This document shows positions 1-64,000 of a stretch of DNA of 64,000 nt, one piece after another. The position numbers and the translations under genes were made by a program. Position 1 is the stretch's first letter. The number at the start of each line of letters is the position of its first letter. The DNA comes from Pelagomonas calceolata. Taxonomy: Eukaryota; Sar; Pelagophyceae; Pelagomonadales; Pelagomonadaceae. The notes under the pieces are model-generated. The model was not told the origin of the DNA. It was given only the letters and a program-made list of their open reading frames with translations, and made no database searches. The stretch covers positions 62,001 through 126,000 of the forward strand of contig CAKKNE010000004.1 in NCBI GenBank assembly GCA_918797485.1, given 5' to 3'.

Positions 1-66
1 ACGGGCAGCCCCCGGCGCCACACGTAACAGCACCCGCAACAAAAGCAACAACGAGCGCCAAGCACC

Positions 67-1245
67 ATGGGCAAAAAAAAGGGCAAGAAGGGCAAGAAGC
101 AGCCCACGGAGGCCGAGCTCGCCGCCGCGGCCCTCGCTGCGGAAGAGGCGGCCAAGGCCAAGGCCGCCGAGGAGGCCGAGGCCATCGCGTACAAGGAGCG
201 CGTCGAGCGGCTCAAGGAGTCGATCAGGGCCAAGGAGGAGGACCTGGCGCGGCGCGAGACGGACGTAGATGCCGCCGAGATCAACTGGAAGAAGAAGCTC
301 GAGGGCCTCGACGCCGAAGTTACGTTGAGAGCGCGGTCCGGCATCGCGGCCGCCGAAGCCAGAGAAGCGGCGACGGCGCGATTGGCGGTAATGCGCGAGG
401 ACCAGGCCATGAAGCGTCTCTCGGTCTTCGCCGAGGCCGAGAGCAAGATGGCCGTCCGGGAAGTGGAAGTTAGTGCAAGGGAAGAAGCCATGGAAGCTCG
501 AGTGAACGGGGGCGTCGCCGAACATTTGGACACGATGCTCGCGGCGCAAGCCGACACGCGGGACGTCATGGAGGCGCGGCGCAAGGAGATCGCTTCACAA
601 TTAGGCGAATTGGACACGATCGAGAAGAGCTGGCGCGACACGGTGCTCAAGAAGGAGGCCGAGCTCGCGCAGCGCGAGCGCGAGGCGCGCGGCCGCGTCG
701 CCGCGTACGAGAAGAAGCTGCTCGAGCGGGACTTCACGCTGAAGAGGAGGCTCATGCGGGACATCCGCAAGGTCTACAACAAGGTCGTGGGCCAGGAGGA
801 GGAGTGCGCCGTGCGCGACCGGCGCATGGCCGCGCGCGAGGCCGAGGTCACGCAGCGCGGGAAAGACGTCGAAAAAATGGTCAAGGACGCGCGGTCTTAC
901 GAAAGGAGGGCCAAGAAGGCGGCCGCGGGCGCGACGAAGGTTGTGAAGGACGAGGACGCGCCCTGGGAGACGAGCGCGCTGGCGGCGACGGCGGCGGACA
1001 AGCCTAGACCGTACGCGGCGCGGAACCTCCCTCCCAAAAAACCTCCCACGCCGGAGCCCGACTTCGATCCGGAGACGGAGTTCTTCTTGACGGAAGCGGC
1101 GAACCTCGACCCCGCAGTCGACGCGACGCCCGACCTTCCGCCCGGGATCGACGCGACGCCCGACGCGAGCTGGGCGCCGAACATGACGTCTGCGCAGAAG
1201 CCCGCCCCGGCGGCGGCGCCGGTAAGTGCGCCGCTTAGTGCGTAA
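67..1245 (+). CDS. Coiled-coil protein, possibly ciliary/basal body
   Basis: A 392-residue protein that begins with a lysine-rich leader (MGKKKGKKGKK) and then has an almost continuous charged coiled coil over about residues 15-295. The last ~90 residues are proline-rich and acidic. The basic leader and the coil style (LLERDFTLKRRLMRDIRKVYNKV) recall basal-body orientation factor or CCDC-type axonemal proteins, but I see no diagnostic motif, so the family is a weak inference. A strong donor-like GTAAGT lies at 1222-1227, 18 bp before the stop, so the annotated C-terminus could be an intron read-through. The gene converges on the FG-GAP gene, with about 155 bp between stops. Confidence 0.75.
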   Translation: MGKKKGKKGKKQPTEAELAAAALAAEEAAKAKAAEEAEAIAYKERVERLKESIRAKEEDLARRETDVDAAEINWKKKLEGLDAEVTLRARSGIAAAEAREAATARLAVMREDQAMKRLSVFAEAESKMAVREVEVSAREEAMEARVNGGVAEHLDTMLAAQADTRDVMEARRKEIASQLGELDTIEKSWRDTVLKKEAELAQREREARGRVAAYEKKLLERDFTLKRRLMRDIRKVYNKVVGQEEECAVRDRRMAAREAEVTQRGKDVEKMVKDARSYERRAKKAAAGATKVVKDEDAPWETSALAATAADKPRPYAARNLPPKKPPTPEPDFDPETEFFLTEAANLDPAVDATPDLPPGIDATPDASWAPNMTSAQKPAPAAAPVSAPLSA

Positions 1246-1400
1246 TACAAGAATCAAGAATTTTACTAGCCGCAAGCACGCGCGTCTGCTCGGCGGCGTA
1301 GGGGAGGACGCGCGGAACTTGGGAGCGCGCCGACTCCAGAGACCAGGGGATTCTGAGCGGAATGAGGGAATGGGATGAATTGCGCGACTCGGCGGAGCAC

Positions 1401-2798
1401 CTATAGAGCGAGCGCCGTCGCGGCGAACGCGAGGAGGGCCGTCGCGAGCGTGCCGCCCGCCCGCGTCGCCGAGTCCGATCCAAGCGCCGCGGTCGACGGC
1501 TGGGGCGTTGTGGGCTTGGGCGACACCGTTGGCTGGGGCGTCGGCTGAAACGTCCAGGTCGGACGGGGCGTTGGCTGCACCGTAGGAGCAGGAGGCGAGA
1601 ATACGTAGACCGAGCCGCCGCTATCATAGGGAGCCCCGGCCACGATGATGCCGCCGTCGATCGCCACGGAGTGGCCGAACTCGTCGAACGCCGCTGCATC
1701 GGCGGCCGTCAGCTTGGCCACCTGGGGGTACGTGGCGCCGCCGTCGCTCGTGCGGAAGACGTATGCCGAGCCCGAGTCCCGGGGGACGGGGTCGGCCTCG
1801 TAGGCCCCGACCAGAACGGTTTCGCCGTCGATCGCCACGGAGTGGCCGAAGAGGTCTTCCGAAGCGCCATCGGAGGCCGTCAGCTTTATCTCTGTGTGCG
1901 TGCTCCAGCCGTCGGTCGTGCGGTAGACGTAGGCCGCCCCCGGACCTTCACTATAAGTTTGCTCGGCCCCGACCACGACGGTGTCTCCGTCGATCGCCAC
2001 GGAGACGCCGAAGTTGTCGCCGTACGCGCCATCGGAGGCCGTCAACTTGGCCACCTCGTCGTACGTGGTGCCGCCGTCTGTCGTGAGGAAGACGTAGGCC
2101 GAGCCCGACATGGAGCCATTGTCGGCGTCGTACCAGGCCCCGACCACGACGGTGGCGCCGTCGATGGCCACGGAGTAGCCAAAATCGTCGCTCGACACGC
2201 CGTCGGAGGCCGTCAGCTTTATCTCTGTGTGCGTGCCCCAGTTGTCGGTCGTGCGTAAGACGTAGGCGGCTGCCCCACTCATGGTTCCGACCACGACGGT
2301 GTCGCCGTCGATGGCCACGGACCAGCCGAAGTAGTCCCCCTCCGCGGCGTCGGAGGCCGTCAGCTTTGTCTCCGTGTGCGTGGCCCAGTTGTCGGTCGTG
2401 CGATAGACGTAGACCGCGCCCCTTCGATTGTTCTCGAAGTAGGCTCCGACCAGAACGGTGTCGCCGTCGATGGCCACGTGTCTGCCGAAGTAGTCGCTAT
2501 ACGCGGCGTCGCTTGCAGTCAGCTTGGCCACCTCGTCGTACGTGGCGCCGCCGTCGGTCGTGCGGAGGACGTAGGCGGCTTCCCCTCCATAGGTCCCGAC
2601 CACGGCGGTATCGCCGTCAATCGCCACGGAGACGCCGAATTGGTCGCCCGACGCGGCGTCGGAGGCCGTTACCTTTAGCTGCCCGAAGTTGGCGGTGCTC
2701 AGGAGCCGGTTGCTGCCCCTCAGCACGCGGCGGGCGTCCAGCAGTGCCCACGCATCAGGTGCTCCAACAGCGAAGCAAATGAAGGCAAACGCGCGCAT
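1401..2798 (-). CDS. FG-GAP repeat surface protein with GPI-like tail
   Basis: A 465-residue secreted or surface protein. I start it at the ATG at 2798 because a signal peptide (MRAFAFICFAVG...) follows directly; the upstream extension to 2993 has no ATG-led signal. Seven repeats of about 50 residues follow, each with the pattern KLTASD..(D/S)xFGxSVAIDGDTVVVGA...YVYRTTD. This is the FG-GAP beta-propeller repeat of integrin-alpha type, and seven copies fit one closed seven-bladed propeller. A Pro/Thr stalk (about residues 400-435) and a hydrophobic C-terminus (TLATALLAFAATALAL) suggest a GPI anchor. The repeats are also visible in the DNA as ~150-bp units, so unequal crossing-over could change blade number. 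Ligand unknown. Confidence 0.85.
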   Translation of the reverse strand: MRAFAFICFAVGAPDAWALLDARRVLRGSNRLLSTANFGQLKVTASDAASGDQFGVSVAIDGDTAVVGTYGGEAAYVLRTTDGGATYDEVAKLTASDAAYSDYFGRHVAIDGDTVLVGAYFENNRRGAVYVYRTTDNWATHTETKLTASDAAEGDYFGWSVAIDGDTVVVGTMSGAAAYVLRTTDNWGTHTEIKLTASDGVSSDDFGYSVAIDGATVVVGAWYDADNGSMSGSAYVFLTTDGGTTYDEVAKLTASDGAYGDNFGVSVAIDGDTVVVGAEQTYSEGPGAAYVYRTTDGWSTHTEIKLTASDGASEDLFGHSVAIDGETVLVGAYEADPVPRDSGSAYVFRTSDGGATYPQVAKLTAADAAAFDEFGHSVAIDGGIIVAGAPYDSGGSVYVFSPPAPTVQPTPRPTWTFQPTPQPTVSPKPTTPQPSTAALGSDSATRAGGTLATALLAFAATALAL

Positions 2799-3171
2799 TG
2801 TTGGCAGCCCGGTGGGGTTAAACTTGCAACTAAGAATCGCGGCGGCGAGTAAGGGCCGGCCAGAATCGGCCAGAGGCGCCAATGCACCCGCACGACAAAA
2901 AGAAGTTCTTTCCGTCTCCGCAGTGCGTATGGGATGGGCCCTTGGCGCCAGGGCCGCGGGCGCAGCACGCCACCACCGCGCCCGCACCACCACTGCGCCC
3001 GCGAGAAGAAACTACATCGGTAGAACTTATGAGCGCGCGATGATTCGGTCGCGCCGCGTTTGTTTTTGGTCTCCGCAGGACGTGGGGGGCGGGTCCGCGG
3101 GTGTTGGGGGGAAAGGGGTCGCTCCGGCGCCGGGGCCGCGCCGGGCGAGGAGGCCGCGCCGCGCCAAGGGC
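2799..3171. other. Intergenic, nothing recognised
   Basis: About 370 bp between the start of the FG-GAP gene and the stop of the next minus-strand gene. It should hold the FG-GAP promoter and the upstream gene's 3' UTR. I see no RNA gene, repeat or clear motif. Confidence 0.5.
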
Positions 3172-5145
3172 TCAGCAGCCCGGCAGCAGCACGGCCGTGT
3201 GGTGTCTCAATTTTGAGTTGAGGTGCAGCTTCGACCGGATAAACGTCGCGCAGTGCAGGTTCGCCGCCAGGACCTTGTCCGGGTCGAGGCCGTGCTGGTC
3301 GGCGATGCCAGCAATCGTCTCGCTGTCGTCGGCGATCCACCAGCTCCGCCCGTCGTGGCGCACGAGCGTCCCGACGTTGTGGGACCCCGGCGGCGCCTCG
3401 ATGTGCTCGCCGCGGCGCGGCCGCGGCGACGCCGCCGGCACCGACCGCGGCGATACTGAAGGAGGCGCGTCGTCGTCGTGGGACCGCGCGCGCTTGCGCG
3501 ACTCCTTGCGCTCCTTCGCCGCGAAGTCCCGCTCAAATTTCAATTGTTTGGCGTCGCTCCGCTCGAAGTTCAAAGGCTCATCGAACGACCGGCACGCGCC
3601 GGCCGCTAACAACATATCGCGCCGCCGCGCGGCGAGCTCCGCGGTCGGGTAGCGCTCATGGTCCAAGCCTCTAACGACGTACTTGCCGTTGGCCTGGCCG
3701 ACGCCGCGGAAGCAGCCCGCGGCGGACCGCGCGCACGGCGCCTGGTTGCAGCCCGCGCAGGACCGCCGGCCCGCGAGCTCGCGCCGCGGCCGGTTCCGCG
3801 GCGTGCTGTTGGGAGTCGGCGGCGGCGGCGGCGGCGCGCGCGCGAGCTCTTCTCGAGCTCTCGCCTCGCGCGCGGCCGCGCGCCGTCTATCTCTCCTTGT
3901 CAAGCCCTGGGCGCGCAAGCCACTTAAACAGTCCGGCGACGACAGCGTGACGACATCTAACCCGGCCATGGTCCGGTCGACCTCCGCGCGCTTCTTCTGG
4001 GACAGGTCCTTCCGTTTTCTCTGAGCTTCGACCTCGGACTCGGCGCGCCGCCGCTTGCGCTCTTCTCGCCGAGCGGCCGCGGCCTCGGGCGACGGGTCCT
4101 CCGGGGCACTTCGCGGCGTGCCGCGGTGTCTTTGCGAAGGAGACCCGAGGTCCGCGTCCGACGCGGCGCGGCTCCGCGTCGTCGTCGGCGGCAGCATCTG
4201 CGCGGCGGCGGCAGCCGAGATCGTGGCCTTGCGCCGCGCCGACTTGGGCGACTGCGGGACGGCCTTCGGCGTTTGTCTCGCGGCCAACGTACTCGCCTTC
4301 GGCGGCCGTCCTCGCTTCCGCGGCGCGCCGTCCGTTTGCGGAATGGCTAGTTGGAGCTGGGCCGCGCGCACGGCGGCCTGGGCGGCCGCGTCGGCCTCGG
4401 GGTCGTCGGCGAGGCCCTGCTCCCTTCTTGCCGCCGCCTGCTCTCTTCTCACACTAGCGGTGTCGCGCTGCCGCGGTCTTCTATCACTCCGCCGCCACTG
4501 CATCATGCGCTCCCAGGCGTCCGTTGCTGCCCTTACTTCGGTTTCGTCGAGCTCGACGCACTCGTCGCAGTCCTCGACGCGCGCGCGCCAGAGCTTCGAG
4601 CACCCGCACGTCTGATCCACGTCCCCGCAGTAAGAAACGACGACGCCCTGCCTCCTATTTCTCTCCTCGCCCCGCGGGTCCCAGACCATCAAGCTGACGT
4701 GGCGCCCGATGAACCGCGAGCCCGACGTGCGCCATCTCTCTCCAGTTCTTTCGTCTTCGAACGATTTCTCGGACGCGCATTCATCATCCGACGAGTCCCA
4801 CTCGTCGGCCTCGGGCGTCGGCGGCCGGCAGGAGGCTGCCGCCAAATCCTCGACGCGCGGGCCATCTAAACTCCGCTCGCCAAAGAAGCGTGATAGTAAA
4901 CCGCCCTGCTTGGGCGCGGGCGTGATCTCGCCACTTAAAGACGACGCGTCCTCGGAGGGGGCGTCCTCCTCGCTCTCCGATCTTTGGGGAGACTGGCCCG
5001 CGGCCTGCTGGCGCAACCGGTCGATCTCGTACATGACGCGCTTCTTCTGGACCGTCTCGAGCGCGGAACACCGGCTCCTCAACAGATCTTCGAGCTGCTC
5101 CGTCGGCGTCTCGAGTAGGAAGCGGCCCGTGATGTTGTGCTGCAC
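3172..5145 (-). CDS. Nuclear-type protein with Tudor-like and LysM-like ends
   Basis: A 657-residue basic protein of mixed architecture. About residues 142-207 (RFIGRHVSLMVWD...QGVVVSYCGD) resemble a small Tudor/agenet or DIR17-like fold. A long Arg/Ala/Glu-rich low-complexity coil follows. A Cys-containing segment (CAGCNQAPCARSAAGC) then runs into FRGVGQANGKYVVRG...YPTAELAARRRDMLL, which looks like a degenerate AP2/ERF DNA-binding fold. The last ~45 residues (ETIAGIADQHGLDPDKVLAAN) have the LysM signature. I assign no function. A chromatin or DNA-binding role is inferred from the Tudor-like and AP2-like segments, both judged by eye. Confidence 0.75.
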   Translation of the reverse strand: MQHNITGRFLLETPTEQLEDLLRSRCSALETVQKKRVMYEIDRLRQQAAGQSPQRSESEEDAPSEDASSLSGEITPAPKQGGLLSRFFGERSLDGPRVEDLAAASCRPPTPEADEWDSSDDECASEKSFEDERTGERWRTSGSRFIGRHVSLMVWDPRGEERNRRQGVVVSYCGDVDQTCGCSKLWRARVEDCDECVELDETEVRAATDAWERMMQWRRSDRRPRQRDTASVRREQAAARREQGLADDPEADAAAQAAVRAAQLQLAIPQTDGAPRKRGRPPKASTLAARQTPKAVPQSPKSARRKATISAAAAAQMLPPTTTRSRAASDADLGSPSQRHRGTPRSAPEDPSPEAAAARREERKRRRAESEVEAQRKRKDLSQKKRAEVDRTMAGLDVVTLSSPDCLSGLRAQGLTRRDRRRAAAREARAREELARAPPPPPPTPNSTPRNRPRRELAGRRSCAGCNQAPCARSAAGCFRGVGQANGKYVVRGLDHERYPTAELAARRRDMLLAAGACRSFDEPLNFERSDAKQLKFERDFAAKERKESRKRARSHDDDAPPSVSPRSVPAASPRPRRGEHIEAPPGSHNVGTLVRHDGRSWWIADDSETIAGIADQHGLDPDKVLAANLHCATFIRSKLHLNSKLRHHTAVLLPGC

Positions 5146-6007
5146 GGCGGCCTTGGCTACTGTCGCATAGACGGAGCCTGTGTAGAAGAAATGTGATCTA
5201 CTGCGCGTGCGGCGCGTGCGCGTGGTTCGGTGCGATCCACGGCGCGCGTGGCGCGGCGATTTGTGGGGTCTCGGGCGTCTTAGGTATACTTTTTGGTACG
5301 TCTCGGTACGTTTTTGGACGTAGCGCGAAGACTCCAGCGAAAGGGGCGAATTCCTTTCGTAAAAGTACCGCTTGTAAAGTGTATAAGCTTCCTGATCGCG
5401 AAAGGGGGGCCAATTTTGAGTACAAACGCAGTTCCGCGCCTTCCCCCATCTCCCGCAGTTTTTCCGCCACTACTTCGCTGCTAGACGCCGCGCCCATCGG
5501 AAACTTCGCACAGGCCTTCGGCGCAGCAAAAAGGTGCCCGCGCTGGCCTGGGCGGGGCCGGAAAAAATCCAGCGGCGGCTGGCGGTGGCAAAAAGGGCAA
5601 ATCGCTATGGTAAAGCAATGATGCCACTAGGAACCCGAACTTTTTGGACGCGTCTGTTTTCCCTTGGATTTGATGTATTTGCGTCGCTAGGCGTGCCTTT
5701 GTACATATACTATGCATTTTTGTTACCAACCAACTTACCTTTACCTGGTTTGGTGATAGCATAACTCTTTGCGCTACGCACCACGAGCGAACGAGCGTCA
5801 AAAGTCCGACAGTTTGTCATTTCGTTGGCCTCGGACGCTGTGACATCGATAACGAGCCGCAATCTGCATCAGTAGGCCGTCGGAGCACGATACAAGACCG
5901 CACTGCAGCCCAGCCTCGAACTGCAGCACGCCAGACGCCATCGCCGCGACACGTTCTGGGCGCATCACATCACTCGGCACACATAGAGATCCTCCACAGT
6001 AGTAAAG
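5146..6007. other. Intergenic promoter region, AT-richer island
   Basis: 862 bp between divergent genes. The 5630-5765 stretch is clearly AT-richer than the surrounding DNA and contains short TATA-like strings (tacatatactatgca). No convincing coding region, tRNA or repeat was found. Confidence 0.5.
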
Positions 6008-6379
6008 ATGGTCCGCGGCGCCGCCAAGGCCGCGTCCCAGGAGCGCAACGCCAAAAAACAAGCCGCCATGAAGAAGTCCGGCACGCAGCTCGGCTGCGGC
6101 GAGAAAGCTCTAAGTCTGGACTGCTCCATCTGCAAGACGCGCATGCCGACGCTCCAGAATTTGAAGGACCACTTCGTGTCGAAGCACCCGACGGCGCCCC
6201 TGCCGGACGGCCTCGAGGAGGGTTTACGAGCGCAGGCCGAGAAGCGCGCCCAGGACCAAAAGTTGAAGGACAAGAAGGCGCCGCCCCAGGCCACGGCCAA
6301 AAAGAAGAAGAAGCAAAACGGCGACGCGGACTTATCACTACTCATGGAGGGGCTGGGGACGGGTAAGAAGAAGAAATAG
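6008..6379 (+). CDS. Small C2H2 zinc-finger protein, SERF/zf-met2-like
   Basis: A 123-residue basic protein. The N-terminus (AAKAASQERNAKKQAA) resembles the 4F5/SERF-type motif. It is followed by one zinc finger with Cys-x2-Cys (CSICK) and His-x4-His (HFVSKH). The tail is lysine-rich (KKKKKQNGDAD...GKKKK) and likely nuclear or RNA-associated. This matches the plant At2g23090-like family in length and order. It converges on the acylphosphatase-like gene with only 2 bp between stop codons, so the 3' UTRs must overlap. Confidence 0.85.
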   Translation: MVRGAAKAASQERNAKKQAAMKKSGTQLGCGEKALSLDCSICKTRMPTLQNLKDHFVSKHPTAPLPDGLEEGLRAQAEKRAQDQKLKDKKAPPQATAKKKKKQNGDADLSLLMEGLGTGKKKK

Positions 6380-6381
6380 CG

Positions 6382-6900
6382 TTACAACTCTTCACCGGAC
6401 CCGGCGATGGGCTCGCAGCCGTCCTCGTCGCAGCCGTCGGGGTACTCCTGGCCCTCGGGCCAGCGCCTCAAATGATCATCGCGGCACGCGTGCGGCGGCG
6501 CGGGAAAGCACGTCACGCGGTCGCTTCCCAACCGCTTGAAGTGGGAGAAGTGGAGCTTGATCTTCGTGTCCGGGTAGTCGTAGATGTCGACGGCCTCGAC
6601 TTCCGATGTGGGGTGGCCCTCCCTCAAAAACGCCTTGAATCTGTCGGCGACGGTCTTCGCGCATCGCGCCTCGCCGACGACGGTCCGGAACTCCGAGTCC
6701 TGGATCCAGCCGAAGCAGCCCAGCTCGTCCGCGAGCTTTTCGGCCGCGGTGTGGAACCCAGACTGCACGACGTGCGGGCCCTTCACTTCGTACCGGAAGC
6801 CCGCGAAGCGGTCGACCATGCGCCAGCCGACCAGCGACGGGTCCTGCGGCTGCGCTACTGTTGTTAGCACGGGCCACCAGAGCGCAACGAGGCGCGGCAT
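6382..6900 (-). CDS. Acylphosphatase-like protein lacking catalytic residues
   Basis: A 172-residue protein with a hydrophobic N-terminus (MPRLVALWWPVLTTVAQP) that may be a signal peptide. The central ~90 residues follow the acylphosphatase fold: YEVKGPHVVQSGFHTAAEKLA, then GWIQDSEFRTVVGEA, then a helix and a final strand. In active enzymes the loop reads VQGVGFR and the next element GWVRN, with Arg and Asn catalytic. Here the Arg is His (GFH) and the Asn is Asp (WIQD), so hydrolysis of acyl-phosphates is unlikely. It could be a binding or structural derivative. The C-terminal ~50 residues are acidic and Cys-containing. Confidence 0.75.
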   Translation of the reverse strand: MPRLVALWWPVLTTVAQPQDPSLVGWRMVDRFAGFRYEVKGPHVVQSGFHTAAEKLADELGCFGWIQDSEFRTVVGEARCAKTVADRFKAFLREGHPTSEVEAVDIYDYPDTKIKLHFSHFKRLGSDRVTCFPAPPHACRDDHLRRWPEGQEYPDGCDEDGCEPIAGSGEEL

Positions 6901-7302
6901 GGTTCGCGCGTCGACAGGCGTATCGGTTGCCGGAATTGATTTGACTGGTGAGAACGGGAGCTGGGGCAGCCTCTACTGTCAGTTTATGAAGCGCACACAG
7001 CTGTAGAGGCTTGTGTGCCGAAAAGCGTGATTGCTAGTGTCTTACTGACGCTAGCAAGCACAGAGAACGCGGCGCAACCTGGCTATATATACGTGCCCCC
7101 GCAGCTCTTGACCGTGCTAGCAGCTCGCTGGACGCCGGCCCAGCCGCCGCACACGACGCGAGCTCTGTGTTGCGCTCCGGTCGCGAGCAATAGCAGCAAA
7201 CTCAATCACCAGTTTCTAACCTGCATCAGCCTGTTGCGGGGACCGTCCGCGCATAACTAAGCTGTTTAAGCCTGTTGCGGGACAATCCAGACACAACCGA
7301 AA
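6901..7302. promoter_or_regulatory. Divergent promoter, acylphosphatase-like / S1 gene
   Basis: About 400 bp between divergent starts. It holds one copy of the CTAGCG/ACACTAG palindrome (7033-7055) and a TATA-like string (tatatata near 7084-7091). No gene is seen inside. Confidence 0.6.
7033..7055. promoter_or_regulatory. CTAGCG-N8-ACACTAG palindromic motif, copy 1
   Basis: Read on the minus strand, the site is GCTAGCG, eight bases, ACACTAGC. It lies 133 bp from the minus-strand start at 6900 and 248 bp from the plus-strand start at 7303. Function is inferred only from recurrence. Confidence 0.6.
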
Positions 7303-8378
7303 ATGATGAGACTTCTACTCGCCTCCACACTAATCCACGTCGCCGCCGCGCTGGTGCCGCCCAGCACCACCAAGGCCCACACGTACCGCCCGTCGACGCA
7401 CAGCACCAAGGGACGGATCTGCCAAAATTCGAGCCCGCCGACGAACTGGGAGCTCGGCGAGCGCACGCGCGTCAAGCTTGTCCCGGGGGCGCAGCCAAAA
7501 AAGCTCCGGAAGAAGCAACGCCGATCTCGCTCGCCGATGCTCTACCCCTGTGAGACGGAGAACGGGGAAGAATGCTGGCTCCACGTGCCCGCGGGGCAGT
7601 CGCACCTCTCGGAAAGAAAAGATGAGATCCACGCCTACGTGACGGACTGCGAGGAAATCAACCAGTGACACCTTCGTGGGCCTCCACGCCATCGAGTAGA
7701 CGCGATGGCGTCTGGCGCCTAAAATTGACTTCCACACAGGTGACGGAGGTAGACGTCGACGACGCCGAGGGCGATATTCTTGTGCTGTCGCCGACGCGCT
7801 CCGAACAAACCGACAGAGCACCTGTCTCAGGGCCGCCGCACGGCGGTCGTTTATTGGATAAGCTGGCGAAGAACGATCCCATCGAGGGAACTGTATTGCG
7901 CATGCTGACCAAGGACGTGGCCCTCGTCGCCTGCCGCGGCGTCTACCGCAAGGCCGCGTCAGGATATAGAAGACAGGCGGCCGTGCTCCGGGAGGCGAGT
8001 GATTTGGCCGTGGGCGACACGGTCAACTGCTACGTGCGGCTCGTCGAGAAGAGCTCGGGCCGCCTCACGGTGTCGAGGGAACGCGTCGACACGGGCTCGC
8101 TGCGCAAGGAGCGCGTCGCCGCGCGCCTGCGCAAGAAGATCAAGCGCGGCACGCTCGCTCCTGGCAAACAACGCGTCGCGACCGTCGTCAACTACGTGGG
8201 CGATTTTCTACAAGTGGACGCCGGCGGCATTCTTGCCGACATCGATGCACCCGACGAGGAGGACTTCTCGGAGGGCGACCGCATCATGGTCCGCATCGAA
8301 AGCGTCGATGAACAGGCGCTGACGGCGACGCTGTCATACGTGGGTCTTGACGAGCTCGAGGAAGGCTTGGAGGAGTAA
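7303..8378 (+). CDS. Plastid-targeted S1-domain RNA-binding protein
   Basis: Two exons, 7303-7638 and 7740-8378, give 324 residues. The N-terminus is a signal peptide ending AAALVPP, followed by a basic transit region. This is the bipartite leader of secondary plastids. After a variable segment come two S1-like OB folds: about residues 185-250 (DPIEGTVLRMLTKDVALV...) and 270-320 (RVATVVNYVGDFLQVDAGGILADI). They resemble ribosomal protein S1 or PETs-type repeats, so a role in plastid translation is likely. The reading frame is restored exactly across the introner: HAY joins VTEVDVDD in phase 0. Unspliced RNA would stop shortly after residue 120. Confidence 0.85.
7647..7739 (-). mobile_element. 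Introner 1 (intron 7639-7739), perfect 8-bp duplication
   Basis: A 93-bp element with ends ctgcgaggaaatcaac and ttgacttccacacag and a core hairpin of ccatcg/cgatgg type. The 8-bp target duplication GTGACGGA is identical on both sides (7639-7646 and 7740-7747). The intron uses the GT of the left duplication as donor and the element's terminal CAG as acceptor. The element lies in reverse orientation relative to the gene. Confidence 0.92.
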
Positions 8379-8438
8379 GCTTGTACAGTAATACTTTTGT
8401 AGCATAGGCGCGCGTCGTCCGGCGAACGCGCGATCGGC

Positions 8439-9917
8439 TCACCAGGGCGGGTTTGAGACGACCGCCGCGGCGATGAGGCGTCGCGCCGCCTCGTCGGCGA
8501 CGCGGGTCCACTCCGGGTGATCATCTTTCGGGGTGTACGACTGTCGCGCCCGCACAAACTGCCGCGTGATGCCCATCCACTTCTGGAGCCCTCCCTCCCC
8601 GTCAAATTTCACGCGCTTCATCGCTGGGTCGACCTGCTCCATGACGTCAAAGATCGGGGCGCGCTTCTTGCCGTAGGCTCCGACCTCCCCATCGACGGCC
8701 GCGAGAATGCACTCCTCGGGACGCAGCCGCCCGAGCGACGCCTGCGGCCTCGGCGCGAAGTGCGCCGCGGGCGCGTACTCGTGCGCCGTGAACCAGGACG
8801 CCGCGGCCAACAGCAAGTCCCCGTCCCACTTATCAATACCACCGCTAGCAACAGCGAACAGGAGATCGAGCGCGCGCCGCGAACCGCGGGACACGTCGGC
8901 GAGTGGCAGTTCCGCGAGGTACTCCTTCTTCTCCCCGGCTTCCTTCTTCTTCCAATCAAAGCCGGGGATGTCCTTCTTCGTCGGGCCCCGCGGGCAGTCC
9001 GCGACCGCGGCGGCGGCGCCGAGGATGAACGCGACGTCGGCCTCGGTCGGTGCGTAGCCCTGGGCCGCGAAAAACCAGACCAGGACGCTGTTGATGCCGT
9101 CGAGCGGCGCCGAGTCCTCGCAGGACACGATCAGCAGGCGCCGCAGGGCCACGAACAGGCCGCCCGACTTCGGGAACGTGAGGAGCTCGCGGAACGCCTT
9201 CGCGGCCACGTCCGGCAACCGCCGGCGCACGGCCTTCTGAAACTGGCTCTTCATGAGCGTCGCGCCGTTGGCCTGACAGCCCGATTGCCGGTAGGCCATG
9301 GGCGACCGCTGCCATTGTTCGCCGCGCGCACCATCCGCGTCGTAGGCCAGGTAGACGGTCGCGGCGGTTCCTGGTGCTTTGAGGTGCGTTTTGAGCTTCA
9401 CGACGCGGCGGTCCTGCCACTGGCGCGTGAAGCCGCGCTGCGGCGCCATCGGTTCGCCGTCCGCCCACGACGCCGTCAGCCGGCCGCCGGAGTTCCTGAG
9501 GACGAAGGAGAGCACGCGCGAGCCGGGCGCGGCGGCCGGCACGGGCGCCAGCGTCACACGCCGCGCGCCCACCGCGGCGGCGTCGCGCTCCGCGCGTTCG
9601 GCGAGGCGCGCGAGAGCTTCTGCGTAGCGCGTCTCGGTCCCTGGCTTATCGATGAGGTCCTTCGTCGGGAGGCCCGCCCGCTTGATCGTCTCTTTCATCT
9701 CCTTGATGGACACGGCGTCCGTCCGCGCGCGCTGCGCCGGTGGTGGCGCCGCGTCCTCCTGCGAGTCCGCCGTCAGGTCGATGGTGCGCTTGTTGTTCTT
9801 CGGCGCCTCGCCGTTCAGCTCGGCAGAGAGCCTTCGCGCGAGCGCCGCGTCGGATTCAACCGTGCTTTGGCGCTCGTCGTCGTCCGATTCGCGCGTGAGA
9901 TCGATCTGGTTCTCCAT
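8439..9917 (-). CDS. Unknown protein with two SUMO-interaction-like motifs
   Basis: A 492-residue protein. The N-terminus carries two IDLT motifs followed by acidic runs (IDLTRESDDDE and TIDLTADSQED), the form of SUMO-interacting motifs. About residues 185-330 are helical (KSQFQKAVRRRLPDVAAKAFREL...ALRRLLIVSCEDSAP). They recall the alpha-helical C-terminal part of MgsA/WRNIP1-type AAA proteins (KALRR...LLxxAxEDxG), but no AAA domain is present. A role in genome maintenance is a weak inference. The gene converges on the S1 gene with 60 bp between stops. Confidence 0.7.
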   Translation of the reverse strand: MENQIDLTRESDDDERQSTVESDAALARRLSAELNGEAPKNNKRTIDLTADSQEDAAPPPAQRARTDAVSIKEMKETIKRAGLPTKDLIDKPGTETRYAEALARLAERAERDAAAVGARRVTLAPVPAAAPGSRVLSFVLRNSGGRLTASWADGEPMAPQRGFTRQWQDRRVVKLKTHLKAPGTAATVYLAYDADGARGEQWQRSPMAYRQSGCQANGATLMKSQFQKAVRRRLPDVAAKAFRELLTFPKSGGLFVALRRLLIVSCEDSAPLDGINSVLVWFFAAQGYAPTEADVAFILGAAAAVADCPRGPTKKDIPGFDWKKKEAGEKKEYLAELPLADVSRGSRRALDLLFAVASGGIDKWDGDLLLAAASWFTAHEYAPAAHFAPRPQASLGRLRPEECILAAVDGEVGAYGKKRAPIFDVMEQVDPAMKRVKFDGEGGLQKWMGITRQFVRARQSYTPKDDHPEWTRVADEAARRLIAAAVVSNPPW

Positions 9918-10129
9918 GATGGGTTGTCTGTGCTAGCTCCCACGGCCTTAAGGCTAGACAAATCCGCGCCCGCTGGCAGCACCGGTGGAAGGGTTACTGC
10001 GCCGCCAAGCGAGAGCTTCTCACAGTTGAGCGCAGCGTCAAACAAGCACCGAGTTAGAAAGGCCCTGTAAAACCCGACACATGACCGCTCGAGGCGTCCG
10101 TAAAAGGCAGAAAGTCGAATCACACCAAA
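9918..10129. other. Short intergenic region, no gene
   Basis: About 210 bp between two minus-strand genes. It contains CTAG near 9943 and 9992 around a GGCCTTAAG string. This is reminiscent of, but does not match, the palindromic promoter motif seen elsewhere. Confidence 0.4.
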
Positions 10130-11191
10130 TTACCGCACCCCAAAATACTCCTCCAACAAATCGCAGTCGCTCATGTCGATCGCGTCCGCGCGCTCCATCA
10201 GTTCCCGCCGCCGCGGCGAGAATTGCGCGGCGTTTTTGAACTGGCTATACCGCTGGCGCGCGCTGAAGCAGCCGTAGCGTAAGTGGGTTTGGTACTCGCT
10301 CTCGACGTTTTGTTCTTGCCGCCGCAGCGCGTAGCCGTCGCGCGCGTGCTTGGCACTAAACCCGTCCGCGACGTAATACCGAATGTCGGGCACAACCCCT
10401 CTAGACCGCGTCAGGCGCTCGTGCCGGAATTTGGCCGTCCGCTTCAGGGAGAAGGGCGGGTCGTACAGACTTCCACTATTCCCGAACATGATCAGACAGA
10501 GAAACAACAAAGGTATCAACTGCGCGACCTGCTGGCGCCAGTCTTGCGGCGGCGGCGCGCGCCGTTGGGTCCGCCGTCGCACGTGTTGTTGCGGGTAGCC
10601 GCCGCCAAAAAACATGTTGAAAATGTCCTCGGGAGACATCTCGTCGGCGTAGACGCCGCCGCCGGGTGGGCGTCTTCGTCTAGGAACGCCCATGCCCGGC
10701 TCGGGCTCGTCGTCGCCATACATGTCGTAGTGGCGCCTTTTATCTTTATCCGATAAGGTAGCAAAAGCTAAACCGATGCACTTGAACGCCTCGTCGGCGT
10801 CGGGCGCCCTATTTTTGTCCGGGTGGAACTTCAATGCCAATTTGCGGTAGGCCCGCTTGATTTGGTCTTCGTCCGCGGTCTTCTCGATGCCCAGCACGGC
10901 GTAGTGGCCGCGCCTTTTGGCCGCAATCACCTTCTTGACGGCCTCGACTTGTTGGGGAGTGAAGGCCGCCTTCGCCGGCGTCGCTGCCGGCTTGGAGGCG
11001 GCCTCGCGGGCGGCGGCGCCGCCCGTCGACGCGGACGCGAGCGTCCTCAACCGATCGACGCCGGCGAGCGAGCCGCCGGCGAGCCGCTCGGCCTTGTCGC
11101 AGAGCGAGAGGCACTTGGCCTTGTTGCCCTCCCTCAGGTACTTCTCGGCGAGGGCGCGGCACTTGAGCGCGGCGTCGCGGTTCGCCTCCAT
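10130..11191 (-). CDS. DNAJB12/B14-type ER membrane J protein
   Basis: A 353-residue protein starting MEANRDAALKCRALAEKYLREGN, the typical N-terminus of the DNAJB12/B14/DnaJ-DUF1977 family, which is why I start at 11191 and not at upstream ATGs. The J domain covers about residues 95-160 with the HPD motif (KFHPDKN), needed to stimulate Hsp70 ATPase. A Gly/Arg-rich linker, one membrane segment (VAQLIPLLFLCLIMFG) and a C-terminal DUF1977-like domain follow. Known relatives sit in the ER membrane and help quality control. The order and length match the family. Confidence 0.9.
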   Translation of the reverse strand: MEANRDAALKCRALAEKYLREGNKAKCLSLCDKAERLAGGSLAGVDRLRTLASASTGGAAAREAASKPAATPAKAAFTPQQVEAVKKVIAAKRRGHYAVLGIEKTADEDQIKRAYRKLALKFHPDKNRAPDADEAFKCIGLAFATLSDKDKRRHYDMYGDDEPEPGMGVPRRRRPPGGGVYADEMSPEDIFNMFFGGGYPQQHVRRRTQRRAPPPQDWRQQVAQLIPLLFLCLIMFGNSGSLYDPPFSLKRTAKFRHERLTRSRGVVPDIRYYVADGFSAKHARDGYALRRQEQNVESEYQTHLRYGCFSARQRYSQFKNAAQFSPRRRELMERADAIDMSDCDLLEEYFGVR

Positions 11192-12005
11192 CCTTCGCGC
11201 GGTCGGCCCGGCCTCGCAGCGCTTCCGCGTCCTGCGTGTCTGTGCAGTTGAACTGGTAGGGCCGCTGCGACGGCGTATATAATCTGCGGCGCAGCGGCTG
11301 CTTTCGTGTCCGAGCTGTGTGCTTGAGAGGCTCGGTGCTGAGGGCCGCCGGCGTTCGGCGGTGGTGCAGCGCTTTTGTGTGACCGGTCTAAGGCCTCTGG
11401 CGCCACGTACAAGCGCGGGTGCTGCCGTAATGCCTGCAAAAACTCGTCGCAAATCGACCACCACAAAAACCCGTGGCTTAGGCGATTTGCCTTACAGCCG
11501 TCCAGTCGCAATTCACGACTCCTTGGCCTCGGCCAGACGGGTCGAGTGCCCAACGGGTGCTTTCTTTGCGCGTAAAAAGCTTCAATTTATGTTAGCCTGT
11601 GGGTCCCTACTGTTGGTTCTGCGCTGGCGGCGCTGGAACGCGCGGTGGTGCATTTTAAGGGAAGCCAAACACAGTTCGGAGCCCCGGCCGCTGCGCCGTA
11701 GCGTGAACCCGTGAAATCGCGCTATCAATATCATAAACGACCCTCGGCGACCCAGGAGCCAGCCATTTGTTGCTACGGGGCGCGACTGGTGATCGTTACA
11801 AGCAGCGTTAATCCCTCTGAGGGCCGTCGCCACGTCCACCATTTAATAGCTCCAAAGAACTTTGAGGCTAACACGGGTCCCGGACGGCCGCCGAAGCCGC
11901 GACGCGGGTACCCGGCGAATCGGCCGTGGCGATGTTGCCGCTTCCTTAAATCGACGGCCGTGGTCGCAAGGAGCTGATCTTGATTGGACACAACTGCCAG
12001 CAACA
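11192..12005. other. Divergent promoter region, J protein / cyclin
   Basis: About 810 bp without a supportable gene between the J-protein and cyclin genes. Short open frames on both strands look like GC-driven noise. No repeat, tRNA or copy of the palindromic motif was found. Confidence 0.5.
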
Positions 12006-13215
12006 ATGGACCTCACACAATGGGAGAAGCGCAACCCGCGCCGCGGGAACGACGAGACCAATCAAGCGTGGGAGCGCGAGCTCGAAGACGACGAGTGCAT
12101 GCGTGACGCGCCGCCGCCGCCGCCGCGGTCGAGGACAAATTCCCTGAGCACGAATTCCAGCGACGGCGACGCGGCGCCGCGCGAGGCCGTGGAACTCTGC
12201 GGCATTTGTATGCTCATTGAGCACATGATGGCGAACCCTCCGCCGGGCGCCGCGGAGCCTCAGCAGCTCTCCGCGTTCTGGGCCACAACCGACGCCATGG
12301 CCGGCGCTGTCCCGTTGCCGAACGTCGCGGAGCTGCACGATTTCCTGTTCCGCTTGTTCGCGACCACCGGCCACACCCCGGAGTGCTCCGTCCTGTCGTT
12401 CATGTACATTCTACGACTGTTTTTGTCTGTGCGGAAATCAAATTTACGGCGCGTTCGCCCTGAATCGCAGCGTCGCCCTCCATGCCATCGACGCGACGCC
12501 TGCTCGATAGCGTGGCGGTGTCAGTTCCTCACCGCTCGACGGAGCCAGCGGCCACGTCGTCGCTGAGAAATGACTTAGTGAAGAATTATCGGGTGCATCC
12601 GACACACTGGTTGATTCCATGTGACACAGGTTTTCGTATCATCCTCATTTGCGAATCACGCCGCGGAATTGCAAACGCTTATTATTGTGCAGCGTCATGG
12701 TCTGTGTGGAAATCAACCAGTGTGTCGGGTGCACCCGACAATTCTTCACTAAGTCATCTCGGCGATGACGTGGCCGCACTGGTTCCGTCGAGCGGTGAGG
12801 AACTGGCATCGCCACGCCATCGAGCAGGCGTCGAGGCGATGGCGTGGAGGTCGACGTGATGATTCAGGACGATTGGGCCGTAAATTTGATTTCCACACAG
12901 GTCATGGTCGCTCAGAAGAACCACGATGACGCTCCTCTGCGAAACGTGGACTTCTCGACGGCGTGGGGCCACGTCCTGCCGGGCGAGCGGCCCGTCTCCC
13001 CCGAACGTATAAACGCAATGGAGCACATCCTCCTCAACGCGGTGGGCTTCGATTTATACGTCCCGCAGGATCAGTACGAGGCCTGCCTCGCGGAACTCCA
13101 TGGCGTCGTACGGTCGCACGCCGCGAACGTACATGACCTGCCCGTCCTGCTGCAGCGGCACGCCGAGTTCCTCACGACCCAGGCCGCGCGCCTCCCGTGG
13201 ACGACGCCCCCCTAG
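12006..13215 (+). CDS. PHO80-like (P/U-type) cyclin
   Basis: Three exons, 12006-12418, 12630-12693 and 12901-13215, encode 263 residues. The N-terminus is acidic and low-complexity. The cyclin box follows: TPECSVLSFMYILRL at the end of exon 1, TPRNCKRLLLCS in the 64-nt exon 2, and VMVAQKNHDD...ERINAMEHILLNAVGFDLYV in exon 3. This is the PHO80/cyclin-P pattern, with (T/S)..N.hRll..avm.A.K..DD and LE..hL...FdlyV. Only the three-exon model rebuilds it, which validates the introner splice sites. The family binds CDKs such as Pho85 or CDK5-like kinases in phosphate sensing or cell-cycle control; which applies here is unknown. Confidence 0.9.
12427..12629 (+). mobile_element. Introner 2 (intron 12419-12629), full length
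   Basis: A 203-bp element with ends ctgtgcggaaatc and ttgattccatgtgacacag. The duplication is GTTTTTGT at 12419-12426 and GTTTTCGT at 12630-12637, 7 of 8 identical. It contains the ccatcgacgcg core and the internal tgacttagtgaagaatt block shared with introners 3 and 5. Forward orientation. Confidence 0.93.
12702..12900 (-). mobile_element. Introner 3 (intron 12694-12900), full length, inverted
   Basis: A 199-bp element with ends ctgtgtggaaatc and gatttccacacag. The duplication GTCATGGT at 12694-12701 and 12901-12908 is perfect. Its reverse complement aligns almost throughout with introner 2, so the same family was inserted here in the opposite orientation and still forms an intron. Confidence 0.95.
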
Positions 13216-13348
13216 CGGGTATCGCTCTCTACCCGCCGAGACCCCGTTTCCAGTGATGATTCAAGTTCCCCTCGGTCGTCTCGGATCCGAAACACAAGTC
13301 TAGCTTCCCAATTAATCGTTGTTGTTACAGTATCTCTTACACACGGGT

Positions 13349-14326
13349 TCAGGACTTCAAAGGGCCGAGCAGCGCCGCCTTCAGGCCCGTGCGGACGTCG
13401 CAGAGCTTCGCCGCGTCGAGGACGTCGCCGCCCCACGCGTCCCAGGGCAAATCGACTTCGACGGCCGCGCGGTCGAACGGGAACTGCGCCGCGAGCGCGG
13501 CGCACGCGTCGCGCCGGCGGACGCCGCCGTCCCCGTCGCAGAGCGTCGAGACCCAGGCGAGGTCCGCGTAGTCCAAGGGCGGCATGGCCCGCGGCCGCGC
13601 GAACGGCGCGCGGCACGTGGGGCACCGGTCCGAGTGGCGCGCGATCTGCGCGGCGCACGTGGCATGCAAAAAGTGCGGGCACGCGCGGCCGCGGCCCGCG
13701 TCCGCGAAGAACGCGACGGGCCGCCGCCACAATGCTTCAAGGCAGACGGGGCAGACGTCCGCGCCGGCGTCGTCCGCGCCGGCTTCCTCGCCGTCGCTGG
13801 CGTCGTCGGTGAGCAGCAGGCGCTGCGGCGGCTCCGCCGGCCCCGTCGGCGCCGCCTCGCGGCAGGCAGCAACCAAATCCTCGACCGTCGGCGGCGCGCA
13901 GGCCCCGGCGACTGCGTCGAGGAGCTTCGCATCGTCAGTCAGCTCCTGAGTAGGCTCGGCGGTCGGCTCCGAAGTTGGTTCGTCCTTCCGGGGCGACCGT
14001 ATCAGGACGCGCCGCCCGCCGCGCAGCCGTAGCCGCAGCCCGCCGTCGCCGCGCGGCGTGCACCGCGCGCCTTCGAGGTCGAGGCTATCGAGGCTATCTA
14101 ATGTCAATTTGCAGCCTTCCAAGCTCGCGCGTCTGCGCACCCATTGGAGCTTGAGGCCGGGGCCCGTTGTGGCGACGTCGACCACCGCCGCTGAGGCGCT
14201 GTCGTCGTCACAGTGTGGTGTGATGCGCCCTGGCGTGATGGGCGCGGTGCCTTCGCCTGAAGCGGCTCCTAAGGCAGTGTCGACTGGACAGTCAGACGCT
14301 GTTCCGGCGGTTGTGGGCTGCCCCAT
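13349..14326 (-). CDS. RING-type zinc-finger protein
   Basis: A 325-residue protein. About residues 60-110 (LKLQWVRRRASLEGC...) form a beta-rich segment of unknown fold. A linker with TSEPTAEPTQE repeats follows. The RING finger lies at about residues 190-245: CPVC, then CPHFLHATC, then CPTCRAPF, i.e. C3HC4-type zinc ligands with an unusually long first loop (about 25 residues). RING fingers recruit E2 ubiquitin-conjugating enzymes, so an E3 ligase role is likely; the substrate is unknown. It converges on the cyclin gene with 133 bp between stops. Confidence 0.85.
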   Translation of the reverse strand: MGQPTTAGTASDCPVDTALGAASGEGTAPITPGRITPHCDDDSASAAVVDVATTGPGLKLQWVRRRASLEGCKLTLDSLDSLDLEGARCTPRGDGGLRLRLRGGRRVLIRSPRKDEPTSEPTAEPTQELTDDAKLLDAVAGACAPPTVEDLVAACREAAPTGPAEPPQRLLLTDDASDGEEAGADDAGADVCPVCLEALWRRPVAFFADAGRGRACPHFLHATCAAQIARHSDRCPTCRAPFARPRAMPPLDYADLAWVSTLCDGDGGVRRRDACAALAAQFPFDRAAVEVDLPWDAWGGDVLDAAKLCDVRTGLKAALLGPLKS

Positions 14327-14625
14327 CGTCGATTGATGGTGTTTTAGGCGCGTAAAGTCTCGCGCAGCAAGTGAACGTACATCGAGCGCCCCGCACTCTC
14401 GGTACAGTGTCCAGGTTGCGTTCGGGCGCTTGTGTCAGGAATGTGGACGTCTCTTGGACCGCCTGGAGCACTCCGCGGCGCCTGACCCCGCGCGCTTCTG
14501 ACGAGTGAGCGCTCGAGCAGTTAGATAGCGCGCACGCCTTAGGATCGTGGCTGGAGGCGTGGTCCTAACCCCGTCGACTAAGCAGGCACAGAACAGTGCG
14601 AGGGCAGCCTCTCGGCGGTCTAGGA

Positions 14626-14867
14626 ATGGAGTGCGACAGTGACAACAAGCTCCATGCCCCGCTCGTCGCGGAGGCCGCGCCCCGGCGCCAGCGCTGCGCA
14701 CAGCGGAAATGGTGCGTACGTGCCTGGCGGAACAAACGCATGCGCGGTCGCGCCGCCGTCTGCGCCGCGGGATTGGCCGTCGCCTTTGCCGCCGTCGCGC
14801 TCACGGCGCTGGCCGCGCCGCACCACAGGCATCACCACCGGCGGCGGCACCACCGCCACCACCCCGC

Positions 14868-14899
<32 letters not shown>

Positions 14900-15384
14900 T
14901 CGACGAGGCCTGCGTGGATCACGCGGTGGCGGACCGCCTGGCCGTCGAGCTCGGGTCGCGCCTCGCGGGCTGGCGGGCGCTGGCGCGGCCCGCCGGCGCC
15001 TCGTTGTTATTGGACCGGGGAGCGCTGGCCGCGGGGCGGCCCGACGGCTACGACTGGCGGCACGCGCACCAAGCTGTTACTAATGGCTACGACGCGGTCC
15101 TCACGGACGTGAAGGCGGGGGGCCTGGAGCCGCCGAGCTTCGAGGACGTCTGCGACGTCGCGGCGCCGGCGGCCGCCTGTGCCGAGGCTTGCCTCGAGTC
15201 GCGCTTCCGCGCGCGCGACGGCTTCGAGCGCTGCTCTGACGGCGCGCGCGCCGCTTTTCTGTTGGCGCCCGACCTCGTGAAGGCTTGCCTGACGCCGGAG
15301 ACGCCCTGCTACGAGTGCGTGGCATCGTGCGGGGTGGCGGCGGAGTCTTGCCGGCCCGTGCGCGTGGCGCGGAGTAGTGGGTAA
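14626..15384 (+). CDS. His-rich single-pass membrane protein, Cys-rich lumenal domain
   Basis: A 252-residue type II membrane protein starting MECDSDNKLHAPLV. One membrane segment (VCAAGLAVAFAAVALTAL) is followed by a run of histidine and arginine (PHHRHHHRRRHHRHH) and a poly-alanine tract coded by a GCC repeat near 14866-14895. The rest is lumenal or extracellular with about ten cysteines in the last 100 residues (CDVAAPAAACAEAC, CYECVASCGVAAESC), which suggests disulphides. The His run could bind metal. I recognise no family. Confidence 0.65.
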
Positions 15385-15785
15385 GCTTCTTTAGACTTAG
15401 TTCACCGTCTGCGTCCGTCGGGCAATTTTTTTTCTTTGATTCCTCTTAGGGCTCCGGTTACGGGCGCTTAAGGCTGCGGACGGACGTTTCGCGGTCAATA
15501 TGGTCAGGACTCCTCCGCTCTGAGGGAAAGGGCGAGGGGGGGGGTACGTTGTAAGGTCAGCTGCGCCAAGCGCTCTGCATAATCGACCTGCTGCTGCTCA
15601 CCACCCCGCCATCTAGAGGGGGCCATAGAACCTGTCCGACAGCAGCAGTTCATCAAGACACTGCTGAGCAGGAGAAACTCTGAGTCGCGCAGTCCTGAAG
15701 GGCTTAAAATCCAGCCGGAAGAATCCAAGCTCGGGATAAATTTAATCGCCCCCTACGCGTTGTCACACGTCACATACACGTCACA
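15385..15785. other. Intergenic region with a short inverted repeat
   Basis: About 400 bp between two plus-strand genes. It holds ctgctgct (15588-15595) facing agcagcag (near 15641), a possible weak hairpin, and a poly-G run near 15538. No gene is seen. Confidence 0.45.
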
Positions 15786-16655
15786 ATGGCCGCCATCCAG
15801 GCCGCAGTACAGGCCCTGTTCGATGTTGAAGCCCAGAAGCCCCAAGCCACGACTTCAGCCCTCCACCGCGACGAACCCGGGTCGCGGCGAGGCAAAAAAC
15901 GCTGCCACAGGCGAAGTGCCGACGCGTGCGTCGAGGTCGGCGAGGACGTCTTCCGATTGCCGGCCGTGCTCGACGAGCAGACCTGTCGAGCGGCCGTCAA
16001 CGAGGTCGACGATCGAGTGGCCTTGGGCCTGTCGACGACGAGGGGCGCGCAGCTGCCGACGACCGACGTCTACGTGAGAGATTTACGGTGCGCTGCCGCA
16101 ATACACGAGGCCGTCGATGCCGGCCTTCACCTGATGGAACGGTGCACGGGTTGAGTGCTGTGTGGAGATCAACCCACGCCATCGACGCGGTCACAGGTGG
16201 ATTTCCACCCAGGTCGCCTCGTCGACTGCAAAAAAGAGGAAATCTTCATCATCACCTATTGTGCCACCGGCCGCCGCAGCCTCGGGCGCCACACGGACGG
16301 CGACGGGAAAAGAACACTCCTCATCACGCTCGACGCGTCCCGAGATTACGCGGGCGGCGGCACGCGCTTCTACCCGAAGGAGGCCTCCGCACCGTCTTTC
16401 GTCGTGCGCCCGGCCCGAGGAGCTGCCGTCGCGTTCGACGGCTCGGTCGAGCACGAAGGCGAGGCGGTCGTCGGAGGCCGGCGCCACGTCGTCGTCGTGT
16501 TCGCCACCGAGGTGGACGAGGACGACCGCAGACCAAGCATAAGGGCCGCCCAGCGCCGAGCCGCCCAGAGCGTCTTCGCGGCGCCGCCGCCTTCGCCGCG
16601 GCGACACCAGCGACGAGCGCCACGCGCCGCGTCGGCCTACCGATCCCTGTTCTAG
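15786..16655 (+). CDS. 2-oxoglutarate/Fe(II) dioxygenase, prolyl-hydroxylase-like
   Basis: Two exons, 15786-16149 and 16213-16655, encode 268 residues. The double-stranded beta-helix is in exon 2. The iron ligands are the HTD motif in LGRHTDGDGKRTLLITL and the distal His in SVEHEGEAVVGG. Between them lie the strand LDASRDYAGGGTRFYP and the hydrophobic strand RHVVVVFATEV. This is the prolyl 4-hydroxylase-like 2OG-oxygenase superfamily (oxygen and 2-oxoglutarate dependent). The splice joins ERCTG to RLVDCKK in phase 1 and restores the fold. No signal peptide is seen, so it is probably cytosolic or nuclear; substrate unknown. Confidence 0.87.
16158..16212. mobile_element. Introner 4 (intron 16150-16212), minimal 55-bp form
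   Basis: The smallest clear copy: ctgtgtggagatcaac at one end, gtggatttccacccag at the other, and ccatcgacgcg between. Flanks GTTGAGTG and GTCGCCTC match at only 4 of 8, so the duplication has decayed or is not preserved. The GT-AG phases on both sides agree (phase 1). Confidence 0.85.
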
Positions 16656-16814
16656 AAGCCTCAAGTCCCCTACTAAGTATCTGTCTGCTACGCTCGAGCC
16701 GTGTGGACAGGTAAACATACTAGCCGAGATCGACTGGCAGCCCTTGCGAAGCTCGCTTTTGGGCCGGCGTGCGGGCGCAGCAAGCAGCAAAACTGCAACA
16801 GGCAGCCCCGAGCC

Positions 16815-19676
16815 ATGCGCTGCGCACTCGTTGCAGCAGTTTTGGCCGCCACCGCGGCTGCCCCGCACCTCTATGCGCATCAGCAGGCGTCGCTCGCGGA
16901 GCTGCGGGCGCAGGCGCCGGCACCAGCGATGCTGCGCGCCGCCGTATTGTTCAGCGGCCACCCGCGCACGTTCCTGACGAGTGAGACGGTCCAAAGCAAT
17001 GTCCTTGCCGGCGTCGACGCGCTCTGCGAGACGGTCCGCTGCGAGGTCTTCGCCGTAGTCGCAAAAACGGACGGCAGCCTCTTCCCGAACGCGGCGCCGC
17101 ACGCGGAAGCATGTGCCGAGGACGTGGTCGACGCGTTCCGCAACCTTCGGAATGCGGCCGTGGGCCGCGTCGTGAGCGCGGAGGACCCGCACCCGGAGTG
17201 GAGGAGAGACGATTGTGAAGCGGACCGGCGGCCGGACCTCAATTATGGGAGGGAGCTCGCCCACGCGCGCGCGGCCTGGGCGCTCGTCAAGAAAGCGGAA
17301 GACGGCTGGACGTACGATGTTGTTACGAGGCTGCGCTTTGACGTCGTGTGGGTGCGCGCGCCGCCGAGCCTCTTGGACATCCTCGTGCCGGCGCCGAATG
17401 ACATCATTTCAGACTTGAACGTCGCCGTCGTGCCGCGGCACCATTTTCCGGTGAATAACCACGTCGCGATCCTGGGAAGGGCGGCCGCGGACGCGTACTT
17501 CGATGGACCCATCCAGGTGTGGCGGAACTGCTCCGAGGACTGGTCCCGGACGCCGGCGTCGCTATCAAACCCCGAGGGGCTCCTGCTGAAGGCGCTGCTG
17601 TATGGTAATGTAGCGGTGCGGCGCGTGCCGCTCTTCTCGACGATCTATAGAAGGGAGGGCGCCGAGTGCGCGCGGCTCCAGGCCTATCGGAGGGGCGACG
17701 CGCGGACCGTGTCGAGGGAGTGCGCGCTCCTCTTCCCGGAGGCGGACCCGCGACGAAGGCGGGCGCCGGCCGAGGGCAGGCTCGTGTACGAAATGAATGA
17801 TATAGGGAAGTATGTCGTCGTCGAGCCGACCACCTACGAAAAAGATATATATGAGACGTGTCGCGAGGTTGATGATGAAGAACTCTGTTCGGCGCACGTG
17901 ACGCAGCTCAGTGCCTTACTGGACATGATCGCCAAGGCACGAGACCTAAGATTGGTGGTCTGGGAGGACTCCTTCGTCTCATCGTCAAGGTTCGCGGATT
18001 TGCAGTTGAATGCCATCGAGCACTGGATGGATTTCGAGAAAAGGCCGCGCGCCTATTTGCGGCTCGACGCCGTTAAATTAGCGAAGGAGATCGAGCTCGA
18101 GGAGGCGTTGCGGAGAGACGCGGCCGTCATCAAACTGCCCAACGAAACGGACTGCGAGGGCGTCGTGCGGGGCGAGTGCACCGTCGACACGATAAGTGGC
18201 GAGCGCGTCGGCGCGACGCTCGAGAACTGGCACTTTGGCGACGTCGGGGACCGGGCGGAAGTGTTATGCGGGTGGGCAGGTTTGGAGGATTTACCTTGCG
18301 GGCGGCTCCACGACTTGCAAAGGATGCGGTGGCGCGCGGCGCGGCGCGGATGCGTCTATAGTAGACCCGACGTGCCATCACTGGTCGCGCGGCCGCCGGC
18401 ACTACTGGAGGAGGTCCACTTCGACCAAAAATCACACGCACCGTCCTACGCGGACGCGTTGTTGTATGCGCCGCCGGCTCCATTGGATACACCGCCCGAT
18501 ACTATACACAAATGGACGGTACCGCGGGCGGGCGTGGCCGCAAAATTGGCGGAGGAGGCCACGGCGGCCTGGCGCCAGTGGGGCTACGACGAAGGCGCCG
18601 TCGAAGAAGCGGCGAGCGACCCCGACTGCATGGTCCTCCAGGTTTTATCAGGAGAGGTCTGGGTCTCGAACAAAACTTTGAAACATTGGGACGCCGGGCT
18701 GGAGGAACGGCCGTGGCGCGAGCAGCGGCGCCTCGCCTTCCTCGAAGTAGTGATGGAGGTCGCTCCCACGCTAAGGGATGTCGAGGTCGCGTTCTGCCCC
18801 GTCGATTGTGTATTAGAGTCGGCTTCAAACAAGAACGGGACGTCGCCCTACGCGCACCTCGGCACTAATACAACGCTGTCGGGCCCCCGGTTAGGCTTAG
18901 TGGCGTGCCGCGGGTCCGCGGATATTCCCGTGCCGGCCTGGTACGCGCGCAGCATCGATTTGGACGAGTCGCTCAAGGGCTGGGACGGGCTCGTGAAGAT
19001 GATCGTCAAGCAGCGGGAGCGGTATTCAGATTTAGCGAGGGACCCGCGCGCCGTGTTCCGCGGCAAAGTTCGGGGCAAGAGCTGCTTCGACTACGACCAA
19101 GAAATTGTAATTCCGACGGATCAGCGGCCTTTGGATTCGCAGCCCTGCGGCCGGCGCGCGCTCATGTCGAGGGGCGCGGCGTTTCCCGATTTGGTGGATG
19201 CGGCGCACGACTACGTCCCTTTGCTCCAGCAGGAGGAGTACCGCTACCAGATTATCGCCGAGGGCCACTGCGGCTGGTCGGACCGGTTAAGATTGGCGCT
19301 CTTCATGGGGCCGCTTTTGCTGGTACAGGAGAGTTCGTGTCGGGAGTTTTATGGGTTGGGTCTCGAGCCCTGGGTCCACTATATACCAATCGACCACGCC
19401 TTCGAGACGCTCGCTTCTGTGGTGATGTGGGCGCGCGACCACCCCGACCTCGTGGCTCTCATAAAGCGGAACATGCACGCGTACGCCGAGCACGCCGTGT
19501 CGGCGGCGTCCGTGCGGGCCTACGCGACGCACGTCCTGCGGCACCTCGGGGCGGCGGCGCGCTACGAGCCGGCCCGCCGCGGCGACGCCGTCCTCGGGTC
19601 TTCGTTGTTTGCGGAGCGGCGGGCGGTTATTGACTCCGTTGTTGCCGAGCATGCGCGGCGCGAGGAGAGTTCCTGA
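16815..19676 (+). CDS. Secreted glycosyltransferase with CAP10 domain
   Basis: A 953-residue protein. I start at 16815 because MRCALVAAVLAATAAAP is a clean signal peptide. About residues 35-330 (AAVLFSGHPRTFLTSETVQSNV...) look like the DUF7796-type glycosyltransferase module. The C-terminal ~250 residues carry the CAP10/Glyco_transf_90 pattern: FRGKVRGKSCF, YRYQIIAEGHCGWSDRLRLAL, LEPWVHYIPID and a final helix. CAP10 domains occur in POGLUT O-glucosyltransferases and fungal xylosyltransferases. Two transferase modules in one chain suggest assembly of a glycan in the ER/Golgi; donor and acceptor unknown. Confidence 0.82.
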   Translation: MRCALVAAVLAATAAAPHLYAHQQASLAELRAQAPAPAMLRAAVLFSGHPRTFLTSETVQSNVLAGVDALCETVRCEVFAVVAKTDGSLFPNAAPHAEACAEDVVDAFRNLRNAAVGRVVSAEDPHPEWRRDDCEADRRPDLNYGRELAHARAAWALVKKAEDGWTYDVVTRLRFDVVWVRAPPSLLDILVPAPNDIISDLNVAVVPRHHFPVNNHVAILGRAAADAYFDGPIQVWRNCSEDWSRTPASLSNPEGLLLKALLYGNVAVRRVPLFSTIYRREGAECARLQAYRRGDARTVSRECALLFPEADPRRRRAPAEGRLVYEMNDIGKYVVVEPTTYEKDIYETCREVDDEELCSAHVTQLSALLDMIAKARDLRLVVWEDSFVSSSRFADLQLNAIEHWMDFEKRPRAYLRLDAVKLAKEIELEEALRRDAAVIKLPNETDCEGVVRGECTVDTISGERVGATLENWHFGDVGDRAEVLCGWAGLEDLPCGRLHDLQRMRWRAARRGCVYSRPDVPSLVARPPALLEEVHFDQKSHAPSYADALLYAPPAPLDTPPDTIHKWTVPRAGVAAKLAEEATAAWRQWGYDEGAVEEAASDPDCMVLQVLSGEVWVSNKTLKHWDAGLEERPWREQRRLAFLEVVMEVAPTLRDVEVAFCPVDCVLESASNKNGTSPYAHLGTNTTLSGPRLGLVACRGSADIPVPAWYARSIDLDESLKGWDGLVKMIVKQRERYSDLARDPRAVFRGKVRGKSCFDYDQEIVIPTDQRPLDSQPCGRRALMSRGAAFPDLVDAAHDYVPLLQQEEYRYQIIAEGHCGWSDRLRLALFMGPLLLVQESSCREFYGLGLEPWVHYIPIDHAFETLASVVMWARDHPDLVALIKRNMHAYAEHAVSAASVRAYATHVLRHLGAAARYEPARRGDAVLGSSLFAERRAVIDSVVAEHARREESS

Positions 19677-20266
19677 GTGTTTTTTGTTGTTATTGTAAGT
19701 GCCTTGTGTGGCTAGTTTTTTTAGCACGAGTTTTTTCTCATTGCGCCGAAGCCAGAAGCCCCACGACGACTCTTCCCTTCAGGCTCAGGCTAGTTACGTC
19801 GCAGGGTCCCCCGTACCCCTCCCGCTCCCCCCGGGCCCACCCGTCCGGCTGGACTAGGACGCAAGGGCTGAGTCACAGGGACTCGCACGCCCCCCCCTCT
19901 TCGGGACGCCCCCCATCAGGATGTGGAACTGGCCGCTGGCTCCTCTTTTAGAACGGGGCCGAAAATCAAGCTGGCCAGGGGAGCGAGAGCTACTACCACT
20001 GCGCCGTGCCTAAGTGTCTGACGGGGAGACCGGCTCCGACCCGCCCAGACGACACCTGATTCCGACACCGTCGGAACGGAACTAAATGGGTTCAATGGAT
20101 GCCGAGCGATTCGGAGGGCCTACGAAAGCTCGGCCGGCGCGGCCAAGGTTACGGGGGGCGGCATGCCGCCGCCCCCAACGCCTCCCAGGTCGAGACCGGC
20201 TCCACTCCGTAGGGTCGGTCCGGTCGCGGGCAGATGAGGCTTGCCGCCGTGTCGGCGACAGAGGCT
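19677..20266. other. Intergenic, nothing recognised
   Basis: About 590 bp between convergent gene ends. It has C-rich runs near 19808-19840 and 19890-19912. Short open frames on both strands are not supported. No tRNA or rRNA structure was seen. Confidence 0.45.
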
Positions 20267-22324
20267 TCAGGGAACGGGCCGGATACCACCGAACGCGCAC
20301 CACTCGATGCCCGAGGATGGGTGCCGTCCGTGTTCCGGGCTCGACCCGCCAATGATAAAGAAAGTGGGCGCGCCATGCCGGCGATGCCCGGAAAGAAAGA
20401 TCGGTTGACCTGCGCGTGGGGCCTTCAACCCAAAGGGCCAAAAGGACGCGACGCGAGAAGGCCAGGATGGTGGAAGTCGCCGGCGCCGCGATGATTTGAC
20501 GACCGCGAGCGACGTAGGTCCCGCGTCGCACCGGCCGCGGACGTAGTCCAGGCACACCGGGGCGCCTCCACCGCGCTCGTCCAGGCGCCGACCGCCCACG
20601 GTCGTCTCCGTCTCGAAGACCGCATCCGGCGGCGGCCGCTCGAGCGGCACCGACCAGGTCGTCGGCGCGGCGCCGTACTGTTGCGGCGCGAATCCGAAGC
20701 TCATCGGCCACGACGGCGGCGCGGGCGCGAAGCCGTATCCGTAACCCACCGGCGGAAATCCAGGAGACGGCGCGTGCCCACCGTAACCGACCGGCGGTGG
20801 CGGGATAGTTCCGGGGTGCAGTCGTAGTCGACCACCGGTCTTCTCCTCTATGGCCGCCCAGAAGACGGTCTGCATCTCCGGGAGGCTCGGCGCGACCCGG
20901 CCCGACGAGACGCCATCGAGCCACCGGCCCGCCTTCCTGAGGCGGTTTAAGCCCGGCGCCGAATAGAGATTCGCCCCGAAGAAGGCGTCAGATTCCAATC
21001 CGACGCGGAAGGGGTCGTCGGCCACGCGCGCCCGCTCCGGAATCCGCGGGCGCTGCGCTACCTCGGCCGCGGCCGGCGCCGGCGCGGCCGCGGCGGCCGC
21101 GGCCATCTCCTTTCTCCTGCGCTCGCGGGCGATCTCGCCGACGCTCGGCGCGGCGGCCGGCGCGGCGGCCGGCGCGGCGACGCCGTCCTCGGGGAGCTCC
21201 TCGAGGCAGTCGACGTCGTCGGCGATGGCCGCCGGCGCGTCGTCATCGTCGGCCTCGACCGCGGCTTCGGCCGCGGCGGGCGCGGGGTCGTCATCGTCGT
21301 CGTCGACGGGCGCGGGCGCGTCCTCGTCCATGCCGGGCTCGGTCGCGACGCCCTCGTCGCCGTCATTCATGTCGGCCGCGCCGCCCTGGGGCACGAGCGT
21401 GCCGTCGGGCTTGAGGATCTCGCGCTCCACGAAGACCTCCAGGGACTCCTCGAACAACACCGCGACTCGCACGGCCCGGTTCACGAGATAGCGCCGCGGC
21501 ATCAATCTAAAGAACTCCAGGACCTGCGACCGGCCGACCTTCTTGAACTTGACGCGCCTTTTGTCGCCCATCCCCTTGCGCATGCACCGTGCAAACATCT
21601 GGAGGTCCCTCGTGTTCTTGATGACGCCGCTCGTGCTGTTCGTGCTCACGTACGGCGTGAGGACCTGGCCCTTGCCCGGCGGTGATCCCGGCGGCCACGT
21701 AACCAACACGCCCGGCTTGGGCCGCGTTGCCTTCTGGTACGGCCCCTGGTTCACGCCGACGACTAAGGTCTGGGCGACGTACGCGTGGACGCCGTTCCGG
21801 TCAGAACCGTCGATCAAGAGACACTCCCATTCCTCATCTTCGAGGACCGTCTTATCGACGTAGTAGACCGTCTTGCCGGAGGACGTGGTCGAGGAGACCG
21901 ACTCCGACCGCTCTAGCGAACCGGCGCGGTCTGCGAGGAGGCGCGCGATCGACTGCGGCGGTTTCTTCCGGCGCGGGTCGTCCTCGCGGTAGCGCGTCCG
22001 CCCCCTCTTCTGCGGCGGCGGCGGCGGCGGCGACTCATCTCTCACCGAATCCGTATCAGAGCCGGCCGTCGGCGCCGTCACCTGGGCCCGTCTGGCAGGC
22101 CGCTTCTTCTTCTTGATAGACCGCTCTTCTTGCGCACCCTTCGTCGTCTCTTCTTCGCGCTGGCGGCGCCGCTCCGCGGCGTCTTCGGCCTCCTTGGCGG
22201 CCGCATCGACCTCCTCGCGCTGCAGGTCCTTAGCTAACCACGCGTCGCCCACCACTTGGTCTCGCTCGTCTCCTACCGTCTCTATGGCCTCTTCGAGGGT
22301 CGTTTTACTCTTGCGCGGCGGCAT
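20267..22324 (-). CDS. Low-complexity protein ending in a broken CCCH motif
   Basis: A 685-residue open frame. The N-terminal 130 residues are charged (KKKKRPARRAQ). About residues 160-320 look globular (TVYYVDKTVLEDEEWECLLIDGS...FFRLMPRRYLVNRAVRVAVLFEE). An acidic/Ala-rich stretch and a Gly/Pro/Tyr-rich stretch (PPVGYGYGFAPAPP) follow. Near residue 605 PVCLDYVRGRCDAG begins like a CCCH zinc finger, then the frame continues into unrelated sequence. Either the last exon is spliced differently and the final ~75 residues are intron, or the finger is truncated. Nucleic-acid binding is plausible. Confidence 0.65.
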   Translation of the reverse strand: MPPRKSKTTLEEAIETVGDERDQVVGDAWLAKDLQREEVDAAAKEAEDAAERRRQREEETTKGAQEERSIKKKKRPARRAQVTAPTAGSDTDSVRDESPPPPPPQKRGRTRYREDDPRRKKPPQSIARLLADRAGSLERSESVSSTTSSGKTVYYVDKTVLEDEEWECLLIDGSDRNGVHAYVAQTLVVGVNQGPYQKATRPKPGVLVTWPPGSPPGKGQVLTPYVSTNSTSGVIKNTRDLQMFARCMRKGMGDKRRVKFKKVGRSQVLEFFRLMPRRYLVNRAVRVAVLFEESLEVFVEREILKPDGTLVPQGGAADMNDGDEGVATEPGMDEDAPAPVDDDDDDPAPAAAEAAVEADDDDAPAAIADDVDCLEELPEDGVAAPAAAPAAAPSVGEIARERRRKEMAAAAAAAPAPAAAEVAQRPRIPERARVADDPFRVGLESDAFFGANLYSAPGLNRLRKAGRWLDGVSSGRVAPSLPEMQTVFWAAIEEKTGGRLRLHPGTIPPPPVGYGGHAPSPGFPPVGYGYGFAPAPPSWPMSFGFAPQQYGAAPTTWSVPLERPPPDAVFETETTVGGRRLDERGGGAPVCLDYVRGRCDAGPTSLAVVKSSRRRRLPPSWPSRVASFWPFGLKAPRAGQPIFLSGHRRHGAPTFFIIGGSSPEHGRHPSSGIEWCAFGGIRPVP

Positions 22325-22708
22325 GATGCTGCGCTTCGTGCACGCACCTGTTAAGCTGCTTCTGCACTGAACTCCGCCGCTGCCCCACCGATTGCGACGG
22401 GGCAGCTTACTATATGCTCGTCAAGGCTCCCTCTTTACGATGCGCACTGCCGCTATGTCCTCGAAACCGCTGCGCGCGCGTTTGCACACAACGGAACGAG
22501 GGCCTTCATTCCTAGTGTCTCTATCACTCTAAGCTGGCCGAATCGCATGAGCTCAAAATCGCTGCAGTTGTGCGCTGAGAGCCATTGCACAGCTGATTTG
22601 CGAGCGCTTCGGTACCATCTATCGTTGTGCGAGCGCTGCTATTGACGCGTCACAGCACAGGCAAACGCCATCGCTCAGTTTCTGCCGGAGCCATACGCCA
22701 TCGCTGTG
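22325..22708. promoter_or_regulatory. Divergent promoter, CCCH-like / MYND genes
   Basis: About 380 bp between divergent starts. It contains one degenerate copy of the CTAG palindrome (22512-22534). No gene is seen. Confidence 0.5.
22512..22534. promoter_or_regulatory. Degenerate copy of the CTAG palindrome, copy 9
   Basis: The ctagtgt half is intact. The other half reads ctaagc in place of cgctagc. It lies 175-190 bp from both divergent starts, the same position as the better copies. Confidence 0.35.
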
Positions 22709-23689
22709 ATGTACGGCACCGATTACAGCAGATGGGACAACATAAAAGATAGCGACGACGACGCGACGGCGCCCGCGCCCGCGCCGATGCCGCCGCCACA
22801 AAAACCGCAGAGCGACCAACCTTTGGACCCGACGAACGTCGCGGCGATGCGCGAGCTGCTGCACGAAATTGATGACGGGCGGCGGCCGCACCTCCTCGCG
22901 GCGATCGAGTGGGTCGAGGCCGCGCGCGCGACGCTTGACCGCGGCGAGGCAGTGGACGACGGCCAGTGCCCCTTCGACCGCGGGTCCGAGCCGTGGTTCT
23001 GGTTTTTGTTGTTGGCGAACAAGCCCCACATCACGCTGCACGGGCCGCACAAGCCGCTTTTGGCAAGACACCGGAGCCCGCGGGAGCAGTGCCAGGTCGA
23101 GGGCCTCATGTGCGCGCACTGCTTCGCGGCGGGGGGCCTCTGGCAGCGGACGCCGCTCCGGCGGTGTTCGGCGTGTTGCTTGGCGTGGTACTGCGGGAAG
23201 GAGTGCCAGCGCGCGGACCGGGCGCGGCACGCGGCCGAGTGCCGCAAGGGCCGCAAGGAATTAAGAGATGCGGTGCGCGCGGCCGAGGCGCGGCGGTTGG
23301 ATGGATTGCTCCCCGCGAACGGCGATCGCCCCGCCTTACGAGCAAGGCACCGCTTGGACGGCTACGGCAAGTCGGCCATGGTCCTGTACGAGGCCGCGGC
23401 CGTCGACGACATTTATGGCGTCGTGACGCGGCCCTGCCACGACGCGAATCAAAGGGACCGGCTGAAGAGCGGGGAGGCCATCTTCAACGTCGGCGACTAC
23501 GCGGACGTGGTAAGGGACCTGGTTGAGGCGGGCCTCGTGACGCCGCTCGACTACAACGGGCCGCTCGAGGAGGGGCGGGCCTTCGGCCGCATCGAGGTCG
23601 TGCTGCCGGAACCGGGCGAGGAGGAGCCCGAGGTTGTTGAAGAGCCGGCGCTTGAAGAGGTGTCGAACAAAGGCACGAGTAACGAGTAA
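22709..23689 (+). CDS. MYND zinc-finger protein
   Basis: A 326-residue protein; the first ATG is at 22709. The N-terminal 40 residues are acidic and Pro-rich. A helical segment precedes the MYND finger at about residues 134-177 (CAHCFAAGG...LRRCSACCLAWYCGKECQRADRARHAAEC), with the expected Cys/His ligand order. The C-terminal half is unassigned and ends in an acidic Glu/Pro tail. MYND fingers bind proline-rich peptides. The stop lies 25 bp from the convergent plastid S20 gene. Confidence 0.85.
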   Translation: MYGTDYSRWDNIKDSDDDATAPAPAPMPPPQKPQSDQPLDPTNVAAMRELLHEIDDGRRPHLLAAIEWVEAARATLDRGEAVDDGQCPFDRGSEPWFWFLLLANKPHITLHGPHKPLLARHRSPREQCQVEGLMCAHCFAAGGLWQRTPLRRCSACCLAWYCGKECQRADRARHAAECRKGRKELRDAVRAAEARRLDGLLPANGDRPALRARHRLDGYGKSAMVLYEAAAVDDIYGVVTRPCHDANQRDRLKSGEAIFNVGDYADVVRDLVEAGLVTPLDYNGPLEEGRAFGRIEVVLPEPGEEEPEVVEEPALEEVSNKGTSNE

Positions 23690-23714
23690 CGTTGTAGTTT
23701 ATAATTACAGGGAC

Positions 23715-24119
23715 CTAGGCCTCGACGGGCTCGGCCTTCGGCGCGCCACCTTTCGACTCGAGGATCAGACCAATCACCTTCTTGCTGAGGCGCGACTTGT
23801 TGCGCGCGGCCCAGTTTTTGTGGTAGATGCCGCGGCGCGTCGCGCGGTCGATGGTCGAGGTCGCCACGCGGGCGCACTCCTTCGCGGCGTCGACGTCGCC
23901 GGCGTCGACGGCCTCCTTGGTCTTGCGCGTCCACGTCCGGACGCGCGACCGCCACGCCGCGTTCGCGACGCGGTTGCGCTCGCTCTGCTTGATGCGCTTG
24001 AGGGCGCCGGGGTTGTTCGCCATCTGCGGCACGACCGCCACTCGTCGCTGGGGTTGCACGGTCGGCGCAAACGCCGCAGAGACGCCCACTGCAATCGCCG
24101 CTAAAAGTCTGCGGACCAT
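23715..24119 (-). CDS. rpsT: Plastid 30S ribosomal protein S20
   Basis: A 134-residue protein. Residues 1-33 are a signal peptide plus transit peptide with cleavage motif SAAFAPTVQ, the phenylalanine signature of import into secondary red plastids. The mature part (MANNPGALKRIKQSERNRVAN...) is bacterial S20, with the KR..Q...R..N.....S..RT pattern and C-terminal KKNA-like helix (YHKNWAARNKSRLSKKV). S20 binds 16S rRNA in the small subunit. The gene is nuclear here, as in other stramenopiles where rpsT has left the plastid. Confidence 0.93.
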   Translation of the reverse strand: MVRRLLAAIAVGVSAAFAPTVQPQRRVAVVPQMANNPGALKRIKQSERNRVANAAWRSRVRTWTRKTKEAVDAGDVDAAKECARVATSTIDRATRRGIYHKNWAARNKSRLSKKVIGLILESKGGAPKAEPVEA

Positions 24120-24549
24120 GGCTGCGGCGCGAGTTATTTCTCGGCGGCGGGCGTAGGAGTCTAGGAGCTGTTTTCACACGGCTCGGAGGGGTTTGGCGAT
24201 TCTCGCACAGCCCAGGCGGAGGCGTAATTGGGCAATGTCAACCAGCTCTGCCCCGCTCGGTCGCTAGCCCGAACCGCGCCCGAGACCCGTCGCCTCGCTT
24301 TCGACTAGTGCTCAGAGAGCTCCTACGCCTCGCAAACGCAAGAAACTGGCCGTCTCTCGCGCGACTGTCATCTCTCAACTTGGTCTGGGCGTCGCGCTGG
24401 CACACAAACGCGCCATAGACTACCCATTGGTGGCTTCATCGGACTCATTAATAGCGCATAGTTCGACCACAGAGCCCACGTAACGTGAGCGTGCCGCGAA
24501 TCACTGCAACAAGACCACCTTGCTGCACCACAGCCCTGCTGGCGGCAAA
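24120..24549. promoter_or_regulatory. Shared promoter of two plastid-protein genes
   Basis: About 430 bp between the divergent S20 and KEA3-like genes, both for plastid proteins, so co-regulation is possible. I see no palindrome copy and no gene. Confidence 0.45.
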
Positions 24550-26958
24550 ATGCGACGCACACTCGTGCTCTGCGCGTGTGCACAGGCGCTCGTACCGACG
24601 ACAAGACTGTCGCAGCGCCGCCGAACAAAGTTGCGAGCATTCGAGGCAATTGATGCAGCACACGGGCTCATACAGCACCTGCACCACGTTGATGCGCACG
24701 CGACGCTCGCCGACGCGGCGCGCGCGGCGCAAAGCGCACTGGCGACGCACGCCGAACTGCCAACAGCCCTCCAAGCCGCCTCCGACGTGAGCGGCCTAGA
24801 TGCGGAGCGCGCGATCGACGCGTTGGGCAGGGACATCTTCGCCTTCCTCGCCGCGAGTGTATTAGTTGTGCCGGCATCAAGACTAGTAGGGGCGCCGCCG
24901 GTGCTGGGCTTCCTGGCGATTGGGTGTATTCTGGGCCCGCACGGGCTCGGCGTTTTTGGGGACGTCGAGGCCGACGTGGCATTGGGGGACTTTGGCATTC
25001 TGTTCCTTCTGTTCAACGAGGGCCTGAACCTTTCGCCCGAGAGATTGAGGAAGCTGGGGGAGTTCTTGAGGTTAGGATTAGCGCAGTTCATCCTCACGGT
25101 CGCGGTGTTCTTCTTCTTCAGCTTCTACCTGGGCCCTGAATTGGTCCCAATTGTAGATAAAGCGGCGTCGTCGATCGGCATCCCTATAGATGATGCCCTG
25201 CTGAAGACCATCGAGGCGACGCCCGTCGCGGCGTTCTGCGTGGCCGCGGCGGGGTCGCTGTCGTCGTCGGCTCTAGCTCTACCGGTGCTGGAAGCAAGAG
25301 GCTGGAAGGACCTGCCCGAAGGCGCCGCGGCTCTCAGTATATTACTGCTGCAGGACCTGGCCGTGGCGCCGATCCTCGTCGCGCTACCCTTGGTGGCGGG
25401 CGGCGGCTCGGCCGTCGCCGACGGCGACATCGCGTTACTCGCCTTCAAGGCCACCGTGGGCTGCTGCGCCGTGTTATTTCTGGGGTCTCGGGTATTAAGG
25501 GTGGCCTTCGACGCCGTCGCCGCGGCGCGGTCCACGGAAACGTTTGTGGCCGCCACTTTATTAGTAGCGATCGGCATGGGCCGGCTCGCCGAGGCTATTG
25601 GATTATCAGCAACAACAGGAGCCTTCGCCGCGGGCGTTTTATTAGCAGGCAATAGGTACCGGGCGCAGATCCAGGCCGACATCCGACCTTTTGAAGGCAT
25701 CTTGTTGGGGGTCTTCTTCATGGCGGCCGGGGCGGGCTTCGATCCGGGTTTGGTGGCGCAGGAGCTGCCGACCTTAACTTTAGGTGTGGTCGCGTTCCTG
25801 GCCGTGAAGTGCGCCGTGCTCTTCGCGTCGGGCCCGGCGTTTGGATTGGACGTGCCGCGGGCGGCGCGCGTCGCGGTGCTATTGTCGCCGGGCGGCGAGT
25901 TCGCCTTCATCATCTTTAAACTCGCCGAAGATTTGGGCGTGCTCTCGTCGCGGACGTCCGACTTATTGACGACGTCGGTGATCCTGTCCATGGCTTTGTC
26001 TCCCTTATTCGCGGAGTTCGCGCAGTACGCGGGCGACGAATTGGACCGCCAGGTCGGCGAGGGCCGCATACCTTTGACTACTGATGGTGATGTCGAGGAC
26101 GAGGTCTCGGCGATCTTCAAACGAGTAGACACGGACGGCGACGGCACGATTGATCTGGACGAACTTAGAGTTTATGTATCTCGACGCGGATTCCCGGCGG
26201 CCCAAGCGGACCGGGCCTTCGACGCGCTGGACGACAACGGCGACGGCGTGCTGAGTCTCGAGGAGTGGCGTGCCGGTCTTGAAAAAGAGGAGTTAAGGCA
26301 ATTACTGAGACCGGAGACGGACGACGCGCTGCAAGATGCGGTCGTCGTGTGCGGCTACGGGCCCGTCGGGCGGGCCGCGTGCGCCGCGATTAGCGGCCAC
26401 GCGCCGGTCGTCGCTGTTGATTTAGATCCGGCGCGCGTCGCGGACGGCGTCGTCGACGACGCCGCGAACGTGGTCTACGGCGACGGCGCGTCGGCGACGG
26501 TCCTCAAGGCAGCCGGGGTGACGGAGCCGCGAGCCATCGTCGTGGCCTACGCCGGCGCCGACCGGCGCGCGGAGGCCGTCGCGCGGCTGCGGGAGTCGTT
26601 CCCGGACGCGCCCATCATTGCCAGGGCGGGCGGCGGGCCGCTGGCTTCGGAAGGCAGAGAGCTCGAGAAGAGCGGCGCGGCCGTCGTGCACGAGGCGACG
26701 CAGATGGGTTTGGGGCTGGCGGAGCAGGTTATTGGAGAAAGCTTGGATCGGGCCGCGGCGGAGAGCGCCGTGTACAAGGCCGACGCGCGGCGGCCGCGCG
26801 CCGTGTCGGGCCCGAGCCGGCCCTTCCGGCTGAAGCTCGGCCTGCCGGCGCCGCCGGAGGCCTCCGGCGGCGGTTGGCGGCCGCTCGGGCGGTCGCTGCG
26901 CCGGCGCTGGGCGCGCTGGCGCTCCTCGGCGGAGTCGGATGATAGTGATAGTGTGTAA
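24550..26958 (+). CDS. KEA3-like K+/H+ antiporter with EF-hands and RCK domain
   Basis: An 802-residue plastid membrane protein. The start at 24550 gives a signal peptide (MRRTLVLCACAQALVPT) and transit region. About residues 95-510 are a CPA2 cation/proton exchanger with 10-12 membrane segments (LLFNEGLNLSPERL, LSILLLQDLAVAP, TTGAFAAGVLLAG). Two EF-hand loops follow at about 527-538 (DTDGDGTIDLDE) and 560-571 (DDNGDGVLSLEE), both with full Ca ligands. A TrkA-N/RCK NAD-binding domain begins near 597 (VVVCGYGPVGRA). Diatom KEA3 is known to have an EF-hand and to regulate the thylakoid proton gradient and photoprotection, so the same role is likely here. Confidence 0.92.
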   Translation: MRRTLVLCACAQALVPTTRLSQRRRTKLRAFEAIDAAHGLIQHLHHVDAHATLADAARAAQSALATHAELPTALQAASDVSGLDAERAIDALGRDIFAFLAASVLVVPASRLVGAPPVLGFLAIGCILGPHGLGVFGDVEADVALGDFGILFLLFNEGLNLSPERLRKLGEFLRLGLAQFILTVAVFFFFSFYLGPELVPIVDKAASSIGIPIDDALLKTIEATPVAAFCVAAAGSLSSSALALPVLEARGWKDLPEGAAALSILLLQDLAVAPILVALPLVAGGGSAVADGDIALLAFKATVGCCAVLFLGSRVLRVAFDAVAAARSTETFVAATLLVAIGMGRLAEAIGLSATTGAFAAGVLLAGNRYRAQIQADIRPFEGILLGVFFMAAGAGFDPGLVAQELPTLTLGVVAFLAVKCAVLFASGPAFGLDVPRAARVAVLLSPGGEFAFIIFKLAEDLGVLSSRTSDLLTTSVILSMALSPLFAEFAQYAGDELDRQVGEGRIPLTTDGDVEDEVSAIFKRVDTDGDGTIDLDELRVYVSRRGFPAAQADRAFDALDDNGDGVLSLEEWRAGLEKEELRQLLRPETDDALQDAVVVCGYGPVGRAACAAISGHAPVVAVDLDPARVADGVVDDAANVVYGDGASATVLKAAGVTEPRAIVVAYAGADRRAEAVARLRESFPDAPIIARAGGGPLASEGRELEKSGAAVVHEATQMGLGLAEQVIGESLDRAAAESAVYKADARRPRAVSGPSRPFRLKLGLPAPPEASGGGWRPLGRSLRRRWARWRSSAESDDSDSV

Positions 26959-27382
26959 ACTTATTGTGGCTTATTCTTACCGCGTCGATGGCGTGCAGCC
27001 CAGCCTGGCTGGCGTCCCCTCTCGCCACGAGAGCTCGTGCCCAGCCGGCCGGCGGCCGCGTCTGAGGCGGATTTTCGTAAAGCCGATTCTTGCGGGTCCG
27101 GGGCGTAGTTGAGCGCTCTTGATTTATCTTTTAGCAGCGAAAACGTCGCGAGATGCCGAAAATAGGGAGGTAACCCTAGTTAAGCGTCCTCGAGTTGGGC
27201 GCAGCGCTGAGCCGCAAAAAGGCGGGGTGCGCCGCAAAGGACGCGAAGGACGCTGCCCTTGGGCCATAGAAAACTTGTAGGTCCCCGTTCTTGTCCAAAC
27301 GCGCGTCCCACGGGCTGCCGATAGGCTCCCGCTTAGGACCATCTCTGGGCAGCCTCGTCGCCGCGCCCGACGCCTCGCAACC
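26959..27382. other. Intergenic with an introner-core-like fragment
   Basis: About 420 bp between two plus-strand genes. The string cgcgtcgatggcgtg near 26981-26995 matches the introner core, but no terminal repeats flank it, so it is at best a relic. Nothing else is recognised. Confidence 0.4.
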
Positions 27383-28825
27383 ATGCCCGGCCTCCGCCCC
27401 ATCGACGAGATCGAGAGGCGGCGCGCGGCCCAGGAGGTGACCGATGACCTCAAGCGGCACAACACGGACATGTGGCTCTCCACGGAGCGCGCGAAGTGGG
27501 AGCAAAAAACGCACGACAAGATTGTGGAGCGGGGGCGCCGCGCGCGCATCCGCAAATACGACAAGGAGGCCGAGGACGAGTTGAGGAGGCGGCGCGAGCG
27601 CCTCGCCAAGTTGTATTCCGAGGAGATGGCGCAGTGGCGCCACGAGGTGGCGACCTCTGGCAAGAGCGCCGCGGACCGCAAGGCTGAAGTCGAGGCGAAG
27701 GCCCTGGAGCTAGGACGGCAGCGCGAAGTCGCTCGTAAGAAGCACAACGACTGGGCCTACGCGCAGCAGCGCCGCAATTCGTTAGATGATGTGCGGAAGC
27801 GCGACTCGAAGGCCTTCGTCGAGGCTTGCCTGTCGACGCGCCACTTGCAGCACGAGGAGAAAGCAAGGCGCCTCCAGAAAGAAAAAGAGGAAGAAGAGGC
27901 CTGGCTCAAGAAGTGGCGCGAGGGCCTGGCCGAGGCCGATCGCATCGAAGCCGAGAAGGTGGCCAAACATAAAGCCCACGAGCACGACGTGAAATATGTG
28001 CTGGACGAACAGGTCGAGCTCAAGAAGAAGCGCTACCGAGCACGGGAGGAGCGCATGAAGAAGGAGGCCGAGGAGGAGCTCGCGGAGTGGAAGATCGCCG
28101 TCGACGCCGAGGCGAAGAAGCAGATCGACCTGAGGGATGCGGCGCGGGCACGATCGGCGGACGTCATGGGCTTCAATTCCGTATTTGACCAGAAGAAGGA
28201 GGTGTTCAAGAAGGAACAGTTGAGGAGGGACAAATTAACCTTGCAGTACGAGCTCGATTTACAGAAAGCGCAGGACGACAAAGACGCGGCGAAGATTCAG
28301 GCCGAGAAGGAGTTGAACGCGCGGTTCAAGAAGTACCTGGACGGGTTCGAGAAGCTCAAGGGCGCGGATGAAGCGAAGATCGAAGCGGTGCGCCGGAAGC
28401 TCGAGAACCGCATCTGGGATGAGCGCGATCGGGCCTTCCAGGCCGAGATCGACGCGCGCGAGTATCTGCGGAAGCAGGTCGACCTCGGGCGGCAGCAGCA
28501 GATCCGGGACAAGATCGCCGCCGAGAAGTTCTCGACGAGTCACTATGGGGCCGAGATCGCGGCCATCGAGGCGGCGCAGAAGAAGGCGAACGACGAGGAC
28601 GACCGGCGGCAGGCCTACCAGAAGCAGGCGGCTATTGATCACCAGTCGAAACTAAGGCTACAGATCGAACGGAATAAAGTCAGGCGGGCCGAAGAAAAAC
28701 AAGCCGAGTTCCTCGAGAAGAAGTACATCGAGAAGGTCGAGGCGGAACATGCCTATATTGTGGCGAACGAGGGCGGGCGGTGCAACATCCACCACCCGAT
28801 CAAGTCGATGAAGTGGTTCACGTAG
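27383..28825 (+). CDS. CFAP53/CCDC11-like coiled-coil (TPH domain) protein
   Basis: A 480-residue protein that is almost entirely charged coiled coil of the trichohyalin-plectin-homology type. The N-terminal pattern (HDKIVERGRRARIRKYDKEAEDELRRRRERLAKLYSEE split over residues 40-80) and the LYSEEMAQWRHE string are typical of CFAP53/CCDC11 and MNS1-like axonemal proteins. A short conserved tail (CNIHHPIKSMKWFT) ends the chain. The probable role is in ciliary microtubules, consistent with flagellated cells in the life cycle. Assignment to CFAP53 rather than another TPH protein is by eye. Confidence 0.75.
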   Translation: MPGLRPIDEIERRRAAQEVTDDLKRHNTDMWLSTERAKWEQKTHDKIVERGRRARIRKYDKEAEDELRRRRERLAKLYSEEMAQWRHEVATSGKSAADRKAEVEAKALELGRQREVARKKHNDWAYAQQRRNSLDDVRKRDSKAFVEACLSTRHLQHEEKARRLQKEKEEEEAWLKKWREGLAEADRIEAEKVAKHKAHEHDVKYVLDEQVELKKKRYRAREERMKKEAEEELAEWKIAVDAEAKKQIDLRDAARARSADVMGFNSVFDQKKEVFKKEQLRRDKLTLQYELDLQKAQDDKDAAKIQAEKELNARFKKYLDGFEKLKGADEAKIEAVRRKLENRIWDERDRAFQAEIDAREYLRKQVDLGRQQQIRDKIAAEKFSTSHYGAEIAAIEAAQKKANDEDDRRQAYQKQAAIDHQSKLRLQIERNKVRRAEEKQAEFLEKKYIEKVEAEHAYIVANEGGRCNIHHPIKSMKWFT

Positions 28826-28944
28826 CTTGCTTTCGGGCGTAAGAGAAGCGTACACATTACTCTTTACGGTGGCATCCCGCGGGGTCAGTTGTAGCACAAG
28901 CGGTCACATTACTCTTCTCGCGTCGCCGGCGCGGGGACGAGGGC

Positions 28945-30246
28945 TCAGTTGTAGCCCCGGCCCGCGCGGTTCTTGTACTCGTAGGTGACGCGGTCGTACG
29001 CGCGTCCGGTCCGCGCGTCCACTAGCGGTTTTGTTTTGAGCCACGCCTCCGCGCCGCGCCGCAGCCTCAGGGTGTCGGCCTCGCCCCGCGCGCTCGCCGC
29101 GGCGAGCACGAGCGGCGCGAGGACCGGGTGCCAGAGCTGCGCGGGCTGTGCGTCCCCGAGCCCGAGGAACGTCCGCGCGAGGTCCACGGGCAGGGCGACG
29201 GATCGCGTCGTCGTCGCAAGGAGCGTGCCCTGGCGGTCGCAGACCTCGCGGACGGCGCGCATCTGTCGTCCGGAGAAGGGAAACAGGCCGTTGTGCGTGA
29301 ATGGGAAGTGCTCGACGCCCGCGAGCACGGGAAAGAGCAGCGCAAAGGCGAAGAGGCGGCTCGGCCACGGCGAACAGGTACCCGAAGATACTGATACAGC
29401 CAGGTCGTCAACGATCAATCCCACGAACAGGACGACGCGATTCTCGAAAAAATCGATCGCCGTCAATAAGGCGACTCCAAAATGGAACGCGATCGCGCAC
29501 GCGCGGAACGTGAGACGGACTCTGGCGTCGTCGAGGTACGCGAGCAACAGGCCAACGCCGACGAGCTCGAGGCCTATCCGCGCGCCCGCGTCGGCTATCG
29601 CGAGAAACCGTCGGGGAGCCTTCGCCGCGGAGGCCGTCAGCTTTGGAACGACGCCGTTGCGCGCCCCGCGGAGCACCTCTTTGAGTGAGTCGCCGTCGAA
29701 GGCCCCGCCGGTCCAGAGCCGCCGCAGGCCCGAACCGCCGTATGCGTGGCACAGGGCAAGCGCCCGTCCCGTCGCGCGGCAGGGTTCCGGTAATGCCGAC
29801 GCGAATAGCGTGTTGAGCAGCAGGACGTCGCGGTGCCAGCCCAGCGCCGCATGGAAGCGGAGCTCCACAATCGCGTAGGCCAGCGCGACGACGACGCGTA
29901 GGGCGCCGCCGTCGACGACGCAGACCGCCGCCGCTCCAATTAAAGCTACCGCGAACGCGAGCCGCTGCGTATTATGAGCGCAGAGCCGCAGCAATAGCGG
30001 GATCGGACACCAGCGCGGCCGTCGCAGTACCGCGGCGTCGTAGCCGAGCGGCTTGCGTATGGATCGTGCCGGTCGGCGCGTGAGGTTCAGGAAAAAGCAG
30101 CCGTACGCGTCCCTTAGCAGCATGAGAGGTAGGGCAGCGTAGAGCAGCCTGTCTGTGTCGCCTCCACCGCATCGCTGCCAGAAGTTGTCCGGCAGTCTAA
30201 GTATGAGTGCTGCCGCCATCAGGGCAGCCCATGGCGGTGCAATCAT
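28945..30246 (-). CDS. Polytopic membrane protein, HTTM/GGCX-like
   Basis: A 433-residue protein from the ATG at 30246 with about eight hydrophobic segments (LIGAAAVCVVDGGALRVVVALA, LELVGVGLLLAYL, GVALLTAIDFFENRVVLFVGLIVDD). Conserved-looking features are RFHAALGWHRDVLLLNTLF near the middle and a soluble C-terminal domain (about residues 320-433). The order resembles the HTTM (vitamin-K-dependent gamma-carboxylase-like) membrane domain, but I see no decisive motif. An alternative is an unclassified algal membrane protein. It converges on the CFAP53-like gene with ~120 bp between stops. Confidence 0.6.
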   Translation of the reverse strand: MIAPPWAALMAAALILRLPDNFWQRCGGGDTDRLLYAALPLMLLRDAYGCFFLNLTRRPARSIRKPLGYDAAVLRRPRWCPIPLLLRLCAHNTQRLAFAVALIGAAAVCVVDGGALRVVVALAYAIVELRFHAALGWHRDVLLLNTLFASALPEPCRATGRALALCHAYGGSGLRRLWTGGAFDGDSLKEVLRGARNGVVPKLTASAAKAPRRFLAIADAGARIGLELVGVGLLLAYLDDARVRLTFRACAIAFHFGVALLTAIDFFENRVVLFVGLIVDDLAVSVSSGTCSPWPSRLFAFALLFPVLAGVEHFPFTHNGLFPFSGRQMRAVREVCDRQGTLLATTTRSVALPVDLARTFLGLGDAQPAQLWHPVLAPLVLAAASARGEADTLRLRRGAEAWLKTKPLVDARTGRAYDRVTYEYKNRAGRGYN

Positions 30247-30539
30247 CGTGTCATTGCGTTCTTGGGGGGCTGCCCGGGATCTGCCGTAGCTACTGTAGTA
30301 ACATACTAGAGCCCAGGCCAAACGCCGCGGGTCGCTTGTTTGCTTGTAAGGAGTGCCCGGCCGTAGCTCCTGTTACAGCTTTTAGATCCACTGTCACGCG
30401 ACAGGCATAAGTGCGGAGCCTGAGCACCGCCCAACAAGGCCAAAAGCAGCACCGCCGTCGCTGCTGCGCGCGCGACACGCCTTAAACGCCCACACATCGG
30501 TCCAAGGGGCGGGCAACACAAAAAGCAAATTAAGAACCA

Positions 30540-31880
30540 ATGGCCCAACTTCTGGACAACGTGCTAGACAGCCTCCAGCAGAAGCTCGAGACGCAGCTCG
30601 ACAGCGCGGTCGGCATCGACCTCAAAACTGATAGAGAGACAGAAAGCGACGAGGACGAGCCGGCCGACGTGAAGGCGCTGCGGGCGCGCGTCAAGAAAGC
30701 CGAGGCCGACGCAGCCGCTCTGCTCGACGAGGGCGCAGACTTATCCACAAAACTCGGCAGGAGCGAGCAGCGCAATAAAACCCTGCGCGCCGAACTCGCG
30801 GACCGCGAGCGCGTCATCGCGCGCCTCGAGAGCCGGGGCCCGCCCGTCGACGACGGCGAGGAGCGCGCGCGCCTCGAGGGCGAGGCTGCAAGTTTAGAAG
30901 CGCGCGCCGCGTCCCTGGAGCTGGAAAACGGCTCTTTAAAACGACTCGCGGCGGCCTCGGCCGAGACGCGCGATAAATTAGCCAAGACGGAGCGGCTCCT
31001 GGCCGCGGCAGTTGCCGAGCGCGACGCGAGCCGCGCCGACGCAGCTGCCGCAAGGCGCGACGCGGCCGACGCGCTCGTGGCCGCGCGCGGCGGCGCCGAG
31101 GACCCGCGCGTGGCGGCGCTCGAGGCGGAACTGGAGGAGGTGCGGGCCGCGGTGAGGCGCCGGGACGCGGACGCGGCCTTGAACCTGCGCGACGGCGTCG
31201 CACTCGCGACGGGCGACGCGGAGGCGCGCCTCGCCGCGGCGCTCCGCGAGCGCGACGCAGCGCAATCGCTCGTCGCGACGACGCGCAGCGAACTGCGCAA
31301 CATTACAAGCGAGCGCGACGCCCTCAGGAAGAGAGAAGAGAGGCGCCCGTCGGACGGCGCCGACGCGGCACGCCTCGCCGCGGACCGCGACGCGCTAGAG
31401 GCGCGTTTGCGCGAGGCCGTGGCCGCGAACGCTGCTCTCAGACGCGACCGGCGGGCGCCGGCCGCGGTTTCGTCGAAGGCGCCGGACCGGGCCCTGGAGG
31501 ACGAGGTCGCGACGCTCCGGACGCGTCTGGACGCGCTGTCGGCCGACGCGCGCGTCCACGGCGTCCAGCTCGAGCGGGCTCGCGCCGCGACGGCCGACGC
31601 GCTCGCCCAGCGCGACGCCACGAAGCAGCAGGCCGACGCCGCCGTGGCGCGCGCCATCGCGACGATGAAGGGGGCCGTCGAGAAGGCCCGGAGCGACGCG
31701 GCGCGCGAAATCGCCGAGGCCCGGGCGGACGCGGACGCGGCGCGCGAGGACCTCAAGGACGTCAAAGCGTCGTTCCACGACACCCTACAGGTCGTGCTCG
31801 CCGGCGACGGGCCGTCTGCACAAGCTCCGGCGACTTCGTCGAGGCCGACGTTCGCGCTCGAGGAGGAGGAGGAGGATTAG
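30540..31880 (+). CDS. Long coiled-coil protein
   Basis: A 446-residue Ala/Arg/Glu-rich protein starting MAQLLDNVLDSLQQKLETQL, with heptad-rich sequence from about residue 45 to 430 and an acidic end (EEEEED). The N-terminal ~25 residues could form a GRIP-like or dimerisation helix. No known domain is visible; a tether or cytoskeletal linker is possible. Very long antisense open frames here arise from the Arg/Ala codon bias and are not genes. Confidence 0.75.
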   Translation: MAQLLDNVLDSLQQKLETQLDSAVGIDLKTDRETESDEDEPADVKALRARVKKAEADAAALLDEGADLSTKLGRSEQRNKTLRAELADRERVIARLESRGPPVDDGEERARLEGEAASLEARAASLELENGSLKRLAAASAETRDKLAKTERLLAAAVAERDASRADAAAARRDAADALVAARGGAEDPRVAALEAELEEVRAAVRRRDADAALNLRDGVALATGDAEARLAAALRERDAAQSLVATTRSELRNITSERDALRKREERRPSDGADAARLAADRDALEARLREAVAANAALRRDRRAPAAVSSKAPDRALEDEVATLRTRLDALSADARVHGVQLERARAATADALAQRDATKQQADAAVARAIATMKGAVEKARSDAAREIAEARADADAAREDLKDVKASFHDTLQVVLAGDGPSAQAPATSSRPTFALEEEEED

Positions 31881-32279
31881 GTTGTCTTTGTTGTTGCTTT
31901 CCTTAGAGCTAGACCGCCTACCACGTCCCGCCGCGGGGGCTGCGTGACCGAACGCCCGCCCCGCCCCCGCCACTTAGACACGTCGGGCACGACGTGGGGA
32001 AGGGGATCTATCTTGTGCGCGCGCGCGCGAATGGCAATAACGAGAAAAATCTCCGCATTCTCCTCATTCTTCCTCATCTCATCTTGTATCTTTGAGCGAC
32101 TCGTACGTCAGCAATTTGGGCGACTCGTACGCCGCTACTCGACGATCGATCGCGCTAGCGTCAAAATCAAACAAACGAGTCTCGCAGCCTCCCCGATTGG
32201 CCCTGAGCCAACAACAAACGCGCGCAGCGGTTGAAAAATAGAAATAAACCATTATCCCTGCTCGGACTCTGAGACGACC
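31881..32279. other. Intergenic promoter region
   Basis: About 400 bp upstream of the RING-CH gene. Only one half of the CTAG palindrome is present (gctagcg near 32155). An AT-rich stretch sits at 32232-32255, just before the start. No gene is seen. Confidence 0.45.
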
Positions 32280-33278
32280 ATGGCCGAGCCCGAGCTCGAC
32301 GCGACCGCCCCGACGTTACCGGTATGCCTTCTCGACACCGACTTCGTCGAGCAAAGGTACCAAGAGGCCCTCGCGGGCGCCATCGAGGCGTGCGCGGCCG
32401 ACACGGCCGGTGAGAAGTGCTACATATGTTATGCCGAGGGCGATGAAGAAGGCCTCGTGCGCGGGTGCTCGTGCCGCGGGGATTCTGGCATCGCGCACGT
32501 TTCGTGCTTGGTGCGGGGGGCGCACGCCGCGGTCGAGCGCCACGGCGCGAAAAATTTTAACATGTGGCACAAGTGTGGCCTGTGCGAGCAAGACTACCAC
32601 GGCATCGTGGCGTGCGCGCTCGGGTGGGCGTGCTGGAGGACGTGCATGGGGCGGCCGGAGAAGGATCTATTTCGCCTCTCCGCGATTACAGTGCTTTATG
32701 ATGGTTTATGCAAAGCAGATAATTACGAGGACGCGGTGTCCGTACAAGAGGCCGAGTTGTGTATGCTGCGACGCCTCGGGTATTCTGAATCCCATGAGAT
32801 CATGCTCGCTGCGAAGACCAATCTTTCGGGTACGTATACTTGTCTGGGACTGGCTGAACAGGCCGTACAGATCGAAGAAGATATATACTCCGGGCGTTTG
32901 AAGCTCAATGGCGAGGAACATGAACACACCCTCACGGCAGCCAACAACTACGCGATCGCCCTCGTGAACCTCGAGCGCTTCGCAGAAGCCAGGTCACTGA
33001 TGTGCAAAACGATTCCTGTGGCGCGGCGCGTTTTCGGGGCGTCACATTATTATACGCTCAGGATGAAGTCAATTTATGCGGCAACACTCTACAAGGACAC
33101 CGGCGCCACGCTCGACGATCTCCGCGAAAGCGTGGAGACACTCGAAAAACACACGGTACCAACCGCGCGGCACGTGATGGGTCGCACGCACCCGGTCACA
33201 CAGAAAATTGAGGACGATCTGCGACGCTCGCGAGCCGCCCTCCGCGCCCGCGAGGCGCAGCCGCCGCCGCAAGCTTAA
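32280..33278 (+). CDS. RING-CH zinc finger plus TPR protein
   Basis: A 332-residue protein. Residues 47-105 form a C4HC3 RING-CH (RINGv) finger: CYIC, CSC, HVSC, CGLC. The C-terminal two thirds are tetratricopeptide repeats of kinesin-light-chain type (TNLSGTYTCLGLAEQAVQIEE, AANNYAIALVNLERFAEARSL). RING-CH domains act as E3 ubiquitin ligases (MARCH family), but those are usually membrane proteins; a soluble RING-CH/TPR fusion is characteristic of expanded families in pelagophyte-type algae. Partner proteins are unknown. Confidence 0.88.
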   Translation: MAEPELDATAPTLPVCLLDTDFVEQRYQEALAGAIEACAADTAGEKCYICYAEGDEEGLVRGCSCRGDSGIAHVSCLVRGAHAAVERHGAKNFNMWHKCGLCEQDYHGIVACALGWACWRTCMGRPEKDLFRLSAITVLYDGLCKADNYEDAVSVQEAELCMLRRLGYSESHEIMLAAKTNLSGTYTCLGLAEQAVQIEEDIYSGRLKLNGEEHEHTLTAANNYAIALVNLERFAEARSLMCKTIPVARRVFGASHYYTLRMKSIYAATLYKDTGATLDDLRESVETLEKHTVPTARHVMGRTHPVTQKIEDDLRRSRAALRAREAQPPPQA

Positions 33279-33450
33279 TATGGGTTCTGGATGCCGAAGC
33301 CAAGTGATGGACCGACTTGAACCTTACTCCAACTCGACCGAGATGAAAAAACTACAAAAACAAACAACAATATCCCACCCCGCCATCGTCGTTCGTCCTC
33401 CCTCGGTTAAGAGTATAAACACATATTTAAAAAACTTAGACAATAACACA

Positions 33451-34857
33451 CTACGCGCCACGACGCCTTACAGCAAACAACTCCACGTCCTCCGGCACGA
33501 GCACCCCGCCACCAGTCGACACGACGCGCTCCGCGACGTCGAAGCGCGCCCGGAGCGCCCCAAAAAAGTCCGCGTCGTGCGGGTTCCGCCGCCGGTGCGC
33601 CAGCAGGCACACGGGGACGCGGTCGAGCAAAACCCCGAGCGTCCTCAGGAGAGGCGCGTGGAGGTCCGGATCGTAGACCACATCTGACGCGAGGACCAAA
33701 TCAAAGCTCTCCTCCAAAACGGCCGAAGGAACGTCCTGGAACCAGTCCAACGCCACCGCCGCCACATTATCCACGTGATTGAGCTCAATATTCGCCTCGA
33801 GCAACGGCACAACATCTTCAATATCCGTCAGCACGACGCGAGACGCCCCGAACAGCCGCGCCCCAATACCAACAGCACCGACGCCGCTCCCGAGTTCCAG
33901 CACGCGCTTGCCGTGCACGCACTCGTCCGTGCCCCGCGTGCTCCCGACGTGGGCGACGAGCGCGAGCGCCGCGTCCCACAACTTCCCTCCAATACCTAAA
34001 CGCGCCGGCGCCTCGGCGACGACCACGCTGACCTTCCCGAGCGCGAGCTCGCGGCAGCACGTCGCGCCGGCGTTTATTGCTCGAGTCGCTTCAATGAAGG
34101 GAAGCGACAGCACCGCGAGCGGCCGCCGCGCCCAGGCGCCCTCTGGAGAAATACGGAGCATGAAGTCGCCGCCGCGTTTCACTCTGATAGTGAGCCTTCC
34201 TCGTCCATCACTACCGATCGCGACGGGCGCCGCTTCCACAACGCCGCCGCCGCGCGCCGACGCGACGAGCGTCGTCTCACCATTACCGACCGTCGACCAA
34301 TCCGCGGGCCGCCAGAGGCCGAACTCGTTGCCGAGCCGAACCTCGACGTCGAAGGCGTCGCCTTCATCCACCGTCGCGGGCAGGGGCGACGCGAAGGCCA
34401 GCCGCAATTTCTGCGCCGGGTGCACCATGTGCTGGCCGTCCGCCGCCGTCGCTTTCAGCAGGTCCGCGTCGCGCTTCGCGTCGCGGCGGCACCGCGCCGC
34501 CTGGGCGAGGCATTTCTCGCGCTCCGGACCCTGCATTAAAGCCGCCGCAGACGCGGCGTCGTCGCCCGCGGCCGCGTGGCGTTCTCGCGCCGCGCGCGCA
34601 AAGGACCGCTTGAGCAGGATCCGGCCCTTCAGAGCGTCCGGCGGACTCGTGGCGAGGGCCGCGGTCAGGTCGGCCTCGGCGCCGGTCCAGTCCTGCTGGG
34701 CCGCTTTCACCGCTGCTCGGTTCTTGCGTAGGATGGCCGAGTCTTTATGTGCGATCGCTTTCGTGAAGGCATCGATGGCGTCGTCGTGCCGGCCCGCTTT
34801 GTACGCCGCGAGGGCAAGGCTAGCCATCTGGGCGACGGCGTCATCGATCGCAGCCAT
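33451..34857 (-). CDS. TPR plus METTL21-type methyltransferase
   Basis: A 468-residue protein. The N-terminal ~130 residues are TPR helices (AAYKAGRHDDAIDAFTKAIA). The middle (about 135-240) is a beta-rich domain with no clear match. The C-terminal ~220 residues are a class I methyltransferase of the Methyltransf_16 group: SAM motif I VLELGSGVGAVGIGARL, acidic loop VVLTDIEDV, and the DVVYDP post-motif (D-x-x-Y) typical of METTL21/22 protein-lysine methyltransferases. It probably methylates a chaperone or translation factor, with the TPR selecting the target. Confidence 0.87.
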   Translation of the reverse strand: MAAIDDAVAQMASLALAAYKAGRHDDAIDAFTKAIAHKDSAILRKNRAAVKAAQQDWTGAEADLTAALATSPPDALKGRILLKRSFARAARERHAAAGDDAASAAALMQGPEREKCLAQAARCRRDAKRDADLLKATAADGQHMVHPAQKLRLAFASPLPATVDEGDAFDVEVRLGNEFGLWRPADWSTVGNGETTLVASARGGGVVEAAPVAIGSDGRGRLTIRVKRGGDFMLRISPEGAWARRPLAVLSLPFIEATRAINAGATCCRELALGKVSVVVAEAPARLGIGGKLWDAALALVAHVGSTRGTDECVHGKRVLELGSGVGAVGIGARLFGASRVVLTDIEDVVPLLEANIELNHVDNVAAVALDWFQDVPSAVLEESFDLVLASDVVYDPDLHAPLLRTLGVLLDRVPVCLLAHRRRNPHDADFFGALRARFDVAERVVSTGGGVLVPEDVELFAVRRRGA

Positions 34858-34967
34858 GCCTGACTGCTGTGCAGGAGTATCTATAGTCGAATGCGAGTCC
34901 TAAAAGGCCAAAATCGCGAGCGCTGGTGCATCAGAGCTCGTGTGGCCGTGGGATGCTAAAATGCAGA

Positions 34968-34989
34968 GCTAGCGGCGTAAGGCACTAGC
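34968..34989. promoter_or_regulatory. CTAGCG-N8-CACTAG palindromic motif, copy 2
   Basis: GCTAGCG, eight bases, CACTAGC. It lies 111 bp from the METTL start at 34857 and 135 bp from the Kelch start at 35124, midway in a divergent promoter of 266 bp. Confidence 0.6.
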
Positions 34990-35123
34990 AAAAGCAGGCA
35001 AAACGAGCTTGCGGTTGAGCAGGGCTTTAAAGCGCGCCAAGCAGTATCTGGCCTCCAAAAACAAGCCAGCACGGGCCCCACAGCTATAGCCGCGCAACCC
35101 CGCGAGTCAGGACTCGCTTCAGG

Positions 35124-36662
35124 ATGGCTAGAAAAAAGTCCAAGGCCAAGCAGCCCAAAGCCAAGCAGCAAACGCGGCCGCCGCCGCCCACCGTCACGCG
35201 CCGGCCGCAGCGCCAGGCCGCACAGACACAGCCGCCGCCCGTCGTCGCGCGCCGGCCGCAGCGCCAGGCCGTCCAGCAGATAAGGACGCGCTCCGGCACG
35301 TACTGGGCCGCCGCGGCCCTCCAGCGCCGCCGAGGGGCCCCCTTGACGACGCCGGCGTCGCGAGTGCTCTTCAAGACGCCGGACTTATTTGGCCATGTGT
35401 GCACACTCGTCGGGTCGACGCGCCAGCTCGCCGCGACGAGCCGCGCGGGTTCAGCGAGGAGCGCCGAGGCGAAGCCGCGCTTCGTCGCGCGGTACTTGTA
35501 TGTAATTCCGCTCGAGGGAAACAACAGGACCGCACCCATGGTCCCTCAAGCGGGCGCGCGGCTCCATTTGGCCACGGAGACGTGGGAGGCCGTCGCGGCG
35601 GCCGAGGACAACCATGAAGGCGAGGCCACGGCGTTCATCCCGACGCTGCACGCGCTGCGGCCGGCCGGCCGGCGCGGCGCGCAGAGTTTAAGCTTCTATG
35701 CGCAAGGCCGCCTCACGGACGAGCCGCGGAGCGACTCGCACTTCGTCTTCGACGCCGAGGCATCGCGCTGGGTGCGGCGGCCCTCGATAAATTCATCGCC
35801 GGCGCTGGCGAGCGGGCTCTACGTCTTCGCGCGGTTGAACGATACCCTCTACGTCATCGGCGGCGTCGACAACCGGGTCAGTCCGTCTTCAGCGGTGCGC
35901 CGTTTAGATGGAGACGCCTGGGTCGACTGCGCGCCGCTGAACCGGCCGCGCTTCGCTCCGTCGGTCTGCGCGGTGCCAAACGGGTTGGCGGTCCTCGGCG
36001 GTTTTTCGACCGGCGAAGGGGATGGCGGCGAGGAGGGGCTCGAGGCGACGCTGACGTCGGAGCGCTACGACGCCCGGTCGAACACGTGGACGAACGGACC
36101 GAATTTAGTTTTCTTCGGCCACGAGGGCGACGTCTTGACGGCGGCGATCGGTGAGGATGTTTTTGCCCTGGAGGCGCACTACGTGTCTGGTGGCGCGGCG
36201 CGGCTCCAGCGCTGGCGCGGCGACGAAATCGTGCGGTGTGCGTCGCTCGCCGGCAATCACCACCAACTCGTCGACGCTCCCGCGAGCGCCGAGCCGCGGA
36301 CCTATTCCACCAATGTGCTGCTCGCGGACCCGAAGCGAAATCGCCTGCTCGCGATGGACGGCTTGATAGATTCCGACGATGCGGTGACGTCGTCGCATGT
36401 CACCATACATGCTTACGACGTCGAACTCGACGCCTGGTCGCCGCTCATTCATCTGGAACACCCCGCGCTCGGCTTCACGGCGCTGCGCCACGGCGACCGC
36501 GTCTTCTTCCCGCTCCGCGGCGAACCGCAAGCCGGCCGCGAGACGACGGCGATCGGGTGCTTGGACCTGGAGACGGACGAGTGGCGCCGTGTTGGGGGCT
36601 CGACGGCACTTCTTGATCCGCGGAGGGGTCCATTATTCTGTGTAGGCGATGCGCCTGAGTAA
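35124..36662 (+). CDS. Kelch-repeat protein, possible F-box
   Basis: A 512-residue protein. The N-terminus is basic with a duplicated RRPQRQA unit. Residues ~88-112 (KTPDLFGHVCTLVGSTRQLAATSRA) resemble an F-box helix pair. From ~150 to the end there are about six Kelch-type blades, e.g. LNDTLYVIGGVDNRVSP, AVPNGLAVLGGFSTGEG, YDARSNTWTNGPN, LETDEWRRVGG. The fold would be a beta-propeller for substrate binding in an SCF-type ubiquitin ligase if the F-box is real. The convergent side is an unusually large gene-free gap. Confidence 0.82.
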   Translation: MARKKSKAKQPKAKQQTRPPPPTVTRRPQRQAAQTQPPPVVARRPQRQAVQQIRTRSGTYWAAAALQRRRGAPLTTPASRVLFKTPDLFGHVCTLVGSTRQLAATSRAGSARSAEAKPRFVARYLYVIPLEGNNRTAPMVPQAGARLHLATETWEAVAAAEDNHEGEATAFIPTLHALRPAGRRGAQSLSFYAQGRLTDEPRSDSHFVFDAEASRWVRRPSINSSPALASGLYVFARLNDTLYVIGGVDNRVSPSSAVRRLDGDAWVDCAPLNRPRFAPSVCAVPNGLAVLGGFSTGEGDGGEEGLEATLTSERYDARSNTWTNGPNLVFFGHEGDVLTAAIGEDVFALEAHYVSGGAARLQRWRGDEIVRCASLAGNHHQLVDAPASAEPRTYSTNVLLADPKRNRLLAMDGLIDSDDAVTSSHVTIHAYDVELDAWSPLIHLEHPALGFTALRHGDRVFFPLRGEPQAGRETTAIGCLDLETDEWRRVGGSTALLDPRRGPLFCVGDAPE

Positions 36663-36777
36663 TCTGCTATTTGTGACACTTTCGCCAGGTCTCTCTCCCA
36701 ACACAGATGCTGACCGCTGCAATGCCACTTCGACGGCGCTCTACGCCAGCTCTACGCCAGCGAGCGCCCAACAACAC

Positions 36778-36801
36778 CTAGCGTGACATACACACACTAG
36801 C
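36778..36801. promoter_or_regulatory. CTAGCG-N12-ACTAGC palindromic motif, copy 3
   Basis: CTAGCG followed after 12 bases by ACTAGC. It is the only copy without a protein-coding start within 300 bp; it sits 116 bp after the Kelch stop. This hints at an unannotated transcript starting here. Confidence 0.5.
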
Positions 36802-37256
36802 AAATTCAAAGATACGCCTCAATAGCGTCAAAAGAATGACTGAAATTCAGAATACATCCTAGTCGTTCGCCGAGACCAAATATTTCAGAGTAGCGGCCCG
36901 GGAACATACCCTCGCGCCTCCCGGAAGGCACCGCCCGCGACATTCGCGGATGAGTCTTACGGCTTGCCAAATTACACCAGCGCTTGACGCCGCCATCTAT
37001 CGTCCAGATGGGACATTATATCAACTCCAGCCCAGTTTTCATACAAGTTCGACGGAACCGGAGCCGACGGCGCGAGCTCGGAGGGCGGGAAAAGAATTCT
37101 ACTAGACAACTCTCGCGTTTATGTTCGTTTCCTTCCGTTTGTTAGTGGTAGAGTCCATCTAACCCGCATCAGCGATCACTGAGCTATTTTAGATATTCCG
37201 TTAGAGCCTCGCGATTCGTCGTTTTCGCGACCCCACGTTTCCATGAAGATTGACCG

Positions 37257-37633
37257 AAAACCTGAACCCGCGACTATCAGCGACGACACCATCCAGATGG
37301 ACCATAACGCCGTTGTTCTATTCACAATCGACTGACTTGCTCGTTCTCCGCGGACGACGGTGCGTACGCGGGGCACTGAATTGGCCCCAGACCGGTGGTT
37401 TATAAAATAAATTTGCGTTTCAGGCGATTTAGTTGTGGGACGGGCCAGGTAACCGGCTTGATTGTGTACTACATTGCTCCGAGACCCAAAGATGCTCGGC
37501 GCGGGTCGGCCAACTCGCGAGCCCACGATCTTGCTTAGATGGGCTTTAAACCCGGACCTGCGGCCATCAGCGCGTGTACCATTACCATGGACCATGACGC
37601 GATCATTTGTTTCATGATCGACCGACTTGCGCG
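37257..37633. repeat. Diverged direct repeat pair
   Basis: Two ~85-bp segments, about 37257-37341 and 37549-37633, align at roughly two thirds identity by eye. Both contain atcagcg, atggaccat and the end cgac(t/c)gacttgc. The spacing is about 290 bp. Confidence 0.45.
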
Positions 37634-37891
37634 AGGTCCAGATCAAGATGTTCACGTCCCGAGCGTGGGCGGCCCAAAGTACCCTTCTCGTGGTGTAGAT
37701 GTCATATACTTGTAATTCACTATCGCTGGGGTAGTATGGGGTCCGACGAGACCGCTACGGCGACTACTGGGGGCCCTCGGGTAATTGGCGTTTTTGACGG
37801 GAACGGGGCGCCATCGGGCCCAAATTGTTCACTTTTTTCGGATGTAGATCGGCTCGCGGACTCCCTCCGGGATAAGTCTGGGGTCGGGTAG

Positions 37892-38040
37892 TCGCCTACG
37901 CCGCATGCGCCCAGGCTTGGAGCTCCCCAGAGAGCTCTGGATCGAAAACTTTGGCAAATCATGGGCAAGTGAGATGCCTGGCTAAGAGAATTGCCATATA
38001 TATCTACCGATGGAAGCGCCCGCGCATGCGGCGTAGGCGA
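37892..38040. repeat. Perfect 19-bp inverted repeat flanking ~110 bp
   Basis: The 19 bases at 37892-37910 are the exact reverse complement of 38022-38040. Outside the arms, gggtcgggta (left) and ccgaccct (right) are also complementary with an offset, so the original inverted repeat may have been longer. It may be a MITE-like relic or a structured RNA. Confidence 0.6.
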
Positions 38041-38259
38041 TTGCACGTGTATTTTGCCGACCCTAGTCGGCTCCGGGGAGACCTCAGGACCACGAATTGA
38101 CAGGATTCCAACGACACGCCCGCCATGGTGGCGTCGTCTTTATCGCGAATTAAAAAAATTAATTTTTTTGGCCCCCGGTAAGTGTCCCATTATTATCTTG
38201 GGGCCATAAATGAACGGAAGGATACTCGAACGCCTGCATGTCGCATCTTGATATTAAGC

Positions 38260-38279
38260 CTAGTGTGTCTCGTCGCTAG
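38260..38279. promoter_or_regulatory. CTAGCG-N7-ACACTAG palindromic motif, copy 4
   Basis: Read on the minus strand: CTAGCG, seven bases, ACACTAG. It lies 145 bp upstream of the dihydroxy-acid dehydratase start. Confidence 0.6.
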
Positions 38280-38423
38280 AGGGCGCCGCTGCAAAGTGAA
38301 GCACAGAACGACGGCGAGCGGTCTGCTGAGTAGTCTGTCAGCACTTTGACCTGCTCACAAACTGCGAGGCAGCAAGCTACGGCGTTGAGCCACTCGGCGT
38401 GAGCCTCACAACCACAAATCGCT

Positions 38424-40814
38424 ATGGCAGCAACCCTGCTCTTGGCCGTGGCGCTCGGCGCCGTCGGCGCGCTGCAGCCGGCGCACCGCAGCGCGCGCCC
38501 CGCGCGGCGCACACAACTAAATGCGGAGGACCCGGACAAGCCCATGACCCTCTACGACCTGCCGGCCGAGGGCGAGCCGTGGCTGAACCGCTACTCGTCG
38601 ATGTTGACGAGGAACAAAAAACAGGGCGCATCGCAAGCGATGTTGTATGCCACCGGCTTGACGCAAGAAGACATGTCGAAGCCTGTGTGGAAATCAAAAT
38701 TTTACGGCGCGTCCTGAATCGCCGCGTCGACCTCCACGCCATCGACGCGGCGACTGCTCGATAGCGTGAAGGTGCCGGTTCCTCGCCGCCCGACGGAGCC
38801 GGCACGGCCGCGTCATCGCCGAGAAATGACTTAGTGAAGAATTGTCGGGTGCACCCGACACACTGGTTGATTTCCACACAGGCCGAAGCCCTTTGTCGGT
38901 GTTGGGTCGATCTGGTACGACGGCAACCCCTGTAACATGCACCTGTTGGAGCTGGGCACGTTGATCCGCAAGTCGTGCCAGGACGCTGGCATGGTGGGGT
39001 ACCGCTTCAATGCGGTCGGTGTCTCAGATGGGATCAGCATGGGTACGACGGGCATGAGGTACTCGTTACAATCCCGAGATTTGATCGCCGATTCGGTGGA
39101 GACGGTCATGGGTGCCCAGTGGTACGATGGTTTAATAGCCATCCCGGGCTGCGACAAGAACATGCCGGGCGTGGTCATGGGCATGGCGCGACTCAATCGG
39201 CCCGCGATCATGGTTTATGGCGGTACGATACGAGCTGGAAAACAACCCTCGACGGGAGAATCGTTGGATATCGTGTCGGCGTTCCAGTCCTACGGCGCGT
39301 ATGTGTACGACAAGATCGAGGAGGAAGAGCGCGCCGAGATTACGAGACATAGCTGCCCGGGCCAGGGCGCGTGCGGTGGGATGTATACGGCGAACACGAT
39401 GGCTACCGCGATAGAAGCGTTGGGCATGTCTTTGCCTTACTCCTCGTCGTCTCCCGCGGATTCGCAGGAGAAAAGAGACGAATGTGCCAGGGCTGGTGAA
39501 GCGATCAAGAAGTTGTTGGAGCTGGATCTCAAACCGAGAGATATCATGACCAAAGGCGCCTTCGAGAACGCTATAAGGATGGTCATGGTCACGGGTGGCT
39601 CTACCAATGCCGTGTTGCATCTGATAGCGATGTCGCGCGCGTGCCAAGATCCAGCAGTAAGGATCGGCCTGGACGACTTCCAGCGCATTTCCGACGAAAC
39701 GCCCTTCCTAGCAGACCTCAAACCTTCGGGAAAGTACGTCATGGAGGACGTCCAGAACATTGGCGGGACGCCGGGCGTGATTAAATTTATGATCGACAAC
39801 GGCATGTTCGACGGGTCCCAAATGACAGTAACCGGTAAAACCTGGGCCGAGAACGTGAAGGATCATCCGGGCCTGACGCCGGGCCAGGAGATCATCAAGC
39901 CGCTGTCGGACCCTGTAGATTTCAGTGTAAAAATCAAGCAGACCCGCACGCGATTCGAAGCGACGCCTGCACGCCATCGACGCGACGCCTGCTCGACAGC
40001 ACCTGACACTCACCGGTCTCTTCACGCGCAGGTCAAGGCGACGGGCCATTTACAAATTATGTACGGCAATGTGGCGCCCGGCGGCGGCGTCGCGAAGATC
40101 ACGGGCAAGGAGGGTGAGACCTTCACGGGCGTCGCGAAAGTCTACGATAGCGAGCCGGCGATGCTCGACGGCATTCTGAAGCGCGAGATCAAGTGCGGCC
40201 AGGTCGTGATCATAAGGTATGAAGGGCCAAAGGGTGGGCCTGGATTACCAGAAATGCTGACCCCCACCTCGGCGATCATGGGCGCCGGGTTAGGGGATTG
40301 CGTCGCGCTGCTCACGGATGGTAGATTTTCTGGAGGAAGCCACGGCTTCTGCATCGGCCACATCACGCCGGAGGCCCAGATCGGCGGGCCCATCGCCCTC
40401 ATCGAGGACGGCGACCCGATCCAGATCGACGCGCGCAACGACAAGCGCACGATCAACGTCATGCTGACGGACGAGCAGTGGGCGGAGCGCAGGGCGAAGT
40501 GGCGGCCGCCGCCGCTACGGGCGAACCAGGGTACGCTCTACAAGTACATGTCGGTGGTCAAAACGGCGTCCGAAGGCTGCGTGACCGACGAGCAAGTCCC
40601 AGACACCTCACCTATCTGGGCCCAGGAGGACGAGGGCGGCGCGGCGTCGGGTGCCGTCCCGGGGTCGCTCGAGACGGGTCCCATGACCATAGCAGAGCTG
40701 AAGGAGGAGCTGACGCGCCGCGGCGTCAAATTCTACGCGAGAGATCGCAAACACGTGCTCCGGGCGAAGCTGGACGCATGCTTGAGCGACGAGAGCTGCG
40801 CGACGTCGCGGTAA
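38424..40814 (+). CDS. ilvD: Dihydroxy-acid dehydratase with SAP-like tail
   Basis: Three exons, 38424-38674, 38882-39914 and 40032-40814, encode 688 residues. A plastid-type leader ([19 protein letters not shown]) precedes the enzyme. The iron-sulphur cysteines are in [15 protein letters not shown] and [11 protein letters not shown]; other signatures are [16 protein letters not shown] and [14 protein letters not shown]. It dehydrates 2,3-dihydroxy-isovalerate and -methylvalerate in valine, leucine and isoleucine synthesis. The family's normal end ([11 protein letters not shown]) is followed by ~60 extra residues ending [17 protein letters not shown], which resembles a SAP helix pair. Both introns restore conserved sequence: EDM-PKPFVG and [13 protein letters not shown]. 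Confidence 0.95.
38683..38881 (+). mobile_element. Introner 5 (intron 38675-38881), full length
   Basis: A 199-bp element with ends ctgtgtggaaatc and gatttccacacag. The duplication is GTCGAAGC (38675-38682) and GCCGAAGC (38882-38889), 7 of 8; the difference is T in the donor copy against C in the exon copy. It shares the internal block with introners 2 and 3. Forward orientation. Confidence 0.95.
39923..40031 (+). mobile_element. Introner 6 (intron 39915-40031), in-frame length
   Basis: A 109-bp element starting cagtgtaaaaatcaag with core cacgccatcgacgcgacgcctgct and ending cgcgcag. Flanking 8-mers GTAGATTT and GTCAAGGC are no longer alike (3 of 8). The intron is 117 nt, a multiple of three, with no in-frame stop, so an unspliced message would still be translated through it. 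Confidence 0.88.
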
Positions 40815-40948
40815 TGGCTGTGGGCGCGTAAAAATTATGACCTAGCTGTCGCGGTGAAGGCGTACCGGTGGGGACTACGTCACCCTCAAGCCATCGACGC
40901 GGCGAGTATAACATCAGTCGAGTTAGCACAGGGGAGAAGGAAGAGGGC
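40815..40948. other. Intergenic with possible introner relic
   Basis: The short gap between convergent stops contains gggcgcgtaaaaatta (near 40826) and ccatcgacgcggcgag (near 40891). Both resemble introner parts. No terminal repeats or duplication are clear. Confidence 0.35.
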
Positions 40949-42211
40949 CTAGCGGCGGCGCATGCGTCCCGCCTTGAAGCGCCCCCCCGCCCACTCGTCG
41001 CGCGTCCGCTTGTCGAGCTTCTTGTACCACGCCATGAACTGGTCGAGGCCCGACTCGATGCTCGTCGTCGGCTGGTAGCCCAGGAGCTCGTGGGCCTTGC
41101 TGACGTCGGCGTACGTCTCCTTGATCTCGGCGTTCGAGGCTTGGTACTTGAACTTGGCCTTGACGCCCAACCGCTTCTCGATCTGCTCGAGGAAGTAGCC
41201 GAGCTTGACCGGCTTCGAGTTGCCGAGGTTGAAGACGGCCGCATTATCAGAGCAGTACTCCATCGACAGTTCGATGCCCTGCACAATATCATCCACAAAC
41301 GTGAAGTCGCGCCACATCTCGCCTCCATTGAACAACGTAATGGTCTCGCCGTTCTCGATCTTGTTCGTGAACAACGACACGGCCATGTCCGGCCGGCCCC
41401 AGGGCCCGTAGACCGTGAAGAAGCGGAGTCCCACCGATTTCAAACCGTGGATGTTGTGGTAGGCCGCGGCGATCTGCTCGTTTCCGAACTTAGATGTACC
41501 ATATAAATTCGCTGGATGGTCAATCGCATGCAATTCACTGAATGGGATCTTCTTGTTGAGGCCGTAGACACTCGAGCTGGAAGCATAAACATAAGCCGGC
41601 TGGGGCTTCTTGTGCGCCACGTAATCCAAGAGCGACACGACACACTCGTAGTTGTTGTGCACGTAGGTCATGGGATGCGTGATCGAGTAGCGCACGCCGG
41701 CCTGGGCCGCGAGGTGCACGACGTGCGTGAAGCGGTGCTGCTCGAAGAGCTTGTCGATGACCGCCGTGTCACACACATCCGCCTCGATGACGTCGTAGCC
41801 GAACTCCGTCTTGAGGCGCTGCGCCCGCCCGCGCTTCATGGCCGGCGCGTAGTAGTCGTTGAAGGAATCGATGCCGATGACGACGGCGGGCTTCGTCTTG
41901 GCGTCGCGCTTGCCGAGCGAAGCCATGAGCGACATGCCAATAAAGCCCGCGCCGCCCGTCACCAGGACTCTACTGTTGGCGTCGACCTTGGGCACCTCTA
42001 CGCCCGCCGGGCAGGGCACGTCGTTCCACTTCTCCTGGGCGTCGCCGCCCAGCGACGCGATGGACTCGGACCCCGCCACGAGACTGAAGAGAGCGAGCAC
42101 GGCCGCGGCGGCGAGCGCGCCGGCCGCGTACGTCTTCATGGGTCTGGGGGCTTTGCCGTTGTCGTCCGGCGGCTCCTTGCCGATGTTCATGGCCTCGAAG
42201 TTGCGGTGCAT
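40949..42211 (-). CDS. UDP-glucuronate 4-epimerase, membrane-anchored
   Basis: A 420-residue type II Golgi membrane protein. The cytosolic N-terminus (~25 residues) is followed by one membrane segment (YAAGALAAAAVLALFSLVAG). The catalytic part is an extended SDR: NAD motif VTGGAGFIG near residue 85, Ser/Thr site YASSSSVYG, and the YGTSKFGNE motif holding the Tyr-x3-Lys pair. The chain closely follows plant GAE and bacterial LpsL enzymes that convert UDP-glucuronate to UDP-galacturonate for acidic polysaccharides. The anchor and length match plant GAEs. Confidence 0.93.
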   Translation of the reverse strand: MHRNFEAMNIGKEPPDDNGKAPRPMKTYAAGALAAAAVLALFSLVAGSESIASLGGDAQEKWNDVPCPAGVEVPKVDANSRVLVTGGAGFIGMSLMASLGKRDAKTKPAVVIGIDSFNDYYAPAMKRGRAQRLKTEFGYDVIEADVCDTAVIDKLFEQHRFTHVVHLAAQAGVRYSITHPMTYVHNNYECVVSLLDYVAHKKPQPAYVYASSSSVYGLNKKIPFSELHAIDHPANLYGTSKFGNEQIAAAYHNIHGLKSVGLRFFTVYGPWGRPDMAVSLFTNKIENGETITLFNGGEMWRDFTFVDDIVQGIELSMEYCSDNAAVFNLGNSKPVKLGYFLEQIEKRLGVKAKFKYQASNAEIKETYADVSKAHELLGYQPTTSIESGLDQFMAWYKKLDKRTRDEWAGGRFKAGRMRRR

Positions 42212-42463
42212 GTCACTCGTTTGTAAGGAGTACTCCGCAATTTTGCCGCTGGCGAGCTATGCCCGCCGCGTAGGGACTCAATTATTTTTTTCGCGTTTTT
42301 TGGCTGTGTTGGCTTTTGCGGTTACGTGGCTTTTGCCAAGCAACGCGCAGCTTCCGGCCGGACTCGTTATCGCAGCGCAGCGCTGCGACGAGCTTCCCTT
42401 GCAATGCAGCGTAGGTGGCGTGTGTTTTTACGCGCCGCCACAAGCTTGCAAAAAAAATGACCA

Positions 42464-42483
42464 CTAGTGTGTCGATACGCTAG
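42464..42483. promoter_or_regulatory. CTAGCG-N7-ACACTAG palindromic motif, copy 5
   Basis: Read on the minus strand: CTAGCG, seven bases, ACACTAG. It lies in the divergent promoter between the epimerase (253 bp away) and the small membrane protein (156 bp away). Confidence 0.6.
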
Positions 42484-42638
42484 GTCCCGAAACAAGGACG
42501 AGCGCATAGGAGCGACAGGCCGTGAGGAGACGATTACACAGGTGGCTAGAAAACACTAGACGCAGCTCGTGACCCGAATTAAAGCTGCCCAAAAACCAAA
42601 CACACACAGGGAGAAGGGCAGCACAAACAGCACGCAGG

Positions 42639-43276
42639 ATGGGCACCCTCCTACTGGACATCGCCCTCTTCGTCTCCGCCGCGCTGCTGATCCCGCCCGC
42701 GTTCATCGTGGCAAGCAAGGGCCCCATCGATGGCATCCGAGAGTTGGTTGGAGAGGACTCCATCACTGCCTACGACGAGGAATCGTACGTGCTGAAGCAT
42801 ATCGTCTTCATCGATTGTGCGAAGAACTGGTTCCTCGCGGCGCTCTATTTGGCAGCGATCACCATGGAAGCGGCCGCTAAGGAGAAGGTCGCGATCCTCG
42901 CCATCCTCCTGATGCGCGATCCAGAGCAGAAATGAACTTGAACTTGACGTCGTCGCGGCGATGGCGTCTTCATGAGACCACGTCGCCTCGACGCCGTCGA
43001 CGCGCTCTCGTGAATGAACTGAGACGGCATCGCGACGGCGTTGTCCCGCGCAGGCTCCTCATCGGCGCGGTGCAGGTGATCGCGCCCGCGAAAGAGTCGA
43101 TCGCGCCCTACCCGTCGCTCGAGGGCATCACGGGCAACCCGGTCTTCCTGCCCATCTGCGGCACGCAGATAGTCTTACTCACGCTAGGCGTCCTGTTCGC
43201 CTCGCCGGCGACGAAGAAGAAGAAGCCCGCCGCGACGCGGGCGACGCGGGCCTCGACGCGCGCGAAGCGCAGCTAG
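42639..43276 (+). CDS. Small four-helix membrane protein
   Basis: Two exons, 42639-42913 and 43054-43276, give 165 residues. Four membrane segments are predicted: LLLDIALFVSAALLIPP, NWFLAALYLAAITM, a third built across the junction (VAILAILLM joined to LLIGAVQVIA), and VFLPICGTQIVLLTLGVLF. The tail is Lys/Arg/Thr-rich (KKKKPAATRATRAS). The junction uses a GC donor at 42914 and gives a well-formed third helix. An alternative GT donor at 42888 with the acceptor at 43075 is also in frame but deletes that helix. Family unknown. The last 30 codons and 3' UTR are duplicated at 47412-47586. Confidence 0.72.
42922..43053. mobile_element. Introner 7 (intron 42914-43053), decayed, GC donor
   Basis: The start cagagcagaaatgaac aligns in register with the family end ctgtgtggaaatcaac. 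The subterminal gcgatggcgtc/gacggcatcgc arms form a hairpin and the end is cgcgcag. Flanks GCGCGATC and GCTCCTCA match 3 of 8. The predicted donor is GC. The membrane-helix continuity of the host gene supports it. Confidence 0.65.
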
Positions 43277-43354
43277 ATGATCACCTCGTTCGCTCTCACG
43301 TTTTAATCAGCATAAGTTAGACTTCTAGTCGCGCTTCGTCGCGCGCGTCGAGGG
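43181..43354. repeat. Segmental duplication, copy A
   Basis: 174 bp, about 90% identical by eye to 47412-47586. It covers the last ~30 codons of the small membrane protein, its 3' UTR, and an antisense relic of the TRIC gene's C-terminus (PSTRATKRD then stop). Confidence 0.85.
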
Positions 43355-43425
43355 AGAGAGGCAAGCTAAATCTAGTATGCAATAGAACTCGAATCCTTAT
43401 GAGCGTGCTAGTTCCAAACACCCTC

Positions 43426-44901
43426 CTAGTCGGAGTCGTCGTTTTTGTAGAGTTTGCGCACGTCCCGGAACTTCTGCACGATCTTCGCGTAATCGGGTTC
43501 CCCCTTTTTCGGGAGAAGGTTCCCGCCGAACAGGCCCGAGGCCCACTCTAAGGCCTTCGGCGCGCTCTTCGCGTCGATGATGCGGCGTGGGAAGGCCGCC
43601 TCACGGACGCTGTTCCGAAGGCGTTTCTTCGTGGCGTCGGACGCGCCCACACCGCAGGCGGCGCGCGCGCCGCCGTTCCTCGCCTCCTCGTCGTAGGCCT
43701 CGAGCTGGCGCACGAGTACGTTCCGCGAGAACGACCGTTGACCGTTCTCGCGAGGCTCGCCGAGGAACTTGAGGACGTACTTTTGGTAGTCCTCGTCGGA
43801 ACACAGCGACGTGTCGTTGTCGTCGCGCCGCGCGAGGAGGATGAGCACGGCGAGCGCGCCGTCGTGGCCGTGGCGCTTCGCGGCGGCGGCCAGGCGCTGG
43901 ACGAAGCTGAGCGTCTCGAGTGCCGCGTCGAGGCGCTGCCGCCGGATCGTCCGGTACGCCTGCGTCGCGGCGGACGACGCGTTGGCGCCGCCGTACGCGC
44001 TATCGAACGCGGCCTTGGCGGCGACGGCCCGCGCGGCTCTAGGCAAGATCGCCTCGACGGGCGGCGGGATGTCGTTGATGCCGAGGAGGAACAACAAGCA
44101 CCGCATGCTGTCGTCGGTCGCGAGGCCGAGGCCCTTCAACACGTCATACCGCCGGTGCACCTCCCACCAGCGCTTCGAGGGGTTCTTATAACCCCGTTTG
44201 AGTCGCAGCGCTTCCAGGCCCGCGTAGCCGAACCAGTCCTTGTCGGACACCGCCCCCTTGTCCAGACACGAAAGACTCGTTCTACCACCGATCTCCTGGT
44301 CGCTCTCGAGCCAGGCGAGCGCGGCCTCGGCTTCGCCGCGGCAGCAAATGATGGCCACGGTTTGGGCCTCTTGGCAGTCCGCTGCGAACTCGACGCGCCA
44401 TCTTTGGAAGTTGTCGCCGATCACGTCCCGGGACCACCACGGCTGGCCCGCGTCATAGAACGCGTCCTTGTCTTTCGTCGGGACGACTGTTAAAGGGTTG
44501 TGGGCGCGCGCCCGCGCGTCGATTTGCGAGTACTTGCCCGCGCCGGGCGCCGTTTCCGGGCCATCGATTATGATTACCGGTACGGCTGCTTTCAACCAAA
44601 GGCCGATGATGCGTTGTCCGAGATTCCTGCGCCGCTCGGCCCAGGAGAGGGGGCCCTGTCGACCAGCATGGTGTGAAGTGTTTAACGCGTCGACGCCCAC
44701 TCGTTGTTTTTCGAAGAGTTCTTTTACTGACGATTTCTCATCACACGTGACGACGAGTCCTAATTTGTCGCAGATATCGAAGATAGAGGTACCAAAAGGC
44801 ATCGCCTCCGGCATACCATACTTAAGTATAATATACCATATAGAGAGGAGGGCGAGTCGGTTGCTGTCCTTTTGCATGCTTCCGACGGTCATCCTAGGCA
44901 T
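43426..44901 (-). CDS. Divergent FEN1/XPG-like nuclease
   Basis: A 491-residue protein with a PIN-like order. Near residue 70 is VGVDALN (first acidic residue), then AAVPVIIIDGPE (the DG pair), then CRGEAEAALAWLE (the EAEA motif of the XPG-I region), then LDKGAVSDKDWFGYAGLE (aspartates of the third site), and a helix-hairpin-helix-like segment MRCLLFLLGINDIPPPVEAI. FEN1/XPG enzymes cut flapped or bubble DNA using two metal ions. Most acidic positions are present, but the spacing is loose. It may be a lineage-specific paralogue, so substrate is uncertain. Confidence 0.7.
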   Translation of the reverse strand: MPRMTVGSMQKDSNRLALLSIWYIILKYGMPEAMPFGTSIFDICDKLGLVVTCDEKSSVKELFEKQRVGVDALNTSHHAGRQGPLSWAERRRNLGQRIIGLWLKAAVPVIIIDGPETAPGAGKYSQIDARARAHNPLTVVPTKDKDAFYDAGQPWWSRDVIGDNFQRWRVEFAADCQEAQTVAIICCRGEAEAALAWLESDQEIGGRTSLSCLDKGAVSDKDWFGYAGLEALRLKRGYKNPSKRWWEVHRRYDVLKGLGLATDDSMRCLLFLLGINDIPPPVEAILPRAARAVAAKAAFDSAYGGANASSAATQAYRTIRRQRLDAALETLSFVQRLAAAAKRHGHDGALAVLILLARRDDNDTSLCSDEDYQKYVLKFLGEPRENGQRSFSRNVLVRQLEAYDEEARNGGARAACGVGASDATKKRLRNSVREAAFPRRIIDAKSAPKALEWASGLFGGNLLPKKGEPDYAKIVQKFRDVRKLYKNDDSD

Positions 44902-44933
44902 CCTATCAGGCCAAATTCCCGAGACGTCGCGAG

Positions 44934-44956
44934 GCTAGCGGCCTTAAGACACTAGC
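44934..44956. promoter_or_regulatory. CTAGCG-N8-ACACTAG palindromic motif, copy 6
   Basis: GCTAGCG, eight bases, ACACTAGC. It is only 33 bp upstream of the nuclease start at 44901 and 222 bp from the divergent gene at 45178. Confidence 0.62.
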
Positions 44957-45177
44957 AGCAAGTAGGCTGGGAGAGCAATCGCAAAAGCGCAGCGTGTGCG
45001 CGGCGCACCAGCCGACGGCGCCTTGGCGCATCCATACGACCGTCCTCGGGCAGCTGCAAGACGACGGCGTCTCCCGCTGTCGGCCGGCGCCGCCGCGGCC
45101 TGTTGGCAGCCTGGTTGCTGCTGCTGCTCTCAGGCCGCGGCAGCGCGCTGCGCGCGCGACGGTCGTCCGTGCTCACG

Positions 45178-47352
45178 ATGCCGAAGCCAGTCACGGAGGA
45201 TGAAAAGCGGCAGCGCAAAGAGACTGCGCTGGCGGTCCTGCGGGATGCGGGCCCCGACGACTTCCAAACGCTGGACGCATTCCACACGCGCGTCGGAGAA
45301 TCCTTTGGTGCTTCCGTACACGTCGGTAGATCTGTATGCCTGGAAGCGCTGAAAACGCTACCGTCCGACCACGTGCTGCGCCAGAGGTACGCCGCCATCA
45401 AGGAGCGGTCGCAGAGCAGCAGCGCCAAGTCCGCGGCGGCGAAAGTAGGCCAGATCGCTATCGAACCTCAGAGCCTCGACGAGGCGCGCGCGGACCGCCA
45501 AAGCTACGCCGAGGCTCGACGCGGTCTTTCGACGGGGGCGACGGCGGAGCGGCTCCGGCGGGAGTTAGACCTCGCGTCGAAGGCGATGGCGGTCTCGGTC
45601 AAGGCGATCTTCGCCGCGAGCCGCGAGTGCGCGTGCAATACGGCGCTCGCGGGCAGCGTGGAGAGCTTCGAGGAGGGCGTCGGGCTCGTAACCTGCTGCA
45701 TGGCCGTGAACACGCCGGTGAACGCGCCCGTCTACGTCCGGACGGCGTTTGTGGAGTACGCGGGCGAGCGCGCGGACCAGTTCTTCGAGAAGCGGGCGGC
45801 GGCGATCCGCGAGGAGGAGGAGACCGAGCGGAGATACCAGGCGGCGACGCAGCCGGGACAAGGGGCGTTTCCAGGCCGCTACGACATGGCGTCCACGATC
45901 GCGGCCTCGGGCGTCGATGGCCGAGGCGTCGCCGCTCTCCGGGTGCTGGACCCGAAGGACCTCGAGCCGCTCTACTTGCAGGCGCTGGCCGTCAAGGACA
46001 AGCGGCCGTCGCGCGGCGCCAAAACTAAGGGCGACGACGCGCGGCACGCGAAGGCCGGCGACGCTTATACTAGCCTCCACGGCGTCCTCCGCCCTCCGGC
46101 AGTCCTCGCGCGGGAGCCTGGGTGGTTCGCACGCACCCGTGATCGGGGCCTCGCGTATCGGGGCCTCGCGTCGGACGAGCGCGAGGAGAAGATCGAGAAG
46201 ATCGCCGACGCGCTGGAGCTCGACAACAAGCTCCTGTTCTCGAAGCGTGCCGTCGTGATGCCGGAACGCGCCTCCGCCACGTACGGCCGCCTGGCGCCGA
46301 CGCCGCTCGACTCCAGCAAGCAGCTTCAGCTCGCGAAGAAGGTCGCGCACCTCGGAAGGGGCCGCTTCATGCTCGCCGCGATCCGCGCCAACGGCGAGCC
46401 CATCTTGATCGTCGCTGGGCGCGGGATGTGCATGGACATGCACGTGGGCATCCCTCCGCCGCCTGTCAAGGCCGCCGACGCCGAGACGCGGCTGCGCACC
46501 AGGACGACGGTGGCGAACTCGCACGACCTCCTCCAGCGCTACGACCGCGGCGCGGCGCAGCTGATGGCGGCGCTGCGGCGCGTCATTATTAAGATGAAGC
46601 TGTCGGGGGCCGACGTCGCGGTGCTCGTCGACCGCATCCTCGACCAGATCGACGGCCGCTGCGAGGACGTCGCGACGGGTGCGGCGCCGACGCGCGGCGC
46701 CGTGCCGATGTATGATAGTGAGGACGAGGGGACGCTCGGCCAGTGCCCGCCGGGCGTCGACGAGGAGGACTGGGCGGTCCTGAAGAAGGGCGAGGAAGCG
46801 GGCTCGTTCGCGCGCCTCGCGCTGGCGAGCGACTTCGCCGCGGCCGCGAGCTCGCTCCTCGGCAAGCTGCGCGCGGCCGGGCCGAACACCAAGTGCGGCG
46901 GCGTCGACGCGTCCGAGGACGTCGAGGTCCCGGCCGGCGGCGAGGCGCCGCCGGACGACCAGGCGCCGCCGCCGCCGCCGCGGGGCGCGAAGCGCGGCAA
47001 GAAGATGCCGCCGGGCGAGGAGGCCGGTCCCATGGACTGGATCACTTCGTTCGCGCCGCTGGAGTTCGACTGGGTGGTCAAGGCGGACGTCGAGCGCGCG
47101 CCGGCCTGGGCCAAGCCGATCGGCGAGGACAACGCTGACGAGCGCCTCCTCGACTTCTGGCTGCGCTTCTCCCGGGGCATGGCCGCGTCCATCCCAAAGT
47201 TCAAGTACGTCGTCCTCAACCCGTCGAACGCCGCGGCGGCCGACGTCCAGGGCCTCGTCAAGGCCGTCGACGAGTGCGCCGCCGAGCGCAAGGCTGCCGA
47301 TGCGACCGATTCCGCGCCGGCCGCGAAGCGCCCGCGGCTCGTCGAAGCCTAG
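45178..47352 (+). CDS. Large unknown protein
   Basis: A 724-residue protein beginning MPKPVTEDEKRQRKETAL; upstream in-frame sequence to 45103 has no ATG. The N-terminal ~100 residues are helical and basic. The central part (about 100-520) is mixed alpha/beta with no motif I recognise (SLHGVLRPPAVLAREPGWFARTR split over ~300-325). An acidic linker (MYDSEDEGTLG), a Pro/Lys linker (PPPPPPRGAKRGKKMPPG), a globular end (DWITSFAPLEFDWVVKADVE) and a nuclear-localisation-like AAKRPRLVEA tail follow. It is divergent from the nuclease and shares its promoter, so a joint nuclear role is possible but unproven. Confidence 0.7.
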   Translation: MPKPVTEDEKRQRKETALAVLRDAGPDDFQTLDAFHTRVGESFGASVHVGRSVCLEALKTLPSDHVLRQRYAAIKERSQSSSAKSAAAKVGQIAIEPQSLDEARADRQSYAEARRGLSTGATAERLRRELDLASKAMAVSVKAIFAASRECACNTALAGSVESFEEGVGLVTCCMAVNTPVNAPVYVRTAFVEYAGERADQFFEKRAAAIREEEETERRYQAATQPGQGAFPGRYDMASTIAASGVDGRGVAALRVLDPKDLEPLYLQALAVKDKRPSRGAKTKGDDARHAKAGDAYTSLHGVLRPPAVLAREPGWFARTRDRGLAYRGLASDEREEKIEKIADALELDNKLLFSKRAVVMPERASATYGRLAPTPLDSSKQLQLAKKVAHLGRGRFMLAAIRANGEPILIVAGRGMCMDMHVGIPPPPVKAADAETRLRTRTTVANSHDLLQRYDRGAAQLMAALRRVIIKMKLSGADVAVLVDRILDQIDGRCEDVATGAAPTRGAVPMYDSEDEGTLGQCPPGVDEEDWAVLKKGEEAGSFARLALASDFAAAASSLLGKLRAAGPNTKCGGVDASEDVEVPAGGEAPPDDQAPPPPPRGAKRGKKMPPGEEAGPMDWITSFAPLEFDWVVKADVERAPAWAKPIGEDNADERLLDFWLRFSRGMAASIPKFKYVVLNPSNAAAADVQGLVKAVDECAAERKAADATDSAPAAKRPRLVEA

Positions 47353-47411
47353 GCGCCTAAGTGTGCTGTGAACACAAGTTATGAATTACGAGGGCCCCGG
47401 ACGCGAAAGCC

Positions 47412-47586
47412 ACGCTCGGCGTGCTCTTCGCCTCGCCGTCGACGAAGAAGAAGAAGCCCGCCGCGACGCGCGCGACGCGTTCGTCGACGCGCGCGAAGCG
47501 CAGCTAGACGGCACCACTCGTTCGCTCTCACGTTTTAATCAGCATAAGTTAGACTTCTAGTCGCGCTTCGTCGCGCGCGTCGAGGG
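47412..47586. repeat. Segmental duplication, copy B
   Basis: The second copy of the 3' end of the small membrane protein gene. It still encodes an intact LGVLFASPSTKKKKPAATRA-type tail and stop codon, but the rest of that gene is absent. Its distal end supplies the last ~10 codons of the TRIC gene on the minus strand. Confidence 0.85.
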
Positions 47587-48558
47587 CGCGCGCGGCGGCG
47601 CGGCGCCGCAGTGCGCCGGCAGCCGCAACATCAAACGCACCGCCGCCTCGGCGACGCGCGGCGGCGTCGCCGCTGCTATATGGCCGCCCAGGACCGCCGG
47701 CGCCGCGTTCGACAATAAAGAGAGCGCGCCTATAATCAACCGCGCGCGGCCCGGCGCCAGCGGCTCATACTCAAACACGCCGTGGGGGTTGCGCATCAGA
47801 TAATAAGAAACGGACGCGACGGCCCCAAACAAAAACGCGGCGTAGCTCCGCTCCTTGCCGCGCCGCCGCTCGCCCCACAAATCTAAAGCGTGCACAGACA
47901 ACCCGCCGCCCGACGCGCCGAAGGCCCCGGCCATCAATGTACTGAACACCGAAGAACGCGGCTTCGGGTGGATCGCGCTTATGGCCTTGTCGGCGCCCCA
48001 CGACGTCACGGCGTGGCCCGTGCTGAGCGCAGCACCAATCGCAATCATTGATTTTATGATTTTGTGCTGGTACATACGATAGAATAAGTCCAAGGGGCAG
48101 CTCACACTCAACCAAAAAGCTAATAGCAGACTGCGGCACGCCGTCGGCGACGTCGTCCAGGACGCGGGCTGGCCTAATAAAAGGCCGACGAGCGTCGTGC
48201 CGCCGAACTGCATGAGGCAGCAGCACGCTAGCGCCAGGAACCAGGGCGTCTTTTGCTTGTTCTGTTCTAATCTCGCCCGGAACGCGCAGCAGCACACCGT
48301 GCTCCCGAAGAAGTCCATGGTCGAGAAGCGGAGCCATGTGATGGTATCAGTGATCCCGATTATAGGGAAGGCGTGGCTCTCGCAGGCGGCGTAGAAGTCT
48401 ACCATGGCGTCGTAGCCCGGCGGCGCGTCCTCCATCAAAGCTGTGGCGACTAAGAGTGCTATGATGATTGCGCTGGCGGCGGCGAAGCCTACTTCTATCG
48501 CTGTGTTTATCTTTTCATCGGGCGAGGCCTCGTAGGTGCGGTGCAGGGCGGAGAGCAT
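47557..48558 (-). CDS. TRIC-type intracellular cation channel
   Basis: A 333-residue polytopic protein from the ATG at 48558. The TRIC (TMEM38) pattern is visible: FGGTTLVGLLLGQPASW, LSVSCPLDLFYRMYQHKIIKSM, TSWGADKAIS and AGAFGASGGGLSVHALDLWG, matching the GG...LLG.P, CP.D..Y and GA.GGG signatures. TRIC channels carry K+ across ER/SR membranes to balance Ca2+ release. The last ~10 residues (PSTRATKRD) are encoded by the antisense strand of the duplicated segment, so this C-terminus is a recent patch. Confidence 0.82.
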   Translation of the reverse strand: MLSALHRTYEASPDEKINTAIEVGFAAASAIIIALLVATALMEDAPPGYDAMVDFYAACESHAFPIIGITDTITWLRFSTMDFFGSTVCCCAFRARLEQNKQKTPWFLALACCCLMQFGGTTLVGLLLGQPASWTTSPTACRSLLLAFWLSVSCPLDLFYRMYQHKIIKSMIAIGAALSTGHAVTSWGADKAISAIHPKPRSSVFSTLMAGAFGASGGGLSVHALDLWGERRRGKERSYAAFLFGAVASVSYYLMRNPHGVFEYEPLAPGRARLIIGALSLLSNAAPAVLGGHIAAATPPRVAEAAVRLMLRLPAHCGAAPPRAPSTRATKRD

Positions 48559-48756
48559 CCTGTTTTGCTTGTCAGTGGTGTAGTTCAGCAGCGGTTTCAA
48601 AGCACGCGTGTACACGCGTACAGCGGCAGTTCAGGAGCTGTTACTCTGTAACAATTGAAGCAAAACAACGCGCAGGACGCCGCGCGCAATGGGAGTTGCT
48701 TCGATGGTGGCTTACTTCCGCTAGGTAACCCTCTTTGGCGCGCGCGAAGTGTCTTG

Positions 48757-48774
48757 CGATACTTTATAGTATCG
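48757..48774. repeat. Palindrome cgatact-ttat-agtatcg
   Basis: Perfect 7-bp arms around a 4-base loop, in the promoter between TRIC and WWE genes. It could be a protein-binding site or RNA hairpin. Confidence 0.55.
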
Positions 48775-48856
48775 TCTCGTCTCGTGATAAGACGAGTGCA
48801 TTTCGTGCGGGCTCTCTCGATCTGCCCAAAAAAAGTAAAGATTGTCTTGTGATTGT

Positions 48857-48883
48857 GCTGTGGTATAACAGCTATACCACAGC
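48857..48883. repeat. Palindrome with 11-bp arms before the WWE gene
   Basis: Arms gctgtggtata and tataccacagc are perfectly complementary around a 5-base loop. It ends 61 bp before the start codon, probably in the 5' UTR, where it could control translation. Confidence 0.6.
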
Positions 48884-48944
48884 TTTAGGCAGCCCGACCG
48901 ACCGAACAGGCTCGTTGCGCAGCAGTCGAACCAAAAATAACGCA

Positions 48945-49929
48945 ATGCCTACCATGTTCCGCAAGCGGAAGGATGCCAACGAGGAGACCTTGGCCATGGG
49001 CCGCGTCGTGGGCGTGCGCAACGCCTCGCCGGCGCACCGCGTCGCGGCGCTCCAGGAGCGCGAGGGCGCCTCGGAACGCATCGCGCTCACGATGCAGAAG
49101 AGTTTTCGCGGCATGAAGGGCCGCGCTGCGAAGTGGTACTGGGAGGAGAGCGCGGCGCAGCGCGGGAATCAAGCACCTCTACGCCGTCGACGTGACTCGT
49201 TTGATCGCCGCGCAGGTCCGGAGCGCCTCCGCAAGCACGCCAACATCAAGAAAGGCACGCGCTGGGTGCCCTTCGACAAGGCCACGACGAAGAAGCTCGA
49301 GGATGCGGGTTCCAGGGTACAAATCAAATTTCGCGGCGCTCCGCTCGACGGCGTGGCGGTGCGGTCCTACTCACTGGTGATCAACGCACAGGCCTACTCG
49401 AAGCACGGGCCCGAGTCCGGGCTGCACCACGTCTACGTGTCGGCGACGCACGTCGTGGACTTAAAAGAGATGACGCAGAAGAACGTGCAGACCGGTGTGA
49501 GTTAGATTATCCTGAGAAGTATTCCTTTCACGCCATCGAGCCGACGCGGCCACGGGGACAACGTCGCGTCGATGGCGTGGGGCGCCTGAAATTCGATATC
49601 CACAGGTAAAGACCCGCTACTCGCGACGTATTTTACGCGAGGTCGTGAAGCTCCCCGGCGCGGAGGCGGAGTTCATGGCGCTCGTCTCGCAGTTCTCGAG
49701 GGACGTCGCGCCGCTGGCGAAGCAATTGGTTGGCACCCTGGTGACGCTGGTGGGCATCTTATTGAAACTCGGCATGAAACTCGTGGACGTCGGGCGCCAG
49801 CTTTTCAATGAGCGCACCGCCGACATGCGGGAGGCCGCGGCCGAGAAGAAACAGCGGGCGCTACGGGCCGCGGCTGCCAAAGCGCGCGCGACGGCGGACG
49901 CGCTCGACGCCGCGGCACGTGCTGGGTAA
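48945..49929 (+). CDS. WWE-domain protein
   Basis: Three exons, 48945-49149, 49216-49484 and 49606-49929, give 265 residues. The WWE domain is split over all exons: WYWEES at the end of exon 1, WVPFDKATTKKLED and VVDLKEMTQKN in exon 2, and VKTRYSRRI in exon 3. The W..WEE, W.PFD, MTQ.N..T..RRI landmarks only line up after splicing. WWE domains bind poly(ADP-ribose) or its iso-ADP-ribose unit, usually in ubiquitin or PARP systems. The C-terminal part has a long amphipathic/hydrophobic helix (VGTLVTLVGILLKLGMKLVDV) and an Ala-rich coil, possibly for membrane or self association. Confidence 0.83.
49158..49215. mobile_element. Introner 8 (intron 49150-49215), short, GC donor
   Basis: A 58-bp element starting cagcgcgggaatcaagc and ending gatcgccgcgcag with core ctacgccgtcgac. 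Flanks GCGCGGCG and GTCCGGAG match 5 of 8. The donor is GC. The 66-nt intron is a multiple of three without a stop, so it is hidden in a read-through frame; the WWE landmarks argue for its removal. Confidence 0.72.
49493..49605 (-). mobile_element. Introner 9 (intron 49485-49605)
   Basis: A 113-bp element starting cggtgtgag and ending attcgatatccacag. Flanks GTGCAGAC and GTAAAGAC match 6 of 8. Its last ~45 bp are nearly identical to introner 12 (cgcgtcgatggcgtggggcg...). Reverse orientation. The junction QKN-VKT restores the WWE domain. Confidence 0.9.
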
Positions 49930-50055
49930 CAAGAAAAGGAATCCGTTCGTAGTCTTAGCGGCGCGCGCGGGGCCGGGGGATCGTCTCGTCCACGATCATG
50001 GCCAGGGGACCCGCTCTCGTCTCGCGGGCTGCGCGCGTCGCGGTGCGCCGGGCAC

Positions 50056-50884
50056 CTAGTACTGGTTTGACAAGTACTCGACCGTGTACTTGGTGTTGTA
50101 GCACTTGTTCGAGAACACGTCCTTGTTGTTGCTAGGGGACCCGTCCGTCGAGCCGATGCAGAACTTCTGAGTAAGGACGTAGTCGAGGTAGCCGTCGTAC
50201 TTCTGTCCTCTGCGAGGATTCCCGCCTCCCATGGGCAAGGTGATCTGCTGGCGCTGGCCGCCGCTGTTGTCGATCCACTGGCACTCCTGCATCTGGATGG
50301 GCGAGCCTCCATTGCTGTACTGGCCGTTGCGCCCGTAGAGCGCGACACAGCCATCGTAATTGCCGTCTCTGGATAGGAAGCGCAGGTAGTATCTGTCGGC
50401 CTGGCCTGTGGAGGAATATTTCTCCAACCTAAACTTCTGAATGCCCTGTGAAGGGGAGTCACTCTTGGTGAAGAGTGTGACGCGGTTCAAATCATCGTCG
50501 CCGCCCAAAGGCGGGTCTTGAATCTTGTTACCCTCTGCGTGTAAACCACCGAGTGAGTCGGGCGTACCGATAGCGGGCGGGGGCGCCGCGAAATTTGATT
50601 TATGCGCTGCTAGAACTGTTCGGCACGCCGAGGCAGTAGTCCTTGCCTTTAAGACATATCTGTACGTCCCACGACCCGTTCAACTCCGACGATGGCAGCT
50701 TTTCCCCGCCGGTCGCCCCGAAGGACAGGTACTTCCCGACCGCCGCGGGCGCCTGGTAGCCCGCGACAGCGCATGCGATGCATAGAGCGGCCGCGGTGAC
50801 CTTGAACTTGGGCGACGCCGCCTTCGGCGCCGCGGCGATGAGGGGCTCGGCCTCGTCTTTCGGGATCGTCGTGTAGGTAGCCAT
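50056..50884 (-). CDS. Small type II membrane protein, Cys-containing ectodomain
   Basis: Two exons, 50884-50617 and 50534-50056, give 248 residues. A short cytosolic N-terminus with an acidic dileucine-like EAEPLI is followed by one membrane segment (FKVTAAALCIACAVAGY). The outer domain has several Cys (CLKGKDYCLG, CVALYG, CQWIDN, KFCIGS, NKCYN) and Gly/Tyr/Asn-rich strands (KYDGYLDYVL), a secreted beta-rich style. I recognise no family. The preferred junction is VPN-KGNKIQD; an alternative GT donor at 50626 with acceptor giving exon start 50532 is also in frame. Confidence 0.68.
50535..50609 (-). mobile_element. Introner 10 (intron 50535-50616)
   Basis: On the coding strand the element starts cagcgcataaatcaaatttcg, matching the family's forward end, and finishes tttacacgcag. 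Flanks AGTTCTAG and AGGGTAAC match only 3 of 8. The donor GT is at positions 2-3 of the left flank, unlike the other copies. Confidence 0.72.
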
Positions 50885-51321
50885 GATTCAATTTGTAGGT
50901 GGTGTACACCTGCGTAGATATCGTTCGACTGACGCGCGTCGCGCGCGCCGCGCGTTGCCGATGAGGGTTTCTCCACGGCTGAATCGACTGTCGCGTGTGT
51001 GGGCAGACCGTTGGGCGGCGCGCGGGCGGGCGGGCGTGCCGCGCGCCGCGTTGCGGCTGTCACTCTCCTCGCCTGCTACTTAGGAAAATGAAAAAACGCG
51101 CTCCGCGAGCCCCGGGAGCGCGGCGCGTCGCTCGTCACAGCACGACTGAAACACGGATGCGCCGCCTTGGCAAATTTTGACGCGGGTAGACCACGTCACG
51201 GAGCAAAAAGGAAGCAAATTGGCCGGCGCAAAAAAAAGAGGATGAGCCTCATTTTGGACTACCGTCGACGCCCGTCGACGCGTCCCACCGATATATACTA
51301 TGTTAAAGAAGCAGGAGCCAC
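50885..51321. other. Intergenic, nothing recognised
   Basis: About 440 bp between two minus-strand genes, holding the promoter of the small membrane protein. A poly-A run near 51228 and atatatac near 51291 are the only notable strings. Confidence 0.45.
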
Positions 51322-52220
51322 CTAGTGGCGCGTCGCGTCCCCGTGCGGCGCGGCGCCGTCGGCTGCATGAATTTTCGAGTTGAGGATGCGGCCCGGCACG
51401 ACGCCCGTGTCCATGCCGCCGACCTGCGTCATCTCGTCCAGCGCGTCCTCGGCGACGGGCTTGAAGTACTTGGGGTGGCGCGCTTCGGAGTCCTCCCAGG
51501 CGGCGTCCTCCGCGAGGAGGGTCGCGTAGTCCTTGGCGCACTCGTCCCGGTGCGTCGCGGCGGCCTCCGCGGCGAGCGTTCGGGCGGCGGTCGCCTGTTC
51601 GAGGTCGCGCGCGTCGAGGGCCCGGACCTTGGCGGCGGGTGCGCCGCTCCAGAGCTCCGTCGCGGGCACGGACGCGCCCGGCTCCAAGAGAGATCCGGGG
51701 CCCAAGTTGCCTAACACAGTGGCGCCGGCGCCTACGATAGCTCCGGCACCGACGACGGCGTTGCTCTCGACGGCGCCCAGGACAACAGCGTTTGGCCCGA
51801 CGAGCGCGCCTTCGCCCACCGGGCTCTTCACCACAGCTCCGTCGCCCACGTAGCCTTCGATGGGCAGGCGCGCGCCATTGGCCTCGACGACAGCGCCGTA
51901 GTTCACGGCGGCGGCGGCGCCTACCGCCACGTCGCCGATGAGCGTGGCCGTGGGTGCCTGTGCAAGAATTAAATTTCACGGCGCTTCTCCACGCCATCGA
52001 CGCGAAGTCCGGGACAGGTTGATTCCACACTGGTCGGCACAACAAATGCGCCGGCGGCCACGCTGGGCCTGGCGCCGTTCGCCTCGAGCTGGGCGCCGAC
52101 GTCCGCGGCGGCGGGCGGCGCATAGGCCATGAGCGACGCGCCGGCGCCGCGCAGGGCTACACCCACGGTCCTTAGGTGCGGCGCGAGGGTGCTCAGGATC
52201 TTCTCTGCGGCTTGCGCCAT
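51322..52220 (-). CDS. Gamma-carbonic-anhydrase-like hexapeptide-repeat protein
   Basis: Two exons, 52220-52041 and 51957-51322, give 271 residues. The splice joins AAGAFV to APTATLIGDVAVG, rebuilding the left-handed beta-helix start typical of gamma-carbonic anhydrases. Hexapeptide repeats run to about residue 155 (GEGALVGPNAVVLGAVESNAVVGAGAIV in pieces) and a helical tail follows. In active enzymes three His bind the metal; the usual GHS position here reads GPN and no compensating His is visible, so it is probably a gamma-CA-like structural subunit of mitochondrial complex I. The plant and algal complex I carry such subunits on the matrix arm side. Confidence 0.85.
51958..52032 (+). mobile_element. 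Introner 11 (intron 51958-52040)
   Basis: In coding-strand sense the element starts cagtgtggaatcaac and ends tttaattcttgcacag, with core gcgtcgatggcgtgg. Flanks GTGCCGAC and GCACCCAC match 5 of 8. Relative to the gene it is in reverse orientation. Phase 0 on both sides. Confidence 0.9.
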
Positions 52221-52681
52221 GATTTTTTTCGATTCAATGCGTCTGTGGCGAGCAGCGAGGCGGCAGCGGCTGTGTGGCTGAGCTCAAGGCAGATGTGGTT
52301 TAGGCTTCAGCGGGGAGCAGCGCGGCCCGAGGAAGTTGGCGAACACACGCGGGCGGCTCGGTAAACAGCTAGAAACACGCGTCAGTGGCGGCGACGGCTT
52401 AGCTCGCTTGCGCGATGGCCCGGGGCAAAAACAGAGCTAGCGGCCTGTAACACACTAGCAAGCTATTTAATTTTTCGTGCCTATTGTTCGGGGGGTTTGC
52501 CGAGGGTCTTCTGCTTAGAAGGAAGTATGCTGTTATGAAAGACGCGGCAGGCACGCGCTCGCCGCCGAGGAATCGGCGACGCGCGGTGTTTCCTCCCGGG
52601 GCGCCGCCCACTGGTCCTAGCACCGCAACAGAAAAGTCGCGTCGGGCGCCCGCCACCCGAAGAAAAATACAACGAAGAGCT
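52221..52681. promoter_or_regulatory. Promoter of gamma-CA-like gene
   Basis: About 460 bp between two minus-strand genes. It holds palindrome copy 7 at 52436-52459. No gene is seen; the open frames here are on the plus strand and unsupported. Confidence 0.5.
52436..52459. promoter_or_regulatory. CTAGCG-N9-ACACTAG palindromic motif, copy 7
   Basis: GCTAGCG, nine bases, ACACTAGC. It lies 216 bp upstream of the gamma-CA-like start at 52220. Confidence 0.6.
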
Positions 52682-54072
52682 TTACCCCTCCGGCGGCGGC
52701 CGCGGCCCCCGCGGCTCGAGCGAGACGAAGTCCCGGATGTCGTCCACGAGCGTGTCGAACCAGCGCCTCGCTTCCGCGTCGTCCTCGTTACCAATATTCC
52801 GGATGGCCTTGTTGATGCCGATCAAATCAAACGTCACGGCGTTGGCGACGAGGACCGCGCGGTCGCGGTCGGGCCCCTTGGGCATGGCCTTTCTGGCTTT
52901 GCCCAAGACCGCTTTGCGGAAGTCGAGGTCCCACTGCTTCGTGAACTCGCGGAGCTCGCCGTAGTCCTTGGCGGCGATTTTTTGTTGCATGAACGCGAGG
53001 CCGCCGGTGCCGGCGCCCTTGAGCTCCTCGCGGATCGCGTCGAACTCCGGCCAGTCCGACGCATAAGCAGGCGGTGCTGCTGCGAAGGCTAGGAGAGGCG
53101 CGAACAAGCCTGTGTGGAAACCAACCAGTGAGTTACAACGCCGCGTCGATGGCGTGGGGCGCCCGAAATTTGATTTCCACACAGGAACAAACTCGACACC
53201 TGGCGCCGCGTCGCCGTTAATAAATCAGACGGCTGGTACGACTCGTCATCGATGACCAGCATCGTCGCGCCGATGGACCGCCCCCGGAACTGGAGGAGGT
53301 GCGCCGTGAGGCGCTGCAGCGCGGCGCGGCGCTCGCCCACGATCTGCAACGCGCGCGCAAGCGCCGCGCGCCGCTTGCTTCGATAGTCGTCCCGGAACAG
53401 CGACACCAGGATGCGCTCGTCGTGGGCGTGGAGCCTGGCGCGACCGTACTCGAGGGCCTCAGCAGCAGCACCAGCAGCAATAACCACCGCGTAGCGGTCC
53501 ACCAACTCCGAGTCCTCCCCGGACGTCAGCGCGTCCTGGAGCGCGCCGTCGCAGAAGGCCGACGCCGGCGCCGCGCGGTCCAAGCCGCCGACCTTGTTTT
53601 GCCAGAGCGCGTCGAAGGGCGTCAGTGTGCAGTCCACGGCCGGCACGCCCAAAGCGTACGACGCCAATAAATGACCCGCCTCGTGCGCCGCCACTCTTCT
53701 ATCGTCGCCGCTCTCGCCCGTCAGCACGTCGAAGGCGCTTAACTCGAAGCCCGTGCGCCGCTCGAAATCCTCGACATCAGCAAGGTTCGCGTCCTCGGAA
53801 TCAAAGGTCGGCGCGAGGCCCTCGCGCTTGGCCGCGTGGTAGGCCACGGCGACGCGGTCCTGGGCCCGCCTTCGTGCCCTACGCACGGCTTTATCGTTGT
53901 CATGGAAGCCGCCCTGGAAGACCTCGGACGGCTTGAACGTCTCCAGGCTGGTCGCGGCCGAGTCCAAGCGGTCCGCCGCGCGCGCGCGGGGGCTGTTGCT
54001 CGGAGTTAGTCCCAATAGCGCGTTGGCCGCCGCGAGCACGAGGAGGAGGTGGGCTGGATTGTGCCTCTGCAT
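52682..54072 (-). CDS. M41-like peptidase fused to a thylakoid-lumen protein
   Basis: Two exons, 54072-53193 and 53109-52682, give 435 residues. The start at 54072 gives a signal peptide (HLLLVLAAANALLGLTP) and transit region. About residues 125-285 follow the FtsH-related M41 group without the AAA module: zinc motif HEAGH at 130-134, ALGVPAVDCTLTP, GAAAEALEYG and the closing GRSIGATMLVIDDE. A twin-arginine signal (TATRRQVSSLFAPLL...AYA) starts near residue 286, followed by a ~120-residue soluble domain (EFTKQWDLDFRKAVLG, ANAVTFDLIGINKA) resembling algal lumen proteins. The two parts are in one frame with no stop between them. Either this is a polyprotein cleaved in the plastid or an unusual fusion. 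Confidence 0.78.
53110..53184 (-). mobile_element. Introner 12 (intron 53110-53192)
   Basis: A 75-bp element with perfect-looking ends (ctgtgtggaaa.c and gatttccacacag). In coding sense the flanks are GTTTGTTC at the donor and GCTTGTTC at the exon side, 7 of 8. The donor copy has T where the exon copy has C. Forward orientation relative to the gene. Confidence 0.95.
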
Positions 54073-54544
54073 TTTTTGCCCCCGGGAGCGCCTCTGCTGT
54101 GTCGTCTCTTCTGGTCCAGCCGGGCACTTTGGTCCAGTAAGCGCTTTCACGTGGTTTTGCTTATAGCACCAGGTGGCCTCGTGTTGGAAAGCCCAGACCT
54201 CGAACGTCTACGACACCTGCGGCTTCAGAGGGGCTGTGCGCGCTCTGGATTTTGTGCATGCGCAAGAGCTGCTGGCTAGTGTGTCTTTACCGCCGCTAGC
54301 CTTTCCGGAGCGCTGCCGCGGACGGATACCCTCTTGAGAATAACACAGTAGCGACGCCACGACCGTATTTTGACGTGCGCGCTGGCTAGGACCGAGACGC
54401 GCGGGTCCGCGTCGAGACTCGACACGCAAGCGAAGAAGTCACAAACACAAGGACGCGCAATGTTACGTGCGGGAACTATACTTCATGCGAGCGACGGCGA
54501 CGGGGGAAGGAGAGGAGTGGGGGTCGATGTAGTGGTATATGTGT
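54073..54544. promoter_or_regulatory. Promoter of the M41-like gene
   Basis: About 470 bp upstream of the M41-like start. It contains palindrome copy 8 (54275-54300). No supported gene. Confidence 0.5.
54275..54300. promoter_or_regulatory. CTAGCG-N11-ACACTAG palindromic motif, copy 8
   Basis: Read on the minus strand: GCTAGCG, eleven bases, ACACTAGC. It lies 203 bp upstream of the M41-like start at 54072. Confidence 0.6.
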
Positions 54545-55234
54545 TCAGAGCGTGAAGATGCCGGCCTCGCGGCGGCGCCGGTCGCCCTTCGCCGGCTTTC
54601 CGGAGTGGTCGCGATGCGGCGAGACCTTGCGGCCTTCGCGGAACCCAGGCGAGCGGACGCCCTGGTCGCGGCCGCGCGATGGCTTCTCCGTGGCGGCGGC
54701 GCGGTCGCGCCAGTAGGTCGCGCTCCCGCGGCGACCGTCAGTGTTCGTGCCGCGATCGAGCCAATAGCCCCGCGCGGCGCCCGCCGCCGCGGGCGCTCCG
54801 AGCACCGCGCGGTCCGAGCCGCTCCGCGACGGCGGCTTCTGGGGACGGCGCCCACCCTCGCGCGACGGCTTCCTTTCCGCGCGGCGCCCGCCCTCGCGCG
54901 ACGACGGCTTCTTGCTAAAGTGGCGCTCGACCTCGCTCTTCCGCGGCGGGGGGCCTGAGTCGAGCGCCCGCGCTCGCTCGAGAGCGTCAGCCAGCGCATC
55001 GAACTCGTCGTCGACCGTCACGGACCGCTCGCCGCGCGGTTCTTTACGGCTCGAGCCGTCGGCGCGCGGTGCTTCGCGGGTCGGGCCGTCGGCGCCGAGA
55101 TCGGACCCGGAGCGCGTAAGGCACCGCGGCGCAAACGGCCCGCGCCGGCCCGACGCGAGTCTACTATGTATTCTTAGGAGGCGGGGCGGCGGTCGATAGG
55201 GGGAAGTGGGGGTGGTGCCGCCGCGGAGCTCCAT
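54545..55234 (-). CDS. Possible Arg/Ser-rich protein
   Basis: A 229-residue open frame starting 3 bp after the ATP synthase alpha stop on the same strand. It is rich in Arg, Ser, Gly and Pro with repeats of SREGGRR and KPSR, and one acidic helix (DDEFDALADALERARAL). No domain is recognised. Composition alone could explain an open frame of this length in such GC-rich DNA, and there is almost no room for a promoter, so it may be the 3' UTR of the alpha-subunit gene or a separate RS-like protein. Confidence 0.4.
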   Translation of the reverse strand: MELRGGTTPTSPYRPPPRLLRIHSRLASGRRGPFAPRCLTRSGSDLGADGPTREAPRADGSSRKEPRGERSVTVDDEFDALADALERARALDSGPPPRKSEVERHFSKKPSSREGGRRAERKPSREGGRRPQKPPSRSGSDRAVLGAPAAAGAARGYWLDRGTNTDGRRGSATYWRDRAAATEKPSRGRDQGVRSPGFREGRKVSPHRDHSGKPAKGDRRRREAGIFTL

Positions 55235-55237
55235 GAT

Positions 55238-57032
55238 CTAGGCCGAGAACTGCGCCGTGAACGCCTCGCACGCGGCACCCAACTTCTCCTCCGTCGCGTC
55301 CGAGATGACGTAGCCGTCGTCGACGATCGCCTTGATGAGGCCGCCGTGCGACGACTTGACGTGCTCGAGCCAGGCCTTCTCGTAGTCCTGGATGGCGCTC
55401 ACGTCGACGGCGTCGATGTAGCCGCGGACACCCGCGAAGAGGATGACGACCTGCTCCTCGCACTCGAGGGGCACGTACTGGGCCTGCTTGAGGAGCTCGT
55501 AGAGGCGCACGCCGCGGTTCAGCTGCTGCTGCGTCGCCGGGTCGAGGTCCGAGCCGAACTTGGCGAAGGCCGCGACCTCGCGGTACTGGGCGAGGTCGAG
55601 CTTCATCGTGCCCGACACCTGCTTCATGGCCTTGACCTGGGCCGCCGAGCCGACGCGCGACACGCTGAGGCCGACGGAGATGGCGGGGCGCTGGCCCTGG
55701 TAGAAGAGCTCGTTCTCCAGGAAAATCTGGCCGTCCGTGATCGAAATCACATTGGTGGGAATGTAAGCCGACACGTCGCCGGCCTGCGTCTCGATGACGG
55801 GCAGCGCCGTCAACGAGCCTTCGCCGGCCATCTTGCCCATCTTCGCGGCGCGCTCGAGCAACCGCGAGTGGATGTAGAAGACGTCGCCCGGGTAGGCCTC
55901 GCGGCCGGGCGGGCGGCGCAGCAACAGGGACATCTGGCGGTAGGCCACGGCCTGCTTCGACAGGTCGTCATAAAAGATGACGGCGTGCTTGCCGTTGTCG
56001 CGGAAGTACTCGCCCATGGAGCAGCCCGTGTAGGGTGCCAGGAACTGCAAAGGAGCGCTCTCCGACGCCGTCGCCGCCACCACAATGCAGTTCTTCATCG
56101 CCTCCTGCTGTTCTAATTGACCAACTAACTGGGCAATGGTGGACCGCTTCTGGCCGACGCCCACGTAGATGCACATGAGCGCATCATCGCCCTTCGTCTT
56201 CTGGTTGATGATCGTATCAATAGCAATGGCCGTCTTGCCCGTCTGGCGATCCCCAATAATCAGCTCGCGCTGGCCGCGGCCGATGGGGATGAGGGCATCC
56301 ACAGCCTTCAAACCTGTCTGCACGGGCTCGGACACGGACTGCCTCGGGATGATGCCGGGGGCCTTGACTTCCGCGCGGCCGCGCGTCACGTCCTTGAGGG
56401 GACCCGCACCATCAATAGGTTCGCCTAAGCCATCGACGACGCGGCCCAACAACCCTTCCCCAACAGGCACGTCGACGATCGCTCCCGTGCGCTTGACCGC
56501 ATCACCCTCCAAAATCTCGCGGTCATCGCCGAAGATCACGACGCCGACCGACGACTCTTCGAGGTTGAGGGCCATGCCGCGCAGCCCGCAGGCGAACTCG
56601 ACCATCTCTCCCGCCTGGACGGAGTTGAGGCCGTAGACGCGCGCGATACCGTCGCCGACACTAATAACGTTGCCCATCTCGTTGAAGGCTAAAGCATCGC
56701 CGGAGCCGGCGACGTCGCCGATGCGCCTGCGTTTCGTTGTTTGTGAGTTTTGGGGGTTTAATGGGGGTCTCTCGCGTCTCGGCGAGTCGTCGACGGCGCG
56801 ACGACGCGTCGACGGCGTCCATGGCCCCTAGAATCTTGGCGGACCTTTTTAGTCCGTCGTTGATCTCGGGACGTCTGGCTCTCTGGCAGGGTTTTTTGCA
56901 GGACACGGCTTTGTACTTTTCGAGGTAAGAGCTGAGCTCGACGACGGAGCTCATGGCGCGCGCATGGCTCCGCGCGGGGGCCTGGAGGGCCCGCGCCAGG
57001 CGGGGCAAAGCTGCTCTCGCCACAGCCGCCAT
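55238..57032 (-). CDS. atpA: Mitochondrial ATP synthase subunit alpha
   Basis: Two exons, 57032-56917 and 56726-55238, give 534 residues. A mitochondrial presequence ([17 protein letters not shown]) leads into [12 protein letters not shown], spliced to [18 protein letters not shown]. The F1-alpha core is complete: [14 protein letters not shown], the P-loop [29 protein letters not shown] and the signature [17 protein letters not shown]. Together with beta it forms the F1 hexamer. The unusual insert [12 protein letters not shown] extends the N-terminal domain relative to bacterial alpha. It is divergent from the severin-like gene. Confidence 0.95.
56727..56916. other. Intron of ATP synthase alpha, introner origin unclear
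   Basis: A 190-nt GT-AG intron inferred from reading-frame continuity (LEK joined to RIGD). It contains gacgccgtcgacgcgtcg in the introner core style, but the ends (ccgtgtcctgcaaaa and aacgaaacgcag) only vaguely resemble the family and flanks GTACAAAG/GCGCATCG match 4 of 8. It could be an old introner or an unrelated intron. Confidence 0.65.
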
Positions 57033-57501
57033 CGCTGCTCGTCTCAGTCAGGCAAGCGCTTGCTGAGGCTGGAAACTGGTCCTACGTGCCGCAAGGGGGT
57101 CCGTCGGGCAGTCTGTCGGGCCAATCCCGCGGCCGCGATGCCTATTGGTGAGCACGCCCAGCGATTTAGTGCGGGTGCGAACCGGGCTTCCACACCCGTC
57201 TCTCGACCCTTGCGAGGCCTCTCTCAACAGATCGCCAGCCTTTTTTTGGCATTTCAGCAGACCTCGAAGCTGCCGGCGCCGCGACCTCCGGGCCATTTTG
57301 CATCCTGCCGCACGCGACGAGCAAAGCTCGTGCAGCAAAAACCTGCAGTGCAAACAGTTCCTGTCGATCGTACAGACACAGGACCCGAGCGCTCAGCACT
57401 CTCATTCCGCTCACGCTGAATAGAAAACACCACAGGAGAGAGAGCATCTCCTCCGCGACGACGTCGACGCGCAAGACAAGCGAAAACAACTAGCACAAAA
57501 C
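57033..57501. other. Divergent promoter, ATP synthase alpha / severin-like
   Basis: About 470 bp between two highly conserved genes. I see no palindrome copy and no gene; small open frames on both strands are not supported. Confidence 0.45.
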
Positions 57502-58617
57502 ATGGCCAGCTTCTCCCTCGAACCGAAAGCATGGACCGGCGACGGCGCCGACCTCAAGGACTCGAACATGGCCCTGGTCGGGAGCGAGCTCGACAAAATA
57601 GCAAGAAAGTCCGCCGCCGAGAAGGAGGCCGCCTGGGTTTCTTGTGGCAAGGCCCCGGGCATTGAAGTGTGGCGCATCGAGAACTTCCAGGTCAAAGCCT
57701 GGCCCGCCGAGCGCCACGGCGCGTTCCACACGGGCGATTCGTATATAGTACTGAAAACCACAAAAATAGAAAGCAAGCTGACCTGGGACATCCATTTTTG
57801 GTTGGGGAGTACCACCAGTCAAGACGAGATGGGCACGGCGGCCTACAAGACCGTGGAGCTTGACGATTATTTCGACCAAGCCGCGATCCAACACAGAGAA
57901 ACGCAGGGCCACGAATCTCTCCAATTCACGAAGCTCTTCAAGGAGATCACGTATCTCGAAGGTGGAATAGATAGCGGCTTCCACCACGTGGAAGGCGGGA
58001 CGCAGATAAAAAAATTATTCCGAGTGAGGAAGACGAAGCATACTGTTAGAGTGGCCGAGGTGCCCTGCACCCGTAAGTCGTTGAACCAGGGCGACTGCTT
58101 TTTATTGGATTTGGGCGATACGCTCTACCCGTGGTTCGGCGAGGACGCGTCGCCGTTTGAAAGGGCCAAGTGCGGCACGCGCGCGCACAACGTGGCGATC
58201 TCGCGCCACGGTCATTGTAAGGTGAAGGAGGCGCCGGACGCGGCTTTTTGGAGTGCGTTAGGCGGCGAAGGGCCCATCGCGCCGGCTTCTGAAGCTCCAG
58301 CCCCAGAAAAAGAAGAGGTCGGCGAAGGCGTCCTCTACAAGCTCTCGGACGCCTCTGGGGCGTTGACGTGCACGGAGGCGAAGCGCGGCGACATCAAGGT
58401 CACGGACCTCGACTCGAACGACGTCTTCATCCTGGACGCGGGCCGCGAGATTTTTGTCTGGGTCGGGTCCAAGGCGTCGGACGCGGAGCGGCGCAACGCC
58501 ATGCCGACGGCCCAGGCCTACCTCCACGCGAACGACAAGCCCATCCACACGGCGGTCCACTGCGTCAACGAGGGCACGCCGTTCAACAACGAGGTGTGGG
58601 CCGCGATCATGAAGTAG
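57502..58617 (+). CDS. Severin/fragmin-like gelsolin-family protein
   Basis: A 371-residue protein with three gelsolin-like domains. Domain 1 (about 50-150) has VWRIENFQVKAWP, GDSYIVLKTT and the WDIHFWLGSTTSQDEMGTAAYKTVELDD block typical of G1. Domain 2 starts LFRVRKTKHTVRVAEVP and domain 3 SDASGALTCTEAKRGDI...NDVFILDAGREIFVWVG. Three domains are the severin/fragmin length (gelsolin has six). These proteins cap and cut actin filaments in a Ca2+-dependent manner. The N-terminal FTGDGADLKDSNMALVG-like segment is typical of the family. Confidence 0.93.
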   Translation: MASFSLEPKAWTGDGADLKDSNMALVGSELDKIARKSAAEKEAAWVSCGKAPGIEVWRIENFQVKAWPAERHGAFHTGDSYIVLKTTKIESKLTWDIHFWLGSTTSQDEMGTAAYKTVELDDYFDQAAIQHRETQGHESLQFTKLFKEITYLEGGIDSGFHHVEGGTQIKKLFRVRKTKHTVRVAEVPCTRKSLNQGDCFLLDLGDTLYPWFGEDASPFERAKCGTRAHNVAISRHGHCKVKEAPDAAFWSALGGEGPIAPASEAPAPEKEEVGEGVLYKLSDASGALTCTEAKRGDIKVTDLDSNDVFILDAGREIFVWVGSKASDAERRNAMPTAQAYLHANDKPIHTAVHCVNEGTPFNNEVWAAIMK

Positions 58618-58861
58618 GCGCGCGCGTTTCTTAATTAGTAGATGCACAATCACAGGACGAACGAACGACTTGCGGGGGAGGGACTTTGGTACGCATAGAG
58701 GGCGGCTTGGCGCTTAAGCGACGGGTTTTTCAGGTTTTGACTGCGTCGCTTTAAGGCGTTCGGCAAACGGGACGGGCATTGTGGTGTACTCCGCTCTGTG
58801 ACCGCGGCAAGATAAAAACGGAGGAGCACCATTAGAGAGATTAAAAAAGTGACCACTGACC
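58618..58861. other. Intergenic, nothing recognised
   Basis: A gap downstream of the severin-like gene. No supported feature. Confidence 0.4.
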
Positions 58862-59545
58862 ATGCCACCGTGTGGAGTTAAGCTACCTGCAAGGCTCCAC
58901 CGGGAGACGGTCTTTTGGCAAATGCTCCCCTGGGACCGCGTGAATGAAAGGCGGCGCCGTTCTTGGGACACCCCCAGCTGGGTCATGTTGCCTTCGGTCA
59001 AATTGTGTGTATACGACCACCGGTACACTCACTCTATTAATTTTAACCCGAAAGATTTTCACGGGGGCTGGTCGCGAGTCTACCTCCATGATGACTCGCG
59101 GAGAACGGGCTGGTCATCACGGGGGCTGGTCGCCTGGACTCGCGAGATTCCTCAGTGTGTTAACGCCAAGCAGCTGATGCTCATACCGAAGACAATTCGC
59201 GAGGTCGAGCGTCATCTTTTGCTCTTGGAAACGGGCCGGGCCGTGCTTGTGCTGCGACAATGGCCGTCGGCCACCTACTACTTAGGGTTGTATCAGGCAC
59301 TTTCTCTGCTAGCTCGCCTTTTACGTAAGGGCCACCTCGGCAAGGCGATGGTCGCGCACGTTCTCACCATGCTCGGCGGGCCGATGGAGCGGATGGAAAG
59401 CTGGGGTCCGCCGGGAAGAAACAAGCGCCGGCCCTGCAAGGTAAAGGTGTGCCACCCTCACGGATTCTCCTCCTCCGGGGACCGTGAATATCTAGTATAC
59501 ACGGCGCTCCTGGGGGGGGTCAGAAATTACCACGCCACGGACTAA
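58862..59545 (+). CDS. Doubtful open frame, 227 codons
   Basis: An ATG-led frame of 227 codons with no recognisable domain. Its composition (Trp, His, Tyr, Met relatively frequent, mixed third positions) differs from the GC3-rich neighbours, which argues for non-coding DNA or a captured sequence. The string gggggctggtcgc occurs twice (near 59064 and 59118), showing a short internal duplication. I list it because it is the only candidate in a 950-bp stretch. Confidence 0.25.
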   Translation: MPPCGVKLPARLHRETVFWQMLPWDRVNERRRRSWDTPSWVMLPSVKLCVYDHRYTHSINFNPKDFHGGWSRVYLHDDSRRTGWSSRGLVAWTREIPQCVNAKQLMLIPKTIREVERHLLLLETGRAVLVLRQWPSATYYLGLYQALSLLARLLRKGHLGKAMVAHVLTMLGGPMERMESWGPPGRNKRRPCKVKVCHPHGFSSSGDREYLVYTALLGGVRNYHATD

Positions 59546-59566
59546 GACTAACTTCACACAATAATA

Positions 59567-59832
59567 TTACCCACTCTCCGCCTCGGGCAGCGCCACGCTC
59601 CGCGAGATGGCCTCCTCGTCGTCGGCCGCGTCGTCGTCGTCGTCCATGCCGTTTTTCCTGAGAAGCCGCGGGTGGACGTCGTCGGTCGCGCGCGCGCAGT
59701 CGGCGACGCGGCAGTCGTCCGCGGCGGCCACGAGCTCGGCGACCGCGCCGTCGACCAGCGCCACGCCGGCCGCGCCGCGGGGCGCGTGGAAGCCGTCGAA
59801 GGCCTCGCGCGCGACGATGAGCGGCCGGTGGA
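59567..59832 (-). CDS. Possible 3' exon or separate short frame
   Basis: An open frame on the minus strand downstream of the ankyrin/SAM gene with coding-like composition (AREAFDGFHAPRGAAGVALVDGA in parts, ending in an acidic DDDDDAADDEE tail). It has no ATG near its upstream end, so it would need splicing from another exon. No splice donor with introner structure is evident. Confidence 0.3.
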
Positions 59833-60987
59833 TCACAGAACGAACGACTTCCGGGGCGGACTCTTCGAGAGCTCGGGCGTCACCGGCGACAGGTTGTTCG
59901 ACCGGTCCCCGAGCTCGGAGAAGCCGCTGGGCACGCCGGGCGGCCGCGGCGGCGTACGGAATTGTCCCGGGCTCTGCGACACGCGTGGTGGCGACTTCGG
60001 GACGGGCGGCGGCGGCGGCATCGCGGAGGCGTCCGGCGCCGGTAGCCGCGAATTAAATGCTTCCAACTCCGCCAATTTGGCCGCCTGGTTTTCTGGAGTA
60101 AAATCCGCCCAGGGCGCGACGGTGTCGTCGTCCTCGAACTCCGTGGGGATTTTTGTGGTGATAAAGGGCGACACCTGGGCCCCGAGATCCCGCAAAGCCC
60201 TCCTCAATTTCTCGTCCGCCGCACGCCTTTCCTCGGCGTCGGCGACCGCCTCGAGCGCCTCGACCACGTCGTCGTCCGTCATCTCGCGCAGGTCGTCGGG
60301 GTCGTCGGCGATGTCCGCGAGCGCGTTCGTGAGCGCGGCGAGGCCTCGCGCCGCGAGCCACGCCTCCAGCGACTCCGTCTCGACGAGGCGCCGCCGCGCG
60401 GGGTTCTCGCGCGCCCTCAACAAATTCACGACAGCTACGCGTTGCCGTTCGGACGCGACGTCGACGAGGGACGCGCCGCCGCGGTTCAGCGCGTACAGCA
60501 GGCTCGGGTCCGCGTCGAGCGCGGCCTCGAGGCCCTCCACGTCACCTCGCGCGGCGCAGCGAAACGCGTGCTTTACCTCGGGCGGCGGGTCCGGCAGGCG
60601 CGGCACCGTCAGCTCGCCCTCGTCGAGGTCGTCCAGATCTAGCTCGTAGGCGCACGAGTACTCCGACGCCTCGGACTCGCGCCCTCTTCTCAACGAGCTC
60701 CGGACGCGCTCGCTCCGGTCGCGGATCTCGCCGATCGGCGTGCCCGAGGCGTCCGTCGACCGGTCCGAGCCGCGGCGGTTCGGCGTGTCGGCGTCGGCCG
60801 GCTCGACGGATGCCGTTTCGGCGAACGACGTCGACGCTGCGAGCGGCGCGGCTGGCTCCACCGCGACGGCGGGGACCGATGCAGCGGTTACCTCAGGGTT
60901 TGTAGTGGAGGCGCTGCTGCGGCGGCTGCGCGAACTCTTACCGGCAGCAGTTCGCCGCGCAGCGTCGAGGCCATGATGCTCCGCCAT
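59833..60987 (-). CDS. Ankyrin/SAM-like protein
   Basis: A 384-residue protein. The N-terminal ~130 residues are Ser/Ala-rich and probably disordered. About 135-190 holds one to two ankyrin-like units (VKHAFRCAARGDVEGLEAAL, GGASLVDVASERQRVAVVNLL). About 195-265 has the SAM fold pattern (LEAWLAARGLAALTNALAD...DDLREMTDDDVVEAL). The C-terminus is Pro/Ser-rich with SPPR and TPP sites, potential proline-directed kinase targets. A scaffold or signalling role is likely; partners unknown. Confidence 0.75.
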   Translation of the reverse strand: MAEHHGLDAARRTAAGKSSRSRRSSASTTNPEVTAASVPAVAVEPAAPLAASTSFAETASVEPADADTPNRRGSDRSTDASGTPIGEIRDRSERVRSSLRRGRESEASEYSCAYELDLDDLDEGELTVPRLPDPPPEVKHAFRCAARGDVEGLEAALDADPSLLYALNRGGASLVDVASERQRVAVVNLLRARENPARRRLVETESLEAWLAARGLAALTNALADIADDPDDLREMTDDDVVEALEAVADAEERRAADEKLRRALRDLGAQVSPFITTKIPTEFEDDDTVAPWADFTPENQAAKLAELEAFNSRLPAPDASAMPPPPPVPKSPPRVSQSPGQFRTPPRPPGVPSGFSELGDRSNNLSPVTPELSKSPPRKSFVL

Positions 60988-61201
60988 GAATTGAGCTCTA
61001 GAGCCCGGACGGCAGCTCTATGCCGCGCGTTTGCCGCGGCCAGCAGCCGGCGCCAGCTTTTTGGTGCGGGTCTTCGAGCCAAAAGCGCTTGGCTCTGCGT
61101 CTGTCAGTGGTTGCTGTGCTGCATTTTGTGCCTTGTGAGCTCAAATTGATCGGTGGTACGAAATTCGCACGGCTGCTTCCGCCGGGGCGCATTACAAAGC
61201 C
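60988..61201. other. Short divergent promoter
   Basis: About 210 bp between the ankyrin/SAM gene and the plastid FGD-repeat gene. Nothing else is recognised. Confidence 0.4.
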
Positions 61202-62203
61202 ATGATTTTAAGATGTGCTCTGGCAACCCTGTGCGCACTGACGGGCGCGATACGTACTGTTTCGGGCCTCCAAGTACCTGCGAGACCCAAACAGATCAGA
61301 TGCCAGCGCGCCGCGGCACCGGCGCCCGCGCCTCAGGAAAACGAGGGCGACGCCGCGCCGGCGGCGGCACCGCTCGCGCGGAGCGAGGACGCGCCGCCGC
61401 CGCCGTCGTCGAATCCCTTCGACGCCCTGAAGAAGGGCTTCGAGGTCGCCGTGCAGAGCGCCACGAACAATCCGGACTACAAGTTCGGTGACGCGACGCG
61501 CAGCGTCGGCCGGGGCGCGGCCAGCGCGATCAACGCCGTCACGGGCGAGACGGAGTACAAGTTCGGCGACCTGAGCCGCTGGCTCGACCGCTCGGCCAAG
61601 GCTAAAGTTAATGAGCTCACGGGCGAGGCGGAGTACAAGTTCGGCGACCTCTCGCGGTGGCTCGACAGGAGCGCGAAGGACAAGGTCGCCGAGCTGTCGT
61701 CCAAGGACCAGTACGAGTTCGGCGACCTCACGAAGCTCATCGTGAGCCGGGCCTCGCAGCTGACGATGAAGGACGCGACGATGCTCCTGAAGGCCCTGCT
61801 CTCGTTTAATGTTGGATTGTCCTCGGTCGGCGGGCTCCTACCGATCAAGTTCCTGGTCGAGGTGCTGAACTATTCGCTCCTGGTGGACGTGGGGGAACGA
61901 TTAGCGGGCATGGTCGCGGTCGAGATCGACAAGCGCGTAAAGGAGGCGTTGACGGGGGATAGTGAGTACAAGCTGGGCGACCTCACGAAGCGCGCGGTGA
62001 AGACGTTTACGAGAAAAGAGAATTATGAGTTCGGCGACGTCTCGCGAGAAGTTATGAGGCGCTTCGAGGAGCCGGGCGGCGACGCCGCGACGGCCTTCGG
62101 CGACTCCGACGGGTCGACGGCGATCGACGCCGAGCTCGCGGAGGAGCTCGACCGATGGGATGCACGATTCCTTGCTCGCGACGCGGACACGACGACGGCG
62201 TAA
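61202..62203 (+). CDS. Plastid-targeted YKFGDLSR-repeat protein
   Basis: A 333-residue protein. The leader is a signal peptide (MILRCALATLCALTGAIRTVSG) plus transit region. The mature part has six repeats of Y(K/E)(F/L)GD(A/L/V)(S/T)(K/R), spaced ~35 residues where tandem: YKFGDATR, YKFGDLSR twice, YEFGDLTK, YKLGDLTK and YEFGDVSR. Between repeats four and five lies a hydrophobic helical insert (LLKALLSFNVGLSSVGGLLPIKFLVEV in parts). Similar FGD-repeat proteins occur in diatoms and other algae with secondary plastids; function is unknown. Membrane association is plausible. Confidence 0.82.
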   Translation: MILRCALATLCALTGAIRTVSGLQVPARPKQIRCQRAAAPAPAPQENEGDAAPAAAPLARSEDAPPPPSSNPFDALKKGFEVAVQSATNNPDYKFGDATRSVGRGAASAINAVTGETEYKFGDLSRWLDRSAKAKVNELTGEAEYKFGDLSRWLDRSAKDKVAELSSKDQYEFGDLTKLIVSRASQLTMKDATMLLKALLSFNVGLSSVGGLLPIKFLVEVLNYSLLVDVGERLAGMVAVEIDKRVKEALTGDSEYKLGDLTKRAVKTFTRKENYEFGDVSREVMRRFEEPGGDAATAFGDSDGSTAIDAELAEELDRWDARFLARDADTTTA

Positions 62204-62228
62204 TTTTGTTGTGTAGTTCTTACTCTAG

Positions 62229-62528
62229 CTAGCCGAGGAGGACGGACTCGGAGACAAAAGCTATCCCGTAATAGCCTCTGACTATGGAGGAAGACCACGA
62301 GCCGTCGGCGGCGCGCTCGTGCGCCCATCTGTAAACCTCGCAACCACCCCACTGGTTATTCGTGGAATGATCTGTGAAGACAACCAACCGGCCGTTGTGG
62401 ACGCATGCACACTTAAACCGCTCAAATGTTCTTCTCCCGAGGCGCACGTTCTCGGCCCACAATCTCGCGGCGTCCAGGTCCCGCACGACGTGGACCTGCT
62501 CCGGCAGGAGCCGCGGCTCCGATTCCAT
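62229..62528 (-). CDS. Doubtful antisense frame
   Basis: An ATG-led 99-codon frame on the minus strand, overlapping the first 100 bp of the armadillo gene. Composition is protein-like (GRLVVFTDHSTNNQWGGC, RGYYGIAFVSESVLLG), but there is no family match. It could be the last exon of an unresolved gene or chance. Confidence 0.25.
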   Translation of the reverse strand: MESEPRLLPEQVHVVRDLDAARLWAENVRLGRRTFERFKCACVHNGRLVVFTDHSTNNQWGGCEVYRWAHERAADGSWSSSIVRGYYGIAFVSESVLLG

Positions 62529-63736
62529 CGCAAGTTTGCGTGCCCGTGGCGTCGCTCCACATTGAATTCCGGGGCGTGCGCATCGGCGGCCTCGACACAG
62601 CCGACATGGTCGGCTTGCGCGACGGCGACCGGCTCGACGCCAAGATTGTGTCGCTAGGTGATATCAAAATGCACCTGAAAATACTCGAGGCCGGCAACGC
62701 CCGCAGCACTGAAGCGACGGCGGCGGCGGGGGCCTTGGCGAGACTCACCGATAACGACGCCGCCAACTGCGCCGCGATCGTCGACGCCGGCGGCATCGAA
62801 CTGCTCGTGGCGCTCGTGACGAATGGAGCGGCCCGCGGCCAGGAGCAGGCCATGTGGACGTTGTTCCACCTCGCCGACGACGCCGCCAACAAGGACGCGA
62901 TTCGTGAGGCCGGCGGCATCGCGCCGCTTGTTGCGCTCGCGAGGAGCGGTTCGGCCGGCGGCAAGCAGGTGGCCGCAGCGGCGGCGTTGGCGAGCCTCGC
63001 CGTCCATAACGATGCGAACCAGACCGCGATCGCCGCGGCCGGCGGCATCGCGCCGCTCGTGGCGATCCTGAGGAGGAGCGGCGCGGCCGGCGGCAATGCC
63101 GCGGGGGCGTTGACAAACCTCGCCCTCAAAGCCGCCAACCGCACCGCAATCGTCGAGGCCGGCGCCATTCCGCCGCTCGTGGCGCTCCTGAGGAGCGGCG
63201 AGGAGAAGGCAGTGATGGCGTTGAACAACCTCGCCTGCAACCGTGACGCCTGCACCGCGATCGCCGAGGCCGGCGCTATCCCGCCGATCGTGGCGCTCCT
63301 GAAGAACGGCAAGGCCCTCGGCCAGGAGTGTGCCGCGCGGGCGTTGTGGAACCTCGCCTTCAAAAACGCGGCCAACAAGGTCGCAATTGTCGCGGCCGGC
63401 GCCGTCGACCCACTTTACGCGCTCGCGCGCGCCGGTGGGAGCTTGAAGGCGGCGGCCGTGGGGGCTCTGAAAGAGCTCAAACGCCACGCGTTGGCATGGG
63501 CTCTGCGTCACCGGAAGCGCCGCATTTACCCGCTGCTCCTCGCCACGGGCGCTACGATCCCGCCCCACGCCGAGGACGCCTATCTGCGCAAGGTCGCCGC
63601 GGCCGGCGGCTTCCCGGCGTACGAGAAGGCCCATCGGCAGGCGTTCGACGCGTTGGCTGCGAAGGCTTTCCCATGCCTCCCGACCGACGTCACCGCGCAT
63701 GTCGCCTCCTTCGCGTTCCACGTTGGCTACTACTAG
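62426..63736 (+). CDS. Armadillo-repeat protein
   Basis: A 436-residue frame; an alternative start at 62606 (MVGLRDGDR) would drop an Arg/Pro-rich leader of doubtful nature. From about residue 85 there are seven armadillo repeats of the form N..AI(V/A)..GGI..LVALL..G...(A)..AL.NLA, e.g. NRTAIVEAGAIPPLVALL and NKVAIVAAGAVDPLYAL. A C-terminal helical part (AEDAYLRKVAAAGGFPAYEKA) ends with an F-box-like LPTDVTAHVASFAF. ARM solenoids bind extended peptides. This repeat style is much expanded in pelagophyte-type genomes, so paralogues are expected. Confidence 0.85.
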   Translation: MFFSRGARSRPTISRRPGPARRGPAPAGAAAPIPSQVCVPVASLHIEFRGVRIGGLDTADMVGLRDGDRLDAKIVSLGDIKMHLKILEAGNARSTEATAAAGALARLTDNDAANCAAIVDAGGIELLVALVTNGAARGQEQAMWTLFHLADDAANKDAIREAGGIAPLVALARSGSAGGKQVAAAAALASLAVHNDANQTAIAAAGGIAPLVAILRRSGAAGGNAAGALTNLALKAANRTAIVEAGAIPPLVALLRSGEEKAVMALNNLACNRDACTAIAEAGAIPPIVALLKNGKALGQECAARALWNLAFKNAANKVAIVAAGAVDPLYALARAGGSLKAAAVGALKELKRHALAWALRHRKRRIYPLLLATGATIPPHAEDAYLRKVAAAGGFPAYEKAHRQAFDALAAKAFPCLPTDVTAHVASFAFHVGYY

Positions 63737-63762
63737 TAAGAGGGTAATACTTAAGACGCCTA

Positions 63763-64000
63763 CTACGCCCCAATAGCCGTGTGCATCCGCGCGACGCCGT
63801 TACCGCGGCGCCGGTTCCGCTTGACGTACTCCACGGTGCCGCTCATCGGGTACAGCACGAGATCATCAAACGCGTCGCCCGCGTCGGGCCGCTTCGAGAG
63901 CGCCGCGAGCTCCATTAAGTCGTGGACCTGGACGTTCGGCTTCGCGTCGCCCGCGACCTTGGCCCAGGCCTCCTCGAGGTCGGCCAGGTCCAGAAAGACC
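63763..64000 (-). CDS. Tic22-like protein, C-terminal part
   Basis: A partial gene that runs off the window edge. The 79 visible codons read VFLDLADLEEAWAKV, PNVQVHDLMELAAL, DDLVLYPMSGTVEYV and end RMHTAIGA. The pattern of V(F)F...DLE.AW, P.VQV.DL..L and (D)..V.(F/Y)P matches the end of the Tic22 family, whose members help protein import across the plastid intermembrane space. Identification rests on a short stretch. It converges on the armadillo gene with 26 bp between stops. Confidence 0.6.
   Translation of the reverse strand, partial: VFLDLADLEEAWAKVAGDAKPNVQVHDLMELAALSKRPDAGDAFDDLVLYPMSGTVEYVKRNRRRGNGVARMHTAIGA

What the first reader, a model, noticed from the sequence alone, without database searches (positions are those of the whole stretch)
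7639..53192. Nearly all introns in the window are introner elements
I can place 13 introns in 10 genes by reading-frame continuity and protein conservation. Twelve share ends like CTGTGTGGAAATC/GATTTCCACACAG, a CCATCGACGCG core or its remains, and mostly recognisable 8-bp flanks; the thirteenth (ATP synthase alpha) is ambiguous. The other ~25 genes are intronless. Intron gain in this genome region therefore looks like one transposon-like family and little else. Introners of this type are established in Micromonas and Aureococcus; the near-complete share here is the notable part.
Basis: partly seen in the sequence, partly recalled or inferred. Interest (0 to 1): 0.85.

Follow-up and report, generated by a model that had tools for sequence, protein, structure and literature searches.

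The report
Pelagomonas introns made by a mini-transposon
Most introns that can be identified in this stretch of a marine alga's genome are copies of one small mobile DNA element that brings its own 3' splice site and takes its 5' splice site from the DNA it duplicates on landing; such elements are already known in this alga and its relatives.

Summary
The elements are real. The window (G000:C4:62001-126000) matches Pelagomonas calceolata, where introners were already mentioned in print (Guerin 2022). Where proteins could be checked (DHAD twice, cyclin-Y twice, a gamma-carbonic-anhydrase-like protein), removing the element restores a continuous conserved protein.

Structure: 15-bp terminal inverted repeats CTGTGTGGAAATCAA, an 8-bp target-site duplication (TSD), 55-204 bp. 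TSD copy 1 gives the GT/GC donor; the right TIR ends in CAG, the acceptor; TSD copy 2 stays as exon. Both orientations occur. Genome-wide, about 94% of 1,721 exact TIR ends adjoin a GT or GC donor on one strand (symmetry assumed; chance 32%).

"Nearly all introns" is not shown genome-wide: about 1,900 recognisable copies against about 7,500 annotated introns, and the window is denser than a 200-kb sample.

New here, as far as my searches went: the TSDs favour a palindrome, GYnnnnRC (about GTCnnGAC), like hAT and P transposon targets, so landing itself tends to write a donor on both strands. No transposase with these TIRs was found.

The parts
7639..7739 (+). Introner intron 1: TSD GTGACGGA (7639-7646) + element 7647-7739; gene 7303-8378
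   Evidence: TSD 8/8; profile E=1.7e-13; ends p=0.00005; removal gives one open frame; no Pfam match in the spliced protein
12419..12629 (+). Introner intron 2 (subfamily A, antisense): TSD GTTTTTGT/GTTTTCGT; cyclin-Y-like gene
   Evidence: profile E=3.7e-52; cyclin-Y alignment runs over the junction, with a one-residue gap a few residues downstream
12694..12900 (+). Introner intron 3 (subfamily A, sense): TSD GTCATGGT 8/8; same cyclin gene
   Evidence: profile E=7.6e-59; cyclin-Y alignment runs over the junction without a gap there
16150..16212 (+). Introner intron 4, 63 nt, decayed TSD (4 of 8 differ); 2OG-Fe(II) oxygenase gene
   Evidence: profile E=1.9e-9; spliced frame open; 2OG-FeII_Oxy_3 match lies downstream of the junction
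38675..38881 (+). Introner intron 5 (subfamily A, antisense): TSD GTCGAAGC/GCCGAAGC; dihydroxy-acid dehydratase (DHAD)
   Evidence: profile E=9e-61; the two alignments shown to solved DHADs run over the junction without a gap
39915..40031 (+). Introner intron 6, 117 nt, in frame and free of stops; DHAD
   Evidence: profile E=1.5e-6; left-end p=0.0004; with it left in, all 18 matching solved chains align in two stretches, the listed stretch ending at residue 388-390 in 14 of 18; the two alignments shown resume at 428
49497..49605 (+). Introner intron 7, left TIR lost, donor position uncertain; gene with weak WWE match
   Evidence: profile E=5.1e-10; ends test not significant, p=0.145
50535..50616 (-). 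Introner intron 8, decayed; gene not scanned against Pfam (one search failed)
   Evidence: profile E=0.0012; ends p=0.00015, scored on 50535-50618; frame continues
51958..52040 (-). Introner intron 9, TSD GTGCCGAC/GCACCCAC; left-handed beta-helix (gamma-carbonic-anhydrase-like) gene
   Evidence: profile E=8e-6; the solved CA3 chain shown aligns without a gap at the junction
53110..53192 (-). Introner intron 10 (subfamily B): TSD GTTTGTTC/GCTTGTTC on the minus strand
   Evidence: profile E=1.9e-21; frame continues
42914..43053 (+). Possible 11th, GC donor, strongly decayed
   Evidence: intron called by an introner-blind gene model; ends p=0.0026, no significant profile hit

Best explanation
These introns are copies of a non-autonomous TIR transposon (a MITE) acting as an introner. 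A transposase acting in trans inserts the element into DNA and duplicates 8 bp. [quoted passage not shown] Because the ends are nearly symmetric and the target preference is palindromic (GYnnnnRC, about GTCnnGAC), either orientation can be spliced. Inferred: splicing in vivo, the transposase, and that insertions without a usable donor were purged from genes.
For: TIR/TSD pairs with no hits in the reversed control. 31 of 37 non-redundant elements have TSD mismatch <=1; all 31 start GT or GC in at least one orientation, 25 with GT. Genome-wide, of 1,721 exact TIR ends: GT at the outer TSD edge in 703, GC in 371, GY....RC in 537; by symmetry 1,611 (93.6%) have a donor on one strand, against 31.6% by chance. 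Both orientations are used: subfamily A 6 sense / 9 antisense / 6 ambiguous; B 5 / 6 / 5. Protein continuity after removal: DHAD, gamma-CA, cyclin-Y, kinase in L042 with two elements. An introner-blind gene model calls an intron overlapping the anchor element in 16 of 21 non-redundant loci, often with shifted boundaries.
Against: No RNA data. Six transposase models (five superfamilies) searched; the only hit is a hAT element with other TIRs. The symmetry step is assumed: RC-only ends were not counted. In the window and L042 the protein checks used introner boundaries to choose the junctions, so they test exactness, not share. The right-end score partly overlaps an ordinary acceptor consensus. 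In 5 of 21 loci the introner-blind model called no intron at the anchor.
Confidence: 0.92

Rival explanations
1. Nearly all introns in the whole genome are this one introner family, most of them too decayed to recognise.
For: Of 8 introns whose removal joins a conserved domain (window 12419, 12694, 38675, 39915, 51958; L042 5779, 6108; L044 7468), 7 match the family significantly. A graded series from intact to barely visible copies exists.
Against: About 1,900 recognisable elements against about 7,500 annotated introns. The L044 7468-7608 intron is only borderline (p=0.012) and the candidate L045 3732-3837 is not significant (p=0.23). Most of the 8 were chosen where an introner lies.
Confidence: 0.35
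2. Introns in this genome are a mixture: this family is the largest class recognised here (about a quarter to two fifths of annotated introns), beside ordinary or otherwise derived introns.
For: Copy counts against the annotation; candidate introns without family signs: L045 3732, L048 6581, window 5160.
Against: None of those three candidates is confirmed by protein homology; the published exon-level specificity of the ab initio predictor was 0.669, so part of the annotated introns may be wrong.
Confidence: 0.55
3. The GT/GC enrichment in TSDs reflects only selection for splicing, not target preference.
For: Selection alone gives strong one-sided enrichment; an introner-blind model calls an intron at the anchor in 16 of 21 loci.
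Against: RC given GY is 537/1,074 = 50% against about 31% expected, by hand calculation, from one-sided selection. Selection acts on one end only, so it does not explain symmetry.
Confidence: 0.2
4. The shared ends are merely conserved splice signals of unrelated introns.
For: CACACAG resembles a generic acceptor.
Against: Left TIR at donor +9, 11 full-length subfamily-A copies at 90% mean pairwise identity over about 200 bp, and TSDs.
Confidence: 0.01

Closest known systems
Introner elements of Aureococcus anophagefferens and Micromonas (Huff, Zilberman, Roy 2016; paper not held, recalled and as cited in PMC9481584 and PMC9860276)
   Same: MITE-like DNA introners with TIRs and TSDs; same algal class for Aureococcus; Guerin likened the Pelagomonas intron length peak near 210 bp to the Aureococcus elements
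   Different: Sequence homology to the Aureococcus elements not tested (no such genome at hand)
Introners mentioned in Pelagomonas calceolata (Guerin et al. 2022, PMC9481584; passages read, supplements not available)
   Same: Same species and very probably the same elements
   Different: The passages read give only the intron length peak; TIR, TSD, donor co-option and target palindrome do not appear in them. Supplementary Note 3 could not be read
Introners of Symbiodinium microadriaticum (Gozashti et al. 2022, PMC9860276; sections 7 and 8 and passages read)
   Same: TIRs, own 3' splice site, 5' splice site taken from the TSD (Fig. 2B legend)
   Different: 4-bp TSD there, 8-bp here
hAT (hobo) and P-element transposons (Linheiro and Bergman 2012, PMC3276498; passages incl. 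Table 4 read)
   Same: 8-bp TSD and palindromic target motif: hobo GTNCGNAC, P-element GTCCGGAC; here about GTCnnGAC
   Different: No transposase with the introner TIR was found; the one hAT element seen has TIR CAGGGCAGCAGAAGGGCAAG

Membership tests
Introner (TIR/TSD type) | Many similar introns at unrelated positions in one genome | tested here: met
   37 non-redundant elements in the loci held; about 3,840 TIR ends above control genome-wide
Introner (TIR/TSD type) | TIRs and fixed-length TSD | tested here: met
   31 of 37 elements with <=1 mismatch in 8-bp TSDs; reversed-TIR control 0
Introner (TIR/TSD type) | Splice sites partly carried, partly taken from the target; protein unchanged | tested here: met
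   Donor statistics; protein continuity
Introner (TIR/TSD type) | Spliced in vivo | not testable with these tools
   No transcript data at hand
MITE | Short, TIR-bounded, too short to encode a transposase | tested here: met
   55-204 bp in the 37 elements; the finder's upper limit was 600 bp, so longer copies were not excluded
MITE | Related autonomous element with the same TIRs | tested here: inconclusive
   None found: hAT 1 hit with other TIRs; MULE 0, KDZ 0, P-type 0, IS1595/Merlin 0. The control genomes gave no hit for hAT, KDZ or P-type; other families were not searched
hAT or P superfamily | 8-bp TSD with palindromic GT...AC target motif | tested here: met
   compared with PMC3276498 Table 4; the motif is graded, not strict
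hAT or P superfamily | Superfamily transposase acting on these TIRs | tested here: inconclusive
   None found; searches partly blind
hAT or P superfamily | TIR beginning with CA (rule recalled, from no call) | tested here: not met
   TIR begins CT

The most novel reading that the evidence does not exclude
The unseen transposase has an intrinsic palindromic target preference (about GTCnnGAC, hAT/P-like) that places GT at the outer edge of the TSD on both strands, while the element ends in CAG at its 3' end whichever strand is read. The element is therefore a two-way intron maker from the moment it lands: target preference, not only later selection, explains why it became an introner. This predicts that TIR transposons whose palindromic target begins with GT are predisposed to become introners.
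Probability: 0.45. Interest if true: 0.65.

Novelty: new member of a known kind. Interest (0 to 1): 0.42.

Why it matters
It gives a base-level description of an introner family in a very abundant marine alga, with protein-level evidence that a conserved enzyme tolerates two insertions, one of them in frame and free of stops. The palindromic GT...AC target gives a testable reason why some transposons and not others turn into introns. The claim that almost all introns are of this origin remains open and could be settled with RNA-seq.

Tried and rejected
Autonomous element: hAT (PF05699) gave one 3.65-kb element with another TIR; MULE, KDZ, P-type (two models) and IS1595 gave nothing. The TIR pattern in viral contigs gave 43 loci, about chance level by my own estimate; in 3 of the 43 there are TIR pairs, none with a matching TSD, and none of the 43 holds the exact core. 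An unpaired TIR in L024 looked like a long element but lies at the 5' side of a predicted gene; its other end was not found within 1.5 kb. Core remnants near 26981 and 40891 are not significant. Ab initio gene models over-call introns by joining genes; joins were recognised when complete domains lay on both sides. The kinase search showed mostly unbroken domains but its best-126-of-291 list could not be followed up for lack of letters. A donor inside the TIR (GTGTGG) is rejected for DHAD: it would add 10 nt and break the frame (inference).

Full report
Where it is. The window is G000:C4:62001-126000 of a 32,445,274-base genome in 8 contigs. This fits Pelagomonas calceolata RCC100: six nuclear contigs of 32.4 Mb plus plastid and mitochondrion, GC 63.6%, a duplicated end on contigs 1 and 5 (PMC9481584, passages read). 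The window has 64.5% GC, and kinase hits of equal score lie at matching places near the starts of C1 and C5. The name is thus an inference, a strong one. That paper reports 16,667 genes, 0.45 introns per gene and a length peak near 210 bp likened to Aureococcus introners, so introners in this species are already mentioned in print. Its supplements could not be read.

Observation. A strict finder needing both TIRs and a TSD gives 5 elements in the window and 9 in the 20 sampled 10-kb stretches, 0 in the reversed control. The core alone, with one mismatch allowed, occurs 30 times in 64 kb and proves nothing. Aligning 37 non-redundant elements gave two related groups (21 and 16 members; a few poorly scoring ones, such as L033, were kept), both with the 15-bp TIR and mostly an inner CGCGTCGATGGCGTGG. 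Profiles built from them find 10 window elements at E<=0.0012 on the better model, one more window hit at E=0.017 in coding sequence, and 17 sample loci at E<0.02; the best control score is 8.5 bits with model A and none with model B. Five of the 10 and nine of the 17 were in the training set.

Exactness of the introns. Removing TSD1 plus element gives open frames. DHAD is the clearest case. The two alignments shown to solved DHADs run over the first junction without a gap. With the second introner left in, all 18 matching chains align in two stretches; in 14 of 18 the listed stretch ends at residue 388-390, and the two shown resume at 428. The missing 390-427 are 38 of the 39 codons of 39915-40031, which is in frame and has no stop. 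Solved cyclin-Y aligns over both junctions of the 12-kb gene, with a one-residue gap a few residues after the first, and a gamma-carbonic anhydrase over 51958-52040 without a gap there. A kinase in L042 matches profile positions 4-258 in one stretch once two introners are taken out. For the gene at 7303-8378 no Pfam domain was found, and for the 2OG oxygenase the domain lies after the junction, so these two rest on frame, TSD and profile. Introns 7 and 8 (49 and 50 kb) rest on profile and frame; intron 7 fails the ends test.

Donor statistics. Of 31 elements with TSD mismatch <=1 (6 of 37 dropped), 25 have GT in at least one orientation and 6 only GC. Of 1,721 exact TIR ends genome-wide, 703 have GT and 371 GC at the outer TSD edge, and 537 have GY at one edge and RC at the other. 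Assuming symmetry, 2 x 1,074 - 537 = 1,611 (93.6%) have a potential donor on one strand; chance is 31.6%. Both orientations are used about equally.

Target palindrome. If only selection acted, about 31% of GY ends should also end in RC (hand calculation from the coding background); 50% do (the two ends of one element are not independent, so the p value printed is too small). In the first 100 listed GT-first TSDs (100 of 703, all on contig 1), position 7 is A in 36 and position 8 is C in 50, against 14% and 26% in coding DNA; p about 1e-5 and 5e-5 after allowing by hand for antisense elements. This resembles the published motifs of hobo (hAT, GTNCGNAC) and the P-element (GTCCGGAC), both with 8-bp TSDs (PMC3276498 Table 4). 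I infer a hAT- or P-like transposase, but none with these TIRs was found; the control genomes gave no hit for hAT, KDZ or P-type, and the lone hAT element has other TIRs.

Share. About 3,844 TIR ends above control imply roughly 1,900 recognisable elements if both ends are counted, about a quarter of some 7,500 annotated introns; the profile density in the sample gives about 2,750, a little over a third, if every copy is an intron. The window is nearly twice as dense as the sample. Of eight introns whose removal joins a conserved domain, seven match the family and one (L044 7468-7608) is borderline, p=0.012; this set leans towards introners because most were chosen there. Four more in the sample lie next to a domain that starts part-way (L031 3812, L042 7709, L045 4161, L050 8309): three match at E<0.01, and L050 only at its right end, p=0.0013, with an uncertain donor. 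So 'nearly all' is possible, not shown.

Structure. The two introns folded as RNA form a terminal stem from position 9 to the last base, z about -3 against shuffles. This follows from the TIRs; a role in splicing is speculation.

Verdict. The elements and mechanism are well supported, the kind is known, the species was known to have them, and the share claim is open. What is new to me is the palindromic GT...AC target and its consequence for making splice donors; the listings of my six literature searches and the passages I read did not turn this up, but the 2016 paper and the supplements were not readable.

Noticed in passing
L051:1049-4699: A hAT-like element, 3,651 bp between inverted repeats, with an exact 8-bp TSD TTGCTCGC and TIR CAGGGCAGCAGAAGGGCAAG; the only hAT dimerisation-domain hit in the genome; its TIR is unrelated to the introners.
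   Followed up: partly
L042:1559-7911: Five introners within 6.4 kb, two of them in one kinase gene; copies cluster strongly.
   Followed up: partly
window 12419-12900: Two subfamily-A introners in opposite orientation, with a 64-nt exon between them, give a long inverted repeat (122-nt arms).
   Followed up: yes
G000:C6:1744362-1745123: A kinase domain hit with six stop codons inside, probably an intron within the domain or a decaying gene; letters could not be fetched.
   Followed up: no
L044:7468-7608: Phosphoglycerate-mutase-like gene with an intron (domain continuous after removal) that shows only borderline introner ends; best candidate for an ordinary or very old intron.
   Followed up: partly
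L050:186-338, L049:5962-6036, L036:4543-4614: Decayed family copies not called as introns by the gene model: outside or at the edge of predicted exons (L050, L049) or inside one (L036); possibly UTR or intergenic insertions or mis-called exons.
   Followed up: no
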